Notes: a model not told the origin generated them from the sequence alone. 64,000 bases of DNA from an uncultured bacterium (GCA_903857865.1 CAIOGO010000014.1:1-64000), one strand, 5' to 3'; positions 1-64,000 are shown, counted from the first letter of the stretch. Numbers and translations are program-made.

Positions 1-257
1 GTCAGTTCCGGGACCTCCTCGGATCTTGACTTCTATCGGACTCCCTACAGCTACTCTCTTCCTCGGGGAAAGACTCCGGCGGACATCGTGGGCATGGGGA
101 TCGCTGGCTCCGATGACCACGTCTATGCTTGGTACAGCGATGGGACGGTCAGTTCCGGGACCTCCTCGGATCTTGACTTCTATCGGACTCCCTACAGCTA
201 CTCTCTTCCTCGGGGAAAGACTCCGGCGGACATCGTGGGCATGGGGATCGCTGGCTC
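1..257 (+). repeat. 147-bp in-frame tandem repeat inside the first gene
   Basis: The sequence beginning GTCAGTTCCGGGACC at base 1 starts again at base 148, a period of 147 bp (49 codons). The first 110 bases of the two units are identical. They then diverge where SDDH in unit 1 becomes SNDY in unit 2. Near-perfect DNA identity points to recent duplication or gene conversion. The array probably continues to the left of the window. Confidence 0.85.
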
Positions 258-300
258 GAACGACTACGTCTATGTCTGGTATCGGCTATCTGTCAAGTAG
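1..300 (+). CDS. C-terminal end of a 49-residue-repeat protein (5' partial)
   Basis: The frame is open from the first base to a TAG at 298-300, so only the last 99 residues are present. They are two copies of a 49-residue unit containing DLDFYRTPYSYSLPRGKTP, GMGIAGS and VY(A/V)WY, the second copy ending in VWYRLSVK. Regular units with aromatic VYAWY strands suggest a beta-propeller or similar repeat fold, probably secreted, but I do not recognise the family with certainty. The start and any signal peptide lie outside the window. No terminator hairpin is evident after the stop. Confidence 0.6.
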   Translation, partial: VSSGTSSDLDFYRTPYSYSLPRGKTPADIVGMGIAGSDDHVYAWYSDGTVSSGTSSDLDFYRTPYSYSLPRGKTPADIVGMGIAGSNDYVYVWYRLSVK

Positions 301-518
301 ACGTGCTGAGAATGCGGCAATGGGGTGGAATCCCCCAGAGAGCCGAAGGTGACATTCATTCAGCGAGCTACCCCAGCGAGAGGGTGAAGACCAACGTGAT
401 TGGACTTGCTCGGAAGCTGGCTACCTTCACCCCGAAGACTAAACCACGTTATAGAATGAGAGGTCCGGCTCCTGACCCTGCGCAACAGATGCACCCGCCT
501 CGGCATAGAGGCGACGAC

Positions 519-692
519 TGAACCGCCCCGGCTCTTCCGGAAGCTCCATTACCTGAGTCCGGCGACTATCTGATCCAAGATGCCAACCGATGCGGCTTTC
601 ACGTCAATCGGCCGGAGTTCGAAAGCTATCCAGTAGGGCGTATAGAAGAGCCTTGAGTAGGGCCTTTGCTCGCGAGGCCTGACAGGACGGCC
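519..692 (+). repeat. Dispersed repeat, copy A (short form)
   Basis: Starts TGAACCGCCCCGG, passes through a conserved core with GATCCAAGATGCCAACCGAT, then GGAGTTCGAAAGCTATCCAG and GGGCGTA, and ends near GCCTGACAGGACGGCC. The same blocks recur near 1583, 5404, 7345 and 8688. This copy lacks the hairpin insertion after GGGCGTA that copies B and E carry. Nothing else is recognisable between the gene ending at 300 and the minus-strand gene beginning at 833. Confidence 0.85.
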
Positions 693-832
693 ATCGTGTC
701 CGAAGACACGCGGAACGCAACGCCTGGCAACCGAGTAGTCGCCCAGCGGACCCCGCAACCCGCACCAGCCTGTCTCCCCGCACTTCTTCTCTCGCGCCTA
801 GCATTCGCATTGGAGCAGCTTTCGAGGGCAGG

Positions 833-1204
833 TCAGGGGAGGTCACCGCTTGCTGTCCCTGTCGCCGCAAGAGGGTCGGAGCCATATCGATTGGGTCCGC
901 ACTCTCCTCTCTTCAAGAGAAGGACAAGCACGAAATACACGTCGTAGATCGGAGTGAACAGCAGCCAGTAGTGTGCAGCCGGTCGACCGAGATCGTGAAG
1001 ACGTTTCACGATTTGGAGGGCCGACAGGACATTTCCCACCAGTAGGATCGCAGACCAGATCGCCGTCGCAGGCAGTCCAGTAGGCAGCAGTTTCGCAAAC
1101 CCTAGGCTGAATGGGACAGCATAGACAATCACCAAGATGCCGAATTGCGACCAGAAGTACGTCGTACGCTTGTACCGACCCCGCCCTGAGAAGAACATCG
1201 CCAT
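833..1204 (-). CDS. DUF805 family inner-membrane protein
   Basis: 123 residues with the DUF805 pattern: an N-terminal FFSGRGRYKRTTYFW motif, several hydrophobic helices, KRLHDLGRPAAHYW in the middle and a C-terminal GPNRYGSDP. These proteins (E. coli YhaH/YhaI type) are small polytopic inner-membrane proteins of unknown function. The start chosen is ATG at 1204 (MAMFFSG), preceded by a GGTGGAAG purine stretch; a longer reading to 1270 adds only unlikely N-terminal residues. The gene stands alone between repeat copies A and B. Family assignment is firm, function unknown. Confidence 0.85.
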   Translation of the reverse strand: MAMFFSGRGRYKRTTYFWSQFGILVIVYAVPFSLGFAKLLPTGLPATAIWSAILLVGNVLSALQIVKRLHDLGRPAAHYWLLFTPIYDVYFVLVLLLKRGECGPNRYGSDPLAATGTASGDLP

Positions 1205-1451
1205 AGTCAGCTTCCACCGCCAGAGTGTTGCTCCCGAGATCCTTCGTGTCGTCCCCGATGGCCGGTTCACTCGTTGAGCTAGTCTAGCGCGGATTGCGCC
1301 TCACATGGGCGATCGGTGCCCCCTCCATAACGGTGGGACTGTCAGGCGGCGAGAGTGCTCTTCGCGGTGGGCCGACCACGGGGGCAAGGTCAGCGGCCAT
1401 CGGGTCCCATCTGGTGTACCGTGACATGGTTGGCATTTGGAGGTGCGAGAG

Positions 1452-1547
1452 ATGTCAGTGAAGCGGCGAGTATTCGTGGCGGTGCTGTCCCACGCTATCC
1501 GTGCGGGTATCAAGAAGCTTCTGAGGGCGCTACACCTTAGGCGGTAG
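1452..1547 (+). CDS. Possible 31-residue basic peptide
   Basis: An ATG at 1452 follows GGAGGT with good spacing and opens a 31-codon frame ending in TAG. The peptide begins MSVKRRVFVAVLSHAIRAG and is rich in Lys and Arg spaced among hydrophobic residues, giving an amphipathic helix pattern. It lies in otherwise empty DNA between the DUF805 gene and repeat copy B. No family is recognised. The ribosome-binding site and composition are the only support, so this may be a chance ORF. Confidence 0.3.
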   Translation: MSVKRRVFVAVLSHAIRAGIKKLLRALHLRR

Positions 1548-1582
1548 CTCGCAAGGCGGGAAGTCCTTCACCATCGCGCTTC

Positions 1583-1960
1583 TGAACCGTCCCGACTTCT
1601 TCGGAGGCTCCGCAACCTGAGTCCGGCGCCTATCTGACCCAAGACGCCAATCGATGCGGCTTTCATGTCAATCGCCGGGAGTTCGAAAGTTGTCCAGTAG
1701 GGCGTAGAAGCGGGATGGGCAGGCGTGCCCATCCCGCTTCTACTCTCTGCGGTGAGAGTCTGTCGGAGTTCGCGCACGCGAACTCGCTAGCCGCCCGAAG
1801 GGCGGCCCAGGTTACGGCTCCTGTCGGGCGTATAGAGCGCCTTGCGAAGGGACTTTGCTCGCGAGGCCCGACAGGATGGCCTTGCCATCTCTGTTCTCCT
1901 TTGACAGGAGTCCGCCGGGCGCTCGATGGATCCAGATGTCGGTGTTCGAATCCTCCACTC
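1583..1960 (+). repeat. Dispersed repeat, copy B (long form with nested hairpins)
   Basis: Same blocks as copy A, but 126 bp is inserted between two copies of GGGCGTA at 1700-1706 and 1826-1832. The insert begins with a perfect 17-bp stem (1705-1721 with 1726-1742) and a GGCG loop, followed by GAGTTCGCG/CGCGAACTC and GCCGCCC/GGGCGGC hairpins. The copy then continues through CCTGACAGG-like sequence to GTGTTCGAATCCTCCACT near 1960. Minus-strand reading frames here look repeat-derived, not genic. Confidence 0.85.
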
Positions 1961-2212
1961 CCGCCAACGTCCGTAATGGTCTTCTCTTGAGTGCTACGCA
2001 TGTTCCTCGCGTTCGCCTCCCCGAGAATCCGAAGGCGCGTCCTTGATCTCACGCTCGGCTCAGTTCTCGGGGAGCAGTCTGCTTTCTGACGCGGGGCCAG
2101 ATCCGGATTCATGCAGCCCGCAGTCGGGTTTTCGAAGATCAAGCCCTCACAGTATCATCGGGAGTGGCTTCTCTATGCCGCTGAGGTAGAGTTGCGGAGG
2201 AGGATGGTCGCC

Positions 2213-2419
2213 ATGGACCGCCAGGAATCTGGCTGTTGTTGTCGAAACTGCTACTATGCGGGCGCGTCAAGGCAGGGCGGTCTGGAGTGTCGCCGGTTTC
2301 CGCCGCAGGTGTGCCCCAGTGCTCTATGGAGCTTCCCCACGCTTGAGGACGTTGACTCGGCAGAACCGTTGTGGTGTGGAGAGTGGCGAGTGAAGGAAGG
2401 ATCGACGCCTGCGTCCTGA
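2213..2419 (+). CDS. Small Cys-rich (metal- or Fe-S-binding type) protein
   Basis: 68 residues. The pattern is CCCRNCYYAG, then CRRFPPQVCP, a tryptophan, FPTLEDVD and a C-terminal LWCGEW. This matches a widespread family of tiny proteins with a CxxC pair, C-R-x-PP, W...FP and a closing CGEW, thought to bind a metal through the cysteines. The start at ATG 2213 is chosen because GGAGGAGG at 2196-2203 lies at ideal distance; ATG 2204 is too close to it. No cofactor or pathway can be read from the neighbours. Confidence 0.7.
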   Translation: MDRQESGCCCRNCYYAGASRQGGLECRRFPPQVCPSALWSFPTLEDVDSAEPLWCGEWRVKEGSTPAS

Positions 2420-2556
2420 ACCACATCCCTTCCGGGCTGCGCATGCGCGTGGCCCGCGCGACGGTTATAGTCGGCCGTCGACAGAAGCTAGATCATCCAT
2501 CCGATTCCAACTTGCGCGGTGTTCGTCATGGAGATCGCGCGGAGAGCAGGTGAAGC

Positions 2557-3867
2557 ATGCGGAGGACGCCTTCGACCCCCGTGCGGATCAGGACTCGTAT
2601 CGGCTTTCTCCCACGGCTCTACTACTCCTGGCGACGGACGCTCAAGTGGCTATCGATCTTCGCAGCCGTGTCGGGTCCGGGAATCATCGTGATGCTAGCG
2701 GACAACGACGCGGGAGGCATCACCACGTATGCCGCGACCGGGGCGCACTTCGGGTACGGCCTCCTTTGGTTCCTCGTACTACTCGGCCCCATCGCCTACT
2801 ACGTACAGGAAATGACTGTGCGGCTCGGCGCGGTCACGAAGCGAGGTCACGCCGAAGCGATCTTCGACGCGTTCGGCCCGTTCTGGGGATGGTTCTCGCT
2901 CGTCGACCTCATTCTCGTGGATTGGCTGACGCTCGTGACGGAATTCATCGGCATGACGGCCGCGCTTTCAATCTTCCACGTCCCTCCCATCGTCACGGTC
3001 GTCGTCGTCTCCCTCGTCATGATTGCGATGGTGCTGCAGGGCCGCTACTGGACTTGGGAGAAGATTGCGTTTCTGTTTTGCGTTCTGAATCTCGTCTACA
3101 TCCCGGGAGCAATCTTTGTGCGGCCGTCCGTGTCGGAGATTGTCCGTACCGGCCTGATTCCGAACTTTCCCGGGGGCTTCAACAGCCAGATCTTCTTCTT
3201 CCTCATGGCCAACATCGGAACAACAATCGCTCCCTGGATGGTGTTCTTCCAACAGAGCGCCGTCGTCGATAAGGGCATCCAGGAGAAGGACATCCCGTTC
3301 GGCAAGCTGGACACGGCGATCGGCTCACTGTTCACCGTGTTGGTTGCGGCCTTTGTGATCATCATGACCGGGACGCTCCTCAGGGGGGTCCCCATCGATA
3401 GCGCGGGGCACGCCGCCACTGCGCTCATGGGGGTCAACAAGTGGCTCGGAACGCTGCTGGCCATCGGACTCTTCAACGCGGGTTTTCTTGGCGCGATCTG
3501 CATTTCGCTCGCAAGCTCGTGGGCATTTGGCGAAGTCTTCGGGTGGGCTCACTCGCTCAACAACAAGATTCGGGAGGCCCCGTGGTTCTACGCGAGCTAC
3601 GTCATCGCGCTCGCCACGGCAGGCATTGTCGTCCTGATCCCGGGAGCCCCCCTCGTGATGATCACCCTGTTCGTCCAGGTGGTCGCCGTCACGCTCTTGC
3701 CTGCGGCCCTCGTCTTCCTGATCCTGCTTCTCAACGACGGGGAGAGGATGGGCAAGTACAAGAATACGGTGACGCAGAACGTGATCAGCATCGTCGTCGT
3801 GGCCTGCATCGTCATTCTCTCGACGCTGTATGGTGTAAGCACGCTATTCCCGAACCTGTTCCAATAG
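2557..3867 (+). CDS. NRAMP-related divalent-metal transporter, probably Mg2+ (NRMT-like)
   Basis: 436 residues, about eleven membrane helices, with the NRAMP fold signature GPGIIVMLADNDAGG in helix 1. Classic Mn/Fe NRAMPs have DPGN in helix 1 and MPH in helix 6. Here helix 1 reads DAGG (Asn replaced by Gly) and helix 6 reads TTIAPWM (Met replaced by Ala). As I recall the family, loss of the Asn and the soft Met ligand marks the NRAMP-related Mg2+ transporters. The downstream PRC/MgtE_N/CBS gene supports Mg2+. Start ATG 2557 follows a GCAGGTGAAG stretch. First gene of a three-gene operon. Confidence 0.85.
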   Translation: MRRTPSTPVRIRTRIGFLPRLYYSWRRTLKWLSIFAAVSGPGIIVMLADNDAGGITTYAATGAHFGYGLLWFLVLLGPIAYYVQEMTVRLGAVTKRGHAEAIFDAFGPFWGWFSLVDLILVDWLTLVTEFIGMTAALSIFHVPPIVTVVVVSLVMIAMVLQGRYWTWEKIAFLFCVLNLVYIPGAIFVRPSVSEIVRTGLIPNFPGGFNSQIFFFLMANIGTTIAPWMVFFQQSAVVDKGIQEKDIPFGKLDTAIGSLFTVLVAAFVIIMTGTLLRGVPIDSAGHAATALMGVNKWLGTLLAIGLFNAGFLGAICISLASSWAFGEVFGWAHSLNNKIREAPWFYASYVIALATAGIVVLIPGAPLVMITLFVQVVAVTLLPAALVFLILLLNDGERMGKYKNTVTQNVISIVVVACIVILSTLYGVSTLFPNLFQ

Positions 3868-3879
3868 GAGGTGGAGTCC

Positions 3880-4092
3880 ATGGGTTCGCAGCGCACTACA
3901 ATGGCGGCGTCGCTCAAAGCCTTCTGGGGAAGACACTTCCGCGCAATCCGGGAAATCAACCGCAAGTACAAGACCCCGAACGTGACGATGACGCCGGCGG
4001 TCAAGTTCGCGCTTCTCTTCCTCCGGCTCTATCTCCTTCTCCTTGTGGGGCTCTTGTTCTTCAAGTTTTTCACTCTTGTTGCAGTCAAGTAG
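3880..4092 (+). CDS. Small single-helix membrane protein in the metal-transport operon
   Basis: 70 residues. A basic N-terminal half (GRHFRAIREINRKYKTP) is followed by one strongly hydrophobic segment, roughly residues 44-66. Start ATG 3880 has AGGAGGTGG 8 nt upstream; a GTG at 3871 falls inside that ribosome-binding site and is rejected. The gene starts 12 bp after the NRAMP-like gene and ends 6 bp before the PRC/CBS gene, so it is almost certainly cotranscribed. It may be an accessory subunit of the transporter; no family is recognised. Confidence 0.65.
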   Translation: MGSQRTTMAASLKAFWGRHFRAIREINRKYKTPNVTMTPAVKFALLFLRLYLLLLVGLLFFKFFTLVAVK

Positions 4093-4098
4093 GTGGCC

Positions 4099-5373
4099 AT
4101 GTCAAGCGAAGTGCAAGTGGTGAAGGCCGAGCCGGTCGCGTTCTTCCTCTCCGAGCTCATCCGCGCGCGCGTCGTGCAGGTTCGCGGGGGGAAGATGGAG
4201 GAAGTCGGGCGTCTCGTGGATCTGGAGATCACGCAGAACGGCGGCTACCCGGAGGTGGTGAACCTCATCGTCGGCCGATCGTTCGGTCGTGCCCCGCTCG
4301 AGGTTCCGTTCTCGATGGTCGCGTCGATCGCTCCCCATCGTGCGGTCCTCGAAGTGCCGGGAGGCATGACGCTGAAGGAGTTCGCGTACGACCCGATGAA
4401 GACGCTGATCAAGGATATGGTCCTGGACAAGAAGATCATTGACACCGACGACTATGAGGTCGAGGTTGTCTACGACATCCGCCTGCTTCACGCCGAAGGA
4501 AGGATGCACGTGGTGCATGTCGATGTGTCCACGGCGGGGATGCTCCGCCGCTTGCACTTTGGCTGGCTCGGGCGGCTGCTCTGGGGACCGATCAGGGATA
4601 CGGACCTTCTCCCATGGCGCTATGTGCAGCCACTTCCATCCGACTTGGGCCGTTTCCGGGGCGACGTGCGTCTGACCATCTCGCGCGAGAAGATCGCCGA
4701 CATCCACCCCGCTGACTTGGCCGACATCCTCGAGGAGCTGAGCGGAGACGAGCGCATGGCCGTGTTTGACACCCTTGACACGGAGACCGCCGCCGACACT
4801 CTTGAAGAGGCCGAGCCACGCGTGCAGCGCGAACTCGTCGCATCGATGCGGCGTGACCGTCTGGTTGAGCTCTTCCAGACCATGACTGCGGCCCAAATCG
4901 CCGGCATTCTCGAGATTCTGCCCCGCATCGACTCGCAGGTCCTGCGAAGACTCCTGCCGGCAGAGACCGCAGTCAAGGTGGCTGAGCTGCTAAACGAGCC
5001 AGACGTCGAACTTGAGTCGATCGTCACCAACCGATTCCTCGTGCTGCCAGGGACCGCCTTGGCCGGGGAGGCACTTAGTTGCTTCCGCGATCGGACGAGA
5101 CGGTACGACGTGGTGATGTACGTCTACATCACAAGCCAAGACGGCACGCTCGTCGGAGCAATCGACATTCGAGAGTTGATCCAGGCGGAGGAGACAACTC
5201 CCTTGCGCGATATCATGACCGAGCAGGTCGTCACGCTCTCTCCAAAGGACGCGCTCGCTGACGCCGCGGTGGAATTCGCAGATCACGGGTTCCGCGCTCT
5301 CCCAATTGTCGACGAGAATCATCGACTGTTGGGCGTCGTCACGTACAAGGACCTGCTCGCCGTCATGAAGTAG
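4099..5373 (+). CDS. PRC-barrel / MgtE_N / tandem-CBS protein
   Basis: 424 residues. Two PRC-barrel-like beta domains occupy about residues 10-80 and 95-175. An MgtE N-terminal superhelix follows (about 190-290, with IHPADLADILEEL and repeated helical turns), then two CBS motifs (about 300-424, ending LLGVVTYKDLLAVMK). There is no MgtE membrane channel, so it is a soluble regulator-like relative of the MgtE cytosolic Mg2+ sensor. Third in the operon with the NRAMP-related transporter, it probably gates or senses Mg2+ or nucleotides for it. ATG 4099 is preferred over GTG 4093 because AGGTGG precedes it. Confidence 0.85.
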   Translation: MSSEVQVVKAEPVAFFLSELIRARVVQVRGGKMEEVGRLVDLEITQNGGYPEVVNLIVGRSFGRAPLEVPFSMVASIAPHRAVLEVPGGMTLKEFAYDPMKTLIKDMVLDKKIIDTDDYEVEVVYDIRLLHAEGRMHVVHVDVSTAGMLRRLHFGWLGRLLWGPIRDTDLLPWRYVQPLPSDLGRFRGDVRLTISREKIADIHPADLADILEELSGDERMAVFDTLDTETAADTLEEAEPRVQRELVASMRRDRLVELFQTMTAAQIAGILEILPRIDSQVLRRLLPAETAVKVAELLNEPDVELESIVTNRFLVLPGTALAGEALSCFRDRTRRYDVVMYVYITSQDGTLVGAIDIRELIQAEETTPLRDIMTEQVVTLSPKDALADAAVEFADHGFRALPIVDENHRLLGVVTYKDLLAVMK

Positions 5374-5403
5374 ACACGCCACGTTGCCCACCTCGGTGAG
5401 CGG

Positions 5404-5736
5404 TGAACCGCCCCGACTCTTCCGGAGGCTCCGCTACCTGAGTCCGGTGACTATCTGATCCAAGATGCCAACCGATGCGGCTTTCACGTCAATCGACGGG
5501 AGTTCGAAAGCTGTCCAATAGGGCGTATAGAAGAGCCTTCTGAAGCAGCTTTCCTCGCGAGGCCTGACAGGATGGCCTCGCCACTTCTGTTCTCCTTCAA
5601 CAGGAGCCCACCGGGCGCTCGATGGACCCAGAGGCCGGTGTTCGCATCCTGCACTCCCAGGAGCGCAGGGCATTGACAAGGCGCGGAGTGTCCTCACCCG
5701 TGGTTGGGAGTTCGGAAGTAGTCCACTACGGCGTAC
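5404..5736 (+). repeat. Dispersed repeat, copy C plus a second end
   Basis: A short-form copy runs from TGAACCGCCCCGACT to GTTCGCATCCTGCACT near 5660, without the nested hairpin insertion. About 45 bp on, at 5703-5736, a second version of the family end reads GGGAGTTCGGAAGTAGTCCA then CTACGGCGTA. The element therefore carries related sequence at both ends. Bases 5737-5994 hold no gene; the ribosome-binding site AAGGAGG for the next lipoprotein is at 5982-5988. Confidence 0.8.
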
Positions 5737-5994
5737 AGCTGCTGGTGCGCATCAACAGGACATTCCTCGGCCGGCTTCCTTGATCGATCGCGCAGATCGG
5801 ATGGCCAGCCCCCCGGTCAACGGCTCGCTTCTAAGTCCGATATGCTGAGTCGATGGGAGGAGCGCGCCCGGCGCGTTCGGCACCTCGCCAACTCGCCCGG
5901 TTGGTCTCAGCTCCGCAGTTGCTGCTAGTTCACAGGTTGCGCGGTCCGTGGTAGGCTGAGGTTGCTCCACTGGTCAGAGATAAGGAGGTCCAAG

Positions 5995-7320
5995 GTGAAG
6001 ACGCGAATCCCTTACTTCGGCGGTGGTCTTGTTCTGCTGGCTCTCGTGATTGGTGGGTGCAACCTCTTCATGCCTCCTTCAACGCCAACGGTCACCCTCG
6101 TGCCGTCAACCGGGGTCGTCAACTCGCGGATTACGATCGTCGGCACGGGTTTTGGGACCACGCAGGGTACGAGTCACGTCACCCTTGACGGGGTAGCGGC
6201 CCCCATCCTGTCCTGGAGCGACACGAGCATCGTCGCACGTGTCCCCCTCCTGCCGACGCCAGGTGGAGAGCCGAACGCCGTCGCGGTCGCCGTCACAGTC
6301 GACGGCGGGAGCGGAGGGACAGGTACCTTCACCGTAGTGCGAGGCATTCTCTACTGCGCAGTCCGCGGACAGAAACAACTAATATGCCTCGTAGACCCGG
6401 AGAGCTCAGAATCGTTCGACCTCACGTCGAGTGATATCAGTGGATACCCACAGTGGTCCCCCGACGGGACGAAGGTCGCCTTCGTGCGCGGCGGGGGCTC
6501 GGGTTGGGAGGGCGACATCTATGTCGTCAACGCGGATGGCACGGACGAGACTCGCCTCACGATCAGCGCAGCCAATGAGTTGTACCCTGCCTGGTCCCCT
6601 GACGGGACGCGAATCGTCTTCGAGACGGGTCGCGACGGGAACGGCGAGGTCTATCTCATGGACGCCGACGGACTCGACCAGACAAACCTGTCCCAGTACT
6701 CGGGTATCGACGACTGGGCGTCCTGGTCGCCGGACGGCACGCGGATCGTCTTTCAACGCATCGTGTCCATCACGCGGACAGGCGTGGCCACGCCGAAGCT
6801 TCTCATCCCTCACTACGAAGTCTTTGTCATGAACGCGGATGGAACGGGTCAGACCAACATCTCCAAGAATGCTGCCACCGACCAATGTGCACTTTGGTCG
6901 CCCGATGGTGGGAAGATCCTCTTCCAAAGTGATCGCGACGGCGATTTGGAGCTCTACACCATGAATCCCGACGGTTCCAGCCAAACGAATCTCACCCAGA
7001 ACCCCGGGGCGGACGCGTCCGGCGCCTGGTCGCCCGACGGAAGCCAAATTGCCTTCGTGAGCTTGCGCGACGGGAACTTCGAGATCTACGTAATGAACGC
7101 GGACGGCTCCGGGCAAATGCGGTTGACGAACAGCCCTGGTTGGGACGTCGGACCCTCCTGGTCGCCCAGCGGCACGCAGATTGTCTTCGAGAGCGATCGT
7201 GATGGGGACGTGCGTGTCTATGTCATGGACGCGGACGGCACGAACGTGAGGCGCCTGACGAACGAGGAGAGCTGGTGCCCCGTCTGGACCGAGCGCCGGT
7301 GGACGCCAATGTTGCCCTAG
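5995..7320 (+). CDS. Lipoprotein with IPT/TIG domain and TolB-type WD40 beta-propeller
   Basis: 441 residues. GTG 5995 follows AAGGAGG and gives a lipoprotein signal ending LVIGGC. An IPT/TIG-like Ig domain comes next (about residues 30-115: PTVTLVPSTGVVNSRITIVG). The rest is a TolB/PD40 propeller with repeats of the form WSPDGT(K/R)I.F, D.(E/I)(I/V)Y.MN.DG and (Q)TNL or RLT, about seven blades. Such proteins sit in the periplasm or at the outer membrane and bind partners; no catalytic residues are seen. It stands alone between repeat copies C and D. Confidence 0.85.
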   Translation: MKTRIPYFGGGLVLLALVIGGCNLFMPPSTPTVTLVPSTGVVNSRITIVGTGFGTTQGTSHVTLDGVAAPILSWSDTSIVARVPLLPTPGGEPNAVAVAVTVDGGSGGTGTFTVVRGILYCAVRGQKQLICLVDPESSESFDLTSSDISGYPQWSPDGTKVAFVRGGGSGWEGDIYVVNADGTDETRLTISAANELYPAWSPDGTRIVFETGRDGNGEVYLMDADGLDQTNLSQYSGIDDWASWSPDGTRIVFQRIVSITRTGVATPKLLIPHYEVFVMNADGTGQTNISKNAATDQCALWSPDGGKILFQSDRDGDLELYTMNPDGSSQTNLTQNPGADASGAWSPDGSQIAFVSLRDGNFEIYVMNADGSGQMRLTNSPGWDVGPSWSPSGTQIVFESDRDGDVRVYVMDADGTNVRRLTNEESWCPVWTERRWTPMLP

Positions 7321-7344
7321 CCAGCGGATGGTTCAGCATCGGCC

Positions 7345-7517
7345 TGAACTCTCCCGGCTCTTCCGGAGGCTCCTTACCTGAGCCCGGCGACTATCTGATC
7401 CAAGATGCCAACCGATGCGGTTTTCATGTCAATCGCTGGGAGTTCGGAAGTTGTCCAATAGGGCGTATAGAAGTGCCTTCTGAAGGGCCTTTGCTCGCGA
7501 GGGCCGACAGGTCAGCC
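7345..7517 (+). repeat. Dispersed repeat, copy D (short form)
   Basis: Begins TGAACTCTCCCGGC 25 bp after the propeller gene, contains the conserved GATCCAAGATGCCAACCGAT core, then GGAGTTCGGAAGTTGTCCAA, GGGCGTA directly joined to TAGAAGTGCC, and ends near GCCGACAGGTCAGCC. It lacks the nested hairpin block. The uninterrupted GGGCGTA-TAGAAG junction gives the empty-site state for the insertions in copies B and E. Confidence 0.85.
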
Positions 7518-7605
7518 AAGGTCTACCTTCCTCCCGATCCTAGCACTCAGCTTGGACCGGGGTTCGGTGGGCAGGTCAACCGTTGGCGCATAGGAGTCTG
7601 GAGTG

Positions 7606-8592
7606 TCACGTGGAGAACCGCTTCCAGGTATGAGTTGGGTACACCATCGCGCCAGCTTCCACTCTGCGGGCAAGCGAGTCCATGGCCTGGGTAAGCTCCG
7701 CGTTCGAATGAATGCCGTAAGCATTGGTGTCGATTCCCTTGAACATGACGTAGTAGCCGGTCGATGATCCCCCGTAGGCCCCGCCTCCAGGCTCGCGAAA
7801 GACGGGGACAGCAGGATCGTACCCCTGTTCAACGTAGGGCCCGTTTGTTGAGTCGATCAAGATCCACCGGTCGATCAGGAATACCTCCACGAAGACATGC
7901 CCGACGTGCGAGCCTGTTTCCCCTTTCTGGAAGCGCGTGATCCACTCGACATTGGCTGTGTCGACCATCACGGCCGGGTACCCGAGTTCTCGAGCCACCG
8001 CGGCGTAGACCAGTGCGAAGTCATGACAACCGCTAAGGCGGTGGGTCACGAGGAGCTGATCGACTGTCGACTTGCCGATGGTCGCGCCTCCTGAGCTGTA
8101 CGTCTCGAACCTGTGCAGCCACGTGAATACTGCCCCGAGCTGCATGAGTCCCTTGGGCATTCCGCGCAGCGAGTCAAGCGCCGTGGGGTTTGAGATCCGC
8201 GTCTGCTCACCCTGAGCTAGGTACCTCTCGGGCTGGGAGTAGTCGATGCCGAAAGCCGTCACGTATTGAAGGGCGCCTAAACTGGCCTTCGCCCTTATCC
8301 ACTCGAAGGACTCGACTGCTGCATCGTCGTCCTCCCAACTGATCTTGAACCTGCCCCCTGGCTGAAGCTCGCCGCCAGAGAAGCTGAATTCGGATGAAAT
8401 GGTCTTTGGGCTTTGGATCGGGAATACCGTCTTCTCATACGATGTGATTCGGATCTCGGCTGAGAAGACGACTTGAATACCCGTGGCGGGTTCGTTCGTG
8501 TCGTTGGTGAACGTTCGACTCGCGCCTAGCGCAACTCCGCTCAGAATAGCGACTAGCGCCGCCGTGCTTACTAGCAGGTGTGTCCTCGACAT
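7606..8592 (-). CDS. Secreted transglutaminase-like (Cys-His-Asp) protein
   Basis: 328 residues with a signal peptide (MSRTHLLVSTAALVAILSG, cleavage near GVALGA). A beta-rich N-terminal region precedes a transglutaminase-like core. The likely triad is C189 in RLSGCHDFALVYAAVA, H232 in SHVGHVFVEV and D247 in WILIDSTNG, spaced as in that superfamily. Bacterial members are usually peptidases or amidases, seldom crosslinkers. Start ATG 8592 follows AGGAGGGG. The gene lies alone between repeat copies D and E. The catalytic core is convincing; the substrate is unknown. Confidence 0.85.
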   Translation of the reverse strand: MSRTHLLVSTAALVAILSGVALGASRTFTNDTNEPATGIQVVFSAEIRITSYEKTVFPIQSPKTISSEFSFSGGELQPGGRFKISWEDDDAAVESFEWIRAKASLGALQYVTAFGIDYSQPERYLAQGEQTRISNPTALDSLRGMPKGLMQLGAVFTWLHRFETYSSGGATIGKSTVDQLLVTHRLSGCHDFALVYAAVARELGYPAVMVDTANVEWITRFQKGETGSHVGHVFVEVFLIDRWILIDSTNGPYVEQGYDPAVPVFREPGGGAYGGSSTGYYVMFKGIDTNAYGIHSNAELTQAMDSLARRVEAGAMVYPTHTWKRFST

Positions 8593-8687
8593 GCAGCCCC
8601 TCCTTCATCACAGCGAGTCTCGTCCTGCCCCGGTGTTAGCTCCACTTCTAGAGTCAGTCTAGTACTCCTCCAACGCCGGAGGCCAAC

Positions 8688-9181
8688 TGAACCGCCCCGG
8701 CTTTTCCGGAGGCTCCACTACCTGAGTCCGCCGACTATCCGATCCAAGATGCCAACCGATACAGTTTTCATGTCAACCGCCGGGAGTTCGAAAGTTGTCC
8801 AATAGGGCGTAGAAGCGGGATGGGCGTGCGTGCCCATCCCGCTTCTACCCTCGGCGGTGAGAGCCTGTCGGAGTTCGCGAACGCGAACTCCCTACCTGTC
8901 CAAGGGACAGGCGCTGTCCAAAGAGCATAGGGTGGCCTCTGGACGGCCCAAGTTACGAATCCTGTCGGGCGTATAGAAGAGCCTTCTGAAGGGCCTTTGC
9001 TCGCGGGGCCTGACAGTAGGGCCTAGCCGCCTGGGCCGCACTTTGAGAGAAACCCATCGATCACTCTGGGAACTCCGATGTCGGCGTTCGAATCCTCCAC
9101 CCGGGAGCAGAAGACGCTGACGGGGCGTCCAGCGCGTTCACCTGTCACTGGGAATGCGAAAGGTGTCCAAGAGCAAGACGT
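8688..9181 (+). repeat. Dispersed repeat, copy E (long form) with a degenerate second end
   Basis: The longest copy. After GGAGTTCGAAAGTTGTCCAA it has 162 bp inserted between GGGCGTA at 8805-8811 and 8967-8973. The insert opens with a 16-bp stem (8810-8825 with 8832-8847), then GAGTTCGCG/CGCGAACTC and CCTGTCC/GGACAGG hairpins plus extra stem sequence absent from copy B. The copy ends with GCGTTCGAATCCTCCACC near 9101. A degenerate second end (GCGAAAGGTGTCCA) lies at 9150-9181, beside the aminotransferase stop. Confidence 0.85.
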
Positions 9182-9205
9182 ACTCATTTGGCCGCCGACC
9201 TGCCC

Positions 9206-10372
9206 CTAGCGCGACAAGGCGCGTTGCGCGGCTGCGACTCCGGCCCCCAACTCGAATCGGTGCCCCGCTTCCTGCAGACCCGTCTCGAGCGCGCCGAGAG
9301 TTCCGAGGATGGCCGCCGCCCGAATCGCCCCCATGTGTCCAATGCGGAAGTAGCGGTCCTTGATCTCGCTGTGCAGTCCCCCCGCGACGGTCACGCCCGC
9401 GCGGCCGATCGCCGCGAGGAGGGCCGGGCCCGAGACGCCGTCGGGGTAGTAGCAGGCTGTGAGGGTGTTCGCTCGGGCCTTTTCGCCTAGAGGAAGTTGG
9501 CGGAGGCCGATCGCGTCGACCCCTGCTCTGAAAGCCCCGCCCAGCAGGGCATGACGCGCGAACCGCGGGGCTAATCCTTCGTCGAGGATTCGGCCGAGAC
9601 TCACGCCGAGCGCGACGACGAGGTTCACGGCCGGGGTCCCGAAGTAACTCGGCTGGCGTGCCTCGTAGGACTGCATGATTGGAAGCCACTTCCCCCAATC
9701 GGCGTAGTAGCTTCGTACGGGCACGCGCCGAGCGGCGAACGCGTCGACCGCAGCGGGACTTGCCACGAGAAGGGCCAGCCCAGGAGGAACCCCGATCGCC
9801 TTCTGCGAGGCGGTAAGCACGACGTCCAATCCCCATGCCTCCTGCTGGATCTCCTCCGCAGCGACAGAGCAGACACCGTCGACGACGGTGAGGACCCCGT
9901 GCCGTCGGCCGAGGTCGCCGAGCGGTTCAAGGGGCATGCGCACGGCAGTCGAGGTGTCCACGTGCGTCACCGTAAGGAGTTTGAACCGCCGCCGCCTCAG
10001 CTCGTCTTCGACGCGATCCGGCTCGACGACGCCACCGAGCGGGGCCCGCAGGACCGTGACCTCGGCGCCGTGCCGGCTGAGCAGATCCTCGAACCGATCG
10101 CCGAACACGCCTGTACTGATCACGAGGGCCCGATCTCCAGGCACGACCAGGTTCGCCCCCGCGAGTTCCATGGCGAACGTCCCCGAGCCCGCCACCACCA
10201 GCGGTTGGCCTGAGGGGCACTGCCACACGGCGCGCATCCTCTCGAGCGCCCGGCCGAAGACTTCGATGAACACGGGCGCGACGTGGCTCGTCGTTGGGGC
10301 TCCTAGGGCCTGCAGCACCTCGGGTTCGAAGTCGACAGGTCCAGGGATCATCAAGAGCTCATGCCCTCTCAT
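9206..10372 (-). CDS. Class V aminotransferase, alanine/serine-glyoxylate type (AGXT-like)
   Basis: 388 residues, PLP fold type I. It begins MRGHELLMIPGPVDF, the usual IPGP start of alanine-glyoxylate and serine-glyoxylate aminotransferases. The PLP region has GSGTFAMEL near 62-70, an aspartate in TVVDGVCSV and the Schiff-base lysine K191 in TASQKAIGVPPGLA. ATG 10372 is preceded by GGAGAGGAGGG; longer readings overlap the upstream gene further. It overlaps the 3' end of the aldolase gene by 14 bp, so the two are cotranslated. It probably turns glyoxylate into glycine, with alanine or serine as donor. Confidence 0.85.
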   Translation of the reverse strand: MRGHELLMIPGPVDFEPEVLQALGAPTTSHVAPVFIEVFGRALERMRAVWQCPSGQPLVVAGSGTFAMELAGANLVVPGDRALVISTGVFGDRFEDLLSRHGAEVTVLRAPLGGVVEPDRVEDELRRRRFKLLTVTHVDTSTAVRMPLEPLGDLGRRHGVLTVVDGVCSVAAEEIQQEAWGLDVVLTASQKAIGVPPGLALLVASPAAVDAFAARRVPVRSYYADWGKWLPIMQSYEARQPSYFGTPAVNLVVALGVSLGRILDEGLAPRFARHALLGGAFRAGVDAIGLRQLPLGEKARANTLTACYYPDGVSGPALLAAIGRAGVTVAGGLHSEIKDRYFRIGHMGAIRAAAILGTLGALETGLQEAGHRFELGAGVAAAQRALSR

Positions 10373-11297
10373 GGTGTCCGCCCTCCTCTCCGGGCCACTC
10401 CGCAAGGCCTGCCTTCTCGAGAATCTGGCGGAGCTCGGCCACGTGAGCGTCGGCCAGTCCCGCAAGCGGCGGCCGAACCGGGCCGCCGTAGAGACCGAGC
10501 AAGTCCATCGCCTTCTTAAGCCCCGGCACGCCCCAGCGGCTCGTCACGGCCGCGTTCAACGGAATCATCCGAAGCTGCAGCTCGCTCGCCCCGACCCGGT
10601 CTCCGGCGAGAAACCGCTCCTGGATCTCCAAGCACTCGCGCGGCGCGATATTGGCCAGGGCGAGGACTCCTCCGGCGGCACCCACCGAGAGTGCCGGGAG
10701 GAAGAACCCCCCTGATCCTGCGAGCACCGTGAACGCCTCGCCGAGGCGCTGCGTGATCGCGCCCAGCTTGGTGACGTCTCCGCCCGAGTCCTTGATTCCG
10801 ACAATGTTCGTGTGGCCCGCGATCGCTGCGATGGTCTCGATGTCGAGGTCGATTCCCGTACATGCCGGCATGTTGTAGATCAAGACCGGAATCTTCGAGG
10901 CATCGGCGACGGCGTGGTAGTGGCACCGGAAGACGTCCCGCGTCATCTGCGCGCGGTAGTAAGATGGCGTGAGGACAAGGGCCGCGTCGGCGCCCAGACG
11001 CGACGCCCGCGCCGTCAGCTCGATCGTTGCGCGCGTCGACTGGCAACCGGTCCCCGCGATGAGCAGCCGGTCGTCAGGGATGCCGTCGCGGGCCACCTCA
11101 AGGACGTGCGCCCGCTCCTCAAGGTCGAGAAGCGCCGCCTCGCCGTTCGTGCCAAGGACCACGTACCCGCGCAAGGCAAAGCGATTCCAGTGCTGCAGGT
11201 TCGCGACAAGTGCGCGCGCGTCGACCGCACCGCCCGCGTCGAACGGCGTGGGAATCGGTGGGAAGACACCCGCCAGCCCAAGCGCCACCTCTTCCAT
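10359..11297 (-). CDS. DapA-superfamily aldolase resembling 4-hydroxy-2-oxoglutarate aldolase (HOGA1)
   Basis: 312 residues, class I TIM-barrel aldolase. Landmarks are GVFPPIPTPF, VVLGTNGEAALL, Y141 in LIYNMPACTGIDL and Schiff-base K169 in IVGIKDSGGDVTKLG. The segments GTNGE, AGTGCQSTRATIE, GLKKAMDLLGLYGGP and NAAVTSRWGVPG follow vertebrate HOGA1 more closely than DapA, as I recall those sequences. HOGA1 splits 4-hydroxy-2-oxoglutarate into pyruvate and glyoxylate, which fits the downstream AGXT-like gene. ATG 11297 follows GGGAGGG closely; a GTG at 11357 with GGAGAG is an alternative start. Confidence 0.8.
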   Translation of the reverse strand: MEEVALGLAGVFPPIPTPFDAGGAVDARALVANLQHWNRFALRGYVVLGTNGEAALLDLEERAHVLEVARDGIPDDRLLIAGTGCQSTRATIELTARASRLGADAALVLTPSYYRAQMTRDVFRCHYHAVADASKIPVLIYNMPACTGIDLDIETIAAIAGHTNIVGIKDSGGDVTKLGAITQRLGEAFTVLAGSGGFFLPALSVGAAGGVLALANIAPRECLEIQERFLAGDRVGASELQLRMIPLNAAVTSRWGVPGLKKAMDLLGLYGGPVRPPLAGLADAHVAELRQILEKAGLAEWPGEEGGHHERA

Positions 11298-12178
11298 CCC
11301 TCCCTGCACGCCTCGCGCCCGACCACGTTTCGCGGCGCGACCGAGGTCTTCGTTCACGATTGACTCTCCGCACGCCCCCGGCTCTAGGTACCCCCGTGAG
11401 TCTACACACCCAGCAGAACAGAGACCAGTCCCGGCCAAGAGCAAGAACCTGTCGCCAAGAAGACGGTCTCCAGCGAGCGCTGACATCGGCGCGAGCCGAG
11501 TCAAACCATCACCCACAGGACTTCCTGAATGGCCGGATGACGGGGGCGACATTCCAACACGATCAAGCGGTATCTCCGAAGAGCCCGCTGCCCCCAGCAG
11601 CCACACCTCCGCCACCACTACTCTACCTCAACGGAGGCGTCCCGTCCCTGCACGGAAACAAATGCTAGAGCCCGCCACGCCCCATTGGACAACTCTCGAA
11701 CTCTCAGCCATGGGTGAACCCGCTCCATGCCTCGTCAACGTCCTCTGCGCCTCGGAGTGGAGGACAATCTTGGGACTCTGCCGCCTCGACTGATGGAGGA
11801 GATCGCGGAGCTTTCGGTGTGGCGAATCGGCGAGTTGTAGCGAACTGCGTCTCGAGCCGTCTCCGAGACGATGCAGTACGGGGAGCCTTCATGCGGCAGT
11901 GGTGGGCAGCTCGCGTCCACTGCTAACCGCTTCCGCCGCGTAGTCGGACGCGGCGGGGGGGCTTGTGGTATGGGAGGCGGCGCCCATGAAGCGGGATGGC
12001 GTGGGCGTCTCGTACGTTGCGTTAGCCTACGCGGCCACTCACCTTGAGGAGTCGGGTATTCCGTGCGCTATGGTGAGCGACTTGGTGCAGCGGAGAGGAC
12101 CCGCGACGCATCTCGAGGAGGAGGGGGGCCTTGAGCGAGTACAATTCCGTCGTTCAAACGGAAGCGGGAGGGGACCTC
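11298..12178. other. Gene-poor interval with one inverted repeat end
   Basis: No convincing gene is seen in about 880 bp. Long plus-strand frames across 11298-11793 are shadows of the aldolase gene and its leader. At 11671-11709 there is a minus-strand copy of the dispersed-repeat end. From about 11985 a frame starting MKRDGVGVSYVALAY after GGGAGGCGG runs into the nitroreductase region, but it resembles nothing known and uses a frame overlapping the real gene. The nitroreductase ribosome-binding site closes the interval. Confidence 0.5.
11671..11709 (-). repeat. Solo, inverted end of the dispersed repeat
   Basis: Read on the minus strand, this is GAGAGTTCGAGAGTTGTCCA followed by ATGGGGCGT, matching the conserved GGAGTTCGAAAGTTGTCCAA-TAGGGCGT end of copies A-E. 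No other part of the element is recognisable here. It is the only copy found in this orientation. Confidence 0.7.
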
Positions 12179-12754
12179 ATGAGGAAAGAAGCCCAGACTC
12201 GAATTCTGGAAGCGATCATGACTCGCCGGAGCGTGCGCCACTACTTGGCCCGTCCGGTGGACGGCGAGACCGTCGCGGCGCTGCTCGAGAGCGCGCGACT
12301 TGCGCCGTCAGGGAGCAACACCCAGCCCTGGCACTTCGTCGTGATCCGCTCCGAGACAGGGCGACGAAACCTGGTCAGCGTCTGCCACGACCAGAAGTGG
12401 ATGCTCGAGGCGCCGGTCCTCGTGGCCTGCGTGGCCGACGTGCGGTCGCGGATCAAGGACGACTCGCCCCTCTCACTCTCGGAAACGAGCCCCGAGTTTG
12501 AGGTGAAGCAGATCATCCGGGACACGGCAATCGCAGCTGAACACCTCGTCCTCCAGGCGCAGTCGATGGGGCTCTCGACGTGCTGGATTGGCCGGTTCAA
12601 GCAGGAGCGGATTCGGGGGGCTCTCCGGATCCCTTCGGACAAGTACGTGGTTGCCGTGATCACCGTGGGGTACTCCGACGACCAGCCTGAGTCCAGGCCG
12701 CGCAAGCCGCTGGACGAGATGGTTCACTTCGAGACGTGGGGCGGTCAGCCATAG
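12179..12754 (+). CDS. Nitroreductase-family FMN oxidoreductase
   Basis: 191 residues. The N-terminal TRRSVRHYLARPV (phosphate-binding RRSVR) and LAPSGSNTQPWHFVVI are the FMN-binding signatures; the C-terminal half has IAAEHLVLQAQSMGLSTCWIG. Such flavoproteins reduce nitro groups, quinones or other acceptors with NAD(P)H; the physiological substrate cannot be told. ATG 12179 is chosen because GGGAGGGG lies 6 nt upstream; the reading frame is open further upstream but without a ribosome-binding site. Probably monocistronic. Confidence 0.88.
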   Translation: MRKEAQTRILEAIMTRRSVRHYLARPVDGETVAALLESARLAPSGSNTQPWHFVVIRSETGRRNLVSVCHDQKWMLEAPVLVACVADVRSRIKDDSPLSLSETSPEFEVKQIIRDTAIAAEHLVLQAQSMGLSTCWIGRFKQERIRGALRIPSDKYVVAVITVGYSDDQPESRPRKPLDEMVHFETWGGQP

Positions 12755-12882
12755 CGGGGACGAGGCTCTCAGCTTGGGTTGGCGGCGCCTTGGGGCTGCC
12801 GTTCAAGACGAGGACGGAGACAGTGGGCCCCGTTCGCAAGCTCGTTGGGGCGTACCAGACGGGACTACTCACGAAAAGGGCG

Positions 12883-12914
12883 TCCGGTTCGGAAGTAGTC
12901 CACCAAGACGCAGT
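12883..12914 (+). repeat. Solo end of the dispersed repeat
   Basis: GGTTCGGAAGTAGTCCACCA followed by AGACGCAGTGGAC matches the right-hand end variant of copy C (TTCGGAAGTAGTCCACTACG). It lies in the 360-bp interval between the nitroreductase and the next gene, which otherwise contains nothing recognisable apart from the GAGG ribosome-binding site near 13111. Confidence 0.6.
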
Positions 12915-13118
12915 GGACAAGCCTTACGAAGTACACCTGCTCTTGAGGGCCGAGGGAACGGGATGCCCCGCTTGATGCTTCGTGCGTAGGAATCTCCGTA
13001 CCGCACTGAGGATCGGCGTTGTTGGCGCCCGAATTCCGTAGACTCTTGCCCTCTCGCTTGACCGACTCCCAGTGTCCACTGTAGGCTCAGCGGACAACGT
13101 CGCGTGAATCGAGGACCG

Positions 13119-14237
13119 ATGAACCGGACCATGTGTCGAACGCTCGTCGTGATTCTTCTTGCGGCTTCCCTTCCTGTTGTCGCCCAGCAAGGAACTCTCT
13201 CGATTTGTGACTACGAGCCCCCGGAGAGCCGGATCTCCGATCTCGGCATTCAAGGTTCGTTCAACTGGTCCGACGGCCCGTATGCTGACGGCCGCAACCG
13301 CGCCCTCTCTGCGAGCCTCGTCGCCGATTACCAAGGGCTGTTCTCGTCCGAGGCATTCGGGCGGGTTCTCAATGCCCATACTGAGGTTCTTGGAACCAAC
13401 GATGGGTGGACCGCCGATCTATCCGCGGCGGGAAGTCTGCGGACGTTCCTCACAGGCAATCTATTCGGCGTCGGTGTCGTCGGCCTCGACGCGTCCACCC
13501 GGACCGGTCTCGGGGTTGACCTGACCGGCGGCGTCGGTACCGGACGTTTTCGTGACGTCAGCCCTCTCGCACAGGCGATCCGGATCCAGGACGCCCTGCT
13601 TGACATAGGAGAGCTGCAGGCCCCGGCAGCCAACGATACGTTGCTCGACTTGGCGCAGATCCTCGGCGAGGACGGTCCCACCGACGATGAGAAGGTGGTC
13701 CGTTTGGCCGAACGGCTGGTCGCGACAGAGCTTGTCCCCAGCAATAAGATCGGCATCCGCGGGCTGCTGGCCATCGAGGAGATCCTCCAGTCAGGTGCTG
13801 AGGCGCGACTCTGCGGCCGCGACGTACAGGCGCGCCTCGGCGCCTCGGCGATCCTGCTTCCCGAGTTCAGCCTCGCGGCGACGGGAATCCTCCTCGTGCG
13901 CTTTGCAGCCGTCCCGGATCCGGTTTCCCAGTTCGATTCCAGCGCCCAGGCGAAGTTCCGCCTGGCTCGGCCCGAAGAGATGAGTATCGAGGCCAATGTG
14001 TCGTACGTACGGCTTTTGCCGGACGGGTGGACCGCGCGGGCCAGCTGTCGAATGTCCATCGACCGCATGTGGACCGTGCCTGACGCAACCGTCGTCTCCT
14101 ACGCCGCTTCCGGGAGTCTGACGACGAAGGTCTTCGGCTCCGTCGGGCTGAGCCTGGTCGGCAACGCCCAGTACACCACCGGTGACGAGGCGATGACTCT
14201 CTCTCTGGCCGTTCACCTGGAGGCGGATCTCTTCTGA
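13119..14237 (+). CDS. Secreted / outer-membrane-like protein of an ABC exporter operon
   Basis: 372 residues with a signal peptide (MNRTMCRTLVVILLAASLPVVAQQ, cleavage near VAQ). The mature part has long alternating beta-strand stretches (ALSASLVADYQG; FSLAATGILLVRF; SIEANVSYVRLLPDGW) and ends VHLEADLF, with a terminal Phe as in many outer-membrane barrels. A central helical stretch (about 150-230) may be a plug or loop. ATG 13119 follows GAGG at 13111. Its stop TGA overlaps the ATG of the ABC ATPase gene by one base, so it belongs to that operon. No named family recognised. Confidence 0.7.
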   Translation: MNRTMCRTLVVILLAASLPVVAQQGTLSICDYEPPESRISDLGIQGSFNWSDGPYADGRNRALSASLVADYQGLFSSEAFGRVLNAHTEVLGTNDGWTADLSAAGSLRTFLTGNLFGVGVVGLDASTRTGLGVDLTGGVGTGRFRDVSPLAQAIRIQDALLDIGELQAPAANDTLLDLAQILGEDGPTDDEKVVRLAERLVATELVPSNKIGIRGLLAIEEILQSGAEARLCGRDVQARLGASAILLPEFSLAATGILLVRFAAVPDPVSQFDSSAQAKFRLARPEEMSIEANVSYVRLLPDGWTARASCRMSIDRMWTVPDATVVSYAASGSLTTKVFGSVGLSLVGNAQYTTGDEAMTLSLAVHLEADLF

Positions 14238-14974
14238 TGGCCGAGGAGCAAGTCGTTCGCGCCGAGGGACTTCGAAAGCTGTTCGGGAAGCATGCCGCGC
14301 TGGACGGTCTCAGCCTGTCCGTGCCGCAAGGGCAGCTGTACGGACTCGCCGGTCCGAACGGGGCCGGCAAGACGACGCTCATTCGGACGCTGTGCGGCCT
14401 GCTTCGCCCGGACGAAGGCACGGCGTACCTCCTCGGCTGGCGCATGCCAAACACTCGAGTCCGATCTCAACTCGGCTACATGCCGCAGGACTTCGCTGTC
14501 TATGACGACCTGAGCGTCATGCAGAACCTCGAGTTCTTCGGTGAGCTCTATGGCCTTCGCCGAGCTCACGTGCTCGGGCGCGCGAACGAATTGCTCGACC
14601 TCGTCCAGTTGAGCGACCGCAAGCGACAGCGCGTAGGCACCCTCTCCGGCGGCATGCGCCGGCGCGTCTCGCTCGCGATCAGCCTGCTGCACAAACCGCG
14701 GCTCGCGTTCCTCGACGAGCCGACCGCCGGGGTCGACCCCAAGCTTCGCCGTTCGTTCTGGGACTACTTCAGCGCGCTCGCCGAGCAAGGCGTCACTCTG
14801 GTTGTGACAACCCACCTGGTCGATGAAGCGCAACGCTGTCACATCGTCGGCTTTCTCATGGCCGGACGCCTTCTCACCCAGGGCACGCCGAGCGACATCC
14901 TCGCTCAGACCCGGACGACGAACCTCGATGACGCGTTCATCGCGCTACAGGAGCGCAATCAGGTGAGATCATGA
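14237..14974 (+). CDS. ABC-2 type exporter, ATP-binding subunit
   Basis: 245 residues. Walker [10 protein letters not shown] near residue 40, ABC signature LSGGMRRRVSLA, Walker B RLAFLDEPTAGVDP and an H-loop VVTTHLVDEA are all intact. The arrangement is typical of ABC-2 exporters of the CcmA/DrrA type, which move drugs, lipids or polysaccharide parts outward. It overlaps its upstream neighbour by one base and the downstream permease by 4 bp (ATGA), so all three are translationally coupled. Confidence 0.92.
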   Translation: MAEEQVVRAEGLRKLFGKHAALDGLSLSVPQGQLYGLAGPNGAGKTTLIRTLCGLLRPDEGTAYLLGWRMPNTRVRSQLGYMPQDFAVYDDLSVMQNLEFFGELYGLRRAHVLGRANELLDLVQLSDRKRQRVGTLSGGMRRRVSLAISLLHKPRLAFLDEPTAGVDPKLRRSFWDYFSALAEQGVTLVVTTHLVDEAQRCHIVGFLMAGRLLTQGTPSDILAQTRTTNLDDAFIALQERNQVRS

Positions 14975-16185
14975 CAAGTTTCGCCGTGATGAAGAACGTT
15001 CTTCGTCGGATTCTGCGCGACGTCCGAACCCTGGCATTGATCGTGATCCTGCCACTATTCTTCGTCCTCCTGTACGGGAACACATTCTCCGGCTCGTACT
15101 CTCACCTGAAGATCGTTGTCGTGAACGCAGACAACGGCCTCGCCTCCGTGCGCACCGCCGAGGTCGGCCGCGTGACCCTGGCCGTCAATCTGGCCTCGGA
15201 GTTCGTTGCCGCACTCGATCCGGGGACTTTCAGCGTCGTGACGGTTGACAACGCAGACGAGGCGCTCGCCACAGTTGGCGACGGCGTATGGGCTGCGCTT
15301 GTCTTCCCGAAGTCGTTCTCCAACACCGTGGTCAACGAGGCCGTGCGCGCCGGAGGGGCCCGTAACTTCGAGTTCGAAGGAAACAAGGTGACCGTCTTGC
15401 CTGGTGATCCGGTCGACGTACCCCTGACGACGCTGGCGATCGACGACTCCAACCCGCTCGTTGCTCAGGCGGTGCTCGCAGGGCTCGACGCCGCCTTTGC
15501 GAAGGTGCTTGACACCCAGCAGTCCTCATTGACCGTCAACTCGCTGCTCGACGTGCGCCCGCTGTACGAAGGCAAGATCAAGATGCTCGACTTCACTGCT
15601 CCAGGCATCATCGGCTTCGCGATGACCCTGATCACCATCATGCTGACCGCCATGGCGGTCGTTCGCGAGCGCACCGGCGGGACGTTGACGCGCATCCTGA
15701 TTGCACCGGTCAGCGCCTGGCAGGTCACCCTCGGCTACACGTTGGCATTCAGCCTGATCGCCATCTTCCAGGCCGCCGAGCTGTTCATCGCGTCGAGCTT
15801 GCTGTTCCATATTCGCTTCGTCGGGAGCCCGGTCGCCGTGGCTCTCGTCATCGTTCTGTTCGCCGTCGGCCTGCAGGGTATCGCAACCCTGATCTCGACC
15901 CTTTCAAAGAATGAAGCGCAGGCGATGCAGTTCGTGCTCTTCCTCTTGATCCCGTCCATCATGCTGAGCGGCGTCTTCTGGCCGCTCGAGTCCATGCCGG
16001 CGTCGATGCGGCCGTTCTCCTACGCCATTCCGCTCACCTACGCCAACTCGGCCCTCCGAAAGGTCATGCTGACCGGACACGGTCTGGGCGAACTGAGCTT
16101 CGAGCTCTCCGTCCTCGCCGCCATCGCCCTCTTTACTCTCTTCTTGAGTGTCCTGAGCATGCGGCGTCAGGCATACACCGCATGA
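14971..16185 (+). CDS. ABC-2 type exporter, permease subunit
   Basis: 404 residues. One N-terminal helix (about 20-40) is followed by a large extracytoplasmic domain (about 45-215). Five hydrophobic helices follow, starting IIGFAMTLITIMLTAMAVV, with the ABC-2 motif RERTGGTLTRILIAPVS. This is the YhgE/DrrB-like layout with a big periplasmic loop. It works with the ATPase encoded just upstream. The cargo is unknown; the first operon gene may be the envelope partner. No membrane-fusion protein is encoded alongside. Confidence 0.9.
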   Translation: MTSFAVMKNVLRRILRDVRTLALIVILPLFFVLLYGNTFSGSYSHLKIVVVNADNGLASVRTAEVGRVTLAVNLASEFVAALDPGTFSVVTVDNADEALATVGDGVWAALVFPKSFSNTVVNEAVRAGGARNFEFEGNKVTVLPGDPVDVPLTTLAIDDSNPLVAQAVLAGLDAAFAKVLDTQQSSLTVNSLLDVRPLYEGKIKMLDFTAPGIIGFAMTLITIMLTAMAVVRERTGGTLTRILIAPVSAWQVTLGYTLAFSLIAIFQAAELFIASSLLFHIRFVGSPVAVALVIVLFAVGLQGIATLISTLSKNEAQAMQFVLFLLIPSIMLSGVFWPLESMPASMRPFSYAIPLTYANSALRKVMLTGHGLGELSFELSVLAAIALFTLFLSVLSMRRQAYTA

Positions 16186-16371
16186 GTGACCGTTCCCTCT
16201 GAAGCCGGCGAGAGGCAGAGTTAGGATCCGAGTGCCTCTACGCCACTGAGCCGAGCAGGCCAGGAACTCTATCTCCTCCCGATTCGGCCAGACGGAAGTT
16301 CCAGAGCTGTCACCCTGATGGGTACCAGTCGAAAGTGGTCCCGTTGGATCACCCAGGTGGAGGATCCTCGA

Positions 16372-16404
16372 ACCGAGTTCGGAAGTAGCCCGCAAAGGCG
16401 TACC
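16372..16404 (+). repeat. Solo end of the dispersed repeat
   Basis: GAGTTCGGAAGTAGCCCGCA then AAGGCGTACC matches the repeat end. Immediately to its left GGTGGAGGATCCTCGAACC is close to an inverted copy of the GTTCGAATCCTCCAC block that closes copies B and E. No member of the family was found to the right of this point. The rest of 16186-16679 shows no gene. Confidence 0.6.
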
Positions 16405-16679
16405 GGTCAGGATCGTACCGAGAACCGACGCACGAAGGTTCATAGGTATGGTGATGTCAGGCATACTAGAACCTCACGCCCTCACTCCCCAGTGCGTTGA
16501 GGAGTCGCAAGGGAAGAGCATTCTGCCCTACTCCTCTTGCGCAATGTGTCGCGATGCGGTAAGCTCGCCCTGTTGTTGGCAGTCTGCAGTCGTTTTACTC
16601 TGGAGAACAGACTACTCTGAATCCCGTCTAGAACGCTCTGTCAGTACGAAATCCCCAACATGCAGGAGGTAAGAAGACC

Positions 16680-16892
16680 ATGGCAGATCGTCAAGTCGGT
16701 ACGGTCAAGTGGTTCAACGAGACCAAGGGATTTGGCTTCATTCAGCGCGAGCAGGGCGAAGATGTGTTTGTGCACTACAGCTCGATTCGCGGCGAAGGGT
16801 TCAAGTCGCTTAGCGAAGGCCAGAAGGTGGAGTTCACCCTCGGCCAGGGCCAGAAGGGTCCCCAGGCGAACGACGTCGTCGCCCTCCCGTAG
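16680..16892 (+). CDS. Cold-shock domain protein (CspA family)
   Basis: 70 residues, a complete single cold-shock domain. It has the [18 protein letters not shown]1 region and the [11 protein letters not shown]2 region, with the aromatic residues needed to bind single-stranded RNA or DNA. It acts as a cytoplasmic nucleic-acid chaperone. Start ATG 16680 lies 8 nt after CAGGAGGT. A strong terminator follows at 16919. About 490 bp of non-coding DNA lies upstream, so a long regulatory 5' leader is possible, but no defined element can be seen. Confidence 0.95.
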
Positions 16893-16918
16893 CACATAGG
16901 AGACGAACCAAAGACGAA

Positions 16919-16949
16919 GGCAGCAACCCTGTGGGGTTGCTGCCTTTTC
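16919..16949 (+). terminator. Rho-independent terminator after the cold-shock gene
   Basis: An 11-bp perfect stem, GGCAGCAACCC at 16919-16929 with GGGTTGCTGCC at 16934-16944, has a 4-nt TGTG loop and is followed by TTTTCT. It lies 26 bp after the csp stop codon. Confidence 0.9.
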
Positions 16950-16950
16950 T

Positions 16951-17460
16951 CTTCCATCTCTTCGTCGCTTCCCAAGTCACGCTTCACGAGAGCGATCGCA
17001 GTCTCACCCTGGCCCCATCCGCGGACGCCGGGAGATGCCGCGTCCACTGCGGTGCGAGAAGATCGGCCGCAACACCTTTGTCGTCCCACACTGCGCGAGA
17101 TCGAGCTCTCGGCCTCGTCATGTTCGGCGTGCTACAGGATCGCCTTGACGACCAGACAGTTCACTAGCGGATCCTAACTCGGGCCCAATCTCGCCAGCCG
17201 CTTGTCCGGCTCTTCCTTCCCGACCTGCTGGACATGATGTCGATCGGACGCGGCGTGAGTCCCAGTCCTCTCCCGGCACCCCGCTTCGCCAACGTATGCG
17301 ATCGCTTCCACCGCGTCGGCGCTCCACGTCGTCACGGCCGGGAAAGCGCGAGCCCCTACCCTACATGTCCCAGTACGCCTCTTCTCCGCCCGCCGCAGCG
17401 TGAAACGACCCAACGGGTTGCGGTGTATAGTAGACAGCTTGCACGGAGGTGAGTGGCGTG
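16951..17460. other. Non-coding interval before the Cys-rich gene
   Basis: About 510 bp without a convincing gene; frames present are short and unlike known proteins. Near the right end TATAGT at 17426-17431, about 35 bp upstream of the start codon, is a reasonable -10 box, and GGAGG at 17446-17450 is the ribosome-binding site of the next gene. Confidence 0.45.
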
Positions 17461-18024
17461 ATGAAGAGATGGGCAGTTGTTGCGTGCATTCTGGCGCTCC
17501 TCGTGGGCTCGTTCGCGGCGTCCGCAGCGAGTTCGTCGCTGTTTGGCAGTCGGTTCAAGCTTGGAACTGAAATCCAGTTCAGGGTCCAAGACAACACGAC
17601 GTGGTGGTGGGGATGTTGCTCGTGCTCCGAGTCGCAGATCCTTGGATGGCGTGTGACGACAAGCAGCGGACTTGTTGTCTACAGCGTCGTTCACGACGCG
17701 CCGGTGCCGGCGGCGGCGTGGGCGGGCACATGGACCCAGGTGGACATCAATGCCAAGGCGGTTGCATCTGGGCAGTACGTCCTCTACGTGGATACGTCCG
17801 TAGGGACTCTGTCCCGGTGCTTCAGCCTCTATGACCCCTGTGGATGCTCCGCTTGCAGCACGCCGTGTTGGGGCTGTGAGTGCCAGGACGTCTCGACGAT
17901 CACAACCTGCTCTTGTCAGACGACGCTCGTCTTCGTGGACACCTGCACGACAGGATGCCTCCCGTTCTTCGGTTGGTTTGGCTCGTCTTCCCCTTGCTCC
18001 TCAGGAGGGTGCGGGCATCCGTAG
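17461..18024 (+). CDS. Secreted cysteine-rich protein
   Basis: 187 residues. ATG 17461 with GGAGG 10 nt upstream opens a signal peptide (MKRWAVVACILALLVGSFAA, cleavage near ASAAS). The mature part has a beta-type N-terminal half (GSRFKLGTEIQFRVQDN; SGQYVLYVDT), then a dense Cys tail with CGCSACSTPCWGCECQ, CSC and DTCTTGC. I count 16 Cys in the mature chain. Export and cysteine number point to disulfide bonding or metal binding outside the cytoplasm. No family is recognised. A terminator follows at 18081. Confidence 0.7.
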   Translation: MKRWAVVACILALLVGSFAASAASSSLFGSRFKLGTEIQFRVQDNTTWWWGCCSCSESQILGWRVTTSSGLVVYSVVHDAPVPAAAWAGTWTQVDINAKAVASGQYVLYVDTSVGTLSRCFSLYDPCGCSACSTPCWGCECQDVSTITTCSCQTTLVFVDTCTTGCLPFFGWFGSSSPCSSGGCGHP

Positions 18025-18080
18025 GCTGATCCGTGCAGCGGCACGAAGTGTACGGTCTCTTACCGCGCGAAGGTGAGTGA

Positions 18081-18118
18081 AGAGACGGGGAGGTGCCAGG
18101 CCTTCCCGTCTCTTGATT
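18081..18118 (+). terminator. Terminator hairpin after the Cys-rich gene
   Basis: AGAGACGGGGAGG (18081-18093) pairs with CCTTCCCGTCTCT (18101-18113) with one G-U pair and a 7-nt loop. TTGATT follows. The stem is strong but the T-run is weak. It sits between the Cys-rich gene and the tRNA cluster. Confidence 0.65.
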
Positions 18119-18156
18119 GGTGGGCCATCGCGAGCTAGGCTCACGTCGTGCACTCC

Positions 18157-18238
18157 GCGAGGGTGGCGGAATTGGCAGACGCGCTAGCCTTAGGAGCTAG
18201 TGCCTTCGGGCGTGCGGGTTCGAGTCCCGCCCTTCGCA
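18157..18238 (+). tRNA. tRNA-Leu (anticodon TAG)
   Basis: 82 nt with a 7-bp acceptor stem GCGAGGG/CCTTCGC (one G-U), anticodon stem CTAGC/GCTAG and loop CTTAGGA, a long variable arm as expected for leucine, and T-arm GCGGGTTCGAGTCCCGC. The CCA end is not encoded. First of six tightly spaced tRNAs on the plus strand. Confidence 0.95.
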
Positions 18239-18314
18239 GTTAGCGACTGGAGGAGATGCCGCTGTTCTTCAGTTGAAGGTTGGAAACAGCGCATGTATAA
18301 TGACCCAGCTTCGT

Positions 18315-18389
18315 GCGGGAATAGCTCAGTGGAAGAGCACCGCCTTGCCAAGGCGGGGGTCGCGGGTTCAAATCCCGTTTCCCGCTCCA
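18315..18389 (+). tRNA. tRNA-Gly (anticodon GCC)
   Basis: Acceptor GCGGGAA/TTCCCGC, anticodon stem CCGCC/GGCGG with loop TTGCCAA, T-arm CGCGGGTTCAAATCCCG. The 3' TCCA is encoded, unlike the leucine tRNAs beside it. Confidence 0.95.
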
Positions 18390-18415
18390 AAGCAGCTGGG
18401 GAAGTCGTTGCGGAA

Positions 18416-18499
18416 GCCGGGGTGGCGGAATAGGCAGACGCAAGGGACTTAAAATCCTTTGAGGATTACCTCGTGCGGGTTCGACTCCCGCTCCCGGCA
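18416..18499 (+). tRNA. tRNA-Leu (anticodon TAA)
   Basis: Acceptor GCCGGGG/TCCCGGC, anticodon stem AGGGA/TCCTT with loop CTTAAAA, a long variable arm and T-arm GCGGGTTCGACTCCCGC. CCA is not encoded. It reads UUA/UUG leucine codons. Confidence 0.95.
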
Positions 18500-18507
18500 G
18501 AAGATAC

Positions 18508-18584
18508 CGCGGGGTGGAGCAATCTGGAAGCTCGTCGGGCTCATAACCCGGAGGTTGTCGGTTCGAATCCGGCCCCCGCAACCA
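18508..18584 (+). tRNA. Initiator tRNA-fMet (anticodon CAT)
   Basis: Acceptor CGCGGGG with CCCCGCA leaves the C1-A72 mismatch typical of initiators. The anticodon stem has the three G-C pairs (GGG/CCC) around CTCATAA. The end ACCA is encoded. These features mark it as initiator, not elongator. Confidence 0.95.
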
Positions 18585-18591
18585 GCAGTAG

Positions 18592-18666
18592 GGCGGCGTA
18601 GCTCAACTGGCTCAGAGCGCTCGGCTCATATCCGAGAGGTTCGGGGTTCGAGTCCCTGCGCCGCTA
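18592..18666 (+). tRNA. tRNA with anticodon CAT (elongator Met, or Ile after lysidine modification)
   Basis: Acceptor GGCGGCG pairs with CGCCGCT, closing with a G1-U72 wobble. Anticodon stem CTCGG/CCGAG carries loop CTCATAT. T-arm is GGGGTTCGAGTCCCT. It lacks initiator features. Elongator Met and Ile(CAT) tRNAs cannot be told apart by anticodon alone. CCA is not encoded. Confidence 0.85.
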
Positions 18667-18680
18667 GTGATTCGAAGTTT

Positions 18681-18754
18681 GGGGGCGTAGCTCTAACCGG
18701 GAGAGCGCTGCGTTCGCATCGCAGAGGTTGGCGGTTCGAATCCGCTCGCCTCCA
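18681..18754 (+). tRNA. tRNA-Ala (anticodon CGC)
   Basis: Acceptor GGGGGCG/CGCCTCC has the G3-U70 pair that identifies alanine tRNAs. Anticodon stem CTGCG/CGCAG has loop TTCGCAT. T-arm is GGCGGTTCGAATCCGCT. CCA is not encoded. Last tRNA of the cluster. Confidence 0.93.
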
Positions 18755-18809
18755 CAAACTGAGTAAATCCTCACCGTGAGGCGGGGAGATAGGGAAGTCA
18801 AACGTCGGT

Positions 18810-20057
18810 CTACCAACTGACTCGGAACGCGAGCGTCCACCCGGTGAAGCCCGTCGCATCGACCGAAATCGACGTCGATGTTGATACCGAGGCGCCGAGA
18901 GCTAGAGTGATACCCATCGTGCTTTCCGCCCATTCGAACAAGAGCCCGATCGACTTGGATAGGCACGTCTCCACGGAGAAGGAGAACCCGCTCCCAAGCG
19001 GCGGGATGTTCACGACGAGGGTGAGGACCTCCCAGTAGTTCTGCGGGTAGTAGAGATGGCCCTCCGCATCGGCGTCGACCTGCAATTCGACAGTGGATCC
19101 GAACTCGGACGTCGTGATAACGTACTGTGTAGTATCCAAGTTGCTTATGCTCTGCAGAGTTGCGTTCCAGATCGTTACCGAGGCGCCGATGCCGTAGACC
19201 TCAACTCCGGTCATCATGCTCCCGCTCTGGACGATGTTGGAGTAGATGGAGAGGCATCCGTAGTCCGTCTCGAACGATGGCGTGAAGACATAGCTCTTCT
19301 GGTCTATCTCGTAGACCAGGTCGAGCGTGAAGGTCAGCGGTAGCCCAAGGACCCCCAGGAACTCAACCGTCATCGTCTCGCTCTCGAATCCGACCTCTGT
19401 GAAGCTCGTCAGACTCGTCAAGGTCACGCACCCGAACAGCGTGCCTCCAAACGTCACGTCCTCTCCACTGAACATGGCCATCGCTGAGCCAATCGTCGGG
19501 TCTGTGGTGAACGTCTTCGTGAGCAGTGTAGAGTCGCTCGTGCTTCCCGTGGCCGTGAACGTAATGCCGCTCAGATCCGCTCCAAGGTATGTGGCACTCT
19601 CGAACCAAAACGCCCCGCCGTTGAGCACGCCCTTGACGTCGAAGACGTAGCCGTACTTCGCAGAGTCCGTCTGCGTCGCACTCCTCATCGCACCATAGAG
19701 GCTCACAACCATGGGGTCGTAACACAGTGAGAGCACGCCTTCTGCGTACACCATGGATCCCGACTGCGGTTCGTAGAGCAGCGTGCCTTCAAAGGCAAGC
19801 AGCCCCACATCAGCCAGTAGCCCAAGCTCCTCCCAGACCCACCCGTCGATCACGAAGTCAGAGATGCTCTTGGCAGTCACGAACCCAACATGGAACCCCA
19901 CGTCAAGGGTGGTTTGGAATGCCGTGAAAGGCTGCGTTTGCTGCGGAGACAACCCGATCTCGGCTTCCCAGCTTCCTGTGAACCCCTCGCCCGCCAAGAC
20001 AGCAAATGTCCAGGCGATGATCAGAACTGCTCCGAGAAACCCCATTCGAGTCTTCAC
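18810..20057 (-). CDS. Secreted beta-rich protein of unknown function
   Basis: 415 residues. GTG 20057, with GAGGGGAG upstream, opens a signal peptide (VKTRMGFLGAVLIIAWTFAVLAG). The mature chain is dominated by alternating hydrophobic and polar residues with many Thr, Ser and Gly (LGASVSTSTSISVDATGF; SIYSNIVQSGSMMTGVEV) and ends TLAFRVSW with a terminal aromatic. This suggests an outer-membrane barrel or surface beta protein. No family or catalytic motif is recognised. It is transcribed toward the tRNA cluster and divergently from the TrmY-like gene. Confidence 0.7.
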   Translation of the reverse strand: MKTRMGFLGAVLIIAWTFAVLAGEGFTGSWEAEIGLSPQQTQPFTAFQTTLDVGFHVGFVTAKSISDFVIDGWVWEELGLLADVGLLAFEGTLLYEPQSGSMVYAEGVLSLCYDPMVVSLYGAMRSATQTDSAKYGYVFDVKGVLNGGAFWFESATYLGADLSGITFTATGSTSDSTLLTKTFTTDPTIGSAMAMFSGEDVTFGGTLFGCVTLTSLTSFTEVGFESETMTVEFLGVLGLPLTFTLDLVYEIDQKSYVFTPSFETDYGCLSIYSNIVQSGSMMTGVEVYGIGASVTIWNATLQSISNLDTTQYVITTSEFGSTVELQVDADAEGHLYYPQNYWEVLTLVVNIPPLGSGFSFSVETCLSKSIGLLFEWAESTMGITLALGASVSTSTSISVDATGFTGWTLAFRVSW

Positions 20058-20294
20058 ATCCGACTCCCCTCGGGCTTGCTTGTGCCCGCAACGGACCTTC
20101 CACTGCAGCTGGAGCCATGCCAGCCACGTGCGACCGCTCGAACATACCCGGACGGGTCGGTCCACGGCCGTGCAAAGCGACCCCACCGGAAGGGAAACCG
20201 GTCACCCGGTGCCCCTTCGCTCGTCCTGCGTCATCCCTCCTTGCCCAGCGCGCGCGCTTGGCGGATCTACGTCTCGGCGCTAGACTCTGTCGCT

Positions 20295-21104
20295 ATGAGA
20301 AGATTCGTGATCCTCGGTCACAAGGTCCCGACGTCGGGCGAGTTCACGCTGAACGATCTCCCCGGAACTGCCGGAAGAATTGACGTCCTGTGCCGCGCCG
20401 TCGGTGCGGCGCTGTTTGTCTCCCACGGAATACGCACGGACACCGAAGTGGTCCTCCTGGTGCAGGATGCCGTCCAGATCCGCATTGCGGGAGACCGCGT
20501 CAAGCGCCTCAATCCGGATGAGCGATCCACTGCCGCCATCCTCCAGCTCGCGCTCCGCGGCGCTGCGGCGGAAGAGGTGGAGACCACTCCGGGCGTCGTC
20601 GCGGCCCAAGCCTCTCTGTCTCAGGTCCTCGATCGCCTGTACCAAATCGAGGCGCATCCGATCGTGCTTCATGAGCATGGCGACCCGGTGGATCAGTTCC
20701 CATTCCCGGAAAACCCGGCCTTCATCCTGTCGGACCACCTGGACTTCACCGAGGCGGACGAGGCCACGCTCGCCGACTTGCCCCGCATCTCGCTGGGATC
20801 GATGACGCTCCACACGAGCCAGTGCATCACCATCCTTCACTACCTGCTCGACCGCGACGAAGGGGACACCTCGGCCGATCTCGTCCTATGCCACAAGGTG
20901 TGGGGCGAGCCCAAGGCGCGGCTGATCACGGGCCTTCTTGAGGATTTCGGAATCCCGGCGAACCTGATGAGCCACGCCGTGCCGTCGCTGTATCCGGGGA
21001 TGCTCGACGGTCTTGGAGAAGTGAGAATCATGGTGCGCCCGAGGGATTTGGAGCGCGCACGTGCCATCATCGGCGACTACTTCGAGCAGCCGGTGGACGA
21101 GTAG
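20295..21104 (+). CDS. TrmY-like tRNA pseudouridine-54 N1-methyltransferase fused to a DUF2007-like domain
   Basis: 269 residues. Residues 1 to about 190 follow the SPOUT enzyme TrmY: MRRFVILGHKVPTSGEF, LNDLPGTAGRIDVLCRAV, SHGIRTD, LNPDERSTA, PAFILSDHLDF and a C-terminal knot ISLGSMTLHTSQCITILHY followed by LLDR. TrmY makes m1-pseudouridine at tRNA position 54 and is known mainly from archaea. The last 75 residues (LITGLLEDFGIPANLMSH; VRIMVRPRDLERARAIIGDY) resemble DUF2007 putative signal-transducing domains, an addition not present in archaeal TrmY of about 200 residues. Start ATG 20295. Likely in an operon with pcm and the threonine aldolase. Confidence 0.8.
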   Translation: MRRFVILGHKVPTSGEFTLNDLPGTAGRIDVLCRAVGAALFVSHGIRTDTEVVLLVQDAVQIRIAGDRVKRLNPDERSTAAILQLALRGAAAEEVETTPGVVAAQASLSQVLDRLYQIEAHPIVLHEHGDPVDQFPFPENPAFILSDHLDFTEADEATLADLPRISLGSMTLHTSQCITILHYLLDRDEGDTSADLVLCHKVWGEPKARLITGLLEDFGIPANLMSHAVPSLYPGMLDGLGEVRIMVRPRDLERARAIIGDYFEQPVDE

Positions 21105-21114
21105 CCTCGCAACC

Positions 21115-21813
21115 GTGGCGACCCTATCTTCTCGACAGCAACCGCTCCCGAGCGACGAGCTGACGGCACGCCGCGCCTTCATGATCGAGCACGACCTGCG
21201 ACGCCGCGGAATCCGAGACGAGCGCGTCTTGTCTGCCATGCTCCGCGTTCCTCGCCACCGTTTCGTGCCTCCCGCCCTCACGATGGAAGCCTACGCCGAC
21301 ACGCCGCTCCCTACCCAGGATGGGCAGACGGTTTCCCAGCCCTACATCGTGGCTCTGATGACGGAGGCTCTGGACGTGAGCCCGGGCATCTGCGTGCTCG
21401 AGATCGGGACAGGATCGGGATATCAAACGGCCATCCTCGCCGAGCTCGGCGCCAAGGTGTGGTCGGTCGAGTCGTCCGCCTCCCTGCATCGCGATGCCGC
21501 TTCCCGCCTTGGCGAGCTGGGCTACGCCGGCGTGCGTCTGCGACACGGAGATGGCACACTCGGCTGGCCTCACGAGGCGCCATTCGATCGCGTTCTTGCC
21601 ACGGGGAGTCTGCCCAACTGCCCCAAGGCGCTCTTGACCCAGCTTCGCCCAGGCGGCGTATTCGTCGGCCCCGTGGGCCGCCTCGGTAGCCAGAGACTCG
21701 TGCGGATCGAGGTGGATCCGCCAGAGGTACGCGAGCAGACTCTCTGCCACTGCTCGTTTGTCCCCCTCATCGGGGCCGGGGGTTGGCGTTCTGGCAGGGA
21801 TCAGGAGGCGTGA
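21115..21813 (+). CDS. pcm: Protein-L-isoaspartate O-methyltransferase
   Basis: 232 residues. The Pcm landmarks are IRDERVLSAMLRVPRHRFVP, the methionine/substrate loop QTVSQPYIVALMTEAL and SAM motif I VLEIGTGSGYQTAILAEL, followed by FDRVLATGSLPNCP and LRPGGVFVGPVG. The enzyme uses SAM to repair isoaspartyl residues in damaged proteins. GTG 21115 is the likely start, 10 bp after the previous stop, since family proteins extend 20-25 residues upstream of the internal Met at 21181; no strong ribosome-binding site decides it. Confidence 0.88.
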   Translation: MATLSSRQQPLPSDELTARRAFMIEHDLRRRGIRDERVLSAMLRVPRHRFVPPALTMEAYADTPLPTQDGQTVSQPYIVALMTEALDVSPGICVLEIGTGSGYQTAILAELGAKVWSVESSASLHRDAASRLGELGYAGVRLRHGDGTLGWPHEAPFDRVLATGSLPNCPKALLTQLRPGGVFVGPVGRLGSQRLVRIEVDPPEVREQTLCHCSFVPLIGAGGWRSGRDQEA

Positions 21814-21817
21814 CAAC

Positions 21818-22894
21818 ATGAGGTGGATCGATCTGCGCAGCGACACGGTGACTCGCCCGACAGAGGGTATGCGGCGCGCCATGGCCGCGGCCGTCGTTGG
21901 CGACGACGTCTACGAGGAGGACCCGACGGTCAGACAGCTCGAGGAGCGAGTGGCGGACCTCCTCGGCAAGGAGGCCGGACTGTTCGTCGCGAGCGGAACG
22001 ATGGGCAACCTCACAGCCCTTCTGACGCACGCCGGACGCGGGGACGAGGTGATCGTCGGGCACCTTGCGCATACGTTCCTCTACGAAGTTGGCGGAAGCG
22101 CCGGCCTCGGCAGCATTCACACCGCGGTGCTCCAGAACACGGTCGAGGGGACACTCCCCGTCGCGGCGATCGCAGAGGCCCTGCGCAATCCCCAAGACAT
22201 TCATGCCCCCCGCACGCGCCTGATTTGCCTCGAGAACACGCACAACCGATGCGGGGGCGTCGTTCTCGACCCTGCGTACGTCGACACCATCGCCCGCCTC
22301 GCCGCGGAAGGAGGCCTTGCCGTCCATCTCGATGGCGCGCGTCTCTTCAACGCGGCGCGCGCGCTTGACCTTCCTCCGTCGCGCTGGAGCCAGGCCGCGG
22401 ATTCCATCATGGTGTGTCTGTCGAAGGGCCTCGGAGCGCCCGTTGGGTCCGTGCTCTGCGGCTCGCGTGACTTCATCCGCTCCGCCCGCCGGGTGCGCAA
22501 GATGCTCGGAGGCGGCATGCGACAGGCCGGAATCCTCGCCGCCGCCGGACTCTACGCCCTCGACTGGAACGTGGCTCGACTCGATGAAGACCACCGCAAC
22601 GCCTGCCGCCTCGCGAAGGGCATCGGTGAAATCGCCGGCCTCACGTCTCCGCAGACCTCGCCCCCGTCCACGGCGTGGACGAACCTCGTCTACTTCTCGA
22701 TCGACCCCACGGCTATTGAGAGCGGTGCGCCCGACGCCGCACGGCTCGCATCGCGCCTTCGCGAGCGCGGCGTGCTGGCAACGCCGATCGGCAAGAGTGG
22801 ACGGGAATTGCGGATGGTGACACACCTCGACATCCATGCGGAAGACATCGATGTCGCCCTCCATGCCCTCGAGTCCGCCATGAAGGGGACGTAG
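21818..22894 (+). CDS. ltaE: Low-specificity L-threonine aldolase
   Basis: 358 residues, PLP fold type I. Starts MRWIDLRSDTVTRPTEGMR, the classic threonine-aldolase opening. It continues with GDDVYEEDPTV, LFVASGTMGNLTAL, the histidine and aspartate in AVHLDGARLFNAA, and the PLP lysine in MVCLSKGLGAPVGSVL. It splits threonine or allo-threonine into glycine and acetaldehyde. AGGAGG precedes ATG 21818, which is 4 bp after pcm. Together with the upstream AGXT-like gene it gives the organism two routes to glycine. Confidence 0.93.
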   Translation: MRWIDLRSDTVTRPTEGMRRAMAAAVVGDDVYEEDPTVRQLEERVADLLGKEAGLFVASGTMGNLTALLTHAGRGDEVIVGHLAHTFLYEVGGSAGLGSIHTAVLQNTVEGTLPVAAIAEALRNPQDIHAPRTRLICLENTHNRCGGVVLDPAYVDTIARLAAEGGLAVHLDGARLFNAARALDLPPSRWSQAADSIMVCLSKGLGAPVGSVLCGSRDFIRSARRVRKMLGGGMRQAGILAAAGLYALDWNVARLDEDHRNACRLAKGIGEIAGLTSPQTSPPSTAWTNLVYFSIDPTAIESGAPDAARLASRLRERGVLATPIGKSGRELRMVTHLDIHAEDIDVALHALESAMKGT

Positions 22895-23045
22895 GTCCAC
22901 CTCTCGCCGGAGCGACGTCGCCCCCTGAGGGGGTCGTTTCCCCGCCAGCCCACCGTCTCTCGACCTACGCTCCTCACAACCGGGTGACGAGTGCGGCTCT
23001 GTCTTTGGCCAGCCCTCTCCCCCGGCCGATGCAAAAGGGGGACCG

Positions 23046-23840
23046 ATGAAGGGGCTAGCGTCTTTGCCTGTCATTCTTCTGCTCAGTTGGTCTGCGCTGG
23101 CGGGGCCGCTTGAGCTATCGATCAGCGGCGGACCCGCCGCAACGTCGCTCAACGACATCAACACCGCCATCCTCGTCTTCAACACGCTCATCACGCATCT
23201 CAACGAGACGCTGGCCGTGATCCCGGGAGTCTCGGGACACGTCGACCCTCTGGCGCCGATGATCAGCGGAATTGCGCTTCGCGCCTCGGAGCGCTACTGG
23301 GTCGCCGATTGGATCGCCTTCAGCGGTCGATTCGAGTACAGCCGGCTCGCCACCTCGACGCGAGGCCAGTATCAGGGCGCCGAAACGTCAACGATCGACG
23401 TCTCGGCGGCGCTCCACAACCTGAGCGTCCTCGTCGGGTCGCGAGTCGAGTTCCTCGACGTTGGGCTTCGCTTGTCGGGTGACGTGGCGGTTGGGTACTT
23501 CTACACGACCTTCGATCACGCGGTCGTCTTCGAGATCCCAAGCGAGTACCCCGACGCCATCTCCGGAGTCCCGCCGCAAGGCGAGGGTCGCCACGCCGGG
23601 GGCACGCTAGGCCTTGAGGTGGGCCTGTCGATGTCCTATCCCGTCGCCGACGGGCTCTCCATTGAGGCTCTTCTCGCCTATCGGTCGGCGACGATTCCCG
23701 TGCTCGCGGATGCCGCCGGCCAGTCGCTCGACCTCGACGGCAACGGGGCTCCGGAGTCCGCGACCCTGGACGGGTTGTCTGTACAAGTTGGTTTCTCGCT
23801 CGCAATCGATCTCTCCCTCGACGGGGAGAAAGGAGAATGA
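23046..23840 (+). CDS. Outer-membrane-like beta protein, first gene of a PKD operon
   Basis: 264 residues. A signal peptide (MKGLASLPVILLLSWSALAG) precedes a chain of alternating beta strands (GLRLSGDVAVGYFYTTF; GTLGLEVGLSMSYPVADG; LSVQVGFSLAIDLSL), typical of small outer-membrane barrels. An acidic DLDGNGAPESATLDG segment near the C-terminus could be a calcium-binding loop. Its stop overlaps an ATG of the next lipoprotein gene (ATGA), so the three genes 23046-25470 form one operon. No named family recognised. Confidence 0.7.
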   Translation: MKGLASLPVILLLSWSALAGPLELSISGGPAATSLNDINTAILVFNTLITHLNETLAVIPGVSGHVDPLAPMISGIALRASERYWVADWIAFSGRFEYSRLATSTRGQYQGAETSTIDVSAALHNLSVLVGSRVEFLDVGLRLSGDVAVGYFYTTFDHAVVFEIPSEYPDAISGVPPQGEGRHAGGTLGLEVGLSMSYPVADGLSIEALLAYRSATIPVLADAAGQSLDLDGNGAPESATLDGLSVQVGFSLAIDLSLDGEKGE

Positions 23841-23842
23841 CC

Positions 23843-24508
23843 ATGAGAACACGACGGCTCTGCCTCTTGGCGGGGACAGCCTTCCTCGTCGCGGGGACAC
23901 TCGGTGGCTGCCTCCAGTTCGAACCCACGGCGCCACAGGCGCTGTTCACTGCGTCGACGGCCGAGCACCTGATCCCGTTCACGGCCAGCTTCGATGCCAC
24001 GCTGTCGCAACGCACGCCCGACGAGACGCTCGAGTACGTGTGGACGTTCGGAGATGGGAGCGCAGGGAGCGGGCCGCTCGTCGACCACGCCTACTCGCAG
24101 GACGGCACCTACGAGGTCGTTCTCACGGTCTACGATGCCACCGGCGCCTCGAGTTCGTCTCGCCTCGCGATGCATGCCTTGAACCCGCTGCCGACGGCCG
24201 CATTCTCCTACTCTCCCAAGAGCATGATGGAGGGCGACTACATCGTCGGCGCCAGCGAGTGGGTGACGTTTGACGCGTCGTCCTCCGCCGACGACGGCGA
24301 GGTCACGGCGTTCGACTGGAACTTCGGTGACGGCCAATACGCCTTGGGCCCGGTCGTCGAGCACCGATACCTCTACGCAGGGACCTACAACGTCGCGCTC
24401 GTCGTCACGGACAACGACGGCGGCAAGACCACCGTCGTGCAGCAGATCCAAGTTCTCGGCGGGCCGCCGTGCAACGCCGACGTGGACAATGGGGGGACCT
24501 GCCAATGA
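23843..24508 (+). CDS. Lipoprotein with two PKD domains
   Basis: 221 residues. A lipoprotein signal (MRTRRLCLLAGTAFLVAGTL, then GGC) is followed by two PKD domains with the usual (V/N)(W)xFGDG and HxYxxxGTYxVxLxVxD motifs: YVWTFGDGSAGSG with TYEVVLTVYD, then FDWNFGDGQYALG with TYNVALVVTDNDGG. It ends CNADVDNGGTCQ. PKD domains mediate surface protein or carbohydrate contacts. ATG 23843 fits the AGGAGA site better than the overlapping ATG 23837. Its stop overlaps the start of the next lipoprotein gene. Confidence 0.82.
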   Translation: MRTRRLCLLAGTAFLVAGTLGGCLQFEPTAPQALFTASTAEHLIPFTASFDATLSQRTPDETLEYVWTFGDGSAGSGPLVDHAYSQDGTYEVVLTVYDATGASSSSRLAMHALNPLPTAAFSYSPKSMMEGDYIVGASEWVTFDASSSADDGEVTAFDWNFGDGQYALGPVVEHRYLYAGTYNVALVVTDNDGGKTTVVQQIQVLGGPPCNADVDNGGTCQ

Positions 24509-25470
24509 AGCGCAGACTCGCTGCCATAGCCGTTCTTCTTGTTCTCCCAACGTTGCTCTCCGGGTGCGTGTTGAACGATATCCTGAACGACGTGGTGAAC
24601 CGCGAGCCGAGAGCCGTCATCGACGCCAAGCCCGCGCAAGGCGTTGCGCCTCTGGCGGTGAGCTTCGACGCGCACTACTCACACGACGATGACGGATCGA
24701 TTCTCGAGTACCGCTGGGATCTCGGCGACCCCGCCGACACGGGCAGCAAGCTGGAAAGCACGATCACCCATGAGTTCCGCACGCCAGGCACGTACATCGT
24801 CAAACTGACCGTCACCGACAACGAGGGAGCGATGAGCCATCAGCAACTTGCGGTGGTTGTCACCGACCCGCCGCCGGTGGCGGAGGCGACCGTCAACGAT
24901 GCCTCGCCGCATCCGGGAGACGAAGTGCAATTCGACGGATCGGCCTCCCACGACGCGTTCGGAGAGATCGTCGGGTACCACTGGGAGTTTGGCGACGAAA
25001 CGTCTGCGTCCACGGCGAAGGCGTCCCACGCGTACACGAACGGCGGCACGTACGTCGTCACGCTGACCGTCACGGACGATACCGGGCTGACGGCCCAGGA
25101 CACCGTGTCGATGAACGTCCAGCCGGGAACGAGCAACTGCACTCCAGGCAACGGCGGGACCTGCGGCGGAAGCAGCGTGAAACCCCTCGCCGTCATCACG
25201 ATCCCGAAGGGATACACGTCCTGTTCCGGAGGCACGGTCAACGTGCCCTTGACCTTCGATGGCACGGCGTCAAGACCTGTGACCGGCAGCATCGTGCTCT
25301 ACCAGTGGGACTTCGGCGACGGGGCGACAGCGAGCGGCGCGGTCGTCGAACACGCGTACGAGGTCCCGTGGAGCTACACCGTGAAACTCACGGTCACCGA
25401 CAGCGGCGGCGCCGTCGGCACAGCACAGGGAAACTGCTCCATCGGCGGCTCGAGCTGCACCAGCCAGTAG
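24505..25470 (+). CDS. Lipoprotein with three PKD domains
   Basis: 321 residues. Starts MKRRLAAIAVLLVLPTLLSG with the lipobox Cys next. Three PKD repeats follow: YRWDLGDPADTG/TYIVKLTVTDNEG, YHWEFGDETSAS/TYVVTLTVTDDTG and YQWDFGDGATASG/SYTVKLTVTDSGG, with a Cys-containing linker (NCTPGNGGTCGGSS) before the third and a CSIGGSSCTSQ end. ATG 24505 overlaps the previous stop. A paralogue of the preceding gene, likely displayed on the same membrane face. It converges on uvrA with a hairpin between. Confidence 0.83.
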   Translation: MKRRLAAIAVLLVLPTLLSGCVLNDILNDVVNREPRAVIDAKPAQGVAPLAVSFDAHYSHDDDGSILEYRWDLGDPADTGSKLESTITHEFRTPGTYIVKLTVTDNEGAMSHQQLAVVVTDPPPVAEATVNDASPHPGDEVQFDGSASHDAFGEIVGYHWEFGDETSASTAKASHAYTNGGTYVVTLTVTDDTGLTAQDTVSMNVQPGTSNCTPGNGGTCGGSSVKPLAVITIPKGYTSCSGGTVNVPLTFDGTASRPVTGSIVLYQWDFGDGATASGAVVEHAYEVPWSYTVKLTVTDSGGAVGTAQGNCSIGGSSCTSQ

Positions 25471-25479
25471 AGCGAGCAA

Positions 25480-25527
25480 GGTCGAGGCTGCCGCCTCCCG
25501 CGAGGGGAGGGTCACGGCCCCTCGACC
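25480..25527. terminator. Hairpin between the converging PKD operon and uvrA
   Basis: GGTCGAGG (25480-25487) pairs with CCTCGACC (25520-25527); an inner CCTCCCGCGAGGGGAGG can pair too. No T-run is present on either side, so a bidirectional terminator role is inferred from its position only. Confidence 0.45.
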
Positions 25528-25535
25528 TCGGCCCG

Positions 25536-28360
<2,825 letters not shown>

Positions 28361-28364
<4 letters not shown>

Positions 28365-30355
28365 GTGTCCTTTCGCAACTTGCGGATCTCGTCACGCAGG
28401 GACGCCGCGAGTTCAAACTCGAGGTGCTGCGCGGCGAGGAGCATCTGCTCCTCGAGCTCTCGCACGGCGTCGAGGAGCTCCTCCGGCCGCGTCGGCCGCG
28501 GCCTCTCGCGAACCACCGCCGGTTGCCGCGTGCCACTGCGCAGAACCTGCATGATGTCCGTCACGTCGCGCTCGACGGTGCGCGGCGTGATGTGGTGCTC
28601 GCGATTGTACGCAACCTGAATCGCCCGCCGCCGATTCGTCTGGTCCACGGCGTGCCGGATCGAGTCCGTCATCCTATCCGCGTAGAGAATCACCTTCCCG
28701 CGGACGTTGCGCGCCGCCCGACCGATGGTCTGGATGAGCGATGTCCCGGAACGGAGGAACCCCTCCTTGTCCGCGTCCAGCACGGCAACGAACGCTACCT
28801 CCGGCAGATCCAACCCTTCGCGCAGCAGGTTGATGCCGACGAGGACATCGAACTTCCCAAGGCGCAGTTCGCGCAGGATGTCGATACGGTCGAGCGTCTC
28901 GATCTCCGAGTGGAGGTAGCGGGCGCGGATCCCGACATCGACAAGGTATTCGGTGAGATCCTCGGCCATACGCTTGGTGAGCGTCGTCACCAGCACGCGA
29001 TCCCCACGCTCGACGACCGCACGGACTTCGCCCATCAGATGGTCGACCTGGCCTTTGGCCGGCTGGATCTCCAACTCGGGATCCACAAGCCCTGTCGGGC
29101 GGATCACTTGCTCCACGACGCGTTGACTGCAACGCTCCTCGTACGGCCCGGGCGTGGCGGACGTGAAGATCACCTGGCCGATTCGTTCCTCGAACTCCGC
29201 GAACATGAGCGGTCGATTGTCGAGAGCGGATGGGAGTCGGAAGCCGTAGTCGACGAGCGTTGTCTTTCGCGAGCGGTCGCCATGGTACATGCCTCGGATC
29301 TGTGGCACGGTCTGGTGCGACTCGTCGATCACGAGCAGGAAGTCGCGCGGGAAGTAGTCGAGGAGCACGGAGGGGGGCTGGTCGGGGCGGCGCCCGTCAA
29401 GATGCCGCGAGTAGTTCTCGATTCCCGAGCAGTAGCCCATCTGCTCAATCATCTCGATGTCATACCGAGTCCGCTGTTCGAGTCGCTGCGCTTCTAGGAG
29501 CCGATTCTCCCTGCGCAGGACGGCTAGACGCTCCTCCAACTCCTCCTCGATGCTGACCAAGGCTCGCTTCGTTTGCGCCTCGGGCGTCGTGAAGTGCGAC
29601 GCAGGGTAGATGGTGATCTCCGACTCCTCGCGAATCGGATGCCCGCTCACCGGGTCGAGGAGCGTGATGCGGCTGATTTCGTCCCCGAAGAACTCGAGGC
29701 GAACGATGCGTTCTTCGTACGCGGGGATGATCTCGACCGTGTCCCCCCGGGCGCGGAATGTGCCGCGCTCGAACCCGATCTCGTTTCGGCTGTACTGCAT
29801 CCCAATCATCGCCCGCATGACATCGTCGCGATCCGTAGCCTCGCCTCGCTCGAGCGTGAGCGACATGTCGGAGTAGCTGGCCGGCGAACCGAGGCCGTAG
29901 ATGCACGACACGGAGGCGACGATGATCACATCGCGTCGCTCGAGCAGTGCCGCCGTCGCAGCGTGGCGCAGCCGGTCGATCTCGTCGTTGATCGACGAGT
30001 CTTTCTCGATGTACGTGTCAGTCTGCGGCATGTAGGCCTCAGGTTGGTAGTAGTCGTAGTACGAAACAAAGTAGTGAACAGCGTTGTTCGGGAAGAGCTC
30101 GCGCAACTCGTTCGCCAGTTGCGCGGTCAGCGTCTTGTTGTGCGCCATGATCAGGGTGGGCCGCTGAACTTCCTGGATGACGTGCGCGATGGTGAACGTC
30201 TTCCCGGTTCCGGTCGCACCCCACAGCGTCTGAAAGCGGAGCCCTTCACGCACTCCCGCCGCCAGTTGCTCGATCGCCTTCGGCTGGTCGCCGCACGGCT
30301 GGAGTCGCTCCGATATCTGGAAACCTGCTTCGTCGCCGACCCGTGACAGTTTCAT
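28361..30355 (-). CDS. uvrB: UvrABC system protein B
   Basis: 664 residues. Helicase fold with Walker [14 protein letters not shown], the DNA-clamping beta-hairpin [19 protein letters not shown] box [14 protein letters not shown], motif [22 protein letters not shown], and a C-terminal UVR domain ([20 protein letters not shown]) for UvrC/UvrA contact. ATG 30355 ([12 protein letters not shown]) matches the usual UvrB start; upstream codons in the same frame are leader. Acylphosphatase lies 107 bp upstream on the same strand. Confidence 0.97.
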
Positions 30356-30461
30356 GCCAAGTCTAGGATGGTACCGAAGCACCGCAGCACGGGCAACGGC
30401 ACCCCACGGGTCTCCCGACCGGGATCGGGGAGGGGAACTGGCTCGGCAGCGCGTCTCCACC

Positions 30462-30737
30462 CTACGGCTCGATATGAAAGCCCGCGAATCCACCCCGCGA
30501 CTCGAGCCACTCTACGTCAACTCGGTCGACGACCGCACGCTCGGGGCCTCGACGCAGCCATCGAAGCAGTTGGGCCAACGCCTCCGTATCTCCCTCCGCG
30601 ACGACCAACACCGTCCCATCCGGCTGGTTACGCACCGTCCCAACGAGCCCGAGGCGTACCGCTTCCCGCTGCGTCGACTGGCGAAAGTACACGCCTTGGA
30701 CGACGCCGCGAACGGCTGCTACCAGTCGTCGATTCAT
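30462..30737 (-). CDS. acyP: Acylphosphatase
   Basis: 91 residues. The family signature [10 protein letters not shown] (catalytic arginine in the phosphate loop) and [14 protein letters not shown] (catalytic Asn) are intact, followed by GFAGFHIEP. It hydrolyses acyl-phosphates such as 1,3-bisphosphoglycerate or carbamoyl phosphate in the cytoplasm. ATG 30737 follows GAGGAGAT; longer frames upstream are not part of the family. It may be cotranscribed with uvrB. Confidence 0.93.
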
Positions 30738-30942
30738 GCGGATCTCCTCTTCACGGGCGCCCGCAGGGTCGATGCCTGAACACCGGCATGCTCGCGCCTG
30801 CGCTGTCTGTGCCCACCTGTCCACACGGCTGTGGCTCCTTAGGAACCCCACCCGCGCTTCATCGTCTCCCCACATCGCGGAGCGATCCTTGCATCGTAGC
30901 AGGCTGGGTAGGTGAGCTCTCAACGAGCCGCCCCATCACGCA

Positions 30943-30974
30943 CGGGAAGCGAGGTACGACGCCCTCGCTTCCCG
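30943..30974. other. Perfect 12-bp hairpin in a 375-bp gap
   Basis: CGGGAAGCGAGG (30943-30954) pairs with CCTCGCTTCCCG (30963-30974) around an 8-nt loop. It lies between acyP and msrC, downstream of the msrC operon on the minus strand. There is no T-run on that strand, so it is a possible, weak terminator. The rest of 30738-31112 shows no gene. Confidence 0.4.
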
Positions 30975-31112
30975 CCTCCTTTCTTGGAGACGACATCGGC
31001 CGCCAGGCGACCGACTGCACCCGCGTCGTCTACATCGGGTCCCGCATCATCCACGCGCCTTCTCGGGATGCTGAGACTCGCTGCACCCGCGAGGCCTCGC
31101 ACGGCGCCGTTT

Positions 31113-31577
31113 CTAGTAGAACGGACGAAGTAGCGCGACAATCCGTTCGAGCGGTGCCACGTCCGCGTCGCTGAACTGCGCAAGCTCGTTGGAGTCGACG
31201 TCAAGAACGGCGACAACCCGGCCATCCTTCATGATCGGGACGACAATCTCGCTGTGCGAACGGGAGTCGCACGGAATGTGCCCGGAAAATGCATGCACAT
31301 CGGGCACGACGACGGCTGCCTGCGTTCGCACGGCGTGCAGACAGACGCCGTGCCCCTTGAGAATCTGGCATGCCACGGGCCCTTGGTACGGCCCGATGTG
31401 GAGCTCGTCGTCGCTGACGACAAGGTAGAAGCCCGTCCAGGAGTGGTGCGGCATCTTCGCGTGCAGCACGGCGCAGACCGTGGCCATCGCCGCAACGAGG
31501 CTCGGCGAGCGATCCTCGATGAGCTCCCGCAGTTGCGCGGCGATGCGTTCGTACCGTGCCGCGCGCCCGTCGCTCAT
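31113..31577 (-). CDS. msrC: Free methionine-(R)-sulfoxide reductase (GAF domain, fRMsr)
   Basis: 154 residues, a single GAF domain. The fRMsr pattern is clear: WTGFYLV, HIGPYQGPVACQILKGHGVC, VVVPDVHAFSGHIPCDSRSHSEIVVPI, VLDVDSN. All three functional cysteines (VAC, GVC, PCD) are present. It reduces free methionine-R-sulfoxide with thioredoxin. One variation is GVCLHA where GVCGxA is usual. Its start overlaps the stop of the EamA gene by 4 bp, so it is the second gene of that operon. Confidence 0.93.
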   Translation of the reverse strand: MSDGRAARYERIAAQLRELIEDRSPSLVAAMATVCAVLHAKMPHHSWTGFYLVVSDDELHIGPYQGPVACQILKGHGVCLHAVRTQAAVVVPDVHAFSGHIPCDSRSHSEIVVPIMKDGRVVAVLDVDSNELAQFSDADVAPLERIVALLRPFY

Positions 31578-32476
31578 CGCCCCTCCGGCACGACGCCCGG
31601 ACCGAGCCGTCTCCCGAAGAAGGCCACGAGCATCACTCCGCCCACGGCCACGGCGCCACCTAGAAGGGACAGCGCCGTGGGAATCTCACCAAGCCAGATC
31701 CAGGCAATCGCGATGGCGAGAACTGGATTCAGATAGAGCCACGAGGACAGCACGCTCGCGGAGAGCCTGGACAGCGCGTAGACCCACAAGGCGTAGGCAA
31801 TCGCGCCTGGGAAGATCCCGAGGTAGACGACCGCGCCCGTCGCCCCGAGAGGAGCAGAGCGCACGGCTCCCACGAGACCGGGAAGATACACGAGGAGGGG
31901 AAGAGTGCCCGCCCAGATTACATACGTAGTGAACTCGAGTGGCGCGTAGCGACCCATGTTCCGCTTCTGGAGAACGTTGTAGAGACTTGCGCAGAGCGAG
32001 GCGCCAAGAACGACGAGCGCGCCGGGCCCCAGAGCCAGCCCTCGTCCGGCTCCAAAGACGATCAGCGCGATGCCCCCGAAGCCTACGGCGACTCCCCCCC
32101 ACGCGAACGGCCGCAGCCTCTCCCTCAAGAGAAAGGCCGACAGGAGCGCGGTGAAGATCGGCGCGGACGCAATCAGGAGACTAGCCACGCCGGCGCTCAC
32201 CGTCATCTCCCCCGTGTTGAGCGCGACGTGGTACCCCGCGATCCCCAGCCCGCCGAGCAGCAGAATGATCGGGACGTCTTTCCAGGCAGGCAGCCTCGTG
32301 CGCCGGACCACCGCGACGAAGCCCAACACGGTGGATGCCGTTAGAAAGCGCAACAGCGCAAGCTGCCCCGGCGAGTACCCCTCGAGCCCAACGCGAATCG
32401 CCGCGAACGCCGACGACCAGAAGAGGAGCAGCACTCCCAGCACCAGCGAGAATTGGGCGGCACTTCGATCTTCCAT
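31574..32476 (-). CDS. EamA/DMT-superfamily transporter
   Basis: 300 residues, ten predicted membrane helices in two EamA repeats. Landmarks are WSSAFAAIRVGLEGYSPGQLALLRF in repeat 1, split by helix 1 and 2, and YVIWAGTLPLLVYLPGL with PGAIAYALWVYALSRLSASV in repeat 2. These carriers export amino acids, purines or other small metabolites across the inner membrane; the substrate cannot be predicted. First gene of an operon with msrC, overlapping it by 4 bp. Confidence 0.9.
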   Translation of the reverse strand: MEDRSAAQFSLVLGVLLLFWSSAFAAIRVGLEGYSPGQLALLRFLTASTVLGFVAVVRRTRLPAWKDVPIILLLGGLGIAGYHVALNTGEMTVSAGVASLLIASAPIFTALLSAFLLRERLRPFAWGGVAVGFGGIALIVFGAGRGLALGPGALVVLGASLCASLYNVLQKRNMGRYAPLEFTTYVIWAGTLPLLVYLPGLVGAVRSAPLGATGAVVYLGIFPGAIAYALWVYALSRLSASVLSSWLYLNPVLAIAIAWIWLGEIPTALSLLGGAVAVGGVMLVAFFGRRLGPGVVPEGR

Positions 32477-32701
32477 AGGTTTCCCGCGAGCATCTTAGAC
32501 TCGCGCTCTGCGACGATCAAGGCAACCAGCCTCCTCCGTTGCAGTAGGGTGATGGATCCCTCGCGCGCCGCGCCGCCAGCCGAAGCGGATCGCCCGCCTC
32601 CGCAGGCTGCCTAGAAGTAGTCGGCGAGGAACGTTGTCACGCGGGGAAGGTCCTGCGCTCGGTACCCGGGGAGCGCCCAGGTGCCCCAATCCCAGGCGGC
32701 C
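32477..32701. other. Gap between EamA and MFS genes, with a possible coding remnant
   Basis: On the minus strand, in a frame shifted from the MFS gene, a stretch ending in TAG at 32611-32613 reads AAWDWGTWALPGYRAQDLPR then VTTFLADYF. It looks like the C-terminal end of a globular protein, but no start or upstream part exists because the MFS gene occupies that DNA. It may be a gene remnant or chance. Confidence 0.3.
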
Positions 32702-34087
32702 TCAGGCCGCCGAGCCGTTTCGCGCCTCGCGACGATCCTCTGATGGCGGCTCCTCGCCCCCTGCCGCGGCGGCGCCCCCGGGCTCGGGGACGAAGCGCAG
32801 CATCACCAGAGCCAAGACGAGACAGAGCGCCGCGGCGCCGAACGAAGCTTGGTACCCCGCCCACCTCGCAAGGTAGCCGCTTCCTACGCCGGCGAGGATC
32901 CAGCCTGAGCCGGCAAGGCCGTTGTACAGTCCGAGGGCTCGCCCCCGGGCTTCCGTCTTCGCGAACCGTGACGTAATCGCGGTTCCCGACAACTGAAACG
33001 TCGACCAGGTCAGGCCGTACACGATGAACGCCACAACGAGGATCGGGACGGGAGGGATCCTGCTCGTCAGCGCGAGGTAGCCGGCGGCCGTGGCGAAGAG
33101 CGCGAGCCGAAGCGCGAGGGCACCCCGATGCACGCGTAGATTCCCCGACTCGCGAATCCGCCGACTGGCCCAAGGATAGGCGACGACGACCGCAGCGTTC
33201 TGAAGGGCGAAGAAGAGGAAGACGAAGCTTGGCGGAAGGAGGAACCGCTCCGCGAGAAGCATGGGGAGAGGGATTCCGAACAGACCGAGACCGAAGTACG
33301 CGACCATCGTGGCGAGGAGAAACGTCTTCGTCCCCGGAGGCAGGTCCTGTCGGTGCCGGATCCGCCCGATGCGGCGGCCGAGTTGGCGCGCGTCGAATCG
33401 GCGCATCGGGCCGAGGCGAACGAGGTCGACGAGCGCGCTGCCCAACGAGACCGCCGGAGCCGGAGCCGGGGCTTCCAGAACCTGCCCGCGTCCTTTCGGC
33501 ACCGACCGCGCCGCGAGAACGGCCGCCGCCACGCCCCCGACACCAATCAGCGCGAACGTCGCTCGCAGCGCCGTCGCCTCATCGGCCAGACGGCCTCCCA
33601 CCGCAAGGACGGCGCTCCCTAGGAGGAGACCGAACACCCATCCCAGGGCGCCGACTTGGTTGAGGTGACCGATCTTCGTCTCCCACTCCGACGGGTCCCT
33701 GTTCTCGATGACGAGGAGCACCGTTACCGACGCATTCGCGACCCAGAAGAGGTTGAGTGCCATGTTGAGGACGACAAGATCCTCGAACGATCGCGCGAGG
33801 GCCATGAAGGCGAGACACGCCCCCGAGACGGCGTAGCTCAGCACGACGAAGGGCTTACGGCGGTGGGCGGCGTCGGACAGCCGCCCCCACGCGAGGCTGC
33901 CGAGGACGCCAACGAGGCTGACCAGGCTCGACAGGACGCCCAGGGAATCGACGGACCGGTGCAACACCGACTTGAGAGTCAGGGGAATGAGAATCGATGA
34001 CGCTCCGAGGACGAGATTGGCGAGTCCGACGGCAGCGTACCACGACTCGCCCTCGCTCCACCACGCGCGGATCGATCTGCGGGACAA
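32702..34087 (-). CDS. Major facilitator superfamily transporter
   Basis: 461 residues, about twelve helices. The helix 2-3 loop has the MFS motif in the form WGRLSDAAHRRKPFVVLSYA. A long cytoplasmic loop (about residues 205-265) separates the halves, and helix 7 starts FLLATMVAYFGLGLFGIPL. Start TTG 34087 is chosen because AAGAGGGAGGGA lies just upstream; the frame is open farther but without a ribosome-binding site. Substrate unknown. It is divergent from the nitroreductase at 34267 with 179 bp between them, enough for both promoters. Confidence 0.85.
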   Translation of the reverse strand: MSRRSIRAWWSEGESWYAAVGLANLVLGASSILIPLTLKSVLHRSVDSLGVLSSLVSLVGVLGSLAWGRLSDAAHRRKPFVVLSYAVSGACLAFMALARSFEDLVVLNMALNLFWVANASVTVLLVIENRDPSEWETKIGHLNQVGALGWVFGLLLGSAVLAVGGRLADEATALRATFALIGVGGVAAAVLAARSVPKGRGQVLEAPAPAPAVSLGSALVDLVRLGPMRRFDARQLGRRIGRIRHRQDLPPGTKTFLLATMVAYFGLGLFGIPLPMLLAERFLLPPSFVFLFFALQNAAVVVAYPWASRRIRESGNLRVHRGALALRLALFATAAGYLALTSRIPPVPILVVAFIVYGLTWSTFQLSGTAITSRFAKTEARGRALGLYNGLAGSGWILAGVGSGYLARWAGYQASFGAAALCLVLALVMLRFVPEPGGAAAAGGEEPPSEDRREARNGSAA

Positions 34088-34266
34088 GGAATCCCTCCCT
34101 CTTGGGGTGCCTCTCGCACCGAGTGTAGAACGGGAGGAGAGCCGTGCAAGGAGGGCATTCCGCTCCTTCCCAGACACGCGTGCCCTTGCGCCACAGCCCC
34201 ACCTGACCACTTCCGTCGCTCGACGTCGTAGGCTACTCTCTCCGAAACGCACGTCCGGGAGGCAAC

Positions 34267-34785
34267 ATGTCTGAAGCATTGAAGGCCATTCAACAACGGC
34301 GCTCCGTCCGGAAGTTCACGGGGGCCCCTGTTCCTCGCGAGAAGATCGTGGCAGCGCTCGAAGCCGCCATGGCCGCGCCCTCCGCGCGTAACCTGCGACC
34401 ATGGAGTTTCCTCGTCGCGACCGAGCGACCCAAGATCGTGGCGCTGTGCCAAGCCCATCCGTACGCTGGTTTCGGGGTGGACGCCGGCGCGGTCATCCTC
34501 CCGTTCGGATCCAAGGGGAGCCACAAGTGGTTCGATCAGGACATGGCGGCGGCAACGGAGAACCTGCTCATCGCCGTCGCCGATCTCGGCCTCGGCGCCA
34601 CCTGGTGCGGGATGGACGACGAGAGACAGGCGGCAATTCGGGCTTTGGTCGACCTGCCTGAGGACCAGTTCGTCTTTGCCCTGATTCCGGTCGGCGTGCC
34701 GGCCGATGTCCCCGCACCACGGACCCAATTCGAGGTATCACGCGTGCACTGGGAACGCTTCGGGAACGTGGGCTCCCGCAGCTAG
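34267..34785 (+). CDS. Nitroreductase-family FMN oxidoreductase (short form)
   Basis: 172 residues. RRSVRKFTGAPV and APSARNLRPWSFLVAT give the FMN-binding N-terminal part; MAAATENLLIAVADLGLGATWCG is the typical central helix, and VFALIPVGVP ends the core. A methionine-rich, short member like those in anaerobes. ATG 34267 lies after GGGAGG. A distant paralogue of the gene at 12179 (same family, low similarity). Its stop overlaps the stop of the converging B3/B4 gene by 4 bp. Confidence 0.88.
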   Translation: MSEALKAIQQRRSVRKFTGAPVPREKIVAALEAAMAAPSARNLRPWSFLVATERPKIVALCQAHPYAGFGVDAGAVILPFGSKGSHKWFDQDMAAATENLLIAVADLGLGATWCGMDDERQAAIRALVDLPEDQFVFALIPVGVPADVPAPRTQFEVSRVHWERFGNVGSRS

Positions 34786-35477
34786 CTGGCGCGGGGAGCC
34801 TCGGGGCCACGGAACCCGACCGCGCGGGCGCGGCACGAGACCGCGAGCAGCTCGGCGAAGCGCTCTGCCCAGACCATGGCAAGAGCAGAGCCGAGCGACC
34901 GTGGGGCATACAGCACGCCGATCACGTTGCGCGTCTCGGCACGCACTTTCGTAGCCATGGAGTCCTTGACGGGGTTCCCGCACGGCTCCCAGCCGCCCGC
35001 GTCCGCGCGGCAAACGACCAAGAGGTCCTCAAGATCAATCGATTGTCCCGAGGGGTTGAACATGTAGGCCTCGCCCGGGAGCCCGTACCGAAGGGAGAGA
35101 ACGGATCCCGCGAGGTCTGCGTCGAAGATGGATCCGGGGAGTCCCGACGAGAGGCTGATCGCATTGTTCGCATCCACCGGCCCATTGACGAGCGGGAACT
35201 CTCCGCGCAACGCCGCGTGGAGAAGGAACTCGCTCGCCGGCTTCCCGCGACCGCTCGGCTTGTACGTGCCATGCCGGAGCATCGCCCGAACCTCTTGCTG
35301 GACGGCGCTCGAGACGGGACTCCGCCCCCCCTTCGCGCTCGCCAGCACATCGTCCAGCGAGGCCGGGCGAGAGCACGCATCCGGAGCATCGATTCCCTCG
35401 GCCCAGACCAGAACGGGGAAGCAGCTCTCTCCAGCTCGAGCATCAAGCGTCAGGCGGTACGAAGTGGAGTCCGTCAA
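34782..35477 (-). CDS. B3/B4 domain protein (PheT-like tRNA-editing fold)
   Basis: 231 residues. The region NGPVDANNAISLSSGLPGSI, then FDADLAGSVLSLRYG, PGEAYMFNPSGQ and DLLVVCRADAGGWEPCGNPV matches stand-alone B3/B4 proteins, which resemble the editing domain of phenylalanyl-tRNA synthetase beta chain. Some may deacylate mischarged tRNA; most are uncharacterised. TTG 35477 follows AGGAG and lies 8 bp after the upstream lipoprotein gene's stop, suggesting cotranscription. Confidence 0.8.
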   Translation of the reverse strand: MTDSTSYRLTLDARAGESCFPVLVWAEGIDAPDACSRPASLDDVLASAKGGRSPVSSAVQQEVRAMLRHGTYKPSGRGKPASEFLLHAALRGEFPLVNGPVDANNAISLSSGLPGSIFDADLAGSVLSLRYGLPGEAYMFNPSGQSIDLEDLLVVCRADAGGWEPCGNPVKDSMATKVRAETRNVIGVLYAPRSLGSALAMVWAERFAELLAVSCRARAVGFRGPEAPRAS

Positions 35478-35485
35478 TCGATCTC

Positions 35486-35914
35486 CTAGAGCTGGGGGGC
35501 TGTCCCCGTCTGGTTGAAGACGAACGTGGCGGAAGCGCCGCCCGAAGTCACCGCGTACTCCCCCGGGGGCAGACCGCGCACCACAAGAGGGACCGTCGCC
35601 TCGAACGGGACCTCGACGTCCGGGCACTCCTGAGCGGCAATCGCCCTCCGCGTCGTCAGCGTGAGAGAAAACACGTGACCCTCGAGGCTCTGTTTGATCG
35701 AGTCAATTCGCGTGCACGAGTCGCGAAGCTTCCCGCGAACGACCGCGCTCGCTCGGCCCGGCATCCCGTGGTCGATGGACACTTCGATCCTCTCGACCTG
35801 CGCCACGCCGAAGATGAATTCCGGCTGCGCTTGACGAGATCCGCATCCCAAAACGAGCAGCAACCCCGCTGCCCCAACGGAAACCAGAGTGATCTGCAGA
35901 AGCCTACGCGCCAT
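35486..35914 (-). CDS. Small lipoprotein of unknown function
   Basis: 142 residues. ATG 35914 after GGGAGGGG gives a signal MARRLLQITLVSVGAAGLLL with lipobox VLGC. The mature part has beta segments (VERIEVSIDHGMPGRASAVV; VPLVVRGLPPGEYAVTSGG) and two spaced cysteines (RDSCTRI, QECPDV). The PPGEYAVTSGGASATFVF end is Ig-like, seen in small periplasmic proteins of unknown role. Upstream of the B3/B4 gene on the same strand. Confidence 0.7.
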   Translation of the reverse strand: MARRLLQITLVSVGAAGLLLVLGCGSRQAQPEFIFGVAQVERIEVSIDHGMPGRASAVVRGKLRDSCTRIDSIKQSLEGHVFSLTLTTRRAIAAQECPDVEVPFEATVPLVVRGLPPGEYAVTSGGASATFVFNQTGTAPQL

Positions 35915-35973
35915 CGCCCCTCCCGGCGCCCGCACGAGATCCCCTATCGTACCCCGGCGCACGACGCGGACAA

Positions 35974-36396
35974 CTAGGGGTGCTCGGACTCGGCACGAGG
36001 CTGCCCCCGTCGGGCGGAGATTTCGACGCGCAACGCATCCTTCAGGTGGCTCTTCACCGCGCACTGCTCCGCCGCTCGTGCGCAGGCGTCGACGTAGTCC
36101 ATCGGAAAGTCGCTCGGGAGAGCGATGTGGATTTCGATGCGCGTGATCCCGTGCGACGCCTCGTCTCGTACGGCACTCAGCGTGAGCGTGATCTCGTCCG
36201 TCGGCAGACTCTTCCGCTGACAGAACGCGAGGACGTAGTACCCGGCGCACGTCCCCAGCGACGCAAGGAACAGGTCGAACGGACTCGGCGCCGAGTTCGC
36301 TCCCCCGACATTCTCGGGCTGGTCCGTGCGTATCGTGAATCCCTTATACAGCGCGTCCACGCGCTTCCCGCCTGAGAAGACGATCCGCATGCTCAT
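35974..36396 (-). CDS. OsmC/Ohr-family protein
   Basis: 140 residues. DQPENVGGANSAPSPFDLFL then ASLGTCAGYYVLAFCQRKSL carries the first active cysteine, and ARAAEQCAVKSHLKDAL the second; this two-Cys arrangement is the peroxidase centre of OsmC/Ohr proteins. They reduce organic hydroperoxides or act on sulfur compounds. ATG 36396 (MSMRIVF) lies after GGGAGGAAGG; the upstream frame is leader. Likely single gene. Confidence 0.87.
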   Translation of the reverse strand: MSMRIVFSGGKRVDALYKGFTIRTDQPENVGGANSAPSPFDLFLASLGTCAGYYVLAFCQRKSLPTDEITLTLSAVRDEASHGITRIEIHIALPSDFPMDYVDACARAAEQCAVKSHLKDALRVEISARRGQPRAESEHP

Positions 36397-36582
36397 AGCC
36401 TTCCTCCCCTGCCGCGAGCCAGAGAGTATCTCCCTCCCCACGAGGGCGTGAAGCGACCATCGACGCGGCGGTCTTCCGCACCTGCGATCACATGCATGCG
36501 CCACAGGGCAACGCGACGCCTGATTGACACAAGGCGCAAGAGTTCCCATGATGGATTCGGGCAAGCGGGCGAGGAGAGTGAC

Positions 36583-37221
36583 ATGAAGAGACTCGCGTGG
36601 CTGGTGGTGGCAGCACTCCTGGTCGGACTCTCTGGATGCATGTTCTTCCAGGTATCCAGTGAGGTCCTCTATGACGAGGACTTCGCGGATGCAGCGAGCG
36701 GTGCCTGGTACTCTGGTTCCACCGCGTCGAGCGACAAGTGGATCGACAACGGGAAGTACTACATGCTGGCCAAGACGGATGTCTTTACGGTCAGCTTCAA
36801 CCAGCTAGAAGGGCCGTTCGGCAACGTGCAGATCGACGTCGACGTCGATCACATCCTCGGGACTCCCACCCTGGCGGGTGGAGGGCTCATCTTCCGCGTC
36901 ACGGACTTCAACAACCTCTATGCATTTCTTGTCAGCCCAGCTGGGACGTTCACGGTCATGAAGTGGGTGAACGGTACTCAATCAACGTTGCTCGCTTGGG
37001 CCGAATCGCCGGCGGTGAACAAGGGCGCCGCGCGCAACCACCTCACAGTGATCGCGCAGGGCTCATCGCTCTCCTTCCTCGTCAACAGGACGGAGGTAGC
37101 CATGCTGATGGACACTTCGCTGTCGTCGGGCAGAGCGGGAATGATCGCGAAGGCTTTCAATGCTGACGTAGACGTGTTGGAAGCTTTTGACAATCTCGTC
37201 GTTCAGACGGCCGAGGAGTAG
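36583..37221 (+). CDS. Lipoprotein with a concanavalin-like (LamG/DUF1080-type) domain
   Basis: 212 residues. GAGGAG precedes ATG 36583. The signal MKRLAWLVVAALLVGLSGC has the lipobox LSGC. The mature chain reads YDEDFADAASGAWYSGS, then FGNVQIDVDVDHILGTP, GGGLIFRVTDFNNLYAFLVS and NHLTVIAQGSSLSFLVN. That order (deposited film, F-R-x-D-NxY, V-x-V-x-G, F-N) is that of jelly-roll domains of the LamG/DUF1080 kind, which usually bind glycans. The YHS gene follows 43 bp later. Confidence 0.78.
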   Translation: MKRLAWLVVAALLVGLSGCMFFQVSSEVLYDEDFADAASGAWYSGSTASSDKWIDNGKYYMLAKTDVFTVSFNQLEGPFGNVQIDVDVDHILGTPTLAGGGLIFRVTDFNNLYAFLVSPAGTFTVMKWVNGTQSTLLAWAESPAVNKGAARNHLTVIAQGSSLSFLVNRTEVAMLMDTSLSSGRAGMIAKAFNADVDVLEAFDNLVVQTAEE

Positions 37222-37264
37222 GGAGCCGCCATGGCCGTGAACGGAAGGGGAGGAGGTGGGACGA

Positions 37265-37474
37265 ATGCCGTTTGACCCCGTATGTCGCATGGATCTTGAT
37301 GACCAGAATGCCGTTGCATCGTCCGACTACCAGGGGAAGGTGTATTGGTTCTGCGCCCACACCTGCAAGGAGGCGTTCGACGAGGATCCGGAGCGCTATT
37401 TGAAGGACATCTCGATCAACCCGCCCAAAATGCGGTGGTGGAAGCACCACAAGCCCGTGGCGGGAGCTCTCTAG
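37265..37474 (+). CDS. YHS-domain protein
   Basis: 69 residues. MPFDPVCRMDLDDQNAV, YQGKVYWFCAHTCKEAF and DPERYLKD form the YHS domain, a metal-binding (often copper or heavy metal) module with two conserved cysteine positions. C-terminal WWKHHKPVAGAL is basic. ATG 37265 follows GGAGGAGGTGGG. The nearby P-type ATPase is not linked, so no metal can be assigned. Confidence 0.88.
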   Translation: MPFDPVCRMDLDDQNAVASSDYQGKVYWFCAHTCKEAFDEDPERYLKDISINPPKMRWWKHHKPVAGAL

Positions 37475-37511
37475 AACCGCGAGAGGATGGACACAAACAA
37501 GCCGCTGTGGG

Positions 37512-37922
37512 CTACGACCCGCGGCGGCTTCTCTTCTCCCAGAGCACGAGAACCGCAAACGCTGCCATCGCGCCGGCTGCGGCGCCGGCGGCGTCGAACG
37601 CCAGGCCACGGAGGTTGAAGGATCGCGTCGGTGTCGCCATCTGGGCCACCTCAAGAAGCCAGCCGTACGCCGTCGCAACGAGAAAAGCGAAGGCGGCGCG
37701 TCGCCCCCACGCCCGGCCTGAGCCGACCCGCAGCGCCAACAGCCCGGCAAGGGCGGCGTACGCTGGAAGGTGGAAGTACGCTCGTCCGACGCCGTCGATC
37801 GCACGCTCGATCGGCGAGTCGCCAAATCGCCGCAACGACATGTAGGCGAGAAAGCCCGCGTACGCGATCACCGTGCACCAACTGCCCCACAGTTTCCAGG
37901 CACCTCGGAGTGAACTCCACAT
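37512..37922 (-). CDS. VanZ-like membrane protein
   Basis: 136 residues with four hydrophobic segments. YMSLRRFGDSP, HLPAYAALAGLLAL and YGWLLEVAQMATPTRSFNLR followed by GLAFDAAGAAAGA match the VanZ family (H-F-x-x-Y, E-x-x-Q, R-x-x-x-x-x-D-x-x-x-N/A-x-x-G). VanZ gives low teicoplanin resistance; most homologues are of unknown function. Start ATG 37922 has GGAGGT 12 nt upstream. Confidence 0.85.
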   Translation of the reverse strand: MWSSLRGAWKLWGSWCTVIAYAGFLAYMSLRRFGDSPIERAIDGVGRAYFHLPAYAALAGLLALRVGSGRAWGRRAAFAFLVATAYGWLLEVAQMATPTRSFNLRGLAFDAAGAAAGAMAAFAVLVLWEKRSRRGS

Positions 37923-37998
37923 CGTCGTGGCTGTACCTCCCTCATCCGAACGGCCGCCGTCCTACAGACGCTGCCGGGGGAACGGCACCAGATCACGG

Positions 37999-38685
37999 CT
38001 ACAGATGCACCAAACCGGCGATCGCGAGCGCGACGGCGGCGAGGAAGAGGATCTTGCTCGTCGTGATGAGACGCGAGTCCGGGCCCACTTCGTGGAACGC
38101 CCGCACGGCGTTGATGGTCTTCGGCAACGTCACGATGTCCTTCCAGCCGAACGCCTCGCGCCGGCCGACGGCAACCCACGCCTTTCCATCCACGATGGCC
38201 GATGACCAAACGACCACGTAGTACGTTCCCGCCGTGGGAAGGCGGACGGTCGACTCGGCGAGGATCCACGAATCGGTGTCCGTGACCGGCTCGTGGTAGA
38301 ACACCCCATCGGCGACGCTCGATGTCACGACGAGAGATCCCCCCATCCCGGTCGGGACCGCGAAGGGAAGGGCGAGCGACGGCAGGCCGGGCCCCACGAT
38401 GGCCATCTGGGGCCGGAACGTTCGCAGCCTCTTGAGCGCCGGGACGCCAAGTTGGACGTAGAGGTCCGTCGCTGCCGCGACAGCGACGGCCACCCAGAGA
38501 CTGGGGTGCGCGACGGACACGTCACCGTACACGACCTGCGAAACGTCGGGATCCGTGACCCGGACCGCCTCCGCCGGACCGTCGAACGTCCCTCCGATCG
38601 CGCTCGGCCGGTGCGCCAACGCGCCGACGCTGACCAGAATGGCCATTGCAGCCACCCCTAGGCCGACCCCGATGGGCTTCAACAT
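37999..38685 (-). CDS. Membrane-anchored extracytoplasmic protein, unknown
   Basis: 228 residues with an N-terminal signal or anchor (MLKPIGVGLGVAAMAILVSV, cleavage near ALAHR) and a C-terminal helix (KILFLAAVALAIAGLVHL). Between them is a beta-rich domain with SQVVYGDVSVAHPSLWVAVA and TAGTYYVVVWSSAIVDGKAW, like a carbohydrate-binding or PPC-type module. Such N- and C-anchored proteins often sit near transport or electron-transfer genes, but here the gene stands alone. No family named. Confidence 0.68.
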   Translation of the reverse strand: MLKPIGVGLGVAAMAILVSVGALAHRPSAIGGTFDGPAEAVRVTDPDVSQVVYGDVSVAHPSLWVAVAVAAATDLYVQLGVPALKRLRTFRPQMAIVGPGLPSLALPFAVPTGMGGSLVVTSSVADGVFYHEPVTDTDSWILAESTVRLPTAGTYYVVVWSSAIVDGKAWVAVGRREAFGWKDIVTLPKTINAVRAFHEVGPDSRLITTSKILFLAAVALAIAGLVHL

Positions 38686-38880
38686 GGTCCACCCCTTCCG
38701 GCTTCTCTTGCCAGCCGTTTCAGTCTACGCTTTTCCAGCCGGTCAGCCAGGGGTGCGGTCGGCCATGCGGACACACGGCAACGATGACGGACCGTGGGCG
38801 AAGTACTGTGGGACACCACTCCGCAACGCGCGGTGTAGGTTCCAAGAAGAGCGCTCGACGCGCTCGATGAGGGGGAAAGC

Positions 38881-39531
38881 ATGAAGAAAGCGCTGTTGGT
38901 GGCCGTCTCCCTACTGATTCTTGGCGGGACGATGGCTCAAGCTGTCGGCTTGGGTCCCATCGCTCTCGGATTCCATCTCATCCCGTCCGTGGAGGCGCAA
39001 GACGGTCGCCGCGCGTGGGATCTCTCGTTGTCTCTCGGAGTCACCATCGCTCTCGACGCGGCGAACTCGGTCGAGTTCACGGGCATCATGGATTCCGGCC
39101 CGACGGCCCTCGGCACGACCGTGACCTATCGGGGCGAACTGACCGACCATGTTTCGCTCGGCGGGGGCATCACCGCTCTGTGGCCCATCGCGGATGGCGC
39201 CCGACTGCGCACGCCGCTGTTCGAATCGTTCGCTCACGCCTCCGCGCACGATGACGTCGGAGCAGGTCTCTCTGCGGAAGCGTCTGCATCGCTGCCCTTC
39301 CTCACGGTGGCAAAGCGGACGGATCGATGGGCCATCTTCCCTCTGGCCGACCTCCCGTCCATCGGACTGGCGGCCGACGTCCGCCTCAGTGAGAACGGCT
39401 CCCTGAAGTTGCAGCTCACGCTGCAGCCCGTGATCGCCGACACCACGGCGCTCATCGACCCGTTCGGCCGCGTGACGGACGACCTGCTGATTCTGCCCAT
39501 GCTTTCGGCGTTCACGAGATACGTCCCCTAG
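38881..39531 (+). CDS. Secreted outer-membrane-like protein, unknown
   Basis: 216 residues. Signal peptide MKKALLVAVSLLILGGTMAQ, cleavage near AQAVG. Beta strands alternate through AWDLSLSLGVTIALDAANS, TVTYRGELTDHVSLGGGITA and NGSLKLQLTLQPVIAD, as in small barrels. AGGGGGAAAGC precedes ATG 38881. Similar in layout, though not clearly in sequence, to the proteins at 13119 and 23046. Not assigned to a family. Confidence 0.65.
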   Translation: MKKALLVAVSLLILGGTMAQAVGLGPIALGFHLIPSVEAQDGRRAWDLSLSLGVTIALDAANSVEFTGIMDSGPTALGTTVTYRGELTDHVSLGGGITALWPIADGARLRTPLFESFAHASAHDDVGAGLSAEASASLPFLTVAKRTDRWAIFPLADLPSIGLAADVRLSENGSLKLQLTLQPVIADTTALIDPFGRVTDDLLILPMLSAFTRYVP

Positions 39532-39567
39532 CGGGAACCCTCGGCGCAGGGCGGGGAGCCTGGCCCG

Positions 39568-40413
39568 CTAGTACATCATTTGCATGTCGAGGAGTCCCTT
39601 CGCTCGGGCGCGCCTCTCCGCGAGACGGAAGACGAGGACCGCAAGAACCGCAAGAACTACCGTCGATCCGGCGAGAATGGCAACGAGGGCTCCGTTAGAG
39701 AGCCCGGAGAACAGCGCGGTCCTTTCGCCGAGGAGGGCGCGGCGCATCGCCTCGACCCAGTAGGTAATCGGGATCGCTCGCCCAATGCTCGAAAGCCAGC
39801 TAGGGAGCGTATCGAGCGGGAAGACCACGCCGCAAAGGAGGTACAGGCCGCCGGCCACCGCCTCGCCCACACCGTAGTTGTGCCGCGCAGTGACGAGCGT
39901 GACTCCGCCGAGAAGGATGCCGAAGAAGGCGAGCATGGCCGATCCGAGGACGAGCGGCCAGTCGATGCCGCCAAACCGGATCGGCACTCCGAGGGCCAGC
40001 GTCCCCAGCAAGAGCATCATCACGACCGCGATCGTGGCGACCATCGTCTTGGCAACGCCACGGCCGACTAGGTACGTCAACACGTTCACCGGAGCGGTGT
40101 ACACATACTTCAGCATCCCGTAGTGCTCTCGATCGTCGATGATCGTCCAACTGATCCCTGCGAGGACCGCCGGGACGTAGATGAAGAGTGCATTGCCGAC
40201 GAAGACGCCCGGGAACAGCGGACTCTGAAGGCCGCCTTTCGCGATGACCGCATACATGAACACGAGGATCAGCGCCCCGGCGAGCGGCTTGACGAGAGAG
40301 TAGATTGCGAACACAAACGGATCCGCCCAGTTCGACTCGATTTGCCAACCCAACCACGCTGCCACTCGCAGACTGCGAAGCGCTTCGCTTCGGCTTCCGT
40401 TGGCGCGCATCAT
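39568..40413 (-). CDS. ABC-2 type permease (second of two)
   Basis: 281 residues, six hydrophobic helices, ABC2_membrane type. Landmarks are WQIESNWADPFVFAIYSLVK, DDREHYGMLKYVYTAPVN, TARHNYGVGEAVAGGLYLL and FPLDTLPSWLSSIGRAIPIT. The start overlaps the stop of the preceding permease gene (ATGATGA); ATG 40413 or 40410 could be used. It pairs with the permease encoded just before it as a heterodimer, with the ATPase at 41234-42253. Confidence 0.88.
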   Translation of the reverse strand: MMRANGSRSEALRSLRVAAWLGWQIESNWADPFVFAIYSLVKPLAGALILVFMYAVIAKGGLQSPLFPGVFVGNALFIYVPAVLAGISWTIIDDREHYGMLKYVYTAPVNVLTYLVGRGVAKTMVATIAVVMMLLLGTLALGVPIRFGGIDWPLVLGSAMLAFFGILLGGVTLVTARHNYGVGEAVAGGLYLLCGVVFPLDTLPSWLSSIGRAIPITYWVEAMRRALLGERTALFSGLSNGALVAILAGSTVVLAVLAVLVFRLAERRARAKGLLDMQMMY

Positions 40414-41237
40414 TGCCCCCTGATGGAGAGTCGACCCTCGCGACGTGCGAGAGTCTCGAAGTACGCGAGCGCACGGCGAGCCAAGATGAGGAACAGAACG
40501 GCAAGCCCCGCCAGGATTCCCAACTCCACCTCCGCAGGCAGGAACCGCAGGTCCCCCAGCATCGCCGGGAAGAGAAGCTGCCGCATGGCGTCGAGGCCCA
40601 ACGTGATCGGCAGAATCGACGCGGCGGCCGCCACGACCTGGCCGAGCGCACGCACGGGGAAGTAGAACCCGGACACAAGCGAGACGGGCTCCTGCAGGAG
40701 GTTCGACAGATGCCACGCCTCGCGGCCGAAGAGAAGGAAGAGCGAGCTCAACAGCATCCCAAGACCATACAGCGCGACCAGCGTGGTCAGGAACACCCCG
40801 AGAAGCACGGGCACGTTCCGCACGGTCATCGAGACGTGAAAGAGAAGCATTCCGATCGTGATCACGGCGATCGCGCGCAGCGTCGTGGCGAACATGCCGC
40901 CAAGCGCCATGCCTAGGAGAATCGCCATGCGCGATGTCGGAGCCACGATGTAGAGTTCGAGGTTGCCCGTCTCCTTCTCCCAGTAGAGTTGGCTCGCCAT
41001 GCTCCAGAGAACGTTCAGCCAGTAGGCCGACATCGCCCCACCGAGCACAACGAACCCGATGAATTCGGGCGGCGCCTCGATCGCACGGTAGATGTACACG
41101 TAGGCCGTCACTTGCAGGAGCGGCAAGAAGATCTCGAAGAACACCCAGCTCTTCTCCCGCTGGGCGCCGATGATCCGCGGGTAGGCGCGCCCCAGGACGG
41201 TCCGCCAGAAAATCGTCCAAGCCGAGCGAGACCTCAT
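40410..41237 (-). CDS. ABC-2 type permease (first of two)
   Basis: 275 residues, six hydrophobic helices. The segments EIFLPLLQVTAYVYIYRAIE, YWEKETGNLELYIVAPTSRM and SLVSGFYFPVRALGQVVAAA are those of ABC-2 exporters (drug, polyol or lipid exporters). It overlaps the ATPase gene by 4 bp upstream and the second permease by 4 bp downstream. Transport depends on the ATPase whose gene carries an in-frame stop, so activity of the complex is uncertain. Confidence 0.88.
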   Translation of the reverse strand: MRSRSAWTIFWRTVLGRAYPRIIGAQREKSWVFFEIFLPLLQVTAYVYIYRAIEAPPEFIGFVVLGGAMSAYWLNVLWSMASQLYWEKETGNLELYIVAPTSRMAILLGMALGGMFATTLRAIAVITIGMLLFHVSMTVRNVPVLLGVFLTTLVALYGLGMLLSSLFLLFGREAWHLSNLLQEPVSLVSGFYFPVRALGQVVAAAASILPITLGLDAMRQLLFPAMLGDLRFLPAEVELGILAGLAVLFLILARRALAYFETLARREGRLSIRGQ

Positions 41238-42253
41238 GTGCCGCCGCCTTCGCGCTGCGCGTCCTCAAACCCATGTCCGACGACGTGAAGGAAGACATCC
41301 TCGAGCGTCGGCTCACGCTTCTCTAGCGACAGGAGCCTGCCGCCGGCCGCCTGAAGGGACGACAGGACGTCGGTGAGCGCAGCGTCGCTCGAGAGGATCA
41401 GGTCCACCTCGATGTGCTCGTCGTGGGCTGTTTGCGCGAAGCGGCTCACGTCCGCACGGCCGGCCACCGCCGCGTGCGCGTCCGCAAGATCGGCGATGCG
41501 CAGGCGGAAGATGGCCTCGCTCTGCAGTCCCCGCTTCAAGACCGCAGGCGCGTCGCAGGCGAGGATTCGCCCCTTGTCGATGATCGCCACGCGCCCGCAG
41601 AGTTCGTCCGCCTCGTGCATCGCGTGGGTCGTGAGGAGGATCGTTCGGTCACGACGCTCGGCAAGCCAATTCGAGACGAACCCGCGTAGCGTGCGCGCCG
41701 TCTGGACATCCAGGCCCAGCGTCGGTTCATCGAGGAAGAGGATCTCGGGATCCGTGAGGAATCCGCGGACGAAGTTCATTTTCTGCCGCATGCCGGTCGA
41801 GAGGTGATAGATTCTCGTGCGAGATCGGTCGGACAGTCCGACGACGACGAGAAGCTCCTTGATCCGAGCCTTCGCCGCGCGCGTGTCCATCCCGTAGAAC
41901 TGGGAGAACATCCAGAGGTTCTCTTCGATCGTGAGGAGCCCGTACCCGGAGGTCTCGCCGCCCGATACCATGCCGATGTGTCGCCGCACGCCCTTCGGGT
42001 CTGCGGCGACATCCACGCCCGCCACTCAGGCACGCCCGGACGTCGGCGAGAGGAGCGTCGCCAGGATCTTGATCGTCGTCGTCTTCCCGGCCCCGTTCGG
42101 GCCGAGGACGCCGAACAACTCGCCGCGCCCGACAGAGAAGCTGATGCCGTCGAGAGCGACGATCTCACGCTTCTGCTTCTTCGCCTCGCGCCGCTTCGCG
42201 CGAAAGACGCGTCGCAGGTCTTCAGCATGTATCGCGTAGGAATCAAACATCAT
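41234..42253 (-). pseudogene. ABC-2 exporter ATPase split by an in-frame TGA
   Basis: The part from ATG 42253 to 42029 encodes [20 protein letters not shown] with Walker [19 protein letters not shown], up to SPTSGRA. TGA at 42026-42028 then interrupts the frame. The same frame continues at once with GTG 42025 (VAGVDVAADPKGVRRH), carrying LSTGMRQKMNFVRG, Walker B ILFLDEPTLGLDV and the H-loop LLTTHAMHEADEL. A sense codon in place of TGA (CGA, Arg) would restore a normal 339-residue ATPase. It may be a pseudogene, two cooperating fragments through stop-start reinitiation (TGAGTG), or a sequencing error. First gene of the operon with two permeases. Confidence 0.8.
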
Positions 42254-42385
42254 CAGTCCTCCGCGTCCATGGGAAGTCCGCCTGAGATCACACGTGCGGG
42301 AGACCAGAGAATACCGGTCCCCAACGCACGCCGCAACCGCTTTGGCGCGCAAGGGAACGGCGGCGGTGTCCCCGCCGGGTGCCGC

Positions 42386-45199
42386 CTAGGCCGCCTCCGC
42401 CACTCTCCGCCACGCGACCACGAGCTTCCGCACTTCGAGCGTCAACGCCGGGAAGAGGACGAGCGGCAGGATGATGCCCCACATCCACCCTTCGAGCGTC
42501 ACCGTGTCGAACGCCTTCTGCAGACCGGGGACGTACAGCACGGCCAGCAGCAGTGCCAGCGAACCGAAACATGCCCACTGCATCGCCCGGTTGCTGAAGA
42601 GGCCGATTCGATAGAGCGGTACGTTCTCCGACCGCACCGCATAGGCGACCGGAAGTTCCGCGAGGACAAGCATCGTGAATGCGATCGTCATCGCGTCCGC
42701 GTGCACGGCGCCCTTCGCGTAGACGCCCCACGCGTAGGCGCCGAGCACGACCGCCGTCAGCGCGCTGGCTTGGAAGGCGATGCCCGTCGCCATCGCGCGA
42801 TCGATGATGCGCGCTTTCGGCGACCGCGGCCGTCGCTGCATGACGTCCGGCTCCGCCTTTTCGAGCCCGAGCGCGAGCGCCGGGGCGCCGTCGGTCAGCA
42901 AGTTGAGCCACAGGAGCTGGATCGCCGTGAGCGGCGCCGGCCACCCAATGAGGATCGCGCCGAAGATAATCGCCACCTCGGCGAAGTTGCACGAGAGGAG
43001 GAAGTAGACCGTTCGCCGGATGTTCGCGTAGATCACTCGACCTTGCTCCACAGCGGCGACGATCGACGCGTAGTTGTCGTCCGTCAGCACCATGTCCGCG
43101 GTATTCTTCGCCACGTCGGTGCCGGAAATACCCATCGCAATGCCGATATCGGCCCGCTTGAGCGCCGGGGCGTCGTTCACCCCATCACCCGTCATCGCGA
43201 CAATCTCGCCGCTCGAGCGAAGCGCCTCGACGATCTCCACCTTGTGGTGCGGGGAGACGCGCGCGAAGACATCGATCCCGTCGATCTCGCGTGCCAGTTG
43301 ACCTTCCTCCATGCGCTCCAACTCCGCCCCCGAGACGACACGAGCCCCGGGCCGCAGCAACCCGATCTGCGTTGCGATCGCCTCCGCCGTTGCGACGTGG
43401 TCGCCGGTGATCATGATCGTCCGCAGCCCGGCCTCACGAGCCTTGGCAATCGCGCCGGCCACCTCGGGGCGCGGCGGATCCTGCATCCCGAGGAGTCCGA
43501 GGAGCACCAGATCGCTCTCGATCACCTCGGGTGTTACGGAGGTGGGTTCGTCCGCGAATGGACGATACGCCACGGCAAGCACGCGTAGCCCCCGAGAGGC
43601 CATAGCGTCGTTCGCCTTCTGTGCCTCCGACCGCTCCGCGGCGTCGAGCGCCGCCGGACCGTCAGCCCCCTCGATCCGCGAGCACAAGCCGAGGACGACG
43701 TCAGGCGCGCCCTTGACGAGCGCGAGACAGCAAGCACCCGGCACACGGATCCGCGCCCCCCCGACAGCGTGCAGCGTCGACATTCGCTTGCGGTCGGAGT
43801 CGAAGGGCAACTCCGACAGGCGCGGGCAGGCGTCCACGGCGTCTCGGCCCACACCCGCCTTCGCCGCGGCGACGACCAACGCCCCTTCGGTCGGATCGCC
43901 GACAACGCGGTGTCCCGCGCCGTCTTGGCGCAGCTCGGCGTCGTTGCAGAGGAGGCCGGCCCACAGCGCCTGCTCGAGAACGGGGTGATTGCCGACTTGC
44001 GTCGCGACGCCGTTCCGCGTGAATTCGCCCGTCGGGTTGTACCCCTGGCCCGTGACGCCGTAGGTTTGCCGCCCGGCCCACACCGTGGTCACCGTCATCT
44101 GGTTCTGCGTCAGCGTGCCCGTCTTGTCGGTACAGATGACCGTCGCCGACCCAAGCGTCTCGACGGACGGCAGTCGCCGCACGAGGACGTGCCTCTTTAG
44201 CATCTCGCGCGTCCCAAGCGCCAGGCACATCGTCACGATGGCCGGGAGTCCCTCAGGAACAGCCGCCACGGCCAGGCTCACGGCGACCATGAAGAAGCGC
44301 ACGAGATCCCCGGCGCCCGTGGCGAGGTACGCTCGCAGGCCGTCCTTCCAGAGGATGGGCAGGTTCGGATCGCGGGCGACCTCGAGGACGAACACCACGC
44401 CGCACACGATGAGGATGATGGTCCCGAGGATCTTCCCGAACTCCTCGAGCTTGCGCTGCAGCGGCGTCTCCTGCTGCGCCTCTTCGATCATCTCCGCGAT
44501 CTCGCCCAGTTGGGTGTTCGTACCCGTGCCGACGACGAGACCGCGGCCGCGGCCATAGACGACGGTCGTGCCGAGGAACGCGCAGTTGGTGCGGTCGGCC
44601 AATCCCGTGTCCTCCGCCAGCGCGAGGTCGGCCTTCTTCTCGACCGGCGTGGACTCTCCGGTCAGCGACGACTCGTCCACGCGAAGCTGCGGCGCATCGA
44701 GAAGCCGCAAATCGGCCGGAATCATCGTCCCGGCTTCGAGGATGACGATGTCGCCAGGCACGAGGTCGCGGGCACGCACGGTCACGCGCTGTCCGTCGCG
44801 GAGGACTTGCGCTTCGGGCGCCGCCATCTTCTTGAGGCTCTGAAGCGCCTTCTCCGCCCGGCTGTCCTGCAGTGCCCCGATGAATGAGTTCAAGGCGATG
44901 ATCGCCGCGATCACGAGCGAATCCAGCCACCCGAGGGGCTCCGGCTCGATGAAGTAGACGAGGAGCGACACCGCGGCGGCGACGATCAGAATGAGGACGA
45001 CGAATCCCTTGAGCTGCCCGACCATGCGCTTCCAGAACGGCGTCGCGGCCTCCTCGGGAAGCGCATTGGGGCCGTACGTTCTCAGGCGGGCAGCCGCATC
45101 CGCGCCCGTCAGCCCGGCGGCCGCATCCGTCCCAAGTGCCTGGGCGGCGTCGCTCGCGCCGATCGCATGCCAAACCTTCTTCAACTGGCCAGCCGTCAT
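42386..45199 (-). CDS. P2A-type cation-transporting ATPase (probably Ca2+)
   Basis: 937 residues. GGAGG precedes ATG 45199. Domains in order: N-terminal cation ATPase domain ([20 protein letters not shown]), actuator with [10 protein letters not shown], phosphorylation site [13 protein letters not shown], nucleotide domain with [11 protein letters not shown], hinge [13 protein letters not shown]. Ca2+-binding residues of SERCA are kept: PEGLPA in helix 4, SCNFAEV in helix 5 and [13 protein letters not shown] in helix 6, which favours Ca2+ over H+ or Na+. It exports divalent cation from the cytoplasm. No regulator lies beside it. Confidence 0.92.
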
Positions 45200-45336
45200 G
45201 CCGTTCCTCCGCGTCGTCCTCGACAAGAGACCCCGCCAGAGCAGCGGAGCCCCTCAGCTGTCCCAATCCTCTTCTCGCCCATCTGCCACAGCGAGATGCC
45301 GAAGCGGCGCCCTCGCGACGCCGCGTGCTCCTCCCG

Positions 45337-45951
45337 CTACGGCGCCGTCAGCGTGATCTCGCCTGCCGCCCGCCGACTGTGCCGCTCCGAGAAGTCGTCG
45401 CTCGTGGCCTGGTACGCCACGATGATCTTGTAGGTCTGCCCGACCACGAGCGGACGGTCGGCCGAGTCGCCAGAATTCAAGGGAATGGCGAACTCCAGAG
45501 TCGTCTTGCCGTCGGCCTCGCGGCCGGCTGCGGCGAGGAGGTTGTCCTGTCCGCCGACACTCGTATCGGGGCCGTGGGTGAACAGCCCCGTGCCCACGTC
45601 GTCTCGAGCGACGACGGCGCCGTTCACCACGGCGCCAAGGATGATGTTCGCCTTGTCCATCATCACCTGCGGATCCAGGCCGATCGCCACCCAGCCGGTT
45701 CCCGGGCTGACGAGCCCGATCCGAAGGGCGTTCTTGTCGGTCGACCAGTCCACTTCGACCCCGACCAGATCGACCTTCCCCGAGTACTCCCCAGGCTTGA
45801 TCGTGCCATCGACGGACGGCAGGGCGGCCGACGTCCGCACGACGGGAACGCCGCCCGTCGTGGGCACCGCCGTCGGTCCCGGCAAGAGCAGGAACACAGC
45901 CGCGCCGACAGCTGCTAGCAGCCCCAAGAGAATCAGAAGCGTCTTGTCCAT
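45337..45951 (-). CDS. Membrane-anchored DOMON-domain protein (paralogue 1)
   Basis: 204 residues. ATG 45951 (after GAGGAGG) starts one anchor helix, MDKTLLILLGLLAAVGAAVF, then a short Pro/Thr linker and a DOMON domain of about 150 residues with LVSPGTGWVAIGLDP, MDKANIILGAVVNGAV, LEFAIPLNSGDS and YQATSDDFSERHSRR. DOMON domains are extracytoplasmic and bind haem or sugars; the conserved Met before ANIILGAV and His near the end match the haem-ligand positions of haem-binding members. Two paralogues are at 53628 and 58903. Confidence 0.88.
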   Translation of the reverse strand: MDKTLLILLGLLAAVGAAVFLLLPGPTAVPTTGGVPVVRTSAALPSVDGTIKPGEYSGKVDLVGVEVDWSTDKNALRIGLVSPGTGWVAIGLDPQVMMDKANIILGAVVNGAVVARDDVGTGLFTHGPDTSVGGQDNLLAAAGREADGKTTLEFAIPLNSGDSADRPLVVGQTYKIIVAYQATSDDFSERHSRRAAGEITLTAP

Positions 45952-46045
45952 CGCTGTACCTCCTCGTGGTGCACTCCGCAAACGATCGGCCTTACTCTAC
46001 TCGCCTCGACCTCTCGTCACCAGGCGACCCAGGGGTCCGAAGTCC

Positions 46046-47176
46046 CTAGGGAACGCCGGCAAGTTCCAGCTCGCCGGGACAGAGGTCAAGCATCTGCGGG
46101 TTCTGGGCGACTGCCCCGGTCATTGCGAGGAGCCGCACTCGAGGCCCGATGTAGGCGAAGCACTCCTCGGCCGACGTCATGCCGTCGCGGTCCCCGGCCG
46201 CATCGGCGCGGCCGTCGAGAGCCTCAAGCAGCGCGTAGGCGAAAAGGCCGTGCCCAAGGCTGGCGAACTCCCAAGAGACTTCGTCAAAGCGCGACGCCGA
46301 GAGCGCGACGAGTGCCTTCCCCAACTGATCTAGGTCCTGCGGGCGCGCTGTAGGAATCCGGGCGAGATCCTCGAGGAAGCCGTCCTCCGCGCCCATCCCC
46401 GAGCTCCTTGCGCCGAGCGTGTTCAGCTGCCCGCCCGAGTAGCACGCATCTATCATGATCGCCATGCGTCGCATCGGGAGCCTCTCGAGCAGGAGCGCGA
46501 AGGTGTCGTCTCGGAGGTCCACGTCGTAGAAGCAGAGAACCTCGTCGTAGCCGTCGGCCTCGTCGCCGTTCGTATCCTCCACGCGGTTCCCGTGCCCCGA
46601 GTAGAAGATGAACAGGACGTCGTCCTCGGTCCCCCCCTGCAACGCGTCGAGAAGCCTCGTGAAGTTGGCGCTCGTCGCCTGCGAGTTGAGCAGGAGCGCC
46701 ATGTTGTCTGGGTCCCAGCCCGGCAGCGACGCGATCCTCTGGGCCACGGACTCGGCGTCGTCGTCCGTGTAGTCGAGCTGCGAGATGCGCGCGTAGGCGG
46801 CGATGCCGATGATGATCGCGTAATTCGTGCCAGCGCGGGCGACAATCGTGGCCGTCGCAGTGCTCGACGCCTGCCGCCGATCCTCCACGGTGAGCTGGAC
46901 CGTGTACGTCCCGGGCTGCGCGAAGATGTGCGTCGCGACCATCCCGCTCTCCGACGTTCCGTCACCGAACGACCATCGGTACGACGTCACCAGGCCGTCC
47001 GGATCGTAGGAGCCGCTCGCGTCGAACGCCACGGAGAGCGGTGCGGTTCCCTCGGACGGAGTCGCCGTGAAGCTGGCCACCGGAGGGTCGTTCGGAAGAA
47101 GGAAGCACCCCGGCAGGAGAACGAGCGCCCCGCACAGCGCCACCGCGGGGAAAAGACGCAACACCCTCTGCTTCAT
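46046..47176 (-). CDS. PKD-caspase lipoprotein (metacaspase-like protease)
   Basis: 376 residues. ATG 47176 follows GGAGGAGTG. The signal MKQRVLRLFPAVALCGALVL has lipobox LLPGC at C24. A PKD domain (residues 33-115: SYRWSFGDGTSESG, TYTVQLTVED) leads to a caspase-fold domain (about 116-340) with H195 in FIFYSGHGNRVED and C245 in MIDACYSGG, the catalytic dyad of caspases and metacaspases. A C-terminal region with AVAQNPQMLDL closes it. A membrane-anchored extracytoplasmic caspase-type protease; substrates unknown. Confidence 0.87.
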   Translation of the reverse strand: MKQRVLRLFPAVALCGALVLLPGCFLLPNDPPVASFTATPSEGTAPLSVAFDASGSYDPDGLVTSYRWSFGDGTSESGMVATHIFAQPGTYTVQLTVEDRRQASSTATATIVARAGTNYAIIIGIAAYARISQLDYTDDDAESVAQRIASLPGWDPDNMALLLNSQATSANFTRLLDALQGGTEDDVLFIFYSGHGNRVEDTNGDEADGYDEVLCFYDVDLRDDTFALLLERLPMRRMAIMIDACYSGGQLNTLGARSSGMGAEDGFLEDLARIPTARPQDLDQLGKALVALSASRFDEVSWEFASLGHGLFAYALLEALDGRADAAGDRDGMTSAEECFAYIGPRVRLLAMTGAVAQNPQMLDLCPGELELAGVP

Positions 47177-47363
47177 TCTGGTCACTCCTCCGATCACGAC
47201 CGACGTAGAGAAAGATCCTAGCATCGCAGTCCTCGGGACGCCACCCGTCGAGCGCGGAGGCGCAACTCGGGACCGTGACGTCCTCCGTGCTTTGGCGAAC
47301 CCCCAAGACAAGCGAACAGCAAAGCGCATGGCACCTGCCCTGCGACGCGGAGGCCAGGGCCCG

Positions 47364-47900
47364 TCAGACGCTCGCGTCGGCGAGGATCTTCAGGATCGAC
47401 GCGATCCTTGACCGACTCGCCGATCGAAACACCACGCGTCGTCCGCTCGGCCACGTGAGCGCCACGGTTTGTGTGACACCCTTCGTCCACCACCAGTCGG
47501 TGCGAACCACGATGCGGACGTCGGCAAGCCGCGCGAGAACCCGCCCCGCGTGGCCTCTCAGCGCTCCATCACCCACATCCACGACCAACGGGTCGACCGC
47601 CTCCCGCTCGGAGCGATCGCGACGATGTCGGTACATCCGATAGAGAAACCCGGCCGCGGACAGCACGACGGCGCCTAGGCCCAGCAGGACAGGCACTCCC
47701 GTCGATACGTCCGCTCCCCGGGACGTCCCGAGCACGACGAAGGTGCCGAAGACAAGTGCCAGTCCGATGCCACTCAGCAGGACAATCGCGTAGGCGACCG
47801 TCCATGTGCCGCGGTCGACGAACCGAAGCCCTCGTTCTACGACGTGAATCTCGTGGCCCCACGCGCGAGCGAGAAGGCCGTGCTCCCCCAGCCCTTCCAT
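47364..47900 (-). CDS. Membrane protein with C-terminal cytoplasmic domain, unknown
   Basis: 178 residues. Two hydrophobic helices (TVAYAIVLLSGIGLALVF; GVPVLLGLGAVVLSAAGFLY) are preceded by an amphipathic N-terminus and followed by a basic soluble domain with VRIVVRTDWWWTKGVTQ and RVVFRSASRSRIASILKIL. The start (ATG 47900) has no strong ribosome-binding site. It lies upstream of the PKD-caspase gene on the same strand with about 190 bp between. Not assigned to a family. Confidence 0.6.
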   Translation of the reverse strand: MEGLGEHGLLARAWGHEIHVVERGLRFVDRGTWTVAYAIVLLSGIGLALVFGTFVVLGTSRGADVSTGVPVLLGLGAVVLSAAGFLYRMYRHRRDRSEREAVDPLVVDVGDGALRGHAGRVLARLADVRIVVRTDWWWTKGVTQTVALTWPSGRRVVFRSASRSRIASILKILADASV

Positions 47901-48071
47901 GGGGAGACGCTAGCACGGAGCTCGCGGCGGCGGCAAGTCCGCGGCCAGGCCTGCTCGACTCGACGGTCGCGTCTCTCCTTTTGACGGGTCTCTAGTGACA
48001 TGGTGTACATTCATCCTCTCATACCTCATCGCCGCCGGGCGGCGATGAGGCGTTCGCCGAAGGAGGGATCC

Positions 48072-48989
48072 ATGTACGCGATGAACAAAGCGGCACAACT
48101 CGCGGAAGGTGCGACGGTCGGGACGGGGTGGCTGCCACCCTGGCCCGATCTGCGGGACTACACGACCGACAAGCCGGAGATCGCCACGATGGTCCAGGGC
48201 CTCGGACTGGCCAGGCGAGCCGCATCTCCCCCGAAGACCCCTTCGCGTGTCGACCTGCGCGAGTGGTGTTCACCGGTGGAGAACCAGAAGAACCTCGGCT
48301 CCTGCACGGCGCACGCGGCGGTCGGCATCGTGGAGTACTTCCAGCGCCGCGCGTCCGGCAAGCACATCGAAGGCTCGCGGCTGTACGTCTACAAGACCAC
48401 CAGGAACCTCATGCGGACTCAGGGAGACACCGGCGCGTGGTTGCGGAACACGATGGGCGCGCTCGTTCTCTGCGGCATCCCCGACGAGGCGTACTGGCCG
48501 TACACGGACGCCGACCCAGACTTCGATCGAGAGCCGGACAGCTTCGTCTACGCCGTGGCCGACAACTACAAGGCCGTGCGCTACTTCTGCCACGATCCGG
48601 CCGCCGCCGACATCCCCGCGGCCACCGTCCTCGCCGAAGTGAAGAAGCATCTTGCCGCCGGCGTTCCATCCATGTTCGGCTTCTGGGGTTTCCCTTCGTT
48701 CGCCGCCTGCGACGTCAAGGGCGGGATCCCCTATCCGTGTCCCGGGGAGAAGGCCGAGTGGGGCCACGCCGTCGTCGCGGCGGGCTACGACGACGCGAAG
48801 GAAATCAAGAACACGACATCCGGCAAGATGACCACGGGCGCACTGCTCATCCGCAACTCGTGGGGAAAGGGGTGGGGAGACAAGGGATACGGCTGGCTGC
48901 CCTACGATTACGTCGCCAATGGGCTCGCCTGCGACTTCTGGTCCCTGCTCTCCATGGAGTGGGTCGACACGAAGCAGTTCGGCCTCTGA
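48072..48989 (+). CDS. Papain-like (C1) cysteine protease
   Basis: 305 residues. AAGGAGGG precedes ATG 48072. The C1 landmarks are VDLREWCSPVENQKNLGSC (catalytic C78 with the oxyanion Gln), H232 in EWGHAVVAAGYDD and N262 in LIRNSWGKGWGDKGYGWLPY. There is no signal peptide, so it is either cytoplasmic or exported another way; the 60-residue N-terminal part could be a propeptide. Standalone papain-like proteases are sporadic in bacteria. No partner gene nearby. Confidence 0.9.
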   Translation: MYAMNKAAQLAEGATVGTGWLPPWPDLRDYTTDKPEIATMVQGLGLARRAASPPKTPSRVDLREWCSPVENQKNLGSCTAHAAVGIVEYFQRRASGKHIEGSRLYVYKTTRNLMRTQGDTGAWLRNTMGALVLCGIPDEAYWPYTDADPDFDREPDSFVYAVADNYKAVRYFCHDPAAADIPAATVLAEVKKHLAAGVPSMFGFWGFPSFAACDVKGGIPYPCPGEKAEWGHAVVAAGYDDAKEIKNTTSGKMTTGALLIRNSWGKGWGDKGYGWLPYDYVANGLACDFWSLLSMEWVDTKQFGL

Positions 48990-49252
48990 CCGCGCCCCTT
49001 GGCGCAGTCTGCGGACGCAACGCCGATTCGGTTACGCGGGAGGCGGCCGTTCCCCCAGACATGGACAACGACCGCCGGAGGCTAGTACACTGGGGCAACC
49101 ATGACGTCCGTGACGCTCTTGGTGAGTGACACGAACTGCGGGGAGTTGGCTGGGGGATCGGGGCTTTACCGTTCCCGTGGGCCCCTGAGGTACTCAGTTT
49201 CGGGGCGTTCCTGGCGTAGCGCCGGAAGCTCCACAAGAGAAAGGGAGTCACT

Positions 49253-49849
49253 ATGCTGCGACGTGTAAGCCTTCTAGTGTGCATCTTCGGACTTATGGCG
49301 CTTGTCGTCGCCTGCTCGGGTCCCTCGACCTCGACCTCGACCGTCGAGACCAAGGTGGATGGGCTCCAGACGACAGTCACCGCGCTCCAGACCAAGGTCG
49401 ACGCCGCGACGCAGGCGGACACTGCGCTGAAGACGGAGCTAGCGAATCAGACGAACCTCGTGAAGCAGCTGACCACGAGGATGACGACGCTTGAGACATC
49501 GCTTCAGAACCACATCAACCCGCCCCTCGCGCTCGGGATCAAGAGCTTGACGACCCCCGTGTTGCAGGGCGACACCGTGCGGCTCGTCGTAACGACCGAA
49601 CCGGGCGCCCGCTGCTCAGTCAGCGTGAAGTACCCCGCCGGCCAGGTGCCACCGAGCGGCCTCACAGCCAAGACCGCCGGCCGCACCGGTGAAGTCGTGT
49701 GGACGTGGAAGGTCGCGAAGACCCTTCCCGCGGGCTCCTACGCCATCCAGGTGTCGGTTGCGTACGAGGGCAAGTCGGCGTCGCAGAACACGAACCTCGT
49801 CGTGAACGCCCCGGCTCCGGCCCCGGCCAAGCCCGCGACGACGAAGTAA
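49253..49849 (+). CDS. Lipoprotein with coiled coil and Ig-like tail
   Basis: 198 residues. AAAGGGAG precedes ATG 49253. The signal MLRRVSLLVCIFGLMALVVA ends in the lipobox VVAC. Residues 28-88 form a heptad coiled coil (VETKVDGLQTTVTALQTKVD; LVKQLTTRMTTLETSLQNHI), then a beta domain (VRLVVTTEPGARCSVSVKYP; SYAIQVSVAYEGKSASQN) and a Pro/Ala/Lys tail. The coil resembles Lpp-type spacers, so it may bridge outer membrane and cell wall or form a trimer. Terminator-like hairpin at 49877. Confidence 0.75.
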   Translation: MLRRVSLLVCIFGLMALVVACSGPSTSTSTVETKVDGLQTTVTALQTKVDAATQADTALKTELANQTNLVKQLTTRMTTLETSLQNHINPPLALGIKSLTTPVLQGDTVRLVVTTEPGARCSVSVKYPAGQVPPSGLTAKTAGRTGEVVWTWKVAKTLPAGSYAIQVSVAYEGKSASQNTNLVVNAPAPAPAKPATTK

Positions 49850-49876
49850 TCCGGCCCATTCAGAGCATGATCCTAG

Positions 49877-49915
49877 GGTCCGGGAGGTCGCGTTGACCTT
49901 CCGGGCCTCTCTATT
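49877..49915 (+). terminator. Terminator-like hairpin after the coiled-coil lipoprotein
   Basis: GGTCCGGGAGGTC (49877-49889) pairs with GACCTTCCGGGCC (49895-49907), 13 bp with two G-U pairs, a 5-nt GCGTT loop and TCTCTATTCTT after it. A strong stem with a pyrimidine-rich tail about 30 bp after the stop codon. Confidence 0.65.
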
Positions 49916-50006
49916 CTTCGTTGCCGCCTTCTGGTTCGGCAAGCGCCCCGCAGCCCCTTGACTCCGAACGGCGTGTCCCTATACTTCGCTCGGGCAACTA
50001 TTCACT

Positions 50007-50462
50007 ATGGCAACTGAAAGAAGAGCCACGCCGGAAGAGTGCGCGCGCGCCGTCCTCGAGACGACCCCTCTGATCATGCAGTCCTTGCGCACTCAGATGC
50101 GCAGCCTCCGCGGCGCGCTCTCGGTCCCGCAGTTCCGCGCTCTTGCGTTCCTCGGGCGCCGCCCACGATCGTCCCTGTCCGACGTTGCCCAACACGTCGG
50201 AACCTCTCTTCCCTCCATGTCGAAACTGATCGACGGACTCGTTACCCGCGGGATGGTCGAGCGCGTGCCCGAGGCCGACGACCGACGCCGAGTTGCCCTC
50301 AGCCTGACCAGCGATGGGCGGCGGCTACTCCAAATGGTGTATGACGCCACACGGGCCAGACTCTCCGGCCTCTTTGCAGATCTCTCTGCCGCCGAGCGGG
50401 CGGCGATCGTCGACGCGATGAAGCTCGTGTCTCCGCTCTTCTCGGTTCCCACATCCACGTAG
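50007..50462 (+). CDS. MarR-family transcriptional regulator
   Basis: 151 residues. LSVPQFRALAFLGRRPRSSL, SDVAQHVGTSLPSMSKLIDG, LVTRGMVERVPEADDRRRVA and LSLTSDGRRLL form the MarR winged helix (helix-turn-helix, then the wing with conserved DxR). MarR proteins repress efflux genes and release DNA on binding phenolic ligands. It is first of a four-gene unit with ABC ATPase, ABC permease and MFS pump, starting 14 bp before the ATPase, so it very likely controls that set. Confidence 0.92.
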   Translation: MATERRATPEECARAVLETTPLIMQSLRTQMRSLRGALSVPQFRALAFLGRRPRSSLSDVAQHVGTSLPSMSKLIDGLVTRGMVERVPEADDRRRVALSLTSDGRRLLQMVYDATRARLSGLFADLSAAERAAIVDAMKLVSPLFSVPTST

Positions 50463-50475
50463 GAGGGAGGTTCTC

Positions 50476-51276
50476 GTGCAGCCCGCCGTCGAATCCCACG
50501 CCCTCACACGCACGTTCGGACCGCTCATCGCCGTCGATTCCCTGACGATCTCCGTCGCATCCGGCGAGGTGTTCGGCCTCCTCGGCCCCAACGGTGCCGG
50601 CAAGACGACGGTGCTCAAGATGCTGACCACCCTCCTTCGCCCAACCTCAGGAACCGCGACGGTGTCCGGCGCCGACATCGTCCGACATCCCCTGGCCGTC
50701 CGCCGCGCCATCGGCTACGTGCCGCAACTCCTGTCGGCGGATGGGACCCTAACGGGGCGCGAGAACCTACTCATCTTCGCTAAGCTCTACGGAATGCCGC
50801 GCCGGGAGCGGAAGGTCGAGGTGCCGGCCGCGCTCGCGTTCATGGGCCTCGACGGCGCGGCCGATCGACTCGTGCGCCAGTACTCGGGGGGGATGATCCG
50901 CCGCCTGGAGATCGCCGAGGCCATGCTCCACAGGCCGCACGTCGTCTTCCTCGACGAGCCGACAGTCGGCCTCGACCCGGTGGCCCGGCAGGCCGTCTGG
51001 GACCACATTGCCCGGCTCCGCGCCGGCTGGGGAACGACCATCGTCCTCACGACCCACTACATGGAAGAGGCCGACGCCCTCTGTGGGCGAGTCGCCATCA
51101 TGCACCGCGGTTGCGTCGTCGCCGGCGGAAGCCCGGCGGAGCTCAAGGCGTCGATCGGCAACGCGGAGACCACCCTGGACGAGGTGTTCGTGCACTACAC
51201 CGGAGACAACCTGGAATCGGGAGGAACCTACCGTGAAACGGGACGAACCCGCCGCACCGCGCGCCGCTTACACTAG
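50476..51276 (+). CDS. ABC-2 exporter ATPase of the MarR efflux operon
   Basis: 266 residues, starting at GTG 50476 with GGAGGGAGG upstream. Walker [15 protein letters not shown], signature YSGGMIRRLEIAEAML, Walker B VVFLDEPTVGLDPVARQA and H-loop VLTTHYMEEADALC are intact. DrrA-type: such ATPases drive daunorubicin-like drug or lipid efflux. Its 3' end overlaps the start of the permease gene by 44 bp, an unusually long coupling. Confidence 0.92.
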   Translation: MQPAVESHALTRTFGPLIAVDSLTISVASGEVFGLLGPNGAGKTTVLKMLTTLLRPTSGTATVSGADIVRHPLAVRRAIGYVPQLLSADGTLTGRENLLIFAKLYGMPRRERKVEVPAALAFMGLDGAADRLVRQYSGGMIRRLEIAEAMLHRPHVVFLDEPTVGLDPVARQAVWDHIARLRAGWGTTIVLTTHYMEEADALCGRVAIMHRGCVVAGGSPAELKASIGNAETTLDEVFVHYTGDNLESGGTYRETGRTRRTARRLH

Positions 51277-52072
51277 ATCGTGGCAGAGGCCCTTCGCGGC
51301 GATCGCCACCTTCGCGAACCGAGCGGCCGTCATCGCCGAACTCGAAGCGCGCAAGCTCCGCCACGACCCGACCGAGCTGTTCACACGCGCTATCCAGCCC
51401 GCGTTGTGGCTCCTCGTCTTCGGGCAGGTGTTCACTCACACGCGCGCCATTCCGACCGGCGACCTGCCCTACATCGACTTCATGGCGCCCGGCATCCTGG
51501 CGCAGAGTGTCTTGTTCATCGCCATTTTCTATGGCATCACGGTGATCTGGGAGCGCGATCTCGGCATCGTCCACAAGTTCCTCGTCGCTCCGGTTCCACG
51601 CGCCGCCATCGTCACGGGGAAGGCTCTCTCCGCCGGAGTCCGCGGACTGTCGCAGGCCGTGATCGTCTACCTCCTCGCCGCGATCCTGCGAGTGAAACTT
51701 GATCTCAGCGTGCCCTCCATGCTTGGCGTCGTAGGCGCCGTGGTCCTCGGCGCGGCGCTGTTCTCCACCTTCTCGCTCATCGTGGCGTGCATCGTGAAGA
51801 CGCGCGAGCGTTTCATGGGCATCGGCCAAGTGCTGACGATGCCCCTCTTCTTTGCCAGCAACGCCATCTACCCGATCTCGATCATGCCGCCGTGGCTACG
51901 CGCCGTCGCGCTCGGGAACCCGCTCACCTACGAGGTCGACGCGCTGCGCACGCTGATGCTCTACGGCCAGAAGAGCACGTACGGACTGGGCGTCGACTTT
52001 GGCGTCCTCGCCGGCGTCACGGCGCTCCTCATCTTCGTCGCCGGACGGCTGTACCCGCGCGTAGCGACCTAG
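51233..52072 (+). CDS. ABC-2 exporter permease (DrrB-type)
   Basis: 279 residues, six helices. GTG 51233 (VKRDEPAAPR) follows GGGAGGAACC inside the end of the ATPase gene. Landmarks are ELFTRAIQPALWLLVFGQVF, YIDFMAPGILAQSVLFIAIF, WERDLGIVHKFLVAPVPRAA and FASNAIYPISIMPPWLRAVA then GNPLTYEVDALR, typical of DrrB/ABC-2 permeases. It forms the membrane channel for the ATPase encoded upstream. Confidence 0.9.
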   Translation: MKRDEPAAPRAAYTRSWQRPFAAIATFANRAAVIAELEARKLRHDPTELFTRAIQPALWLLVFGQVFTHTRAIPTGDLPYIDFMAPGILAQSVLFIAIFYGITVIWERDLGIVHKFLVAPVPRAAIVTGKALSAGVRGLSQAVIVYLLAAILRVKLDLSVPSMLGVVGAVVLGAALFSTFSLIVACIVKTRERFMGIGQVLTMPLFFASNAIYPISIMPPWLRAVALGNPLTYEVDALRTLMLYGQKSTYGLGVDFGVLAGVTALLIFVAGRLYPRVAT

Positions 52073-52128
52073 GCAGCGCGGACACCCGGCGCCGTGCACC
52101 GGGTCACCGGCAGGAGGCCGGAACCCAC

Positions 52129-53631
52129 ATGGGAACGTTCGGGCCAAGGGGCCACACTGGTACACAGGAGACGACGCACCGCGTACCTCCCCGCGCAGCC
52201 CCCGCTCCCTCGACCCGGCGAACGATCCTCCTCGTCGCCTCGCTCGCTTCGTTCCTGTCGGCGTTCATGGGCTCGTCCGTCAACATCGCCTTGCCCACGA
52301 TCGGGCGCGAGTTTCAGACGAGCGCGGTGGCCATGGGGTGGGTCACCACCGCCTACCTCCTCGCTGCCGCCGTCGGCCTTGTCCCGTTCGGGCGCCTCGC
52401 CGACCTCCACGGCCGCAAGCGCGTGTTCACGGTCGGCTTCCTCATCTACACCCTCGCCGCCGCTGCCTGCGCGTTTGCGCCAACGAACACGATTCTCATC
52501 GCCTTCCGCATCGTTCAGGGCGTCGGCGCCGCCATGGTGTTCAGCACCTCGGCCGCCCTTGTATCCTCTGCCTTTCCTCGCGAGGAACGTGGCCGCGCTC
52601 TTGGATGGAACGTCGCCGCGGTCTACACGGGGCTCTCGCTCGGGCCGTTCCTCGGCGGAATCCTCACCGAGCGGCTCGGCTGGCGAAGTCTCTTTCTGGT
52701 CAACATCCCGCTCGGCATTCTCATCCTCGCGCTCGTCGTGTGGAGGATTCGCGACGAGTGGGCCGAGTTCCGCGGCGCCCGTTTCGATCTGCTCGGGGCA
52801 TTCATCTACGGAGCGGGCATCGTAGCGTTGATGACTGGGTTCTCCAGCCTGCCCGCCGTCTCCGGTCTCCTGCTCGTCCTCGGCGGCCTCGTCGCCCTCC
52901 TCGGCTTCGGCGCTTGGCAGATGCGCTGTGACAGCCCGCTTCTCGATCTGTGCCTGTTCCGGGGTAACCGGACCCTCGTCTTGTCGAATGTGGCGGCCTT
53001 GATCAACTACGCGGCCACCGCCGCGGTCGGCTTCCTGTTGAGCCTCTACTTGCAGTACAACCGCGGCCTTTCCCCAGAGAGCGCGGGCCTCGTCCTCATC
53101 TCACAACCGATTCTGCAAGCGGTCTTCTCCCCGCTCGCCGGGCGGCTCTCGGATCGCGTGCAGCCGCGCTTCCTCGCGTCGATCGGCATGACCATGACTA
53201 GCCTCGGCCTTGGGGTTCTCGCCTTCCTCGGGCCGGAGACCCCGCTTCCGCTCCTCGTAGCGGTTCTTGCCTGGCTCGGTCTATCCTTCGCTCTGTTCTC
53301 CTCGCCTAACACGAACGCGGTGATGAGTGCTGTGGATGCGCGTTTCTACGGCGCCGTATCCGGAACGCTGGCCACGATGCGCGCGCTCGGGCAGATCGCG
53401 AGCATGGGCACGGCCATGCTGCTCTTGTCCCTGTTCATCGGGAACGTCGCCATCTCGGAAGAAAACGCCCTGCGGTACCTCGCCGCGGCTCGCATCGCCT
53501 TTGCCCTGTTCGCGGGGCTCTGCGCCCTGGGCATCTTCGCATCGTTTGCACGAGGGAACCTCAGACGCCAGCCCGTGAGTGTCGACCGCGCAAGCGGACA
53601 CAAAGCCCAGTCGCCAGCCGATCCGTCCTAG
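52129..53631 (+). CDS. MFS multidrug exporter, DHA2 (14-helix) type
   Basis: 500 residues, about fourteen helices. CAGGAGG lies 11 nt before ATG 52129. The DHA2 motifs are FMGSSVNIALPTIGREFQTS, GRLADLHGRKRVF (motif A), FRIVQGVGAAMVFS, and GPFLGGILTERLGWRSLFLV then NIPLG (motif C region). EmrB/QacA-type exporters use the proton gradient to expel drugs. Fourth gene of the MarR efflux unit, 57 bp after the permease. Its stop overlaps the stop of the converging DOMON gene. Confidence 0.92.
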   Translation: MGTFGPRGHTGTQETTHRVPPRAAPAPSTRRTILLVASLASFLSAFMGSSVNIALPTIGREFQTSAVAMGWVTTAYLLAAAVGLVPFGRLADLHGRKRVFTVGFLIYTLAAAACAFAPTNTILIAFRIVQGVGAAMVFSTSAALVSSAFPREERGRALGWNVAAVYTGLSLGPFLGGILTERLGWRSLFLVNIPLGILILALVVWRIRDEWAEFRGARFDLLGAFIYGAGIVALMTGFSSLPAVSGLLLVLGGLVALLGFGAWQMRCDSPLLDLCLFRGNRTLVLSNVAALINYAATAAVGFLLSLYLQYNRGLSPESAGLVLISQPILQAVFSPLAGRLSDRVQPRFLASIGMTMTSLGLGVLAFLGPETPLPLLVAVLAWLGLSFALFSSPNTNAVMSAVDARFYGAVSGTLATMRALGQIASMGTAMLLLSLFIGNVAISEENALRYLAAARIAFALFAGLCALGIFASFARGNLRRQPVSVDRASGHKAQSPADPS

Positions 53632-54317
53632 GGAGCGGGATCGAGCGTGATGCTGCCGGAGCCCCGTCGACTGTGCCACGCGCCGAAGTCGTCGTCCGTC
53701 TCGTGGTAGGCGATGAGCACCTTGTACGTGCCTCCCGGGGCGAGCGGTTTATCCATGGGATCGCCGGAGTCGAGCGGAATCACGAACTCCACGTAGGTCT
53801 TGCCGTTCGCCTCGCACCCCGCGGCGTCGAGAATGTCGTTGGTGCCTCCACTCTCCGTGTCGGCAGAGTGAGCAACGGGCCCGGTGCCGAAGTCGTCGCG
53901 CACAGTCACCCGACCGTCGGTCACCGCACCGAGGATGAAGTTGGCTCCCTCCATCCGGTTGACCGGATCGAACCCGATCGCCACGTACCCCGTGCCCGGG
54001 CTGATTAAACCCACTCGCAGGGTTCGCGCATCGTTCGCCCAATGGATCTCGAAACCGTTCGCCTCCGTGTTGTGCGCGTACTCGCCGGCGTAGATCACCC
54101 CATCGATCGCCGTGACCGGCAACGCCAACGCGGGGGCGGACGGCGTGGCCGCTTCCGCCGGAAGCGGGACGACGGCGGGTTGAGAGGCGACGACGGGCGC
54201 GGTCGGCGCAACGGCCTGCACCGGTCCCTTCGGCTGCAGCAACAGCACGAGCCCGACGATTCCCAGCACCGCGACGATCGCGATGACGATCAGGCCTTCT
54301 TTGGTGAGGATCCACAT
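53628..54317 (-). CDS. Membrane-anchored DOMON-domain protein (paralogue 2)
   Basis: 229 residues. ATG 54317 follows AAGGAGGG. N-terminal anchor (GLIVIAIVAVLGIVGLVLLL), a 40-residue Ala/Pro/Val linker, then a DOMON domain: LISPGTGYVAIGFDPVNRME, GANFILGAVTDG, DILDAAGCEANGKTYVEFVI, YHETDDDFGAWHSRRGSGSI. The Met before GANFILGAV and the His of WHSRRG sit where haem ligands lie in haem-binding DOMON proteins. About half identical to paralogue 1 in the core. Single gene converging on the MFS exporter. Confidence 0.88.
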   Translation of the reverse strand: MWILTKEGLIVIAIVAVLGIVGLVLLLQPKGPVQAVAPTAPVVASQPAVVPLPAEAATPSAPALALPVTAIDGVIYAGEYAHNTEANGFEIHWANDARTLRVGLISPGTGYVAIGFDPVNRMEGANFILGAVTDGRVTVRDDFGTGPVAHSADTESGGTNDILDAAGCEANGKTYVEFVIPLDSGDPMDKPLAPGGTYKVLIAYHETDDDFGAWHSRRGSGSITLDPAP

Positions 54318-54395
54318 CCCCGCAGCCCTCCTTGTCGACACGGCCACCCACACCAATCTAGGGGATACGCCACGGTCTCGCCAAGGCGCTACAGT

Positions 54396-55796
54396 CTACG
54401 GCACCTGCGGATGCACCTCGATCCTGCCGATCCCCGCGTCGAGCGAGACCCCGGCCGACCCGCCTCCGAGCACCGCGTTGACGCTTCGTGTGAAGAAGAA
54501 CCGGTGCGAACGCACCGTCATGCCCGGAAAGCCGGAGACGTCCACGTCGCCGATCCCGGCCGATGCAGACACCGTCGCGGAGACAGCGAGCGGCAGATCG
54601 AGCGTGATCTCTCCCGCCCCGACGTGCGCCCTGAGTTCGGTCGCCTCAACACCGGACAGCCCGATTCTTCCCGCGCCGAGAGAGAGCGACAATTCCTCCG
54701 CCACGAGATTCGAGAGCGCAACCTCACCGGCACCGAGCGTGACGCCGATCTGCGCCGCCAAGTGGCCGGCCACCTCGATCCGCCCCGCCCCATCTATGAG
54801 ATCGAGGTTCGTCCCCGCGGGAACGCGGAGCGTATAGTCGACCCGCCCATCGCCCACCGTGTGCAGCGTGACGCCCGTGGCCGCAGTCTCCGTCTCCACG
54901 CTGAGCCTCTCAAGGCTGTCCGCGTCGCCCGCGCTGGCCACCGCCGTCCACTCAACGATGCGCTGGGAGTCCGTTTGCGTAGTGTCCACGACGTACGACG
55001 AAACGACGATGTCGCCCACTCCGTTCTCGATCGACACGCCGCTCCGCGTCCCGAGATCGAACGACCCGCCGCTCCGCGACGTGGCTCCCTCGTCGTCTCC
55101 AGACTCCGCAGCGCCGCCGATCCCGCCGAAGACGATCGACACGCCGACGAACGGTCCGGACATGTCGAGCGACGGCGCCGGAATCCCTACAAGGTCGCCG
55201 AAGTCGAAGCCGATGATCGGGACGAGGTAGCCGATTCGCACTTCGAGCCCGACGAAGCTCACGATCTGCGCTTCCATGCTGACGTACGGCTGGACGAACG
55301 CGAAGGCGCGGCCGATCGTTCGAGTTAGCGGCGTCGGAATAACGCCGCGTGGGTCGTTGTCAAGCGGCACGGGGCCGGCGATCGACAACTCCAACACCGT
55401 CGCTCCGCCACCTAGCACAGCGCCGAGCGCTAGGACCGAGCTCTCGTCGCCGCCGACAGCAAAGCCAAGGTCGAACCCGCCCGCGCCCACCGTGAGCTCG
55501 GCCGAGCGGTCGAGGCCTGTCGAGGTCGCCGCGACGCCCCATCCCATGCCGCCGAACGACATCCCGCCGATCACGCCGCCGCGGCCGCCGCCGCCACCGC
55601 CGATCAGGAACTCGCCCAGCGGCGCGAGCCCGTTCTCCGACAGGAACGCGTTGACACCGTCAAGATTTGGGAAGAACGCCGCCATCCCGCCGCCCCCGAA
55701 CCCAAAGCCCAACGCGCCGCTGCCCTTGCCCACGCAAACGTGGGAGCCCCCGGCCAACGCGAAAAGAACGACAAGAACTAGAACCCGCTTCGTCAC
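54396..55796 (-). CDS. Secreted Gly-rich protein with a DUF4097-like beta-helix tail
   Basis: 466 residues. AGGAGGAG precedes GTG 55796 and a signal peptide (VTKRVLVLVVLFALAGGSHV, cleavage near CVG). Residues 25-260 are very rich in Gly with hydrophobic strands (GALGFGFGGGGMAAFFPN; FVQPYVSMEAQIVSFVGLEV). The tail from about 285 has regular short strands (LRVPAGTNLDLIDGAGRIEV; LSLSLGAGRIGLSGVEATEL) like the DUF4097/toastrack beta-helix. Such tails are common on surface proteins and sensor factors. Full role unknown. Confidence 0.75.
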   Translation of the reverse strand: MTKRVLVLVVLFALAGGSHVCVGKGSGALGFGFGGGGMAAFFPNLDGVNAFLSENGLAPLGEFLIGGGGGGRGGVIGGMSFGGMGWGVAATSTGLDRSAELTVGAGGFDLGFAVGGDESSVLALGAVLGGGATVLELSIAGPVPLDNDPRGVIPTPLTRTIGRAFAFVQPYVSMEAQIVSFVGLEVRIGYLVPIIGFDFGDLVGIPAPSLDMSGPFVGVSIVFGGIGGAAESGDDEGATSRSGGSFDLGTRSGVSIENGVGDIVVSSYVVDTTQTDSQRIVEWTAVASAGDADSLERLSVETETAATGVTLHTVGDGRVDYTLRVPAGTNLDLIDGAGRIEVAGHLAAQIGVTLGAGEVALSNLVAEELSLSLGAGRIGLSGVEATELRAHVGAGEITLDLPLAVSATVSASAGIGDVDVSGFPGMTVRSHRFFFTRSVNAVLGGGSAGVSLDAGIGRIEVHPQVP

Positions 55797-55865
55797 TTTC
55801 TCCTCCTGGCAGGCCCGCGAGCCTGCACGACTGCGCCCCATCTTCGTCGGGCAGCGTCTCTCGTT

Positions 55866-56444
55866 CGTCTCGTCAAATGTGTACACCATCGGCTCCGCTT
55901 GGTGGAAATAGCGGTGGACGAAAGTCGGCTCGCCCAGCGGGCGTTCCCCCAGCTCGTTCACGACCTAGTGGAAGTCGAGAAGGTAGAAGACCCCGCCGGG
56001 TTTGAGGAAGTGGGCGACGATGCGCGCCCATTCCTCCAGGTCACGCAGCCAGCACAGGATGCCGCGAGACGTGTAGACGATGTCGAACTCCTCGTCGAGA
56101 ACCGCGCGCAGGGCGTAGACGTTCGACTCGAGGAATCTCGTATCGAGCCCCAACTCGTCGCGCAGACCCTCCGCGCAGGCGATGGCCTGGCCCGAGAAGT
56201 CGACGCCCGTCACCACCGCGCCGCGTCCCGCCCAGGCGAGCGAATCGGTCCCGATGTGGCACTGCAGGTGAAGCATCGTCTTCCCGCGCACGTCGCCGAT
56301 CTCGCGCAGCTCCACAGGGTCGAGGATCTCTTCGCCTCGCCGCAGGAGCTCAACCTCCTTGTGGGCCCCAATGTGCACACGAGCCATCTCGTCCCACAGG
56401 GCGCGGTTGCTCTCCTCCGCCTGGCCCCTTGCACCTCGAATCAT
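55866..56444 (-). pseudogene. SAM-dependent methyltransferase, broken and truncated
   Basis: ATG 56444, after GAGGGGAG, opens a class I methyltransferase: SNRALWDEMARVHIGAHKEV, SAM motif I MLHLQCHIGTDSLAWAG, VVTGVDFSGQAI, FDIVYTSRGILCWL and FLKPGGVFYLLDFH. TAG at 55965-55967 stops it after 159 residues. The same frame continues (VVNELGERPLGEPTFVHRYF, then HQAEPMVYTFDET), as intact homologues do, but about 80 C-terminal residues are missing where the frame runs into the leader of the next gene. One nonsense codon plus a deletion mark it as decayed. Confidence 0.75.
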
Positions 56445-56510
56445 CCACGGCTCCCCTCCTCGTGCCTCCACGATCTGGCGCGGTTTGTCCGAACACGAAG
56501 ACACAGGCTC

Positions 56511-56538
56511 TTGACACCTCACACGCGCCGGCTATCCT
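56511..56538 (+). promoter_or_regulatory. Sigma-70-type promoter for the 56.5-kb transcript
   Basis: TTGACA at 56511-56516 and TATCCT at 56533-56538 are separated by 16 nt, close to the vegetative consensus (TTGACA / TATAAT). No plus-strand protein gene of normal size lies within 1 kb downstream, so it points to a short RNA or peptide transcript. Confidence 0.6.
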
Positions 56539-56544
56539 AGTTCT

Positions 56545-56735
56545 TGCCATCCATGGCGCCGCGTGCGCCAGCGGATGAGTCTACGAAAAGGGGGTGATCG
56601 CGTGACGAAGAACCAAGGAACGTCGGCGATGCCCCCGGCCTCGTCTCGGTAGAGAGCGCGAGTAACTTCGCTCCTTTCGACCGAGCGGGCCGGGGCATCC
56701 CGGCTGTCAGGTAGAAACGGGATCCTCTCGTTGGT
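56545..56735 (+). ncRNA. Candidate structured RNA with a 16-codon ORF
   Basis: Downstream of the promoter, a ribosome-binding-like GGGGGTGA precedes a small frame, GTG 56602 to TAG 56652 (VTKNQGTSAMPPASSR). From within it a nested helix forms: TGCCCCCGGCC (56630-56640) with GGCCGGGGCA (56688-56697), CTCGGT (56645-56650) with ACCGAG (56680-56685), and GAGCG (56654-56658) with CGCTC (56669-56673). A further ATCCCG/CGGGAT pair follows. About 21 paired positions around one axis are unlikely by chance. No known RNA class is recognised. Confidence 0.4.
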
Positions 56736-56824
56736 CTGCTCGTCTCTCGATCCAGTCCATCGTGAGGCCGTTCACGTCTACTTGAGGCCGTCAGCCCAGT
56801 CACGCCGGCCGTGCTGCTCCGTAC

Positions 56825-57274
56825 CTAGCTTGCGCACGGCGGCGAGCCGCCCTCGACGCGGCGAACCATCCATCGTTCCGGCGTCTTCACGACGTGGAAG
56901 CCGCCATACGTTTCGTAGAGCGCGTGAACATCGCGCGTCGCAAGCAGGATGAGCCGCAGCCCGCACAACTCGGGATGCTCCGTCGCGGTCTTCACGAGGA
57001 GCTTCCCCACACCGCGGCCTCGATGCCCTTCGTCCACGAACACGTCGCACAGCCACGCAAAGGTCGCGTAGTCGGTCATGGCGCGGGCGAAGCGTACCTG
57101 CTCGTCGCCAAGATACGCGCCGAACGCCAGCGAATGCTCAATCGAGCGCTCGACCACATCGCGCGACCGCCCCTGTGCCCAGTACGACTTCTCGCTCAGC
57201 CAGCGATGAACGAGATCTAGATCCAATCGAGTCCTATCCGTGCTGACTGTGTACGCTCGCGACACGTCCGCCAT
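56825..57274 (-). CDS. GNAT-family N-acetyltransferase
   Basis: 149 residues. GGGAGGGACG precedes ATG 57274. The acetyl-CoA site is VFVDEGHRGRGVGKLLVKTA (motif A, R/QxxGxG/A); the earlier TDYATFAWLCDVFVDE and the later LILLATRDVHALYETYGGFH complete the fold, with WMVR near the end. It resembles the YjcF/ElaA-like stand-alone acetyltransferases; the amine acceptor is unknown. Single gene. Confidence 0.9.
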   Translation of the reverse strand: MADVSRAYTVSTDRTRLDLDLVHRWLSEKSYWAQGRSRDVVERSIEHSLAFGAYLGDEQVRFARAMTDYATFAWLCDVFVDEGHRGRGVGKLLVKTATEHPELCGLRLILLATRDVHALYETYGGFHVVKTPERWMVRRVEGGSPPCAS

Positions 57275-57300
57275 CGTCCCTCCCGAAGTCAGAAGACGGT

Positions 57301-57517
57301 TGTCCATAGTCCATGGTCCGAAGTCCGCGGTGCCGCCCCCATGGTTCGCGGTCCGAGGGCCACCGTACGCTCTGGAGTCCGCGATCCATGGTCCGGAGGC
57401 TCCAGCTCGCAGTCCACGCTATGCACCGCCTCATCCCGCGTGCGAGGGTAAGAACCACGACCACGCCCCCCCTCATCGGACCCGCCCTTCCGACCGCGGA
57501 CTATGGACCATGGACTA
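57301..57517. repeat. Degenerate heptameric TCC-spaced repeat with an inverted partner
   Basis: From 57301 the sequence repeats GTCC about every seven bases (GTCCATAGTCCATGGTCCG, then AAGTCCGCGGT, ATGGTTCGCGGTCCG, GGAGTCCGCGATCC, ATGGTCCGGAG). A partner reading ACCGCGGACTATGGACCATG at 57492-57511 is inverted to the first block. The pattern looks like the degenerate intergenic heptamer repeats known from several bacterial groups. No gene lies in 57275-57573. Confidence 0.6.
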
Positions 57518-57573
57518 ACACTTGTCACTCCGTGATCGCGCGCCTACTCTCGTAGCTCGCGCGCGAGGTGAGG

Positions 57574-58782
57574 ATGGCACGCTACTCGTACTCCAAGCTC
57601 AACACCTATCGAACCTGCCCGCTCCAGTACCGGTTCCGCTACATCGACAAGATCCGGGTCGAGGTCGCACCCGGTGTCGAGGCGTTCATGGGCTCGCGCG
57701 CCCACGACGCGCTGGAGTGGCTGTACAAGCAGGTCGGCCATGGCTGCGTGCCGACCCAGGAGGAAGTCGTCGCCGTCTACAACGAGCGCTGGGACGCCGA
57801 ACGGCCCGGGGACCTGCGCATCGTGAACGAGGATCTTGACGAAGCCGCGTATCGAGACGCCGGCCAGCGCTGCCTCGAGATCTACTGCAGGCGCCACGCA
57901 CCGTTCGACGAAGGCATCGTCCTCGGCCTCGAGGAGGGGTTCCAAGTCCAGCTCGAGAACGGCATCGTCCTCAACGGCTTCATCGACCGCCTGATGAAGA
58001 CCGAGGAAGACATCTACGAGGTCCACGACTACAAGACGAGCCAGCGCTTGCCGACGCCCGAGCAGGCGCGCGCCGATGAGCAGGGCGGCTGGTACGCGCT
58101 CGCCGTGCGCCGCCGCTTCCCGCACGCTCGCGCCGTCCATCTCGTGTGGCACTACCTGCGCCACGACGAGGAGCTCGAAAGCGAACGCACGCCGGAAGAA
58201 GCCGAGGCACTCGAACAGGACATCGTCCGCCGCGTGCGCACGATCGAGGCGGCAGCCGAGTTCCCGGCGCACGAGTCGGCGCTGTGCGACTGGTGCGACT
58301 ACTTCGGCATATGCCCCGCCAAGGGCCATCGCCTCGCCGTCGACGCGCTGCCGCCGAACGAGTACCTGAACGAGCCAGGCGTCGTCCTCGTCAACCGGCT
58401 CGTTGAGCTCCGTGCCAGGCTCAAGGTGACGGGCGAAGCCATGACAGAGGAAATCGAACGCGTCGAAGACGCCCTCCTCCACTATGCCCGCGAGCACCGC
58501 TACACCGTCGTCGTGGGCGACGACCACGAGGCATCGATCTCCGAGAGCGAGGCGCTGTCTCTCCCACGCAAGGACGATCCTGCCCGCGAGCCCTTGGAGG
58601 CCGCTGTCCGACACCTCGGCCTGTGGGACGACGTCTCCGACCTCAGCCTGACGAAGCTCGGCAAGGCGCTAGCCGAAGACCGACTCCCACCCGCCGCACG
58701 AGCCGAGCTCGCGCCGTTCGCCGCGACCGAGACCCGCGTCACCATCGGCCTGCGCAAGAAGCGCGAGGCGGAGGACCGGTAG
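57574..58782 (+). CDS. PD-(D/E)XK nuclease with a probable Fe-S cluster (RecB/Cas4-like)
   Basis: 402 residues. The RecB-type start YSYSKLNTYRTCPLQYRFRY carries the first Cys and the QYRF motif. GSRAHDALEWLY holds a motif-I histidine, GFIDRL the catalytic Asp and HDYKTSQR the Asp-x-Lys of the active site. ALCDWCDYFGICP supplies three more Cys, so one N-terminal and three C-terminal cysteines match the 4Fe-4S cluster of AddB/Cas4-type nucleases. A helical C-terminal part follows. ATG 57574 follows GAGGTGAGG. No helicase partner is encoded nearby, so its role in repair is inferred. Confidence 0.87.
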   Translation: MARYSYSKLNTYRTCPLQYRFRYIDKIRVEVAPGVEAFMGSRAHDALEWLYKQVGHGCVPTQEEVVAVYNERWDAERPGDLRIVNEDLDEAAYRDAGQRCLEIYCRRHAPFDEGIVLGLEEGFQVQLENGIVLNGFIDRLMKTEEDIYEVHDYKTSQRLPTPEQARADEQGGWYALAVRRRFPHARAVHLVWHYLRHDEELESERTPEEAEALEQDIVRRVRTIEAAAEFPAHESALCDWCDYFGICPAKGHRLAVDALPPNEYLNEPGVVLVNRLVELRARLKVTGEAMTEEIERVEDALLHYAREHRYTVVVGDDHEASISESEALSLPRKDDPAREPLEAAVRHLGLWDDVSDLSLTKLGKALAEDRLPPAARAELAPFAATETRVTIGLRKKREAEDR

Positions 58783-58788
58783 CGAGCC

Positions 58789-58878
58789 ATCGGGGGACAC
58801 ATACCCTATTCCTGGCTGCTCCCCGCGCCGTGCGCGCCCTTACGAGCTGGCCACGCAATAGGGTATGTGTCCCCCGAT
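58789..58878. mobile_element. 90-bp element with 22-bp perfect inverted repeats (REP/MITE-like)
   Basis: ATCGGGGGACACATACCCTA plus TT at 58789-58810 is the exact reverse complement of 58857-58878, with 46 bp between. It lies 6 bp after the nuclease gene. Short palindromes with GGGGACACATACCC ends are of the kind mobilised by REP-associated tyrosine (RAYT) transposases; no such transposase is in the window. Confidence 0.7.
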
Positions 58879-58902
58879 TCCGAGCAGACTCGTCGAGCGC
58901 GT

Positions 58903-59568
58903 TCAGTCGAGCGTGATCTGCAGTTGCGAGTACGTGGTGTGCAGGGCCGTGAAACTGTCCTGGGTTGCCTGGTAGGCCAAGATGACGGCCACCGTCTGAC
59001 CGGGCACGAGGGTTACATCTTGCGAGTCGCCGCTTGCGAGCGGGATGACGAACTCGAGCGTCGTCTCGCCGTTCGTCTCGCTCCCGCCGATCGCGAGCAG
59101 GGACGACGTCCTGTCCGGAAGGTGCAGCTCCTTCGTCACGCCGTAGTGGTCCTCAATCGTCACCGTCCCGTTGCTGACCGCGCCGAGGATGATGTCCGTC
59201 CCCGGCTTGCCGCTTCGGTTGCTGAACCCGACGCCCGCCCACCCCGTGCCGGGACTCACAAGGCCGACGTAGAGGTTCGTCGCGTCGTTCTGCCAGAACA
59301 GCGACATCCCCGTCGCCGGATTGTAGAGGCTATTGCGATACTCGTTGGCGTGGATGAGGCCTTCCGATGCTGGAGTTCTCGCGCTGGCTTGCTGCGCCAG
59401 CGGCGCGATCTCCGCCGTCCCGCTCGCCGTGCCCGTGACGTCCGCCGCCGTCTCGCCCGAGGTGTCGGCGAGAGCCGTCGAGCCGTTGCGCAACGCCAGC
59501 ACTCCGCCCGCTGCTGCCGCCATGACCGCAACCGCGCTCACCACCGCGATGATCGTCGTCTTTCTCAT
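58903..59568 (-). CDS. Membrane-anchored DOMON-domain protein (paralogue 3)
   Basis: 221 residues. GGGAGGGG precedes ATG 59568. Anchor MRKTTIIAVVSAVAVMAAAA, a Thr/Ala/Gly linker, then a DOMON domain: LYVGLVSPGTGWAGVGFSNR, GTDIILGAVSNGTV, ETNGETTLEFVIPLASGDSQ, YQATQDSFTALHTTYSQL. It shares the layout of paralogues 1 and 2 but lacks the Met before the ILGAV strand; the C-terminal His remains. It may have lost or changed its ligand. Single gene, close to the 22-bp inverted-repeat element. Confidence 0.86.
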   Translation of the reverse strand: MRKTTIIAVVSAVAVMAAAAGGVLALRNGSTALADTSGETAADVTGTASGTAEIAPLAQQASARTPASEGLIHANEYRNSLYNPATGMSLFWQNDATNLYVGLVSPGTGWAGVGFSNRSGKPGTDIILGAVSNGTVTIEDHYGVTKELHLPDRTSSLLAIGGSETNGETTLEFVIPLASGDSQDVTLVPGQTVAVILAYQATQDSFTALHTTYSQLQITLD

Positions 59569-59795
59569 GGTTCCCCTCCCTATGTCTCTGTCCGTCATGT
59601 GTCTAGGAATCCACAGCGCCTCGTGGCTTGACGTGTGCCACGTTGGGACTCTACGGGAGTCGTGTGGAGCGCCTATGAAGCTGGGAAGGCGAGTTCGTGA
59701 GGCCGCTCGCTCCTGCGGAGCCAACGCGGCCTGGGATACAATCCCCGGCGTGGCAACCGAAGCTTTGTAGGCCGAATGGGCGAAGAGGTGAGGAC

Positions 59796-61541
59796 GTGAG
59801 ATCCCTACGCGCAGTGCTCCACCACGTGAAGCACTACAAGCTCCCGCTGGCGCTGACGATGCTCAGCATGTTGGCCCTCGTGGCCATCCAGCTCGTCGGC
59901 CCCTGGCTGGTCAAGCTGATGATCGCCGCGGTCACCGCGCCCGACGCGGGCCCCGAGGCCCTCGCCCTGATCGCGAAGCTGGCGCTCGTCACGCTCGCCA
60001 TCTACGTCCTCCGCGCCTTCATGCAGTTCGTGCGGAGCTACGCCGCCCACGTCGCCGGCTGGCACGTCGTCGCCGACGTCCGCAACGAGATCTACCGACA
60101 TCTCCAGCGCCTGTCGCTCCGCTTCTACGAGGACAAGCAGACCGGGCAGCTCATGTCGCGCACGGTGAACGACTCCGACCTGCTTGAGCAATTGGTCGCG
60201 CACGCGATCCCCGACGTCATGGTCAACATCCTCATGCTCATCGGAGTGACCGCCGTGCTCGTCAGCATGAGCTGGCCCCTTGCCCTCATGAGCATGATCC
60301 CGATTCCATTCATCATCCTCGCCATGCGCGGCTTCGGCCGCTACGTGCGACCGGCCTTCCGCCAGCGCCAAGTCCAGTTGGGAGAACTGAACGCCGCGCT
60401 CAACGACAACATCTCGGGGATTCGCGAGATCCAAGCGTTCACCCGGGAGGACAGCGAGGCCGATCGCATCTGGGGCCGCATCGCCCGCTACCGCGACTCG
60501 CTCCTGCGTGCCCTGCGCCTCATGGCCGTGTTCCACCCGTCGATCGAGTTCGCCGCGTCGCTCGGAACCGTCGTCCTCATCTACTTCGGCGGCAAGCTCG
60601 TCCTCAACCACACGCTGCCCGTCGCCGACCTCGTCGCCTACTTCCTCTACCTTGGGCTCCTCTACCAACCGGTACAGGCGCTCGGCAACGTGTGGGAGTC
60701 GATCCAGCAGGCCATGGCCGGCGCCGATCGCATCGCCGAACTTCTCGAGCAGGAGCCCGACGTGGCCGAGCGCCCGGACGCGTTCGCGCTCGCGGAGCGA
60801 GCGCGCGGCGCCATCCGCTTCGAGAACGTGAGCTTCAAGTACACCGCCGGCGACATGGTACTGCAGAACATCAACCTTGATGTCGCGCCCGGCTCGGTCG
60901 TCGCCCTCGTCGGCCCGACCGGCGTCGGCAAGACGACGCTCTCAATGCTCATCCCGCGGTTCTACGACGTGACCGAGGGAGCCATCACCCTGGATGGACA
61001 CGATGTCCGCGACCTCACGCTCGAGAGCCTGCGCCAACAGACGAGCATCGTCCTGCAGGAGGTCTTCCTCTTCCACGGCACCGTGCGCGAGAACATCCTC
61101 TTCGGCCGGCCGGGCGCGACCGACGAAGAGATGATCGAAGCCGCCCGCGTCGCAAACGCGCACGAGTTCATCAGCGAGATCCCCGACGGCTACAACGCCA
61201 TGATCGGCGAGCGCGGCGTCAAGCTCTCCGGCGGTCAGCGCCAACGCTTGGCCATCGCGCGCGCCGTGCTGAAGGACGCCCCGATCCTCATCCTCGACGA
61301 GGCGACCTCGTCCGTCGACACCGAGACCGAGCTCCTGATCCAACAAGCGCTCGAACGCCTCATGCGCGGGCGCACAACCGTCGTCATCGCCCATCGCCTC
61401 TCGACCATCCGCAAGGCCGACCAGATCGTCGTCTTGCAGGAAGGTCGCATCGTCGAGCGAGGCACGCACGAGGAACTCATGGCGAACGATGGCCTCTACC
61501 AGTACCTGAGCCGCGTCCAGTTCCAGGACGAGCCCTGGTAG
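59796..61541 (+). CDS. ABC exporter, fused membrane and ATPase domains (MsbA/lipid-drug type)
   Basis: 581 residues. GAGGTGAGGAC precedes GTG 59796. Six helices in the N-terminal half (ABC_membrane, about 1-310) with the coupling segment SLRFYEDKQTGQLMSRTVND; then the ATPase: Walker A GPTGVGKTTLSMLIPRFYD, Q-loop LQEVFLFHGT, signature LSGGQRQRLAIARAVLKDAP, Walker B ILILDEATSSVDTETE and H-loop VIAHRLST. Homodimeric exporters of this type move lipids, drugs or peptides. Single gene. Confidence 0.93.
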   Translation: MRSLRAVLHHVKHYKLPLALTMLSMLALVAIQLVGPWLVKLMIAAVTAPDAGPEALALIAKLALVTLAIYVLRAFMQFVRSYAAHVAGWHVVADVRNEIYRHLQRLSLRFYEDKQTGQLMSRTVNDSDLLEQLVAHAIPDVMVNILMLIGVTAVLVSMSWPLALMSMIPIPFIILAMRGFGRYVRPAFRQRQVQLGELNAALNDNISGIREIQAFTREDSEADRIWGRIARYRDSLLRALRLMAVFHPSIEFAASLGTVVLIYFGGKLVLNHTLPVADLVAYFLYLGLLYQPVQALGNVWESIQQAMAGADRIAELLEQEPDVAERPDAFALAERARGAIRFENVSFKYTAGDMVLQNINLDVAPGSVVALVGPTGVGKTTLSMLIPRFYDVTEGAITLDGHDVRDLTLESLRQQTSIVLQEVFLFHGTVRENILFGRPGATDEEMIEAARVANAHEFISEIPDGYNAMIGERGVKLSGGQRQRLAIARAVLKDAPILILDEATSSVDTETELLIQQALERLMRGRTTVVIAHRLSTIRKADQIVVLQEGRIVERGTHEELMANDGLYQYLSRVQFQDEPW

Positions 61542-61731
61542 GGTGAGCCGTGGGGACTCGCCAGAACTCAGCGCCGTATTCCAGCGTGTGACCGCATGGC
61601 GCGCGTATGCTGGGCTTCATGGAACGCGGCCGCGCCTTGCCGGCACGATGGAGTTCACCGGAACCTGAGCGCTAGGCCTCGGGGTTCGGGGTTCGACCCT
61701 GTGGCTCTTCCGCCTAGCAGTACAGACCCGA

Positions 61732-62787
61732 CTACTCCTTCGTAACGTTCACCGCGCGAAGTACAACCAGCCCATCGGGGAGCGCCGAGAAGCCACTCCA
61801 GTCGCTTCGGCGAACCCGCCCGTCAAGCCACGATGCTGCTTGCTCGTCTGCTAGACAGACGCATAGCTGCCAGCGACCGGGGGTCGATAGCCTCACATTC
61901 GTCTGCGACCACTCTCCTGTCGCCTTGTCGAATTGGACTGGAGGATTCATCAGGAAGTAGTTGTAGCTGTCCCTCACGAGGACGCGCAGGCTGGATCCTG
62001 GCGGCAGTTCTCCCACCAGCGTTCCCCTCATCCCATCGTACGGAAGGGCCGTGATCGCCTCTCCCTCCTTTGGCCGGTCGATGACGAGTTCGACCGTCGG
62101 CGCAACGCTCACCGGAGCTTGAGCAGTAGTAGCCGCCGTTTGGGTAGTAGCACCTTGCGCTTGTGGCCGAGCGGGGATCTCGTCCGCCCTTGTGACGTTC
62201 ACCCTGGCGAGAATGCTTGCGCCCAGTGGGAGTGTCGGGAACCCACCCCAATCGCCCCGCCGGACTCGATCATCGAACCAGGCCAGCGCGTTCTTGTCTG
62301 CGAGGCAAACGCTCAACTGCCAAGATCCAGGAGTCGCCATGCAAACATTGTCCTGGGTCCACTCATTCCCTGGGCCGGCCACTTGGGTGGGGGGGTTCAT
62401 AAGGAAGTAGTTGTATCCCTCATGCGCTAGGACACGAAGCGCGTACCCCGAAGGCAGCTCGGCGTAGAGTTTCCCGTGCATCTTGGAGTACGCAGCCTCC
62501 GTGATTTCTTGCCCCTCCACTGGGTCTTCGATCGTCGTCGAGGCGGCAATCACCATGAGAGCTGACCGATCGAGTGCCTCGCGCGCGTCGCGTGACGCCG
62601 CGTCCGCCGTGACCACTGCTTCGCGCGACTGACGCTTGGTCTGCATGACCTCCACAAGGCCTATCGCGGCGGTCGCCAGCGCCAGAAGTGCCGTCACAAG
62701 GGAGAGGGTTGTCCAGAGTCGTTCACGGGTGCGGCAGCGATTCGACTGGCGGCTTCCTCCGTCCGATGTAGAGCCGTTCGATCTCAT
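61732..62787 (-). CDS. Membrane-anchored protein with a duplicated unknown domain
   Basis: 351 residues. ATG 62787 follows AGGAGGAAGG. An N-terminal helix (LWTTLSLVTALLALATAAIG) anchors two copies of a domain of about 110 residues (about 80-200 and 232-350), joined by an Ala/Thr/Gln linker. Both copies share EG(Q/E)(E/A)IT, YNYFLMNPP, TPG(S/R)WQL, CLAD, R(V)RR(G/S)DW(G/S)GF and end in VNVT. The domain is not one I can name. A TATAAT box lies on this strand at 62853-62858. Confidence 0.72.
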   Translation of the reverse strand: MRSNGSTSDGGSRQSNRCRTRERLWTTLSLVTALLALATAAIGLVEVMQTKRQSREAVVTADAASRDAREALDRSALMVIAASTTIEDPVEGQEITEAAYSKMHGKLYAELPSGYALRVLAHEGYNYFLMNPPTQVAGPGNEWTQDNVCMATPGSWQLSVCLADKNALAWFDDRVRRGDWGGFPTLPLGASILARVNVTRADEIPARPQAQGATTQTAATTAQAPVSVAPTVELVIDRPKEGEAITALPYDGMRGTLVGELPPGSSLRVLVRDSYNYFLMNPPVQFDKATGEWSQTNVRLSTPGRWQLCVCLADEQAASWLDGRVRRSDWSGFSALPDGLVVLRAVNVTKE

Positions 62788-62852
62788 TCCTTCCTCCTGT
62801 GTCGTGCGAACACCGTCTTGCCCAGATGGCTTTCTCTGCATCTACGACGCCC

Positions 62853-62858
62853 ATTATA
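62853..62858 (-). promoter_or_regulatory. -10 box of the duplicated-domain gene
   Basis: Read on the minus strand this is TATAAT, about 65 bp upstream of the ATG at 62787. The -35 region is less clear (an ATGAAGGAG stretch lies about 17 bp upstream). A promoter for the gene at 61732-62787 is inferred. Confidence 0.5.
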
Positions 62859-63209
62859 CACTCCTCGTGTTCTCCTTCATAGTGTTTTCTGATGTAGTGT
62901 GCGCCTATTCCGTGATGTCTCCAGCTTCGTCGAAGTGGATGCGCAGGGCCGGATGCCGGGGCACGATCCGGCGATCGGATTCGAGCGAGGCAACGGCGCC
63001 GCGGCCCGTGCTCCGCCGTGTTGCGGGGCGCATCATCCGCCGCACCTTGGGACAACGCACGTGGCGGGACGGAAGTGAACCTCGTAGCCGAAGTCATTCG
63101 CTCATCCTCGGGCGGAGACGGGTCTAGCCGCGCGGCCCTGCCGCGCTCGCGAATCCGGTGGGGGAGCACCATGGGTTGAGCGCGTGTTTCTTGCGGGAGG
63201 GCCAGGGAC

Positions 63210-63502
63210 GTGCATACGTTCTGCGACCTTCGGGCGTGCATCGAACGCGAGATGCCGGAAGGAGACATCCCCGCCTTCTCAATCGCTGTCGTCGAGGTAA
63301 GAGCATCCTCTGGACAGAGGGCTTCAGTGCCACACCTCAGGGGGCAGACCTAAGGAATGCGGTTTGTGCCCTCGGTTCTCAATCCGACGTCGTCGAGGCG
63401 GCGATTTCGACAGGGCAGAGGACGTCGGAAGGCGCGACCAGCGAGACAGGCGTAGCGGCAACTCCCGCGACCACGATCGACATCGTAAAGAGCGTGGCCT
63501 AG
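63210..63502 (+). pseudogene. Possible beta-lactamase/serine-hydrolase N-terminal remnant, frameshifted
   Basis: GTG 63210, after GGGAGG, opens VHTFCDLRACIEREMPEGDI then PAFSIAVVE, much like the start of class C beta-lactamase-type hydrolases. Around 63290 the match continues in another frame, GKSILWTEGF, ending later with TSETGVAATPATTIDIVKSV and TAG at 63502. No SxxK or YxN active-site motif can be found in any frame. It reads as a decayed fragment; the match is short and could be chance. Confidence 0.4.
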
Positions 63503-63620
63503 AGCCCACGCATGGTGATCACCCTAGGAGAAGCGCCGTAGCGCCGCATGTTTCACGAGGCCGCCGTGGCGTCTGGACAGGCGGCGTCTGCCTCGGCTCC
63601 AGGTCCACTCCCTTGGCTGA

Positions 63621-64000
63621 CTAGAGGTGGCGCTCCCTGCCCTCCGCGCACGGGATGCAGAAGAAGCGACCGTTCACCTCTCGGAGCCGGGTCTCCATCA
63701 CCGGCTCGCCACACGCCGCGCAGGGAACGGAGTGGAAGACCCGCGCCGTCGGCGGCTCGTCGACCGTTGCTTCCTGGCAAGAGACCACGTCGGCCTACGG
63801 GGCGGTGAGGATCCAGCGGATGCGGCCTTCGCGATCGTCTTCGAGCCCTTCCGGCATCCCGCGGCGATGCCCCAGCACGCGCACACCACGCCCCGTCGTT
63901 CGCGAGAAGAACGTGTACACGTGTTTTCCGTAGTCGCGGAAGACGAGGTTTCCCTTGCCGAAGCTGCACCCGGCCACGACCTGCACCGCATCCACGCCGC
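63621..64000 (-). pseudogene. FmdE/formylmethanofuran-dehydrogenase subunit E-like protein, broken by in-frame TAG
   Basis: The gene enters from the right edge: [31 protein letters not shown] and TTGRGVRV are the FmdE core, with the GCxFGKGNL motif. TAG at 63795-63797 interrupts it after ILTAP. The same frame then reads ADVVSCQEATVDEPPTARVF and the family's zinc tail CAACGE...CIPC, ending at TAG 63621-63623. The interruption is one codon. FmdE-like proteins are widespread in bacteria with unknown, often tungsten- or molybdenum-linked, roles. Confidence 0.75.

Follow-up and report, generated by a model that had tools for sequence, protein, structure and literature searches.

A modular dispersed repeat carrying a structured RNA unit associated with tRNA 3' ends

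Copies of the repeat and their modular build

The 64,000-nt window analyzed here, a stretch of DNA from an uncultured bacterium, contains five main copies of a dispersed repeat, all on the + strand and starting at 518 (A), 1582 (B), 5403 (C), 7344 (D) and 8687 (E). Solo ends lie at 5709..5735, 12886..12912 and 16376..16402 (all +), together with a weak inverted one carrying 3 mismatches at 11676..11702 (−). The five copies and the solo ends were found where a preliminary description of the window had placed them, and within the window no copy occurs to the right of 16.4 kb, as it had also noted. Its further statement that the family is confined to the left 17 kb does not hold beyond the window. 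The genome that carries it (2.24 Mb, 22 contigs, 91% complete) has other copies or parts on contigs C2, C3, C4, C6, C10, C17 and C22, and copies or parts are also present in the relatives G003 (88% identity) and G027. Searched across the whole genome, the end pattern AGTTCGRAAGTWGTCCANNANGGCGTA (≤3 mismatches) gave 15 matches against 0 for a reversed-pattern control, and the left-end pattern gave 10 against 0, which places the family far above chance. That the family and its modules are real, and that the repeat is composite, is virtually certain.

The heptamer GGGCGTA marks the points at which modules of the repeat copies join. Common to the five main copies is a 5' module of ~125 bp, which in copy A (518..642, +) consists of an IS3-type end, a ~55-nt middle and a solo-end motif ending in GGGCGTA; it recurs at 1582..1706 in B, 5403..5527 in C, 7344..7467 in D and 8687..8811 in E, each on the + strand. 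Ten copies are present in the 2.24-Mb genome, and identity is ~89% over 12 aligned copies from three genomes. Its last 27 nt form the motif AGTTCGAAAGTTGTCCAATAGGGCGTA, which stands alone elsewhere as the solo end. At the solo end at 12886..12912 an upstream arm, GGGACTAC, is able to pair with GTAGTCC; good pairing of the solo-end hairpin is seen in some copies only.

In A, C and D the 5' module is followed directly by the 3' module (all +). This is a fragment in A (643..695, running from TAGAAGAGCCTT to GAGGCCTGACAGGACGG) and in D (7468..7511), and spans 5528..5665 in C, where the two modules are joined straight to each other without the RNA unit described below. In B and E a unit of 126 and 162 nt, respectively, different in nature from the 5' module, lies between them (1707..1832 and 8812..8973, both +). 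The 3' module then follows at 1833..1967 in B, with a tRNA-like T-arm at its end (GTGTTCGAATCCTCCACTCCCGCCA), and at 8974..9104 in E (both +). Elsewhere in the genome the 5' module occurs alone on C6, C17 and C10, and on C4 it is followed by three tandem units.

Predicted folding differs sharply between the parts. The several strong hairpins of the preliminary description are borne out for B and E, where the extra unit folds with z of ~−6, while the 3' module is weak (z −1.8) and the 5' module, present in every main copy, gains nothing in fold stability over shuffled sequence (z 0.06). On this value, together with only 3 of 31 doubly changed pairs and an unfavourable covariation term, an RNA nature of the 5' module was rejected.

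The 5' module instead offers a clue to mobility. Its first ~41 bp match the ends of IS3-family insertion sequences, found in many plasmids, and in the matching IS3 elements the transposase reading frame begins ~52 bp in. One reading sees the family in the window as a miniature element derived from IS3: an IS3 transposase would mobilize the 5' module in trans via its left end, with the RNA unit and the 3' module carried along as passengers. IS3-type transposase genes are present in the window's genome, the 5' module is conserved in sequence without RNA structure, and the place equivalent to copy C holds no repeat in two species of the genus (G001 and G003). Set against this, the repeats differ from IS3 elements in lacking a transposase, as had been described (no orfA/orfB-type reading frame lies between the modules in the copies), and in lacking a second terminal repeat. 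A MITE would have two terminal inverted repeats; here all 10 genome matches of the left-end pattern are forward and none is inverted. The link to IS3 runs through one end only. No transposase gene with an IS3-type end like that of the 5' module was found, and target duplication was not seen. Clean empty sites, looked for at two loci, were not found, the flanks being non-homologous at the compared loci; that of copy C does not qualify because in the relatives the downstream gene differs too and the flanks are rearranged. The miniature-element reading keeps a real but minority chance, and, with the left end as the sole clue to movement, IS3-assisted spread of the repeat is to us a tentative proposal. 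Two further ideas were rejected: that the 5' module is driven by the IS3 copy on C10, which has ends of another type and is itself inserted within a solo end, and that the module terminates on its right in a known IS end, for which there was one chance match only.

A structured RNA unit at tRNA genes

The units of B and E adjoin no tRNA in the window, and unit 3' ends such as CAGGTTACGAATCCTGTCGGGCGTA resemble a tRNA 3' end. At the end of contig C2 a unit starts directly after a tRNA-Arg(CCG) gene, which accounts for the tRNA-like unit ends. A covariance model built from 11 units (R1) was searched in 33 genomes of the bacterial family and matched in 10 of them. The R1 matches outside its training set begin at the 3' ends of tRNA-Arg(CCT, CCG, GCG, TCG) and tRNA-Gln(TTG) in other genera; loci that had not been used for the model and start at tRNA 3' ends include those in G004, G015, G016, G017 and G023, among others. 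The units of B and E score 124 and 117 bits with R1, a model that includes both copies.

A second model built from 36 units (R2) was searched in 100 genomes of the phylum (Candidatus Bipolaricaulota) with stricter filters, by which weak matches were lost. It matched 12 of the 33 genomes of the bacterial family and 0 of 67 elsewhere in the phylum, and added loci at tRNA-Leu(CAG), tRNA-Arg(TCT) and further tRNA-Arg(TCG) genes. At about 20 loci in 10 genomes the unit begins at the tRNA end or within a few nucleotides of it. Seven tRNA species carry it, namely five Arg isoacceptors, Gln and Leu, and at some of these the units are in tandem. It is very well supported that the unit is a structured RNA linked to tRNA genes, with its usual place directly at the tRNA 3' end.

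In copy B the unit reads, in order, H1, strand A', H3, CTAGC, H4 and the copied tRNA 3' end CAGGTTACGGCTCCTGTCGGGCGTA. Helices H1 (~15 bp), P1 (A' with the copied end, A''), P2, H3 and H4 are all supported. In the 36-sequence set, whose alignment was fitted to the model and leans towards it, 91.8% of cells fall in standard pairs compared with 72% after shuffling and 41–50% with the partners slid; covariation is 0.554 against 0.206, and both sides have changed in 34 of 42 pairs. The latter count rose to 41 of 42 in a set of 45 sequences, whose alignment was likewise model-fitted and which contained a few matches in antisense. RNAalifold on an unfitted MAFFT alignment of 11 sequences gave 22 of 42 doubly changed pairs. 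As expected of a structured RNA class, covariation exceeds both the shuffled and the slid controls, and the context is conserved in loci outside the model. On the tRNA strand the paired cells contain 142 G-U against 31 A-C, which points to an RNA of the tRNA strand and not to a DNA cruciform.

The preliminary description had named two alternatives, a non-autonomous mobile element and a structured RNA/DNA family, and each turns out to fit a different part: the 5' module is the dispersed repeat with an IS3-type left end, as set out above, and the B/E unit is a covarying RNA. It had also named, as the outcome that would count against the family, a genome search returning few copies and no conserved structure. 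The covariance search returned the unit from 12 genomes with a shared structure, and the 5' module taken alone shows the second half of that outcome, no conserved structure.

The unit in B and E sits downstream of the pseudo tRNA end (...GGGCGTA) of the 5' module and upstream of the 3' module. This same 3' module follows the unit at tRNA-Arg(TCG) in G000 and G015. Because of this arrangement we regard B and E as displaced pieces of tRNA 3' neighbourhoods; very probably they hold displaced copies of the tRNA-end RNA unit carried inside the dispersed repeat. A different trace of movement, the tRNA-like CCA end GGCGTACCAG as a genome-wide mark of retro-inserted elements, was tried and rejected (8 matches against 10 in the control).

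Copied tRNA ends, predicted alternative pairing and possible functions

At tRNA genes H1 starts at the discriminator base or within a few nucleotides of it and is followed by A', H3, H4 and finally A'', the copied tRNA 3' end. Over its final 13 nt the unit agrees with its own tRNA at 11.4 of 13 positions, compared with 9.5 of 13 when loci are permuted (0 of 20000 permutations, relatedness of the loci being ignored). The copied end is truncated or altered at Arg-GCG in G004 and Arg-CCG in G017. Nearly all units measured have a copied T-loop that exceeds the tRNA's 7-nt loop in length, as in GTT-A-CGAATCC, GTTC-A-GAATCC and GTTCCCACGAATCC; the measure is automatic and undercounts by one where the stem begins CCC, and unit L152 is exceptional or ambiguous. 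CCA stands after the last unit at tRNA-Leu(CAG) in G000 and at tRNA-Arg(CCT) in G016 and G027, and the units at these three loci therefore lie between the discriminator base and CCA.

Strand A', which comes straight after H1, is complementary to the 3' strand of the tRNA (A) as well as to its copy (A''). At tRNA-Arg(TCG) in G000, A' (TACGCCCGGAG) faces CTCCGGGCGTA with perfect pairing over 11 bp. Both the upstream end and the copy of the same locus are better partners for A' than their counterparts elsewhere (0 of 5000 permutations in each test, relatedness ignored). The pairing is weak at some loci, with −6.1 kcal/mol at Arg-TCG in G004 and −6.5 kcal/mol for ectopic copy E against its upstream end. 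Folding with ViennaRNA, which uses nearest-neighbour energies and leaves aside tRNA tertiary contacts, modifications and proteins, paired the tRNA 3' strand downstream at 15 of 20 unit loci when 60 nt were added, compared with 7 of 39 other tRNAs in the same genomes. With 200 nt these counts became 18 of 20 and 6 of 39. Among 12 full-length folds, 8 had the greater part of the tRNA 5' acceptor strand paired with the unit (6–8 bp) and not with the tRNA's own 3' strand.

These complementary strands suggest a mechanism. A' would first capture A, extending H1, so that the precursor tRNA could not form its acceptor stem. A'' would then compete for A', or pair with the tRNA 5' strand, and the two pairing states would decide whether and when the tRNA folds and gains its 3' end. 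Sensing or binding would fall to H3, H4 and P2; the signal would be received by H3/H4 along with the unpaired segments CGGUGAGA and CUAGC. The overall picture of a modular family, in which the unit gates the folding or processing of the tRNA through its three strands and copies B and E hold pieces displaced from tRNA 3' neighbourhoods into a dispersed repeat, has in our judgement an even chance of being right. That the cell actually uses the alternative pairings to gate tRNA maturation may be the case, at somewhat below even chance. More speculative is the fullest form of the proposal, a new cis-acting RNA class at tRNA genes that would capture the nascent tRNA 3' strand, then release it or substitute its own copy on a signal read by the H3/H4 core, with pieces spread on a dispersed repeat.

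Another RNA role, as a trailer RNA, sponge or decoy, is nearly as likely as gating. The unit might be a tRNA-linked trailer that is released as a small RNA or sponge on 3' processing, or that serves as a processing or stability element or as a decoy of the tRNA end, with the three complementary strands mere leftovers of tandem copying of the tRNA 3' end. A position next to the tRNA and a strong structure are equally expected here, tandem copying would make A and A'' alike without selection, and the longer copied T-loop, seen in nearly all units measured, would suit a copy that must not itself function as a tRNA end. The E. coli tyrT (rtT) repeats, the closest precedent, likewise give a released RNA with copied tRNA ends. 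What such copying leaves unexplained is A' itself, whose complementarity is specific to the tRNA of its locus (the 11 perfect nucleotides at Arg-TCG in G000), as well as the compensatory changes in P1. We hold this reading to be possible though on the unlikely side.

A DNA integrative element is less likely. Many tyrosine-integrase elements use a tRNA 3' end as attachment site, and the units could be tiny non-autonomous elements of this kind, their tandem arrays arising by repeated integration and their hairpins being recombinase sites. The precise junction at the discriminator base with a regenerated tRNA 3' end, the CCA shifted beyond the units at three loci, the tandem arrays and the ectopic copies at GGGCGTA-like sites would all fit. 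The compensatory changes and the one-strand excess of G-U over A-C fit RNA and not a cruciform, however, and the unit is found beside equivalent tRNAs in several genera with a copied T-loop unlike that of the tRNA nearly everywhere. One exact unit-end pattern had no match in viral contigs. We consider integration improbable. Least probable of all are REP/BIME-like palindromes spread by RAYT transposases: four genes for REP-associated tyrosine transposases are present in the genome and twin hairpins with the H3-CTAGC-H4 core of the unit are scattered through it, but the flanks of the four RAYT-like genes hold neither unit nor 5' module, and the repeat is far longer than a REP.

Returning to gating by the three-strand unit, tRNA genes are commonly regarded as constitutive, and we know of almost no structured RNAs that regulate tRNA maturation in cis. 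A covarying element at Arg, Gln and Leu tRNA genes of several genera, with a tRNA-specific strand, makes regulation at the level of tRNA folding testable. To our knowledge, repeats carrying tRNA 3' ends have lacked an explanation since the tyrT repeats of E. coli; the unit offers a molecular reason for them, and illustrates the way in which an RNA linked to a tRNA may come to be copied at sites distant from any tRNA.

Relation to known RNA and DNA elements

Rfam searches at the units, at gathering and at permissive thresholds, returned only tRNA, chance microRNA matches and a sub-threshold cspA element; T-box and riboswitch families had no match there. Copy B gave nothing when searched against phage and plasmid sequences, and integron core sites (RYYYAAC/GTTRRRY) were not seen at unit ends in a comparison by eye. 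A literature search on such elements found nothing relevant in the collection covered.

The paired hairpins dispersed between genes recall REP/BIME sequences, also in a genome with RAYT genes, but the unit, a multi-helix RNA located at tRNA genes, is larger, and no link to the RAYT genes was seen. In riboswitch and attenuator platforms, the T-box among them, mutually exclusive pairing of strands decides the fate of the transcript. The unit is alike in its three mutually exclusive strands; it differs in that the element would control the very tRNA that lies upstream of it, and in having no known ligand and no family match.

Nearest in layout is the rtT RNA of the E. coli tyrT repeats (RF00391), tandem repeats directly 3' of a tRNA gene, each with a copied tRNA 3' end and lying within the tRNA transcript. 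The unit likewise sits 3' of a tRNA and carries a copy of its 3' end. No rtT match was obtained at gathering score in the window and ten related loci, nor at E up to 5 at four unit loci (L110, L146, L147 and L168), where homology was thus undetectable. Since the layout is the same, with no detectable homology and no Rfam family, we call the unit RNA a new variant of the tRNA-end-carrying repeats. Compared with rtT, it has a covarying fold, a strand complementary to the tRNA end and an enlarged T-loop in the copied end, and it occurs at seven tRNA species in several genera.

Breadth of the tRNA-end RNA class, and twin hairpins

In L106 (1187-1800), a stretch from the related genome G002, a hairpin 3' of tRNA-Gln(CTG) holds the acceptor 3' strand of that tRNA, and the strand recurs further downstream. 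The class of tRNA-end RNAs is probably wider than the present count, because this hairpin scored marginally with R1, the covariance model built from 11 units, and its locus was left out of the search with R2 (36 units).

Twin hairpins of the form GGAGTT..AACTCC-CTAGC-hairpin, sharing the core of the unit, were also observed. These occur in genera g1 and g13, both dispersed between genes (stretches L097, L098, L105 and L108) and inside tRNA spacers (L062, L066, L067, L107 and L109). Their stem sequence varies among copies.

Transposase-like genes and an interrupted solo end

The window's own genome (G000) carries four REP-associated tyrosine transposase-like genes, each of ~290 aa (L117 and L119 on contig C22, L118 on C10 and L120 on C13). 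For three of the four, an NCBIfam scan placed one above the cut-off and two just below it. GGGGTCAGATCTT/AAGATCTGACCCC was found on the flanks of two of the four genes.

An IS3-family element on C10 (L063, 11732-12950) lies inside a solo end, the 27-nt motif closing the repeat family's 5' module. Joining its flanks gives back CCACCAAGGCGTGCCAG, with AGGC as the apparent target duplication. Its end type differs from the IS3-type end of the repeat family.

Other features of the window

The NRAMP-like/MgtE-like gene pair (2539-5373) is kept in two other species of the same genus (L130, L131). The gene that follows differs from the window's in both, and the region beyond the pair is variable. A cold-shock gene (16606-16948) gave a sub-threshold cspA thermoregulator match (43 bits vs a gathering threshold of 78). 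Further repeats include a 134-bp tandem duplication at the contig edge (1-281; 96% identical, spacing 147) and four degenerate ~83-bp repeats (6589-7238) inside a TolB/propeller-like reading frame.
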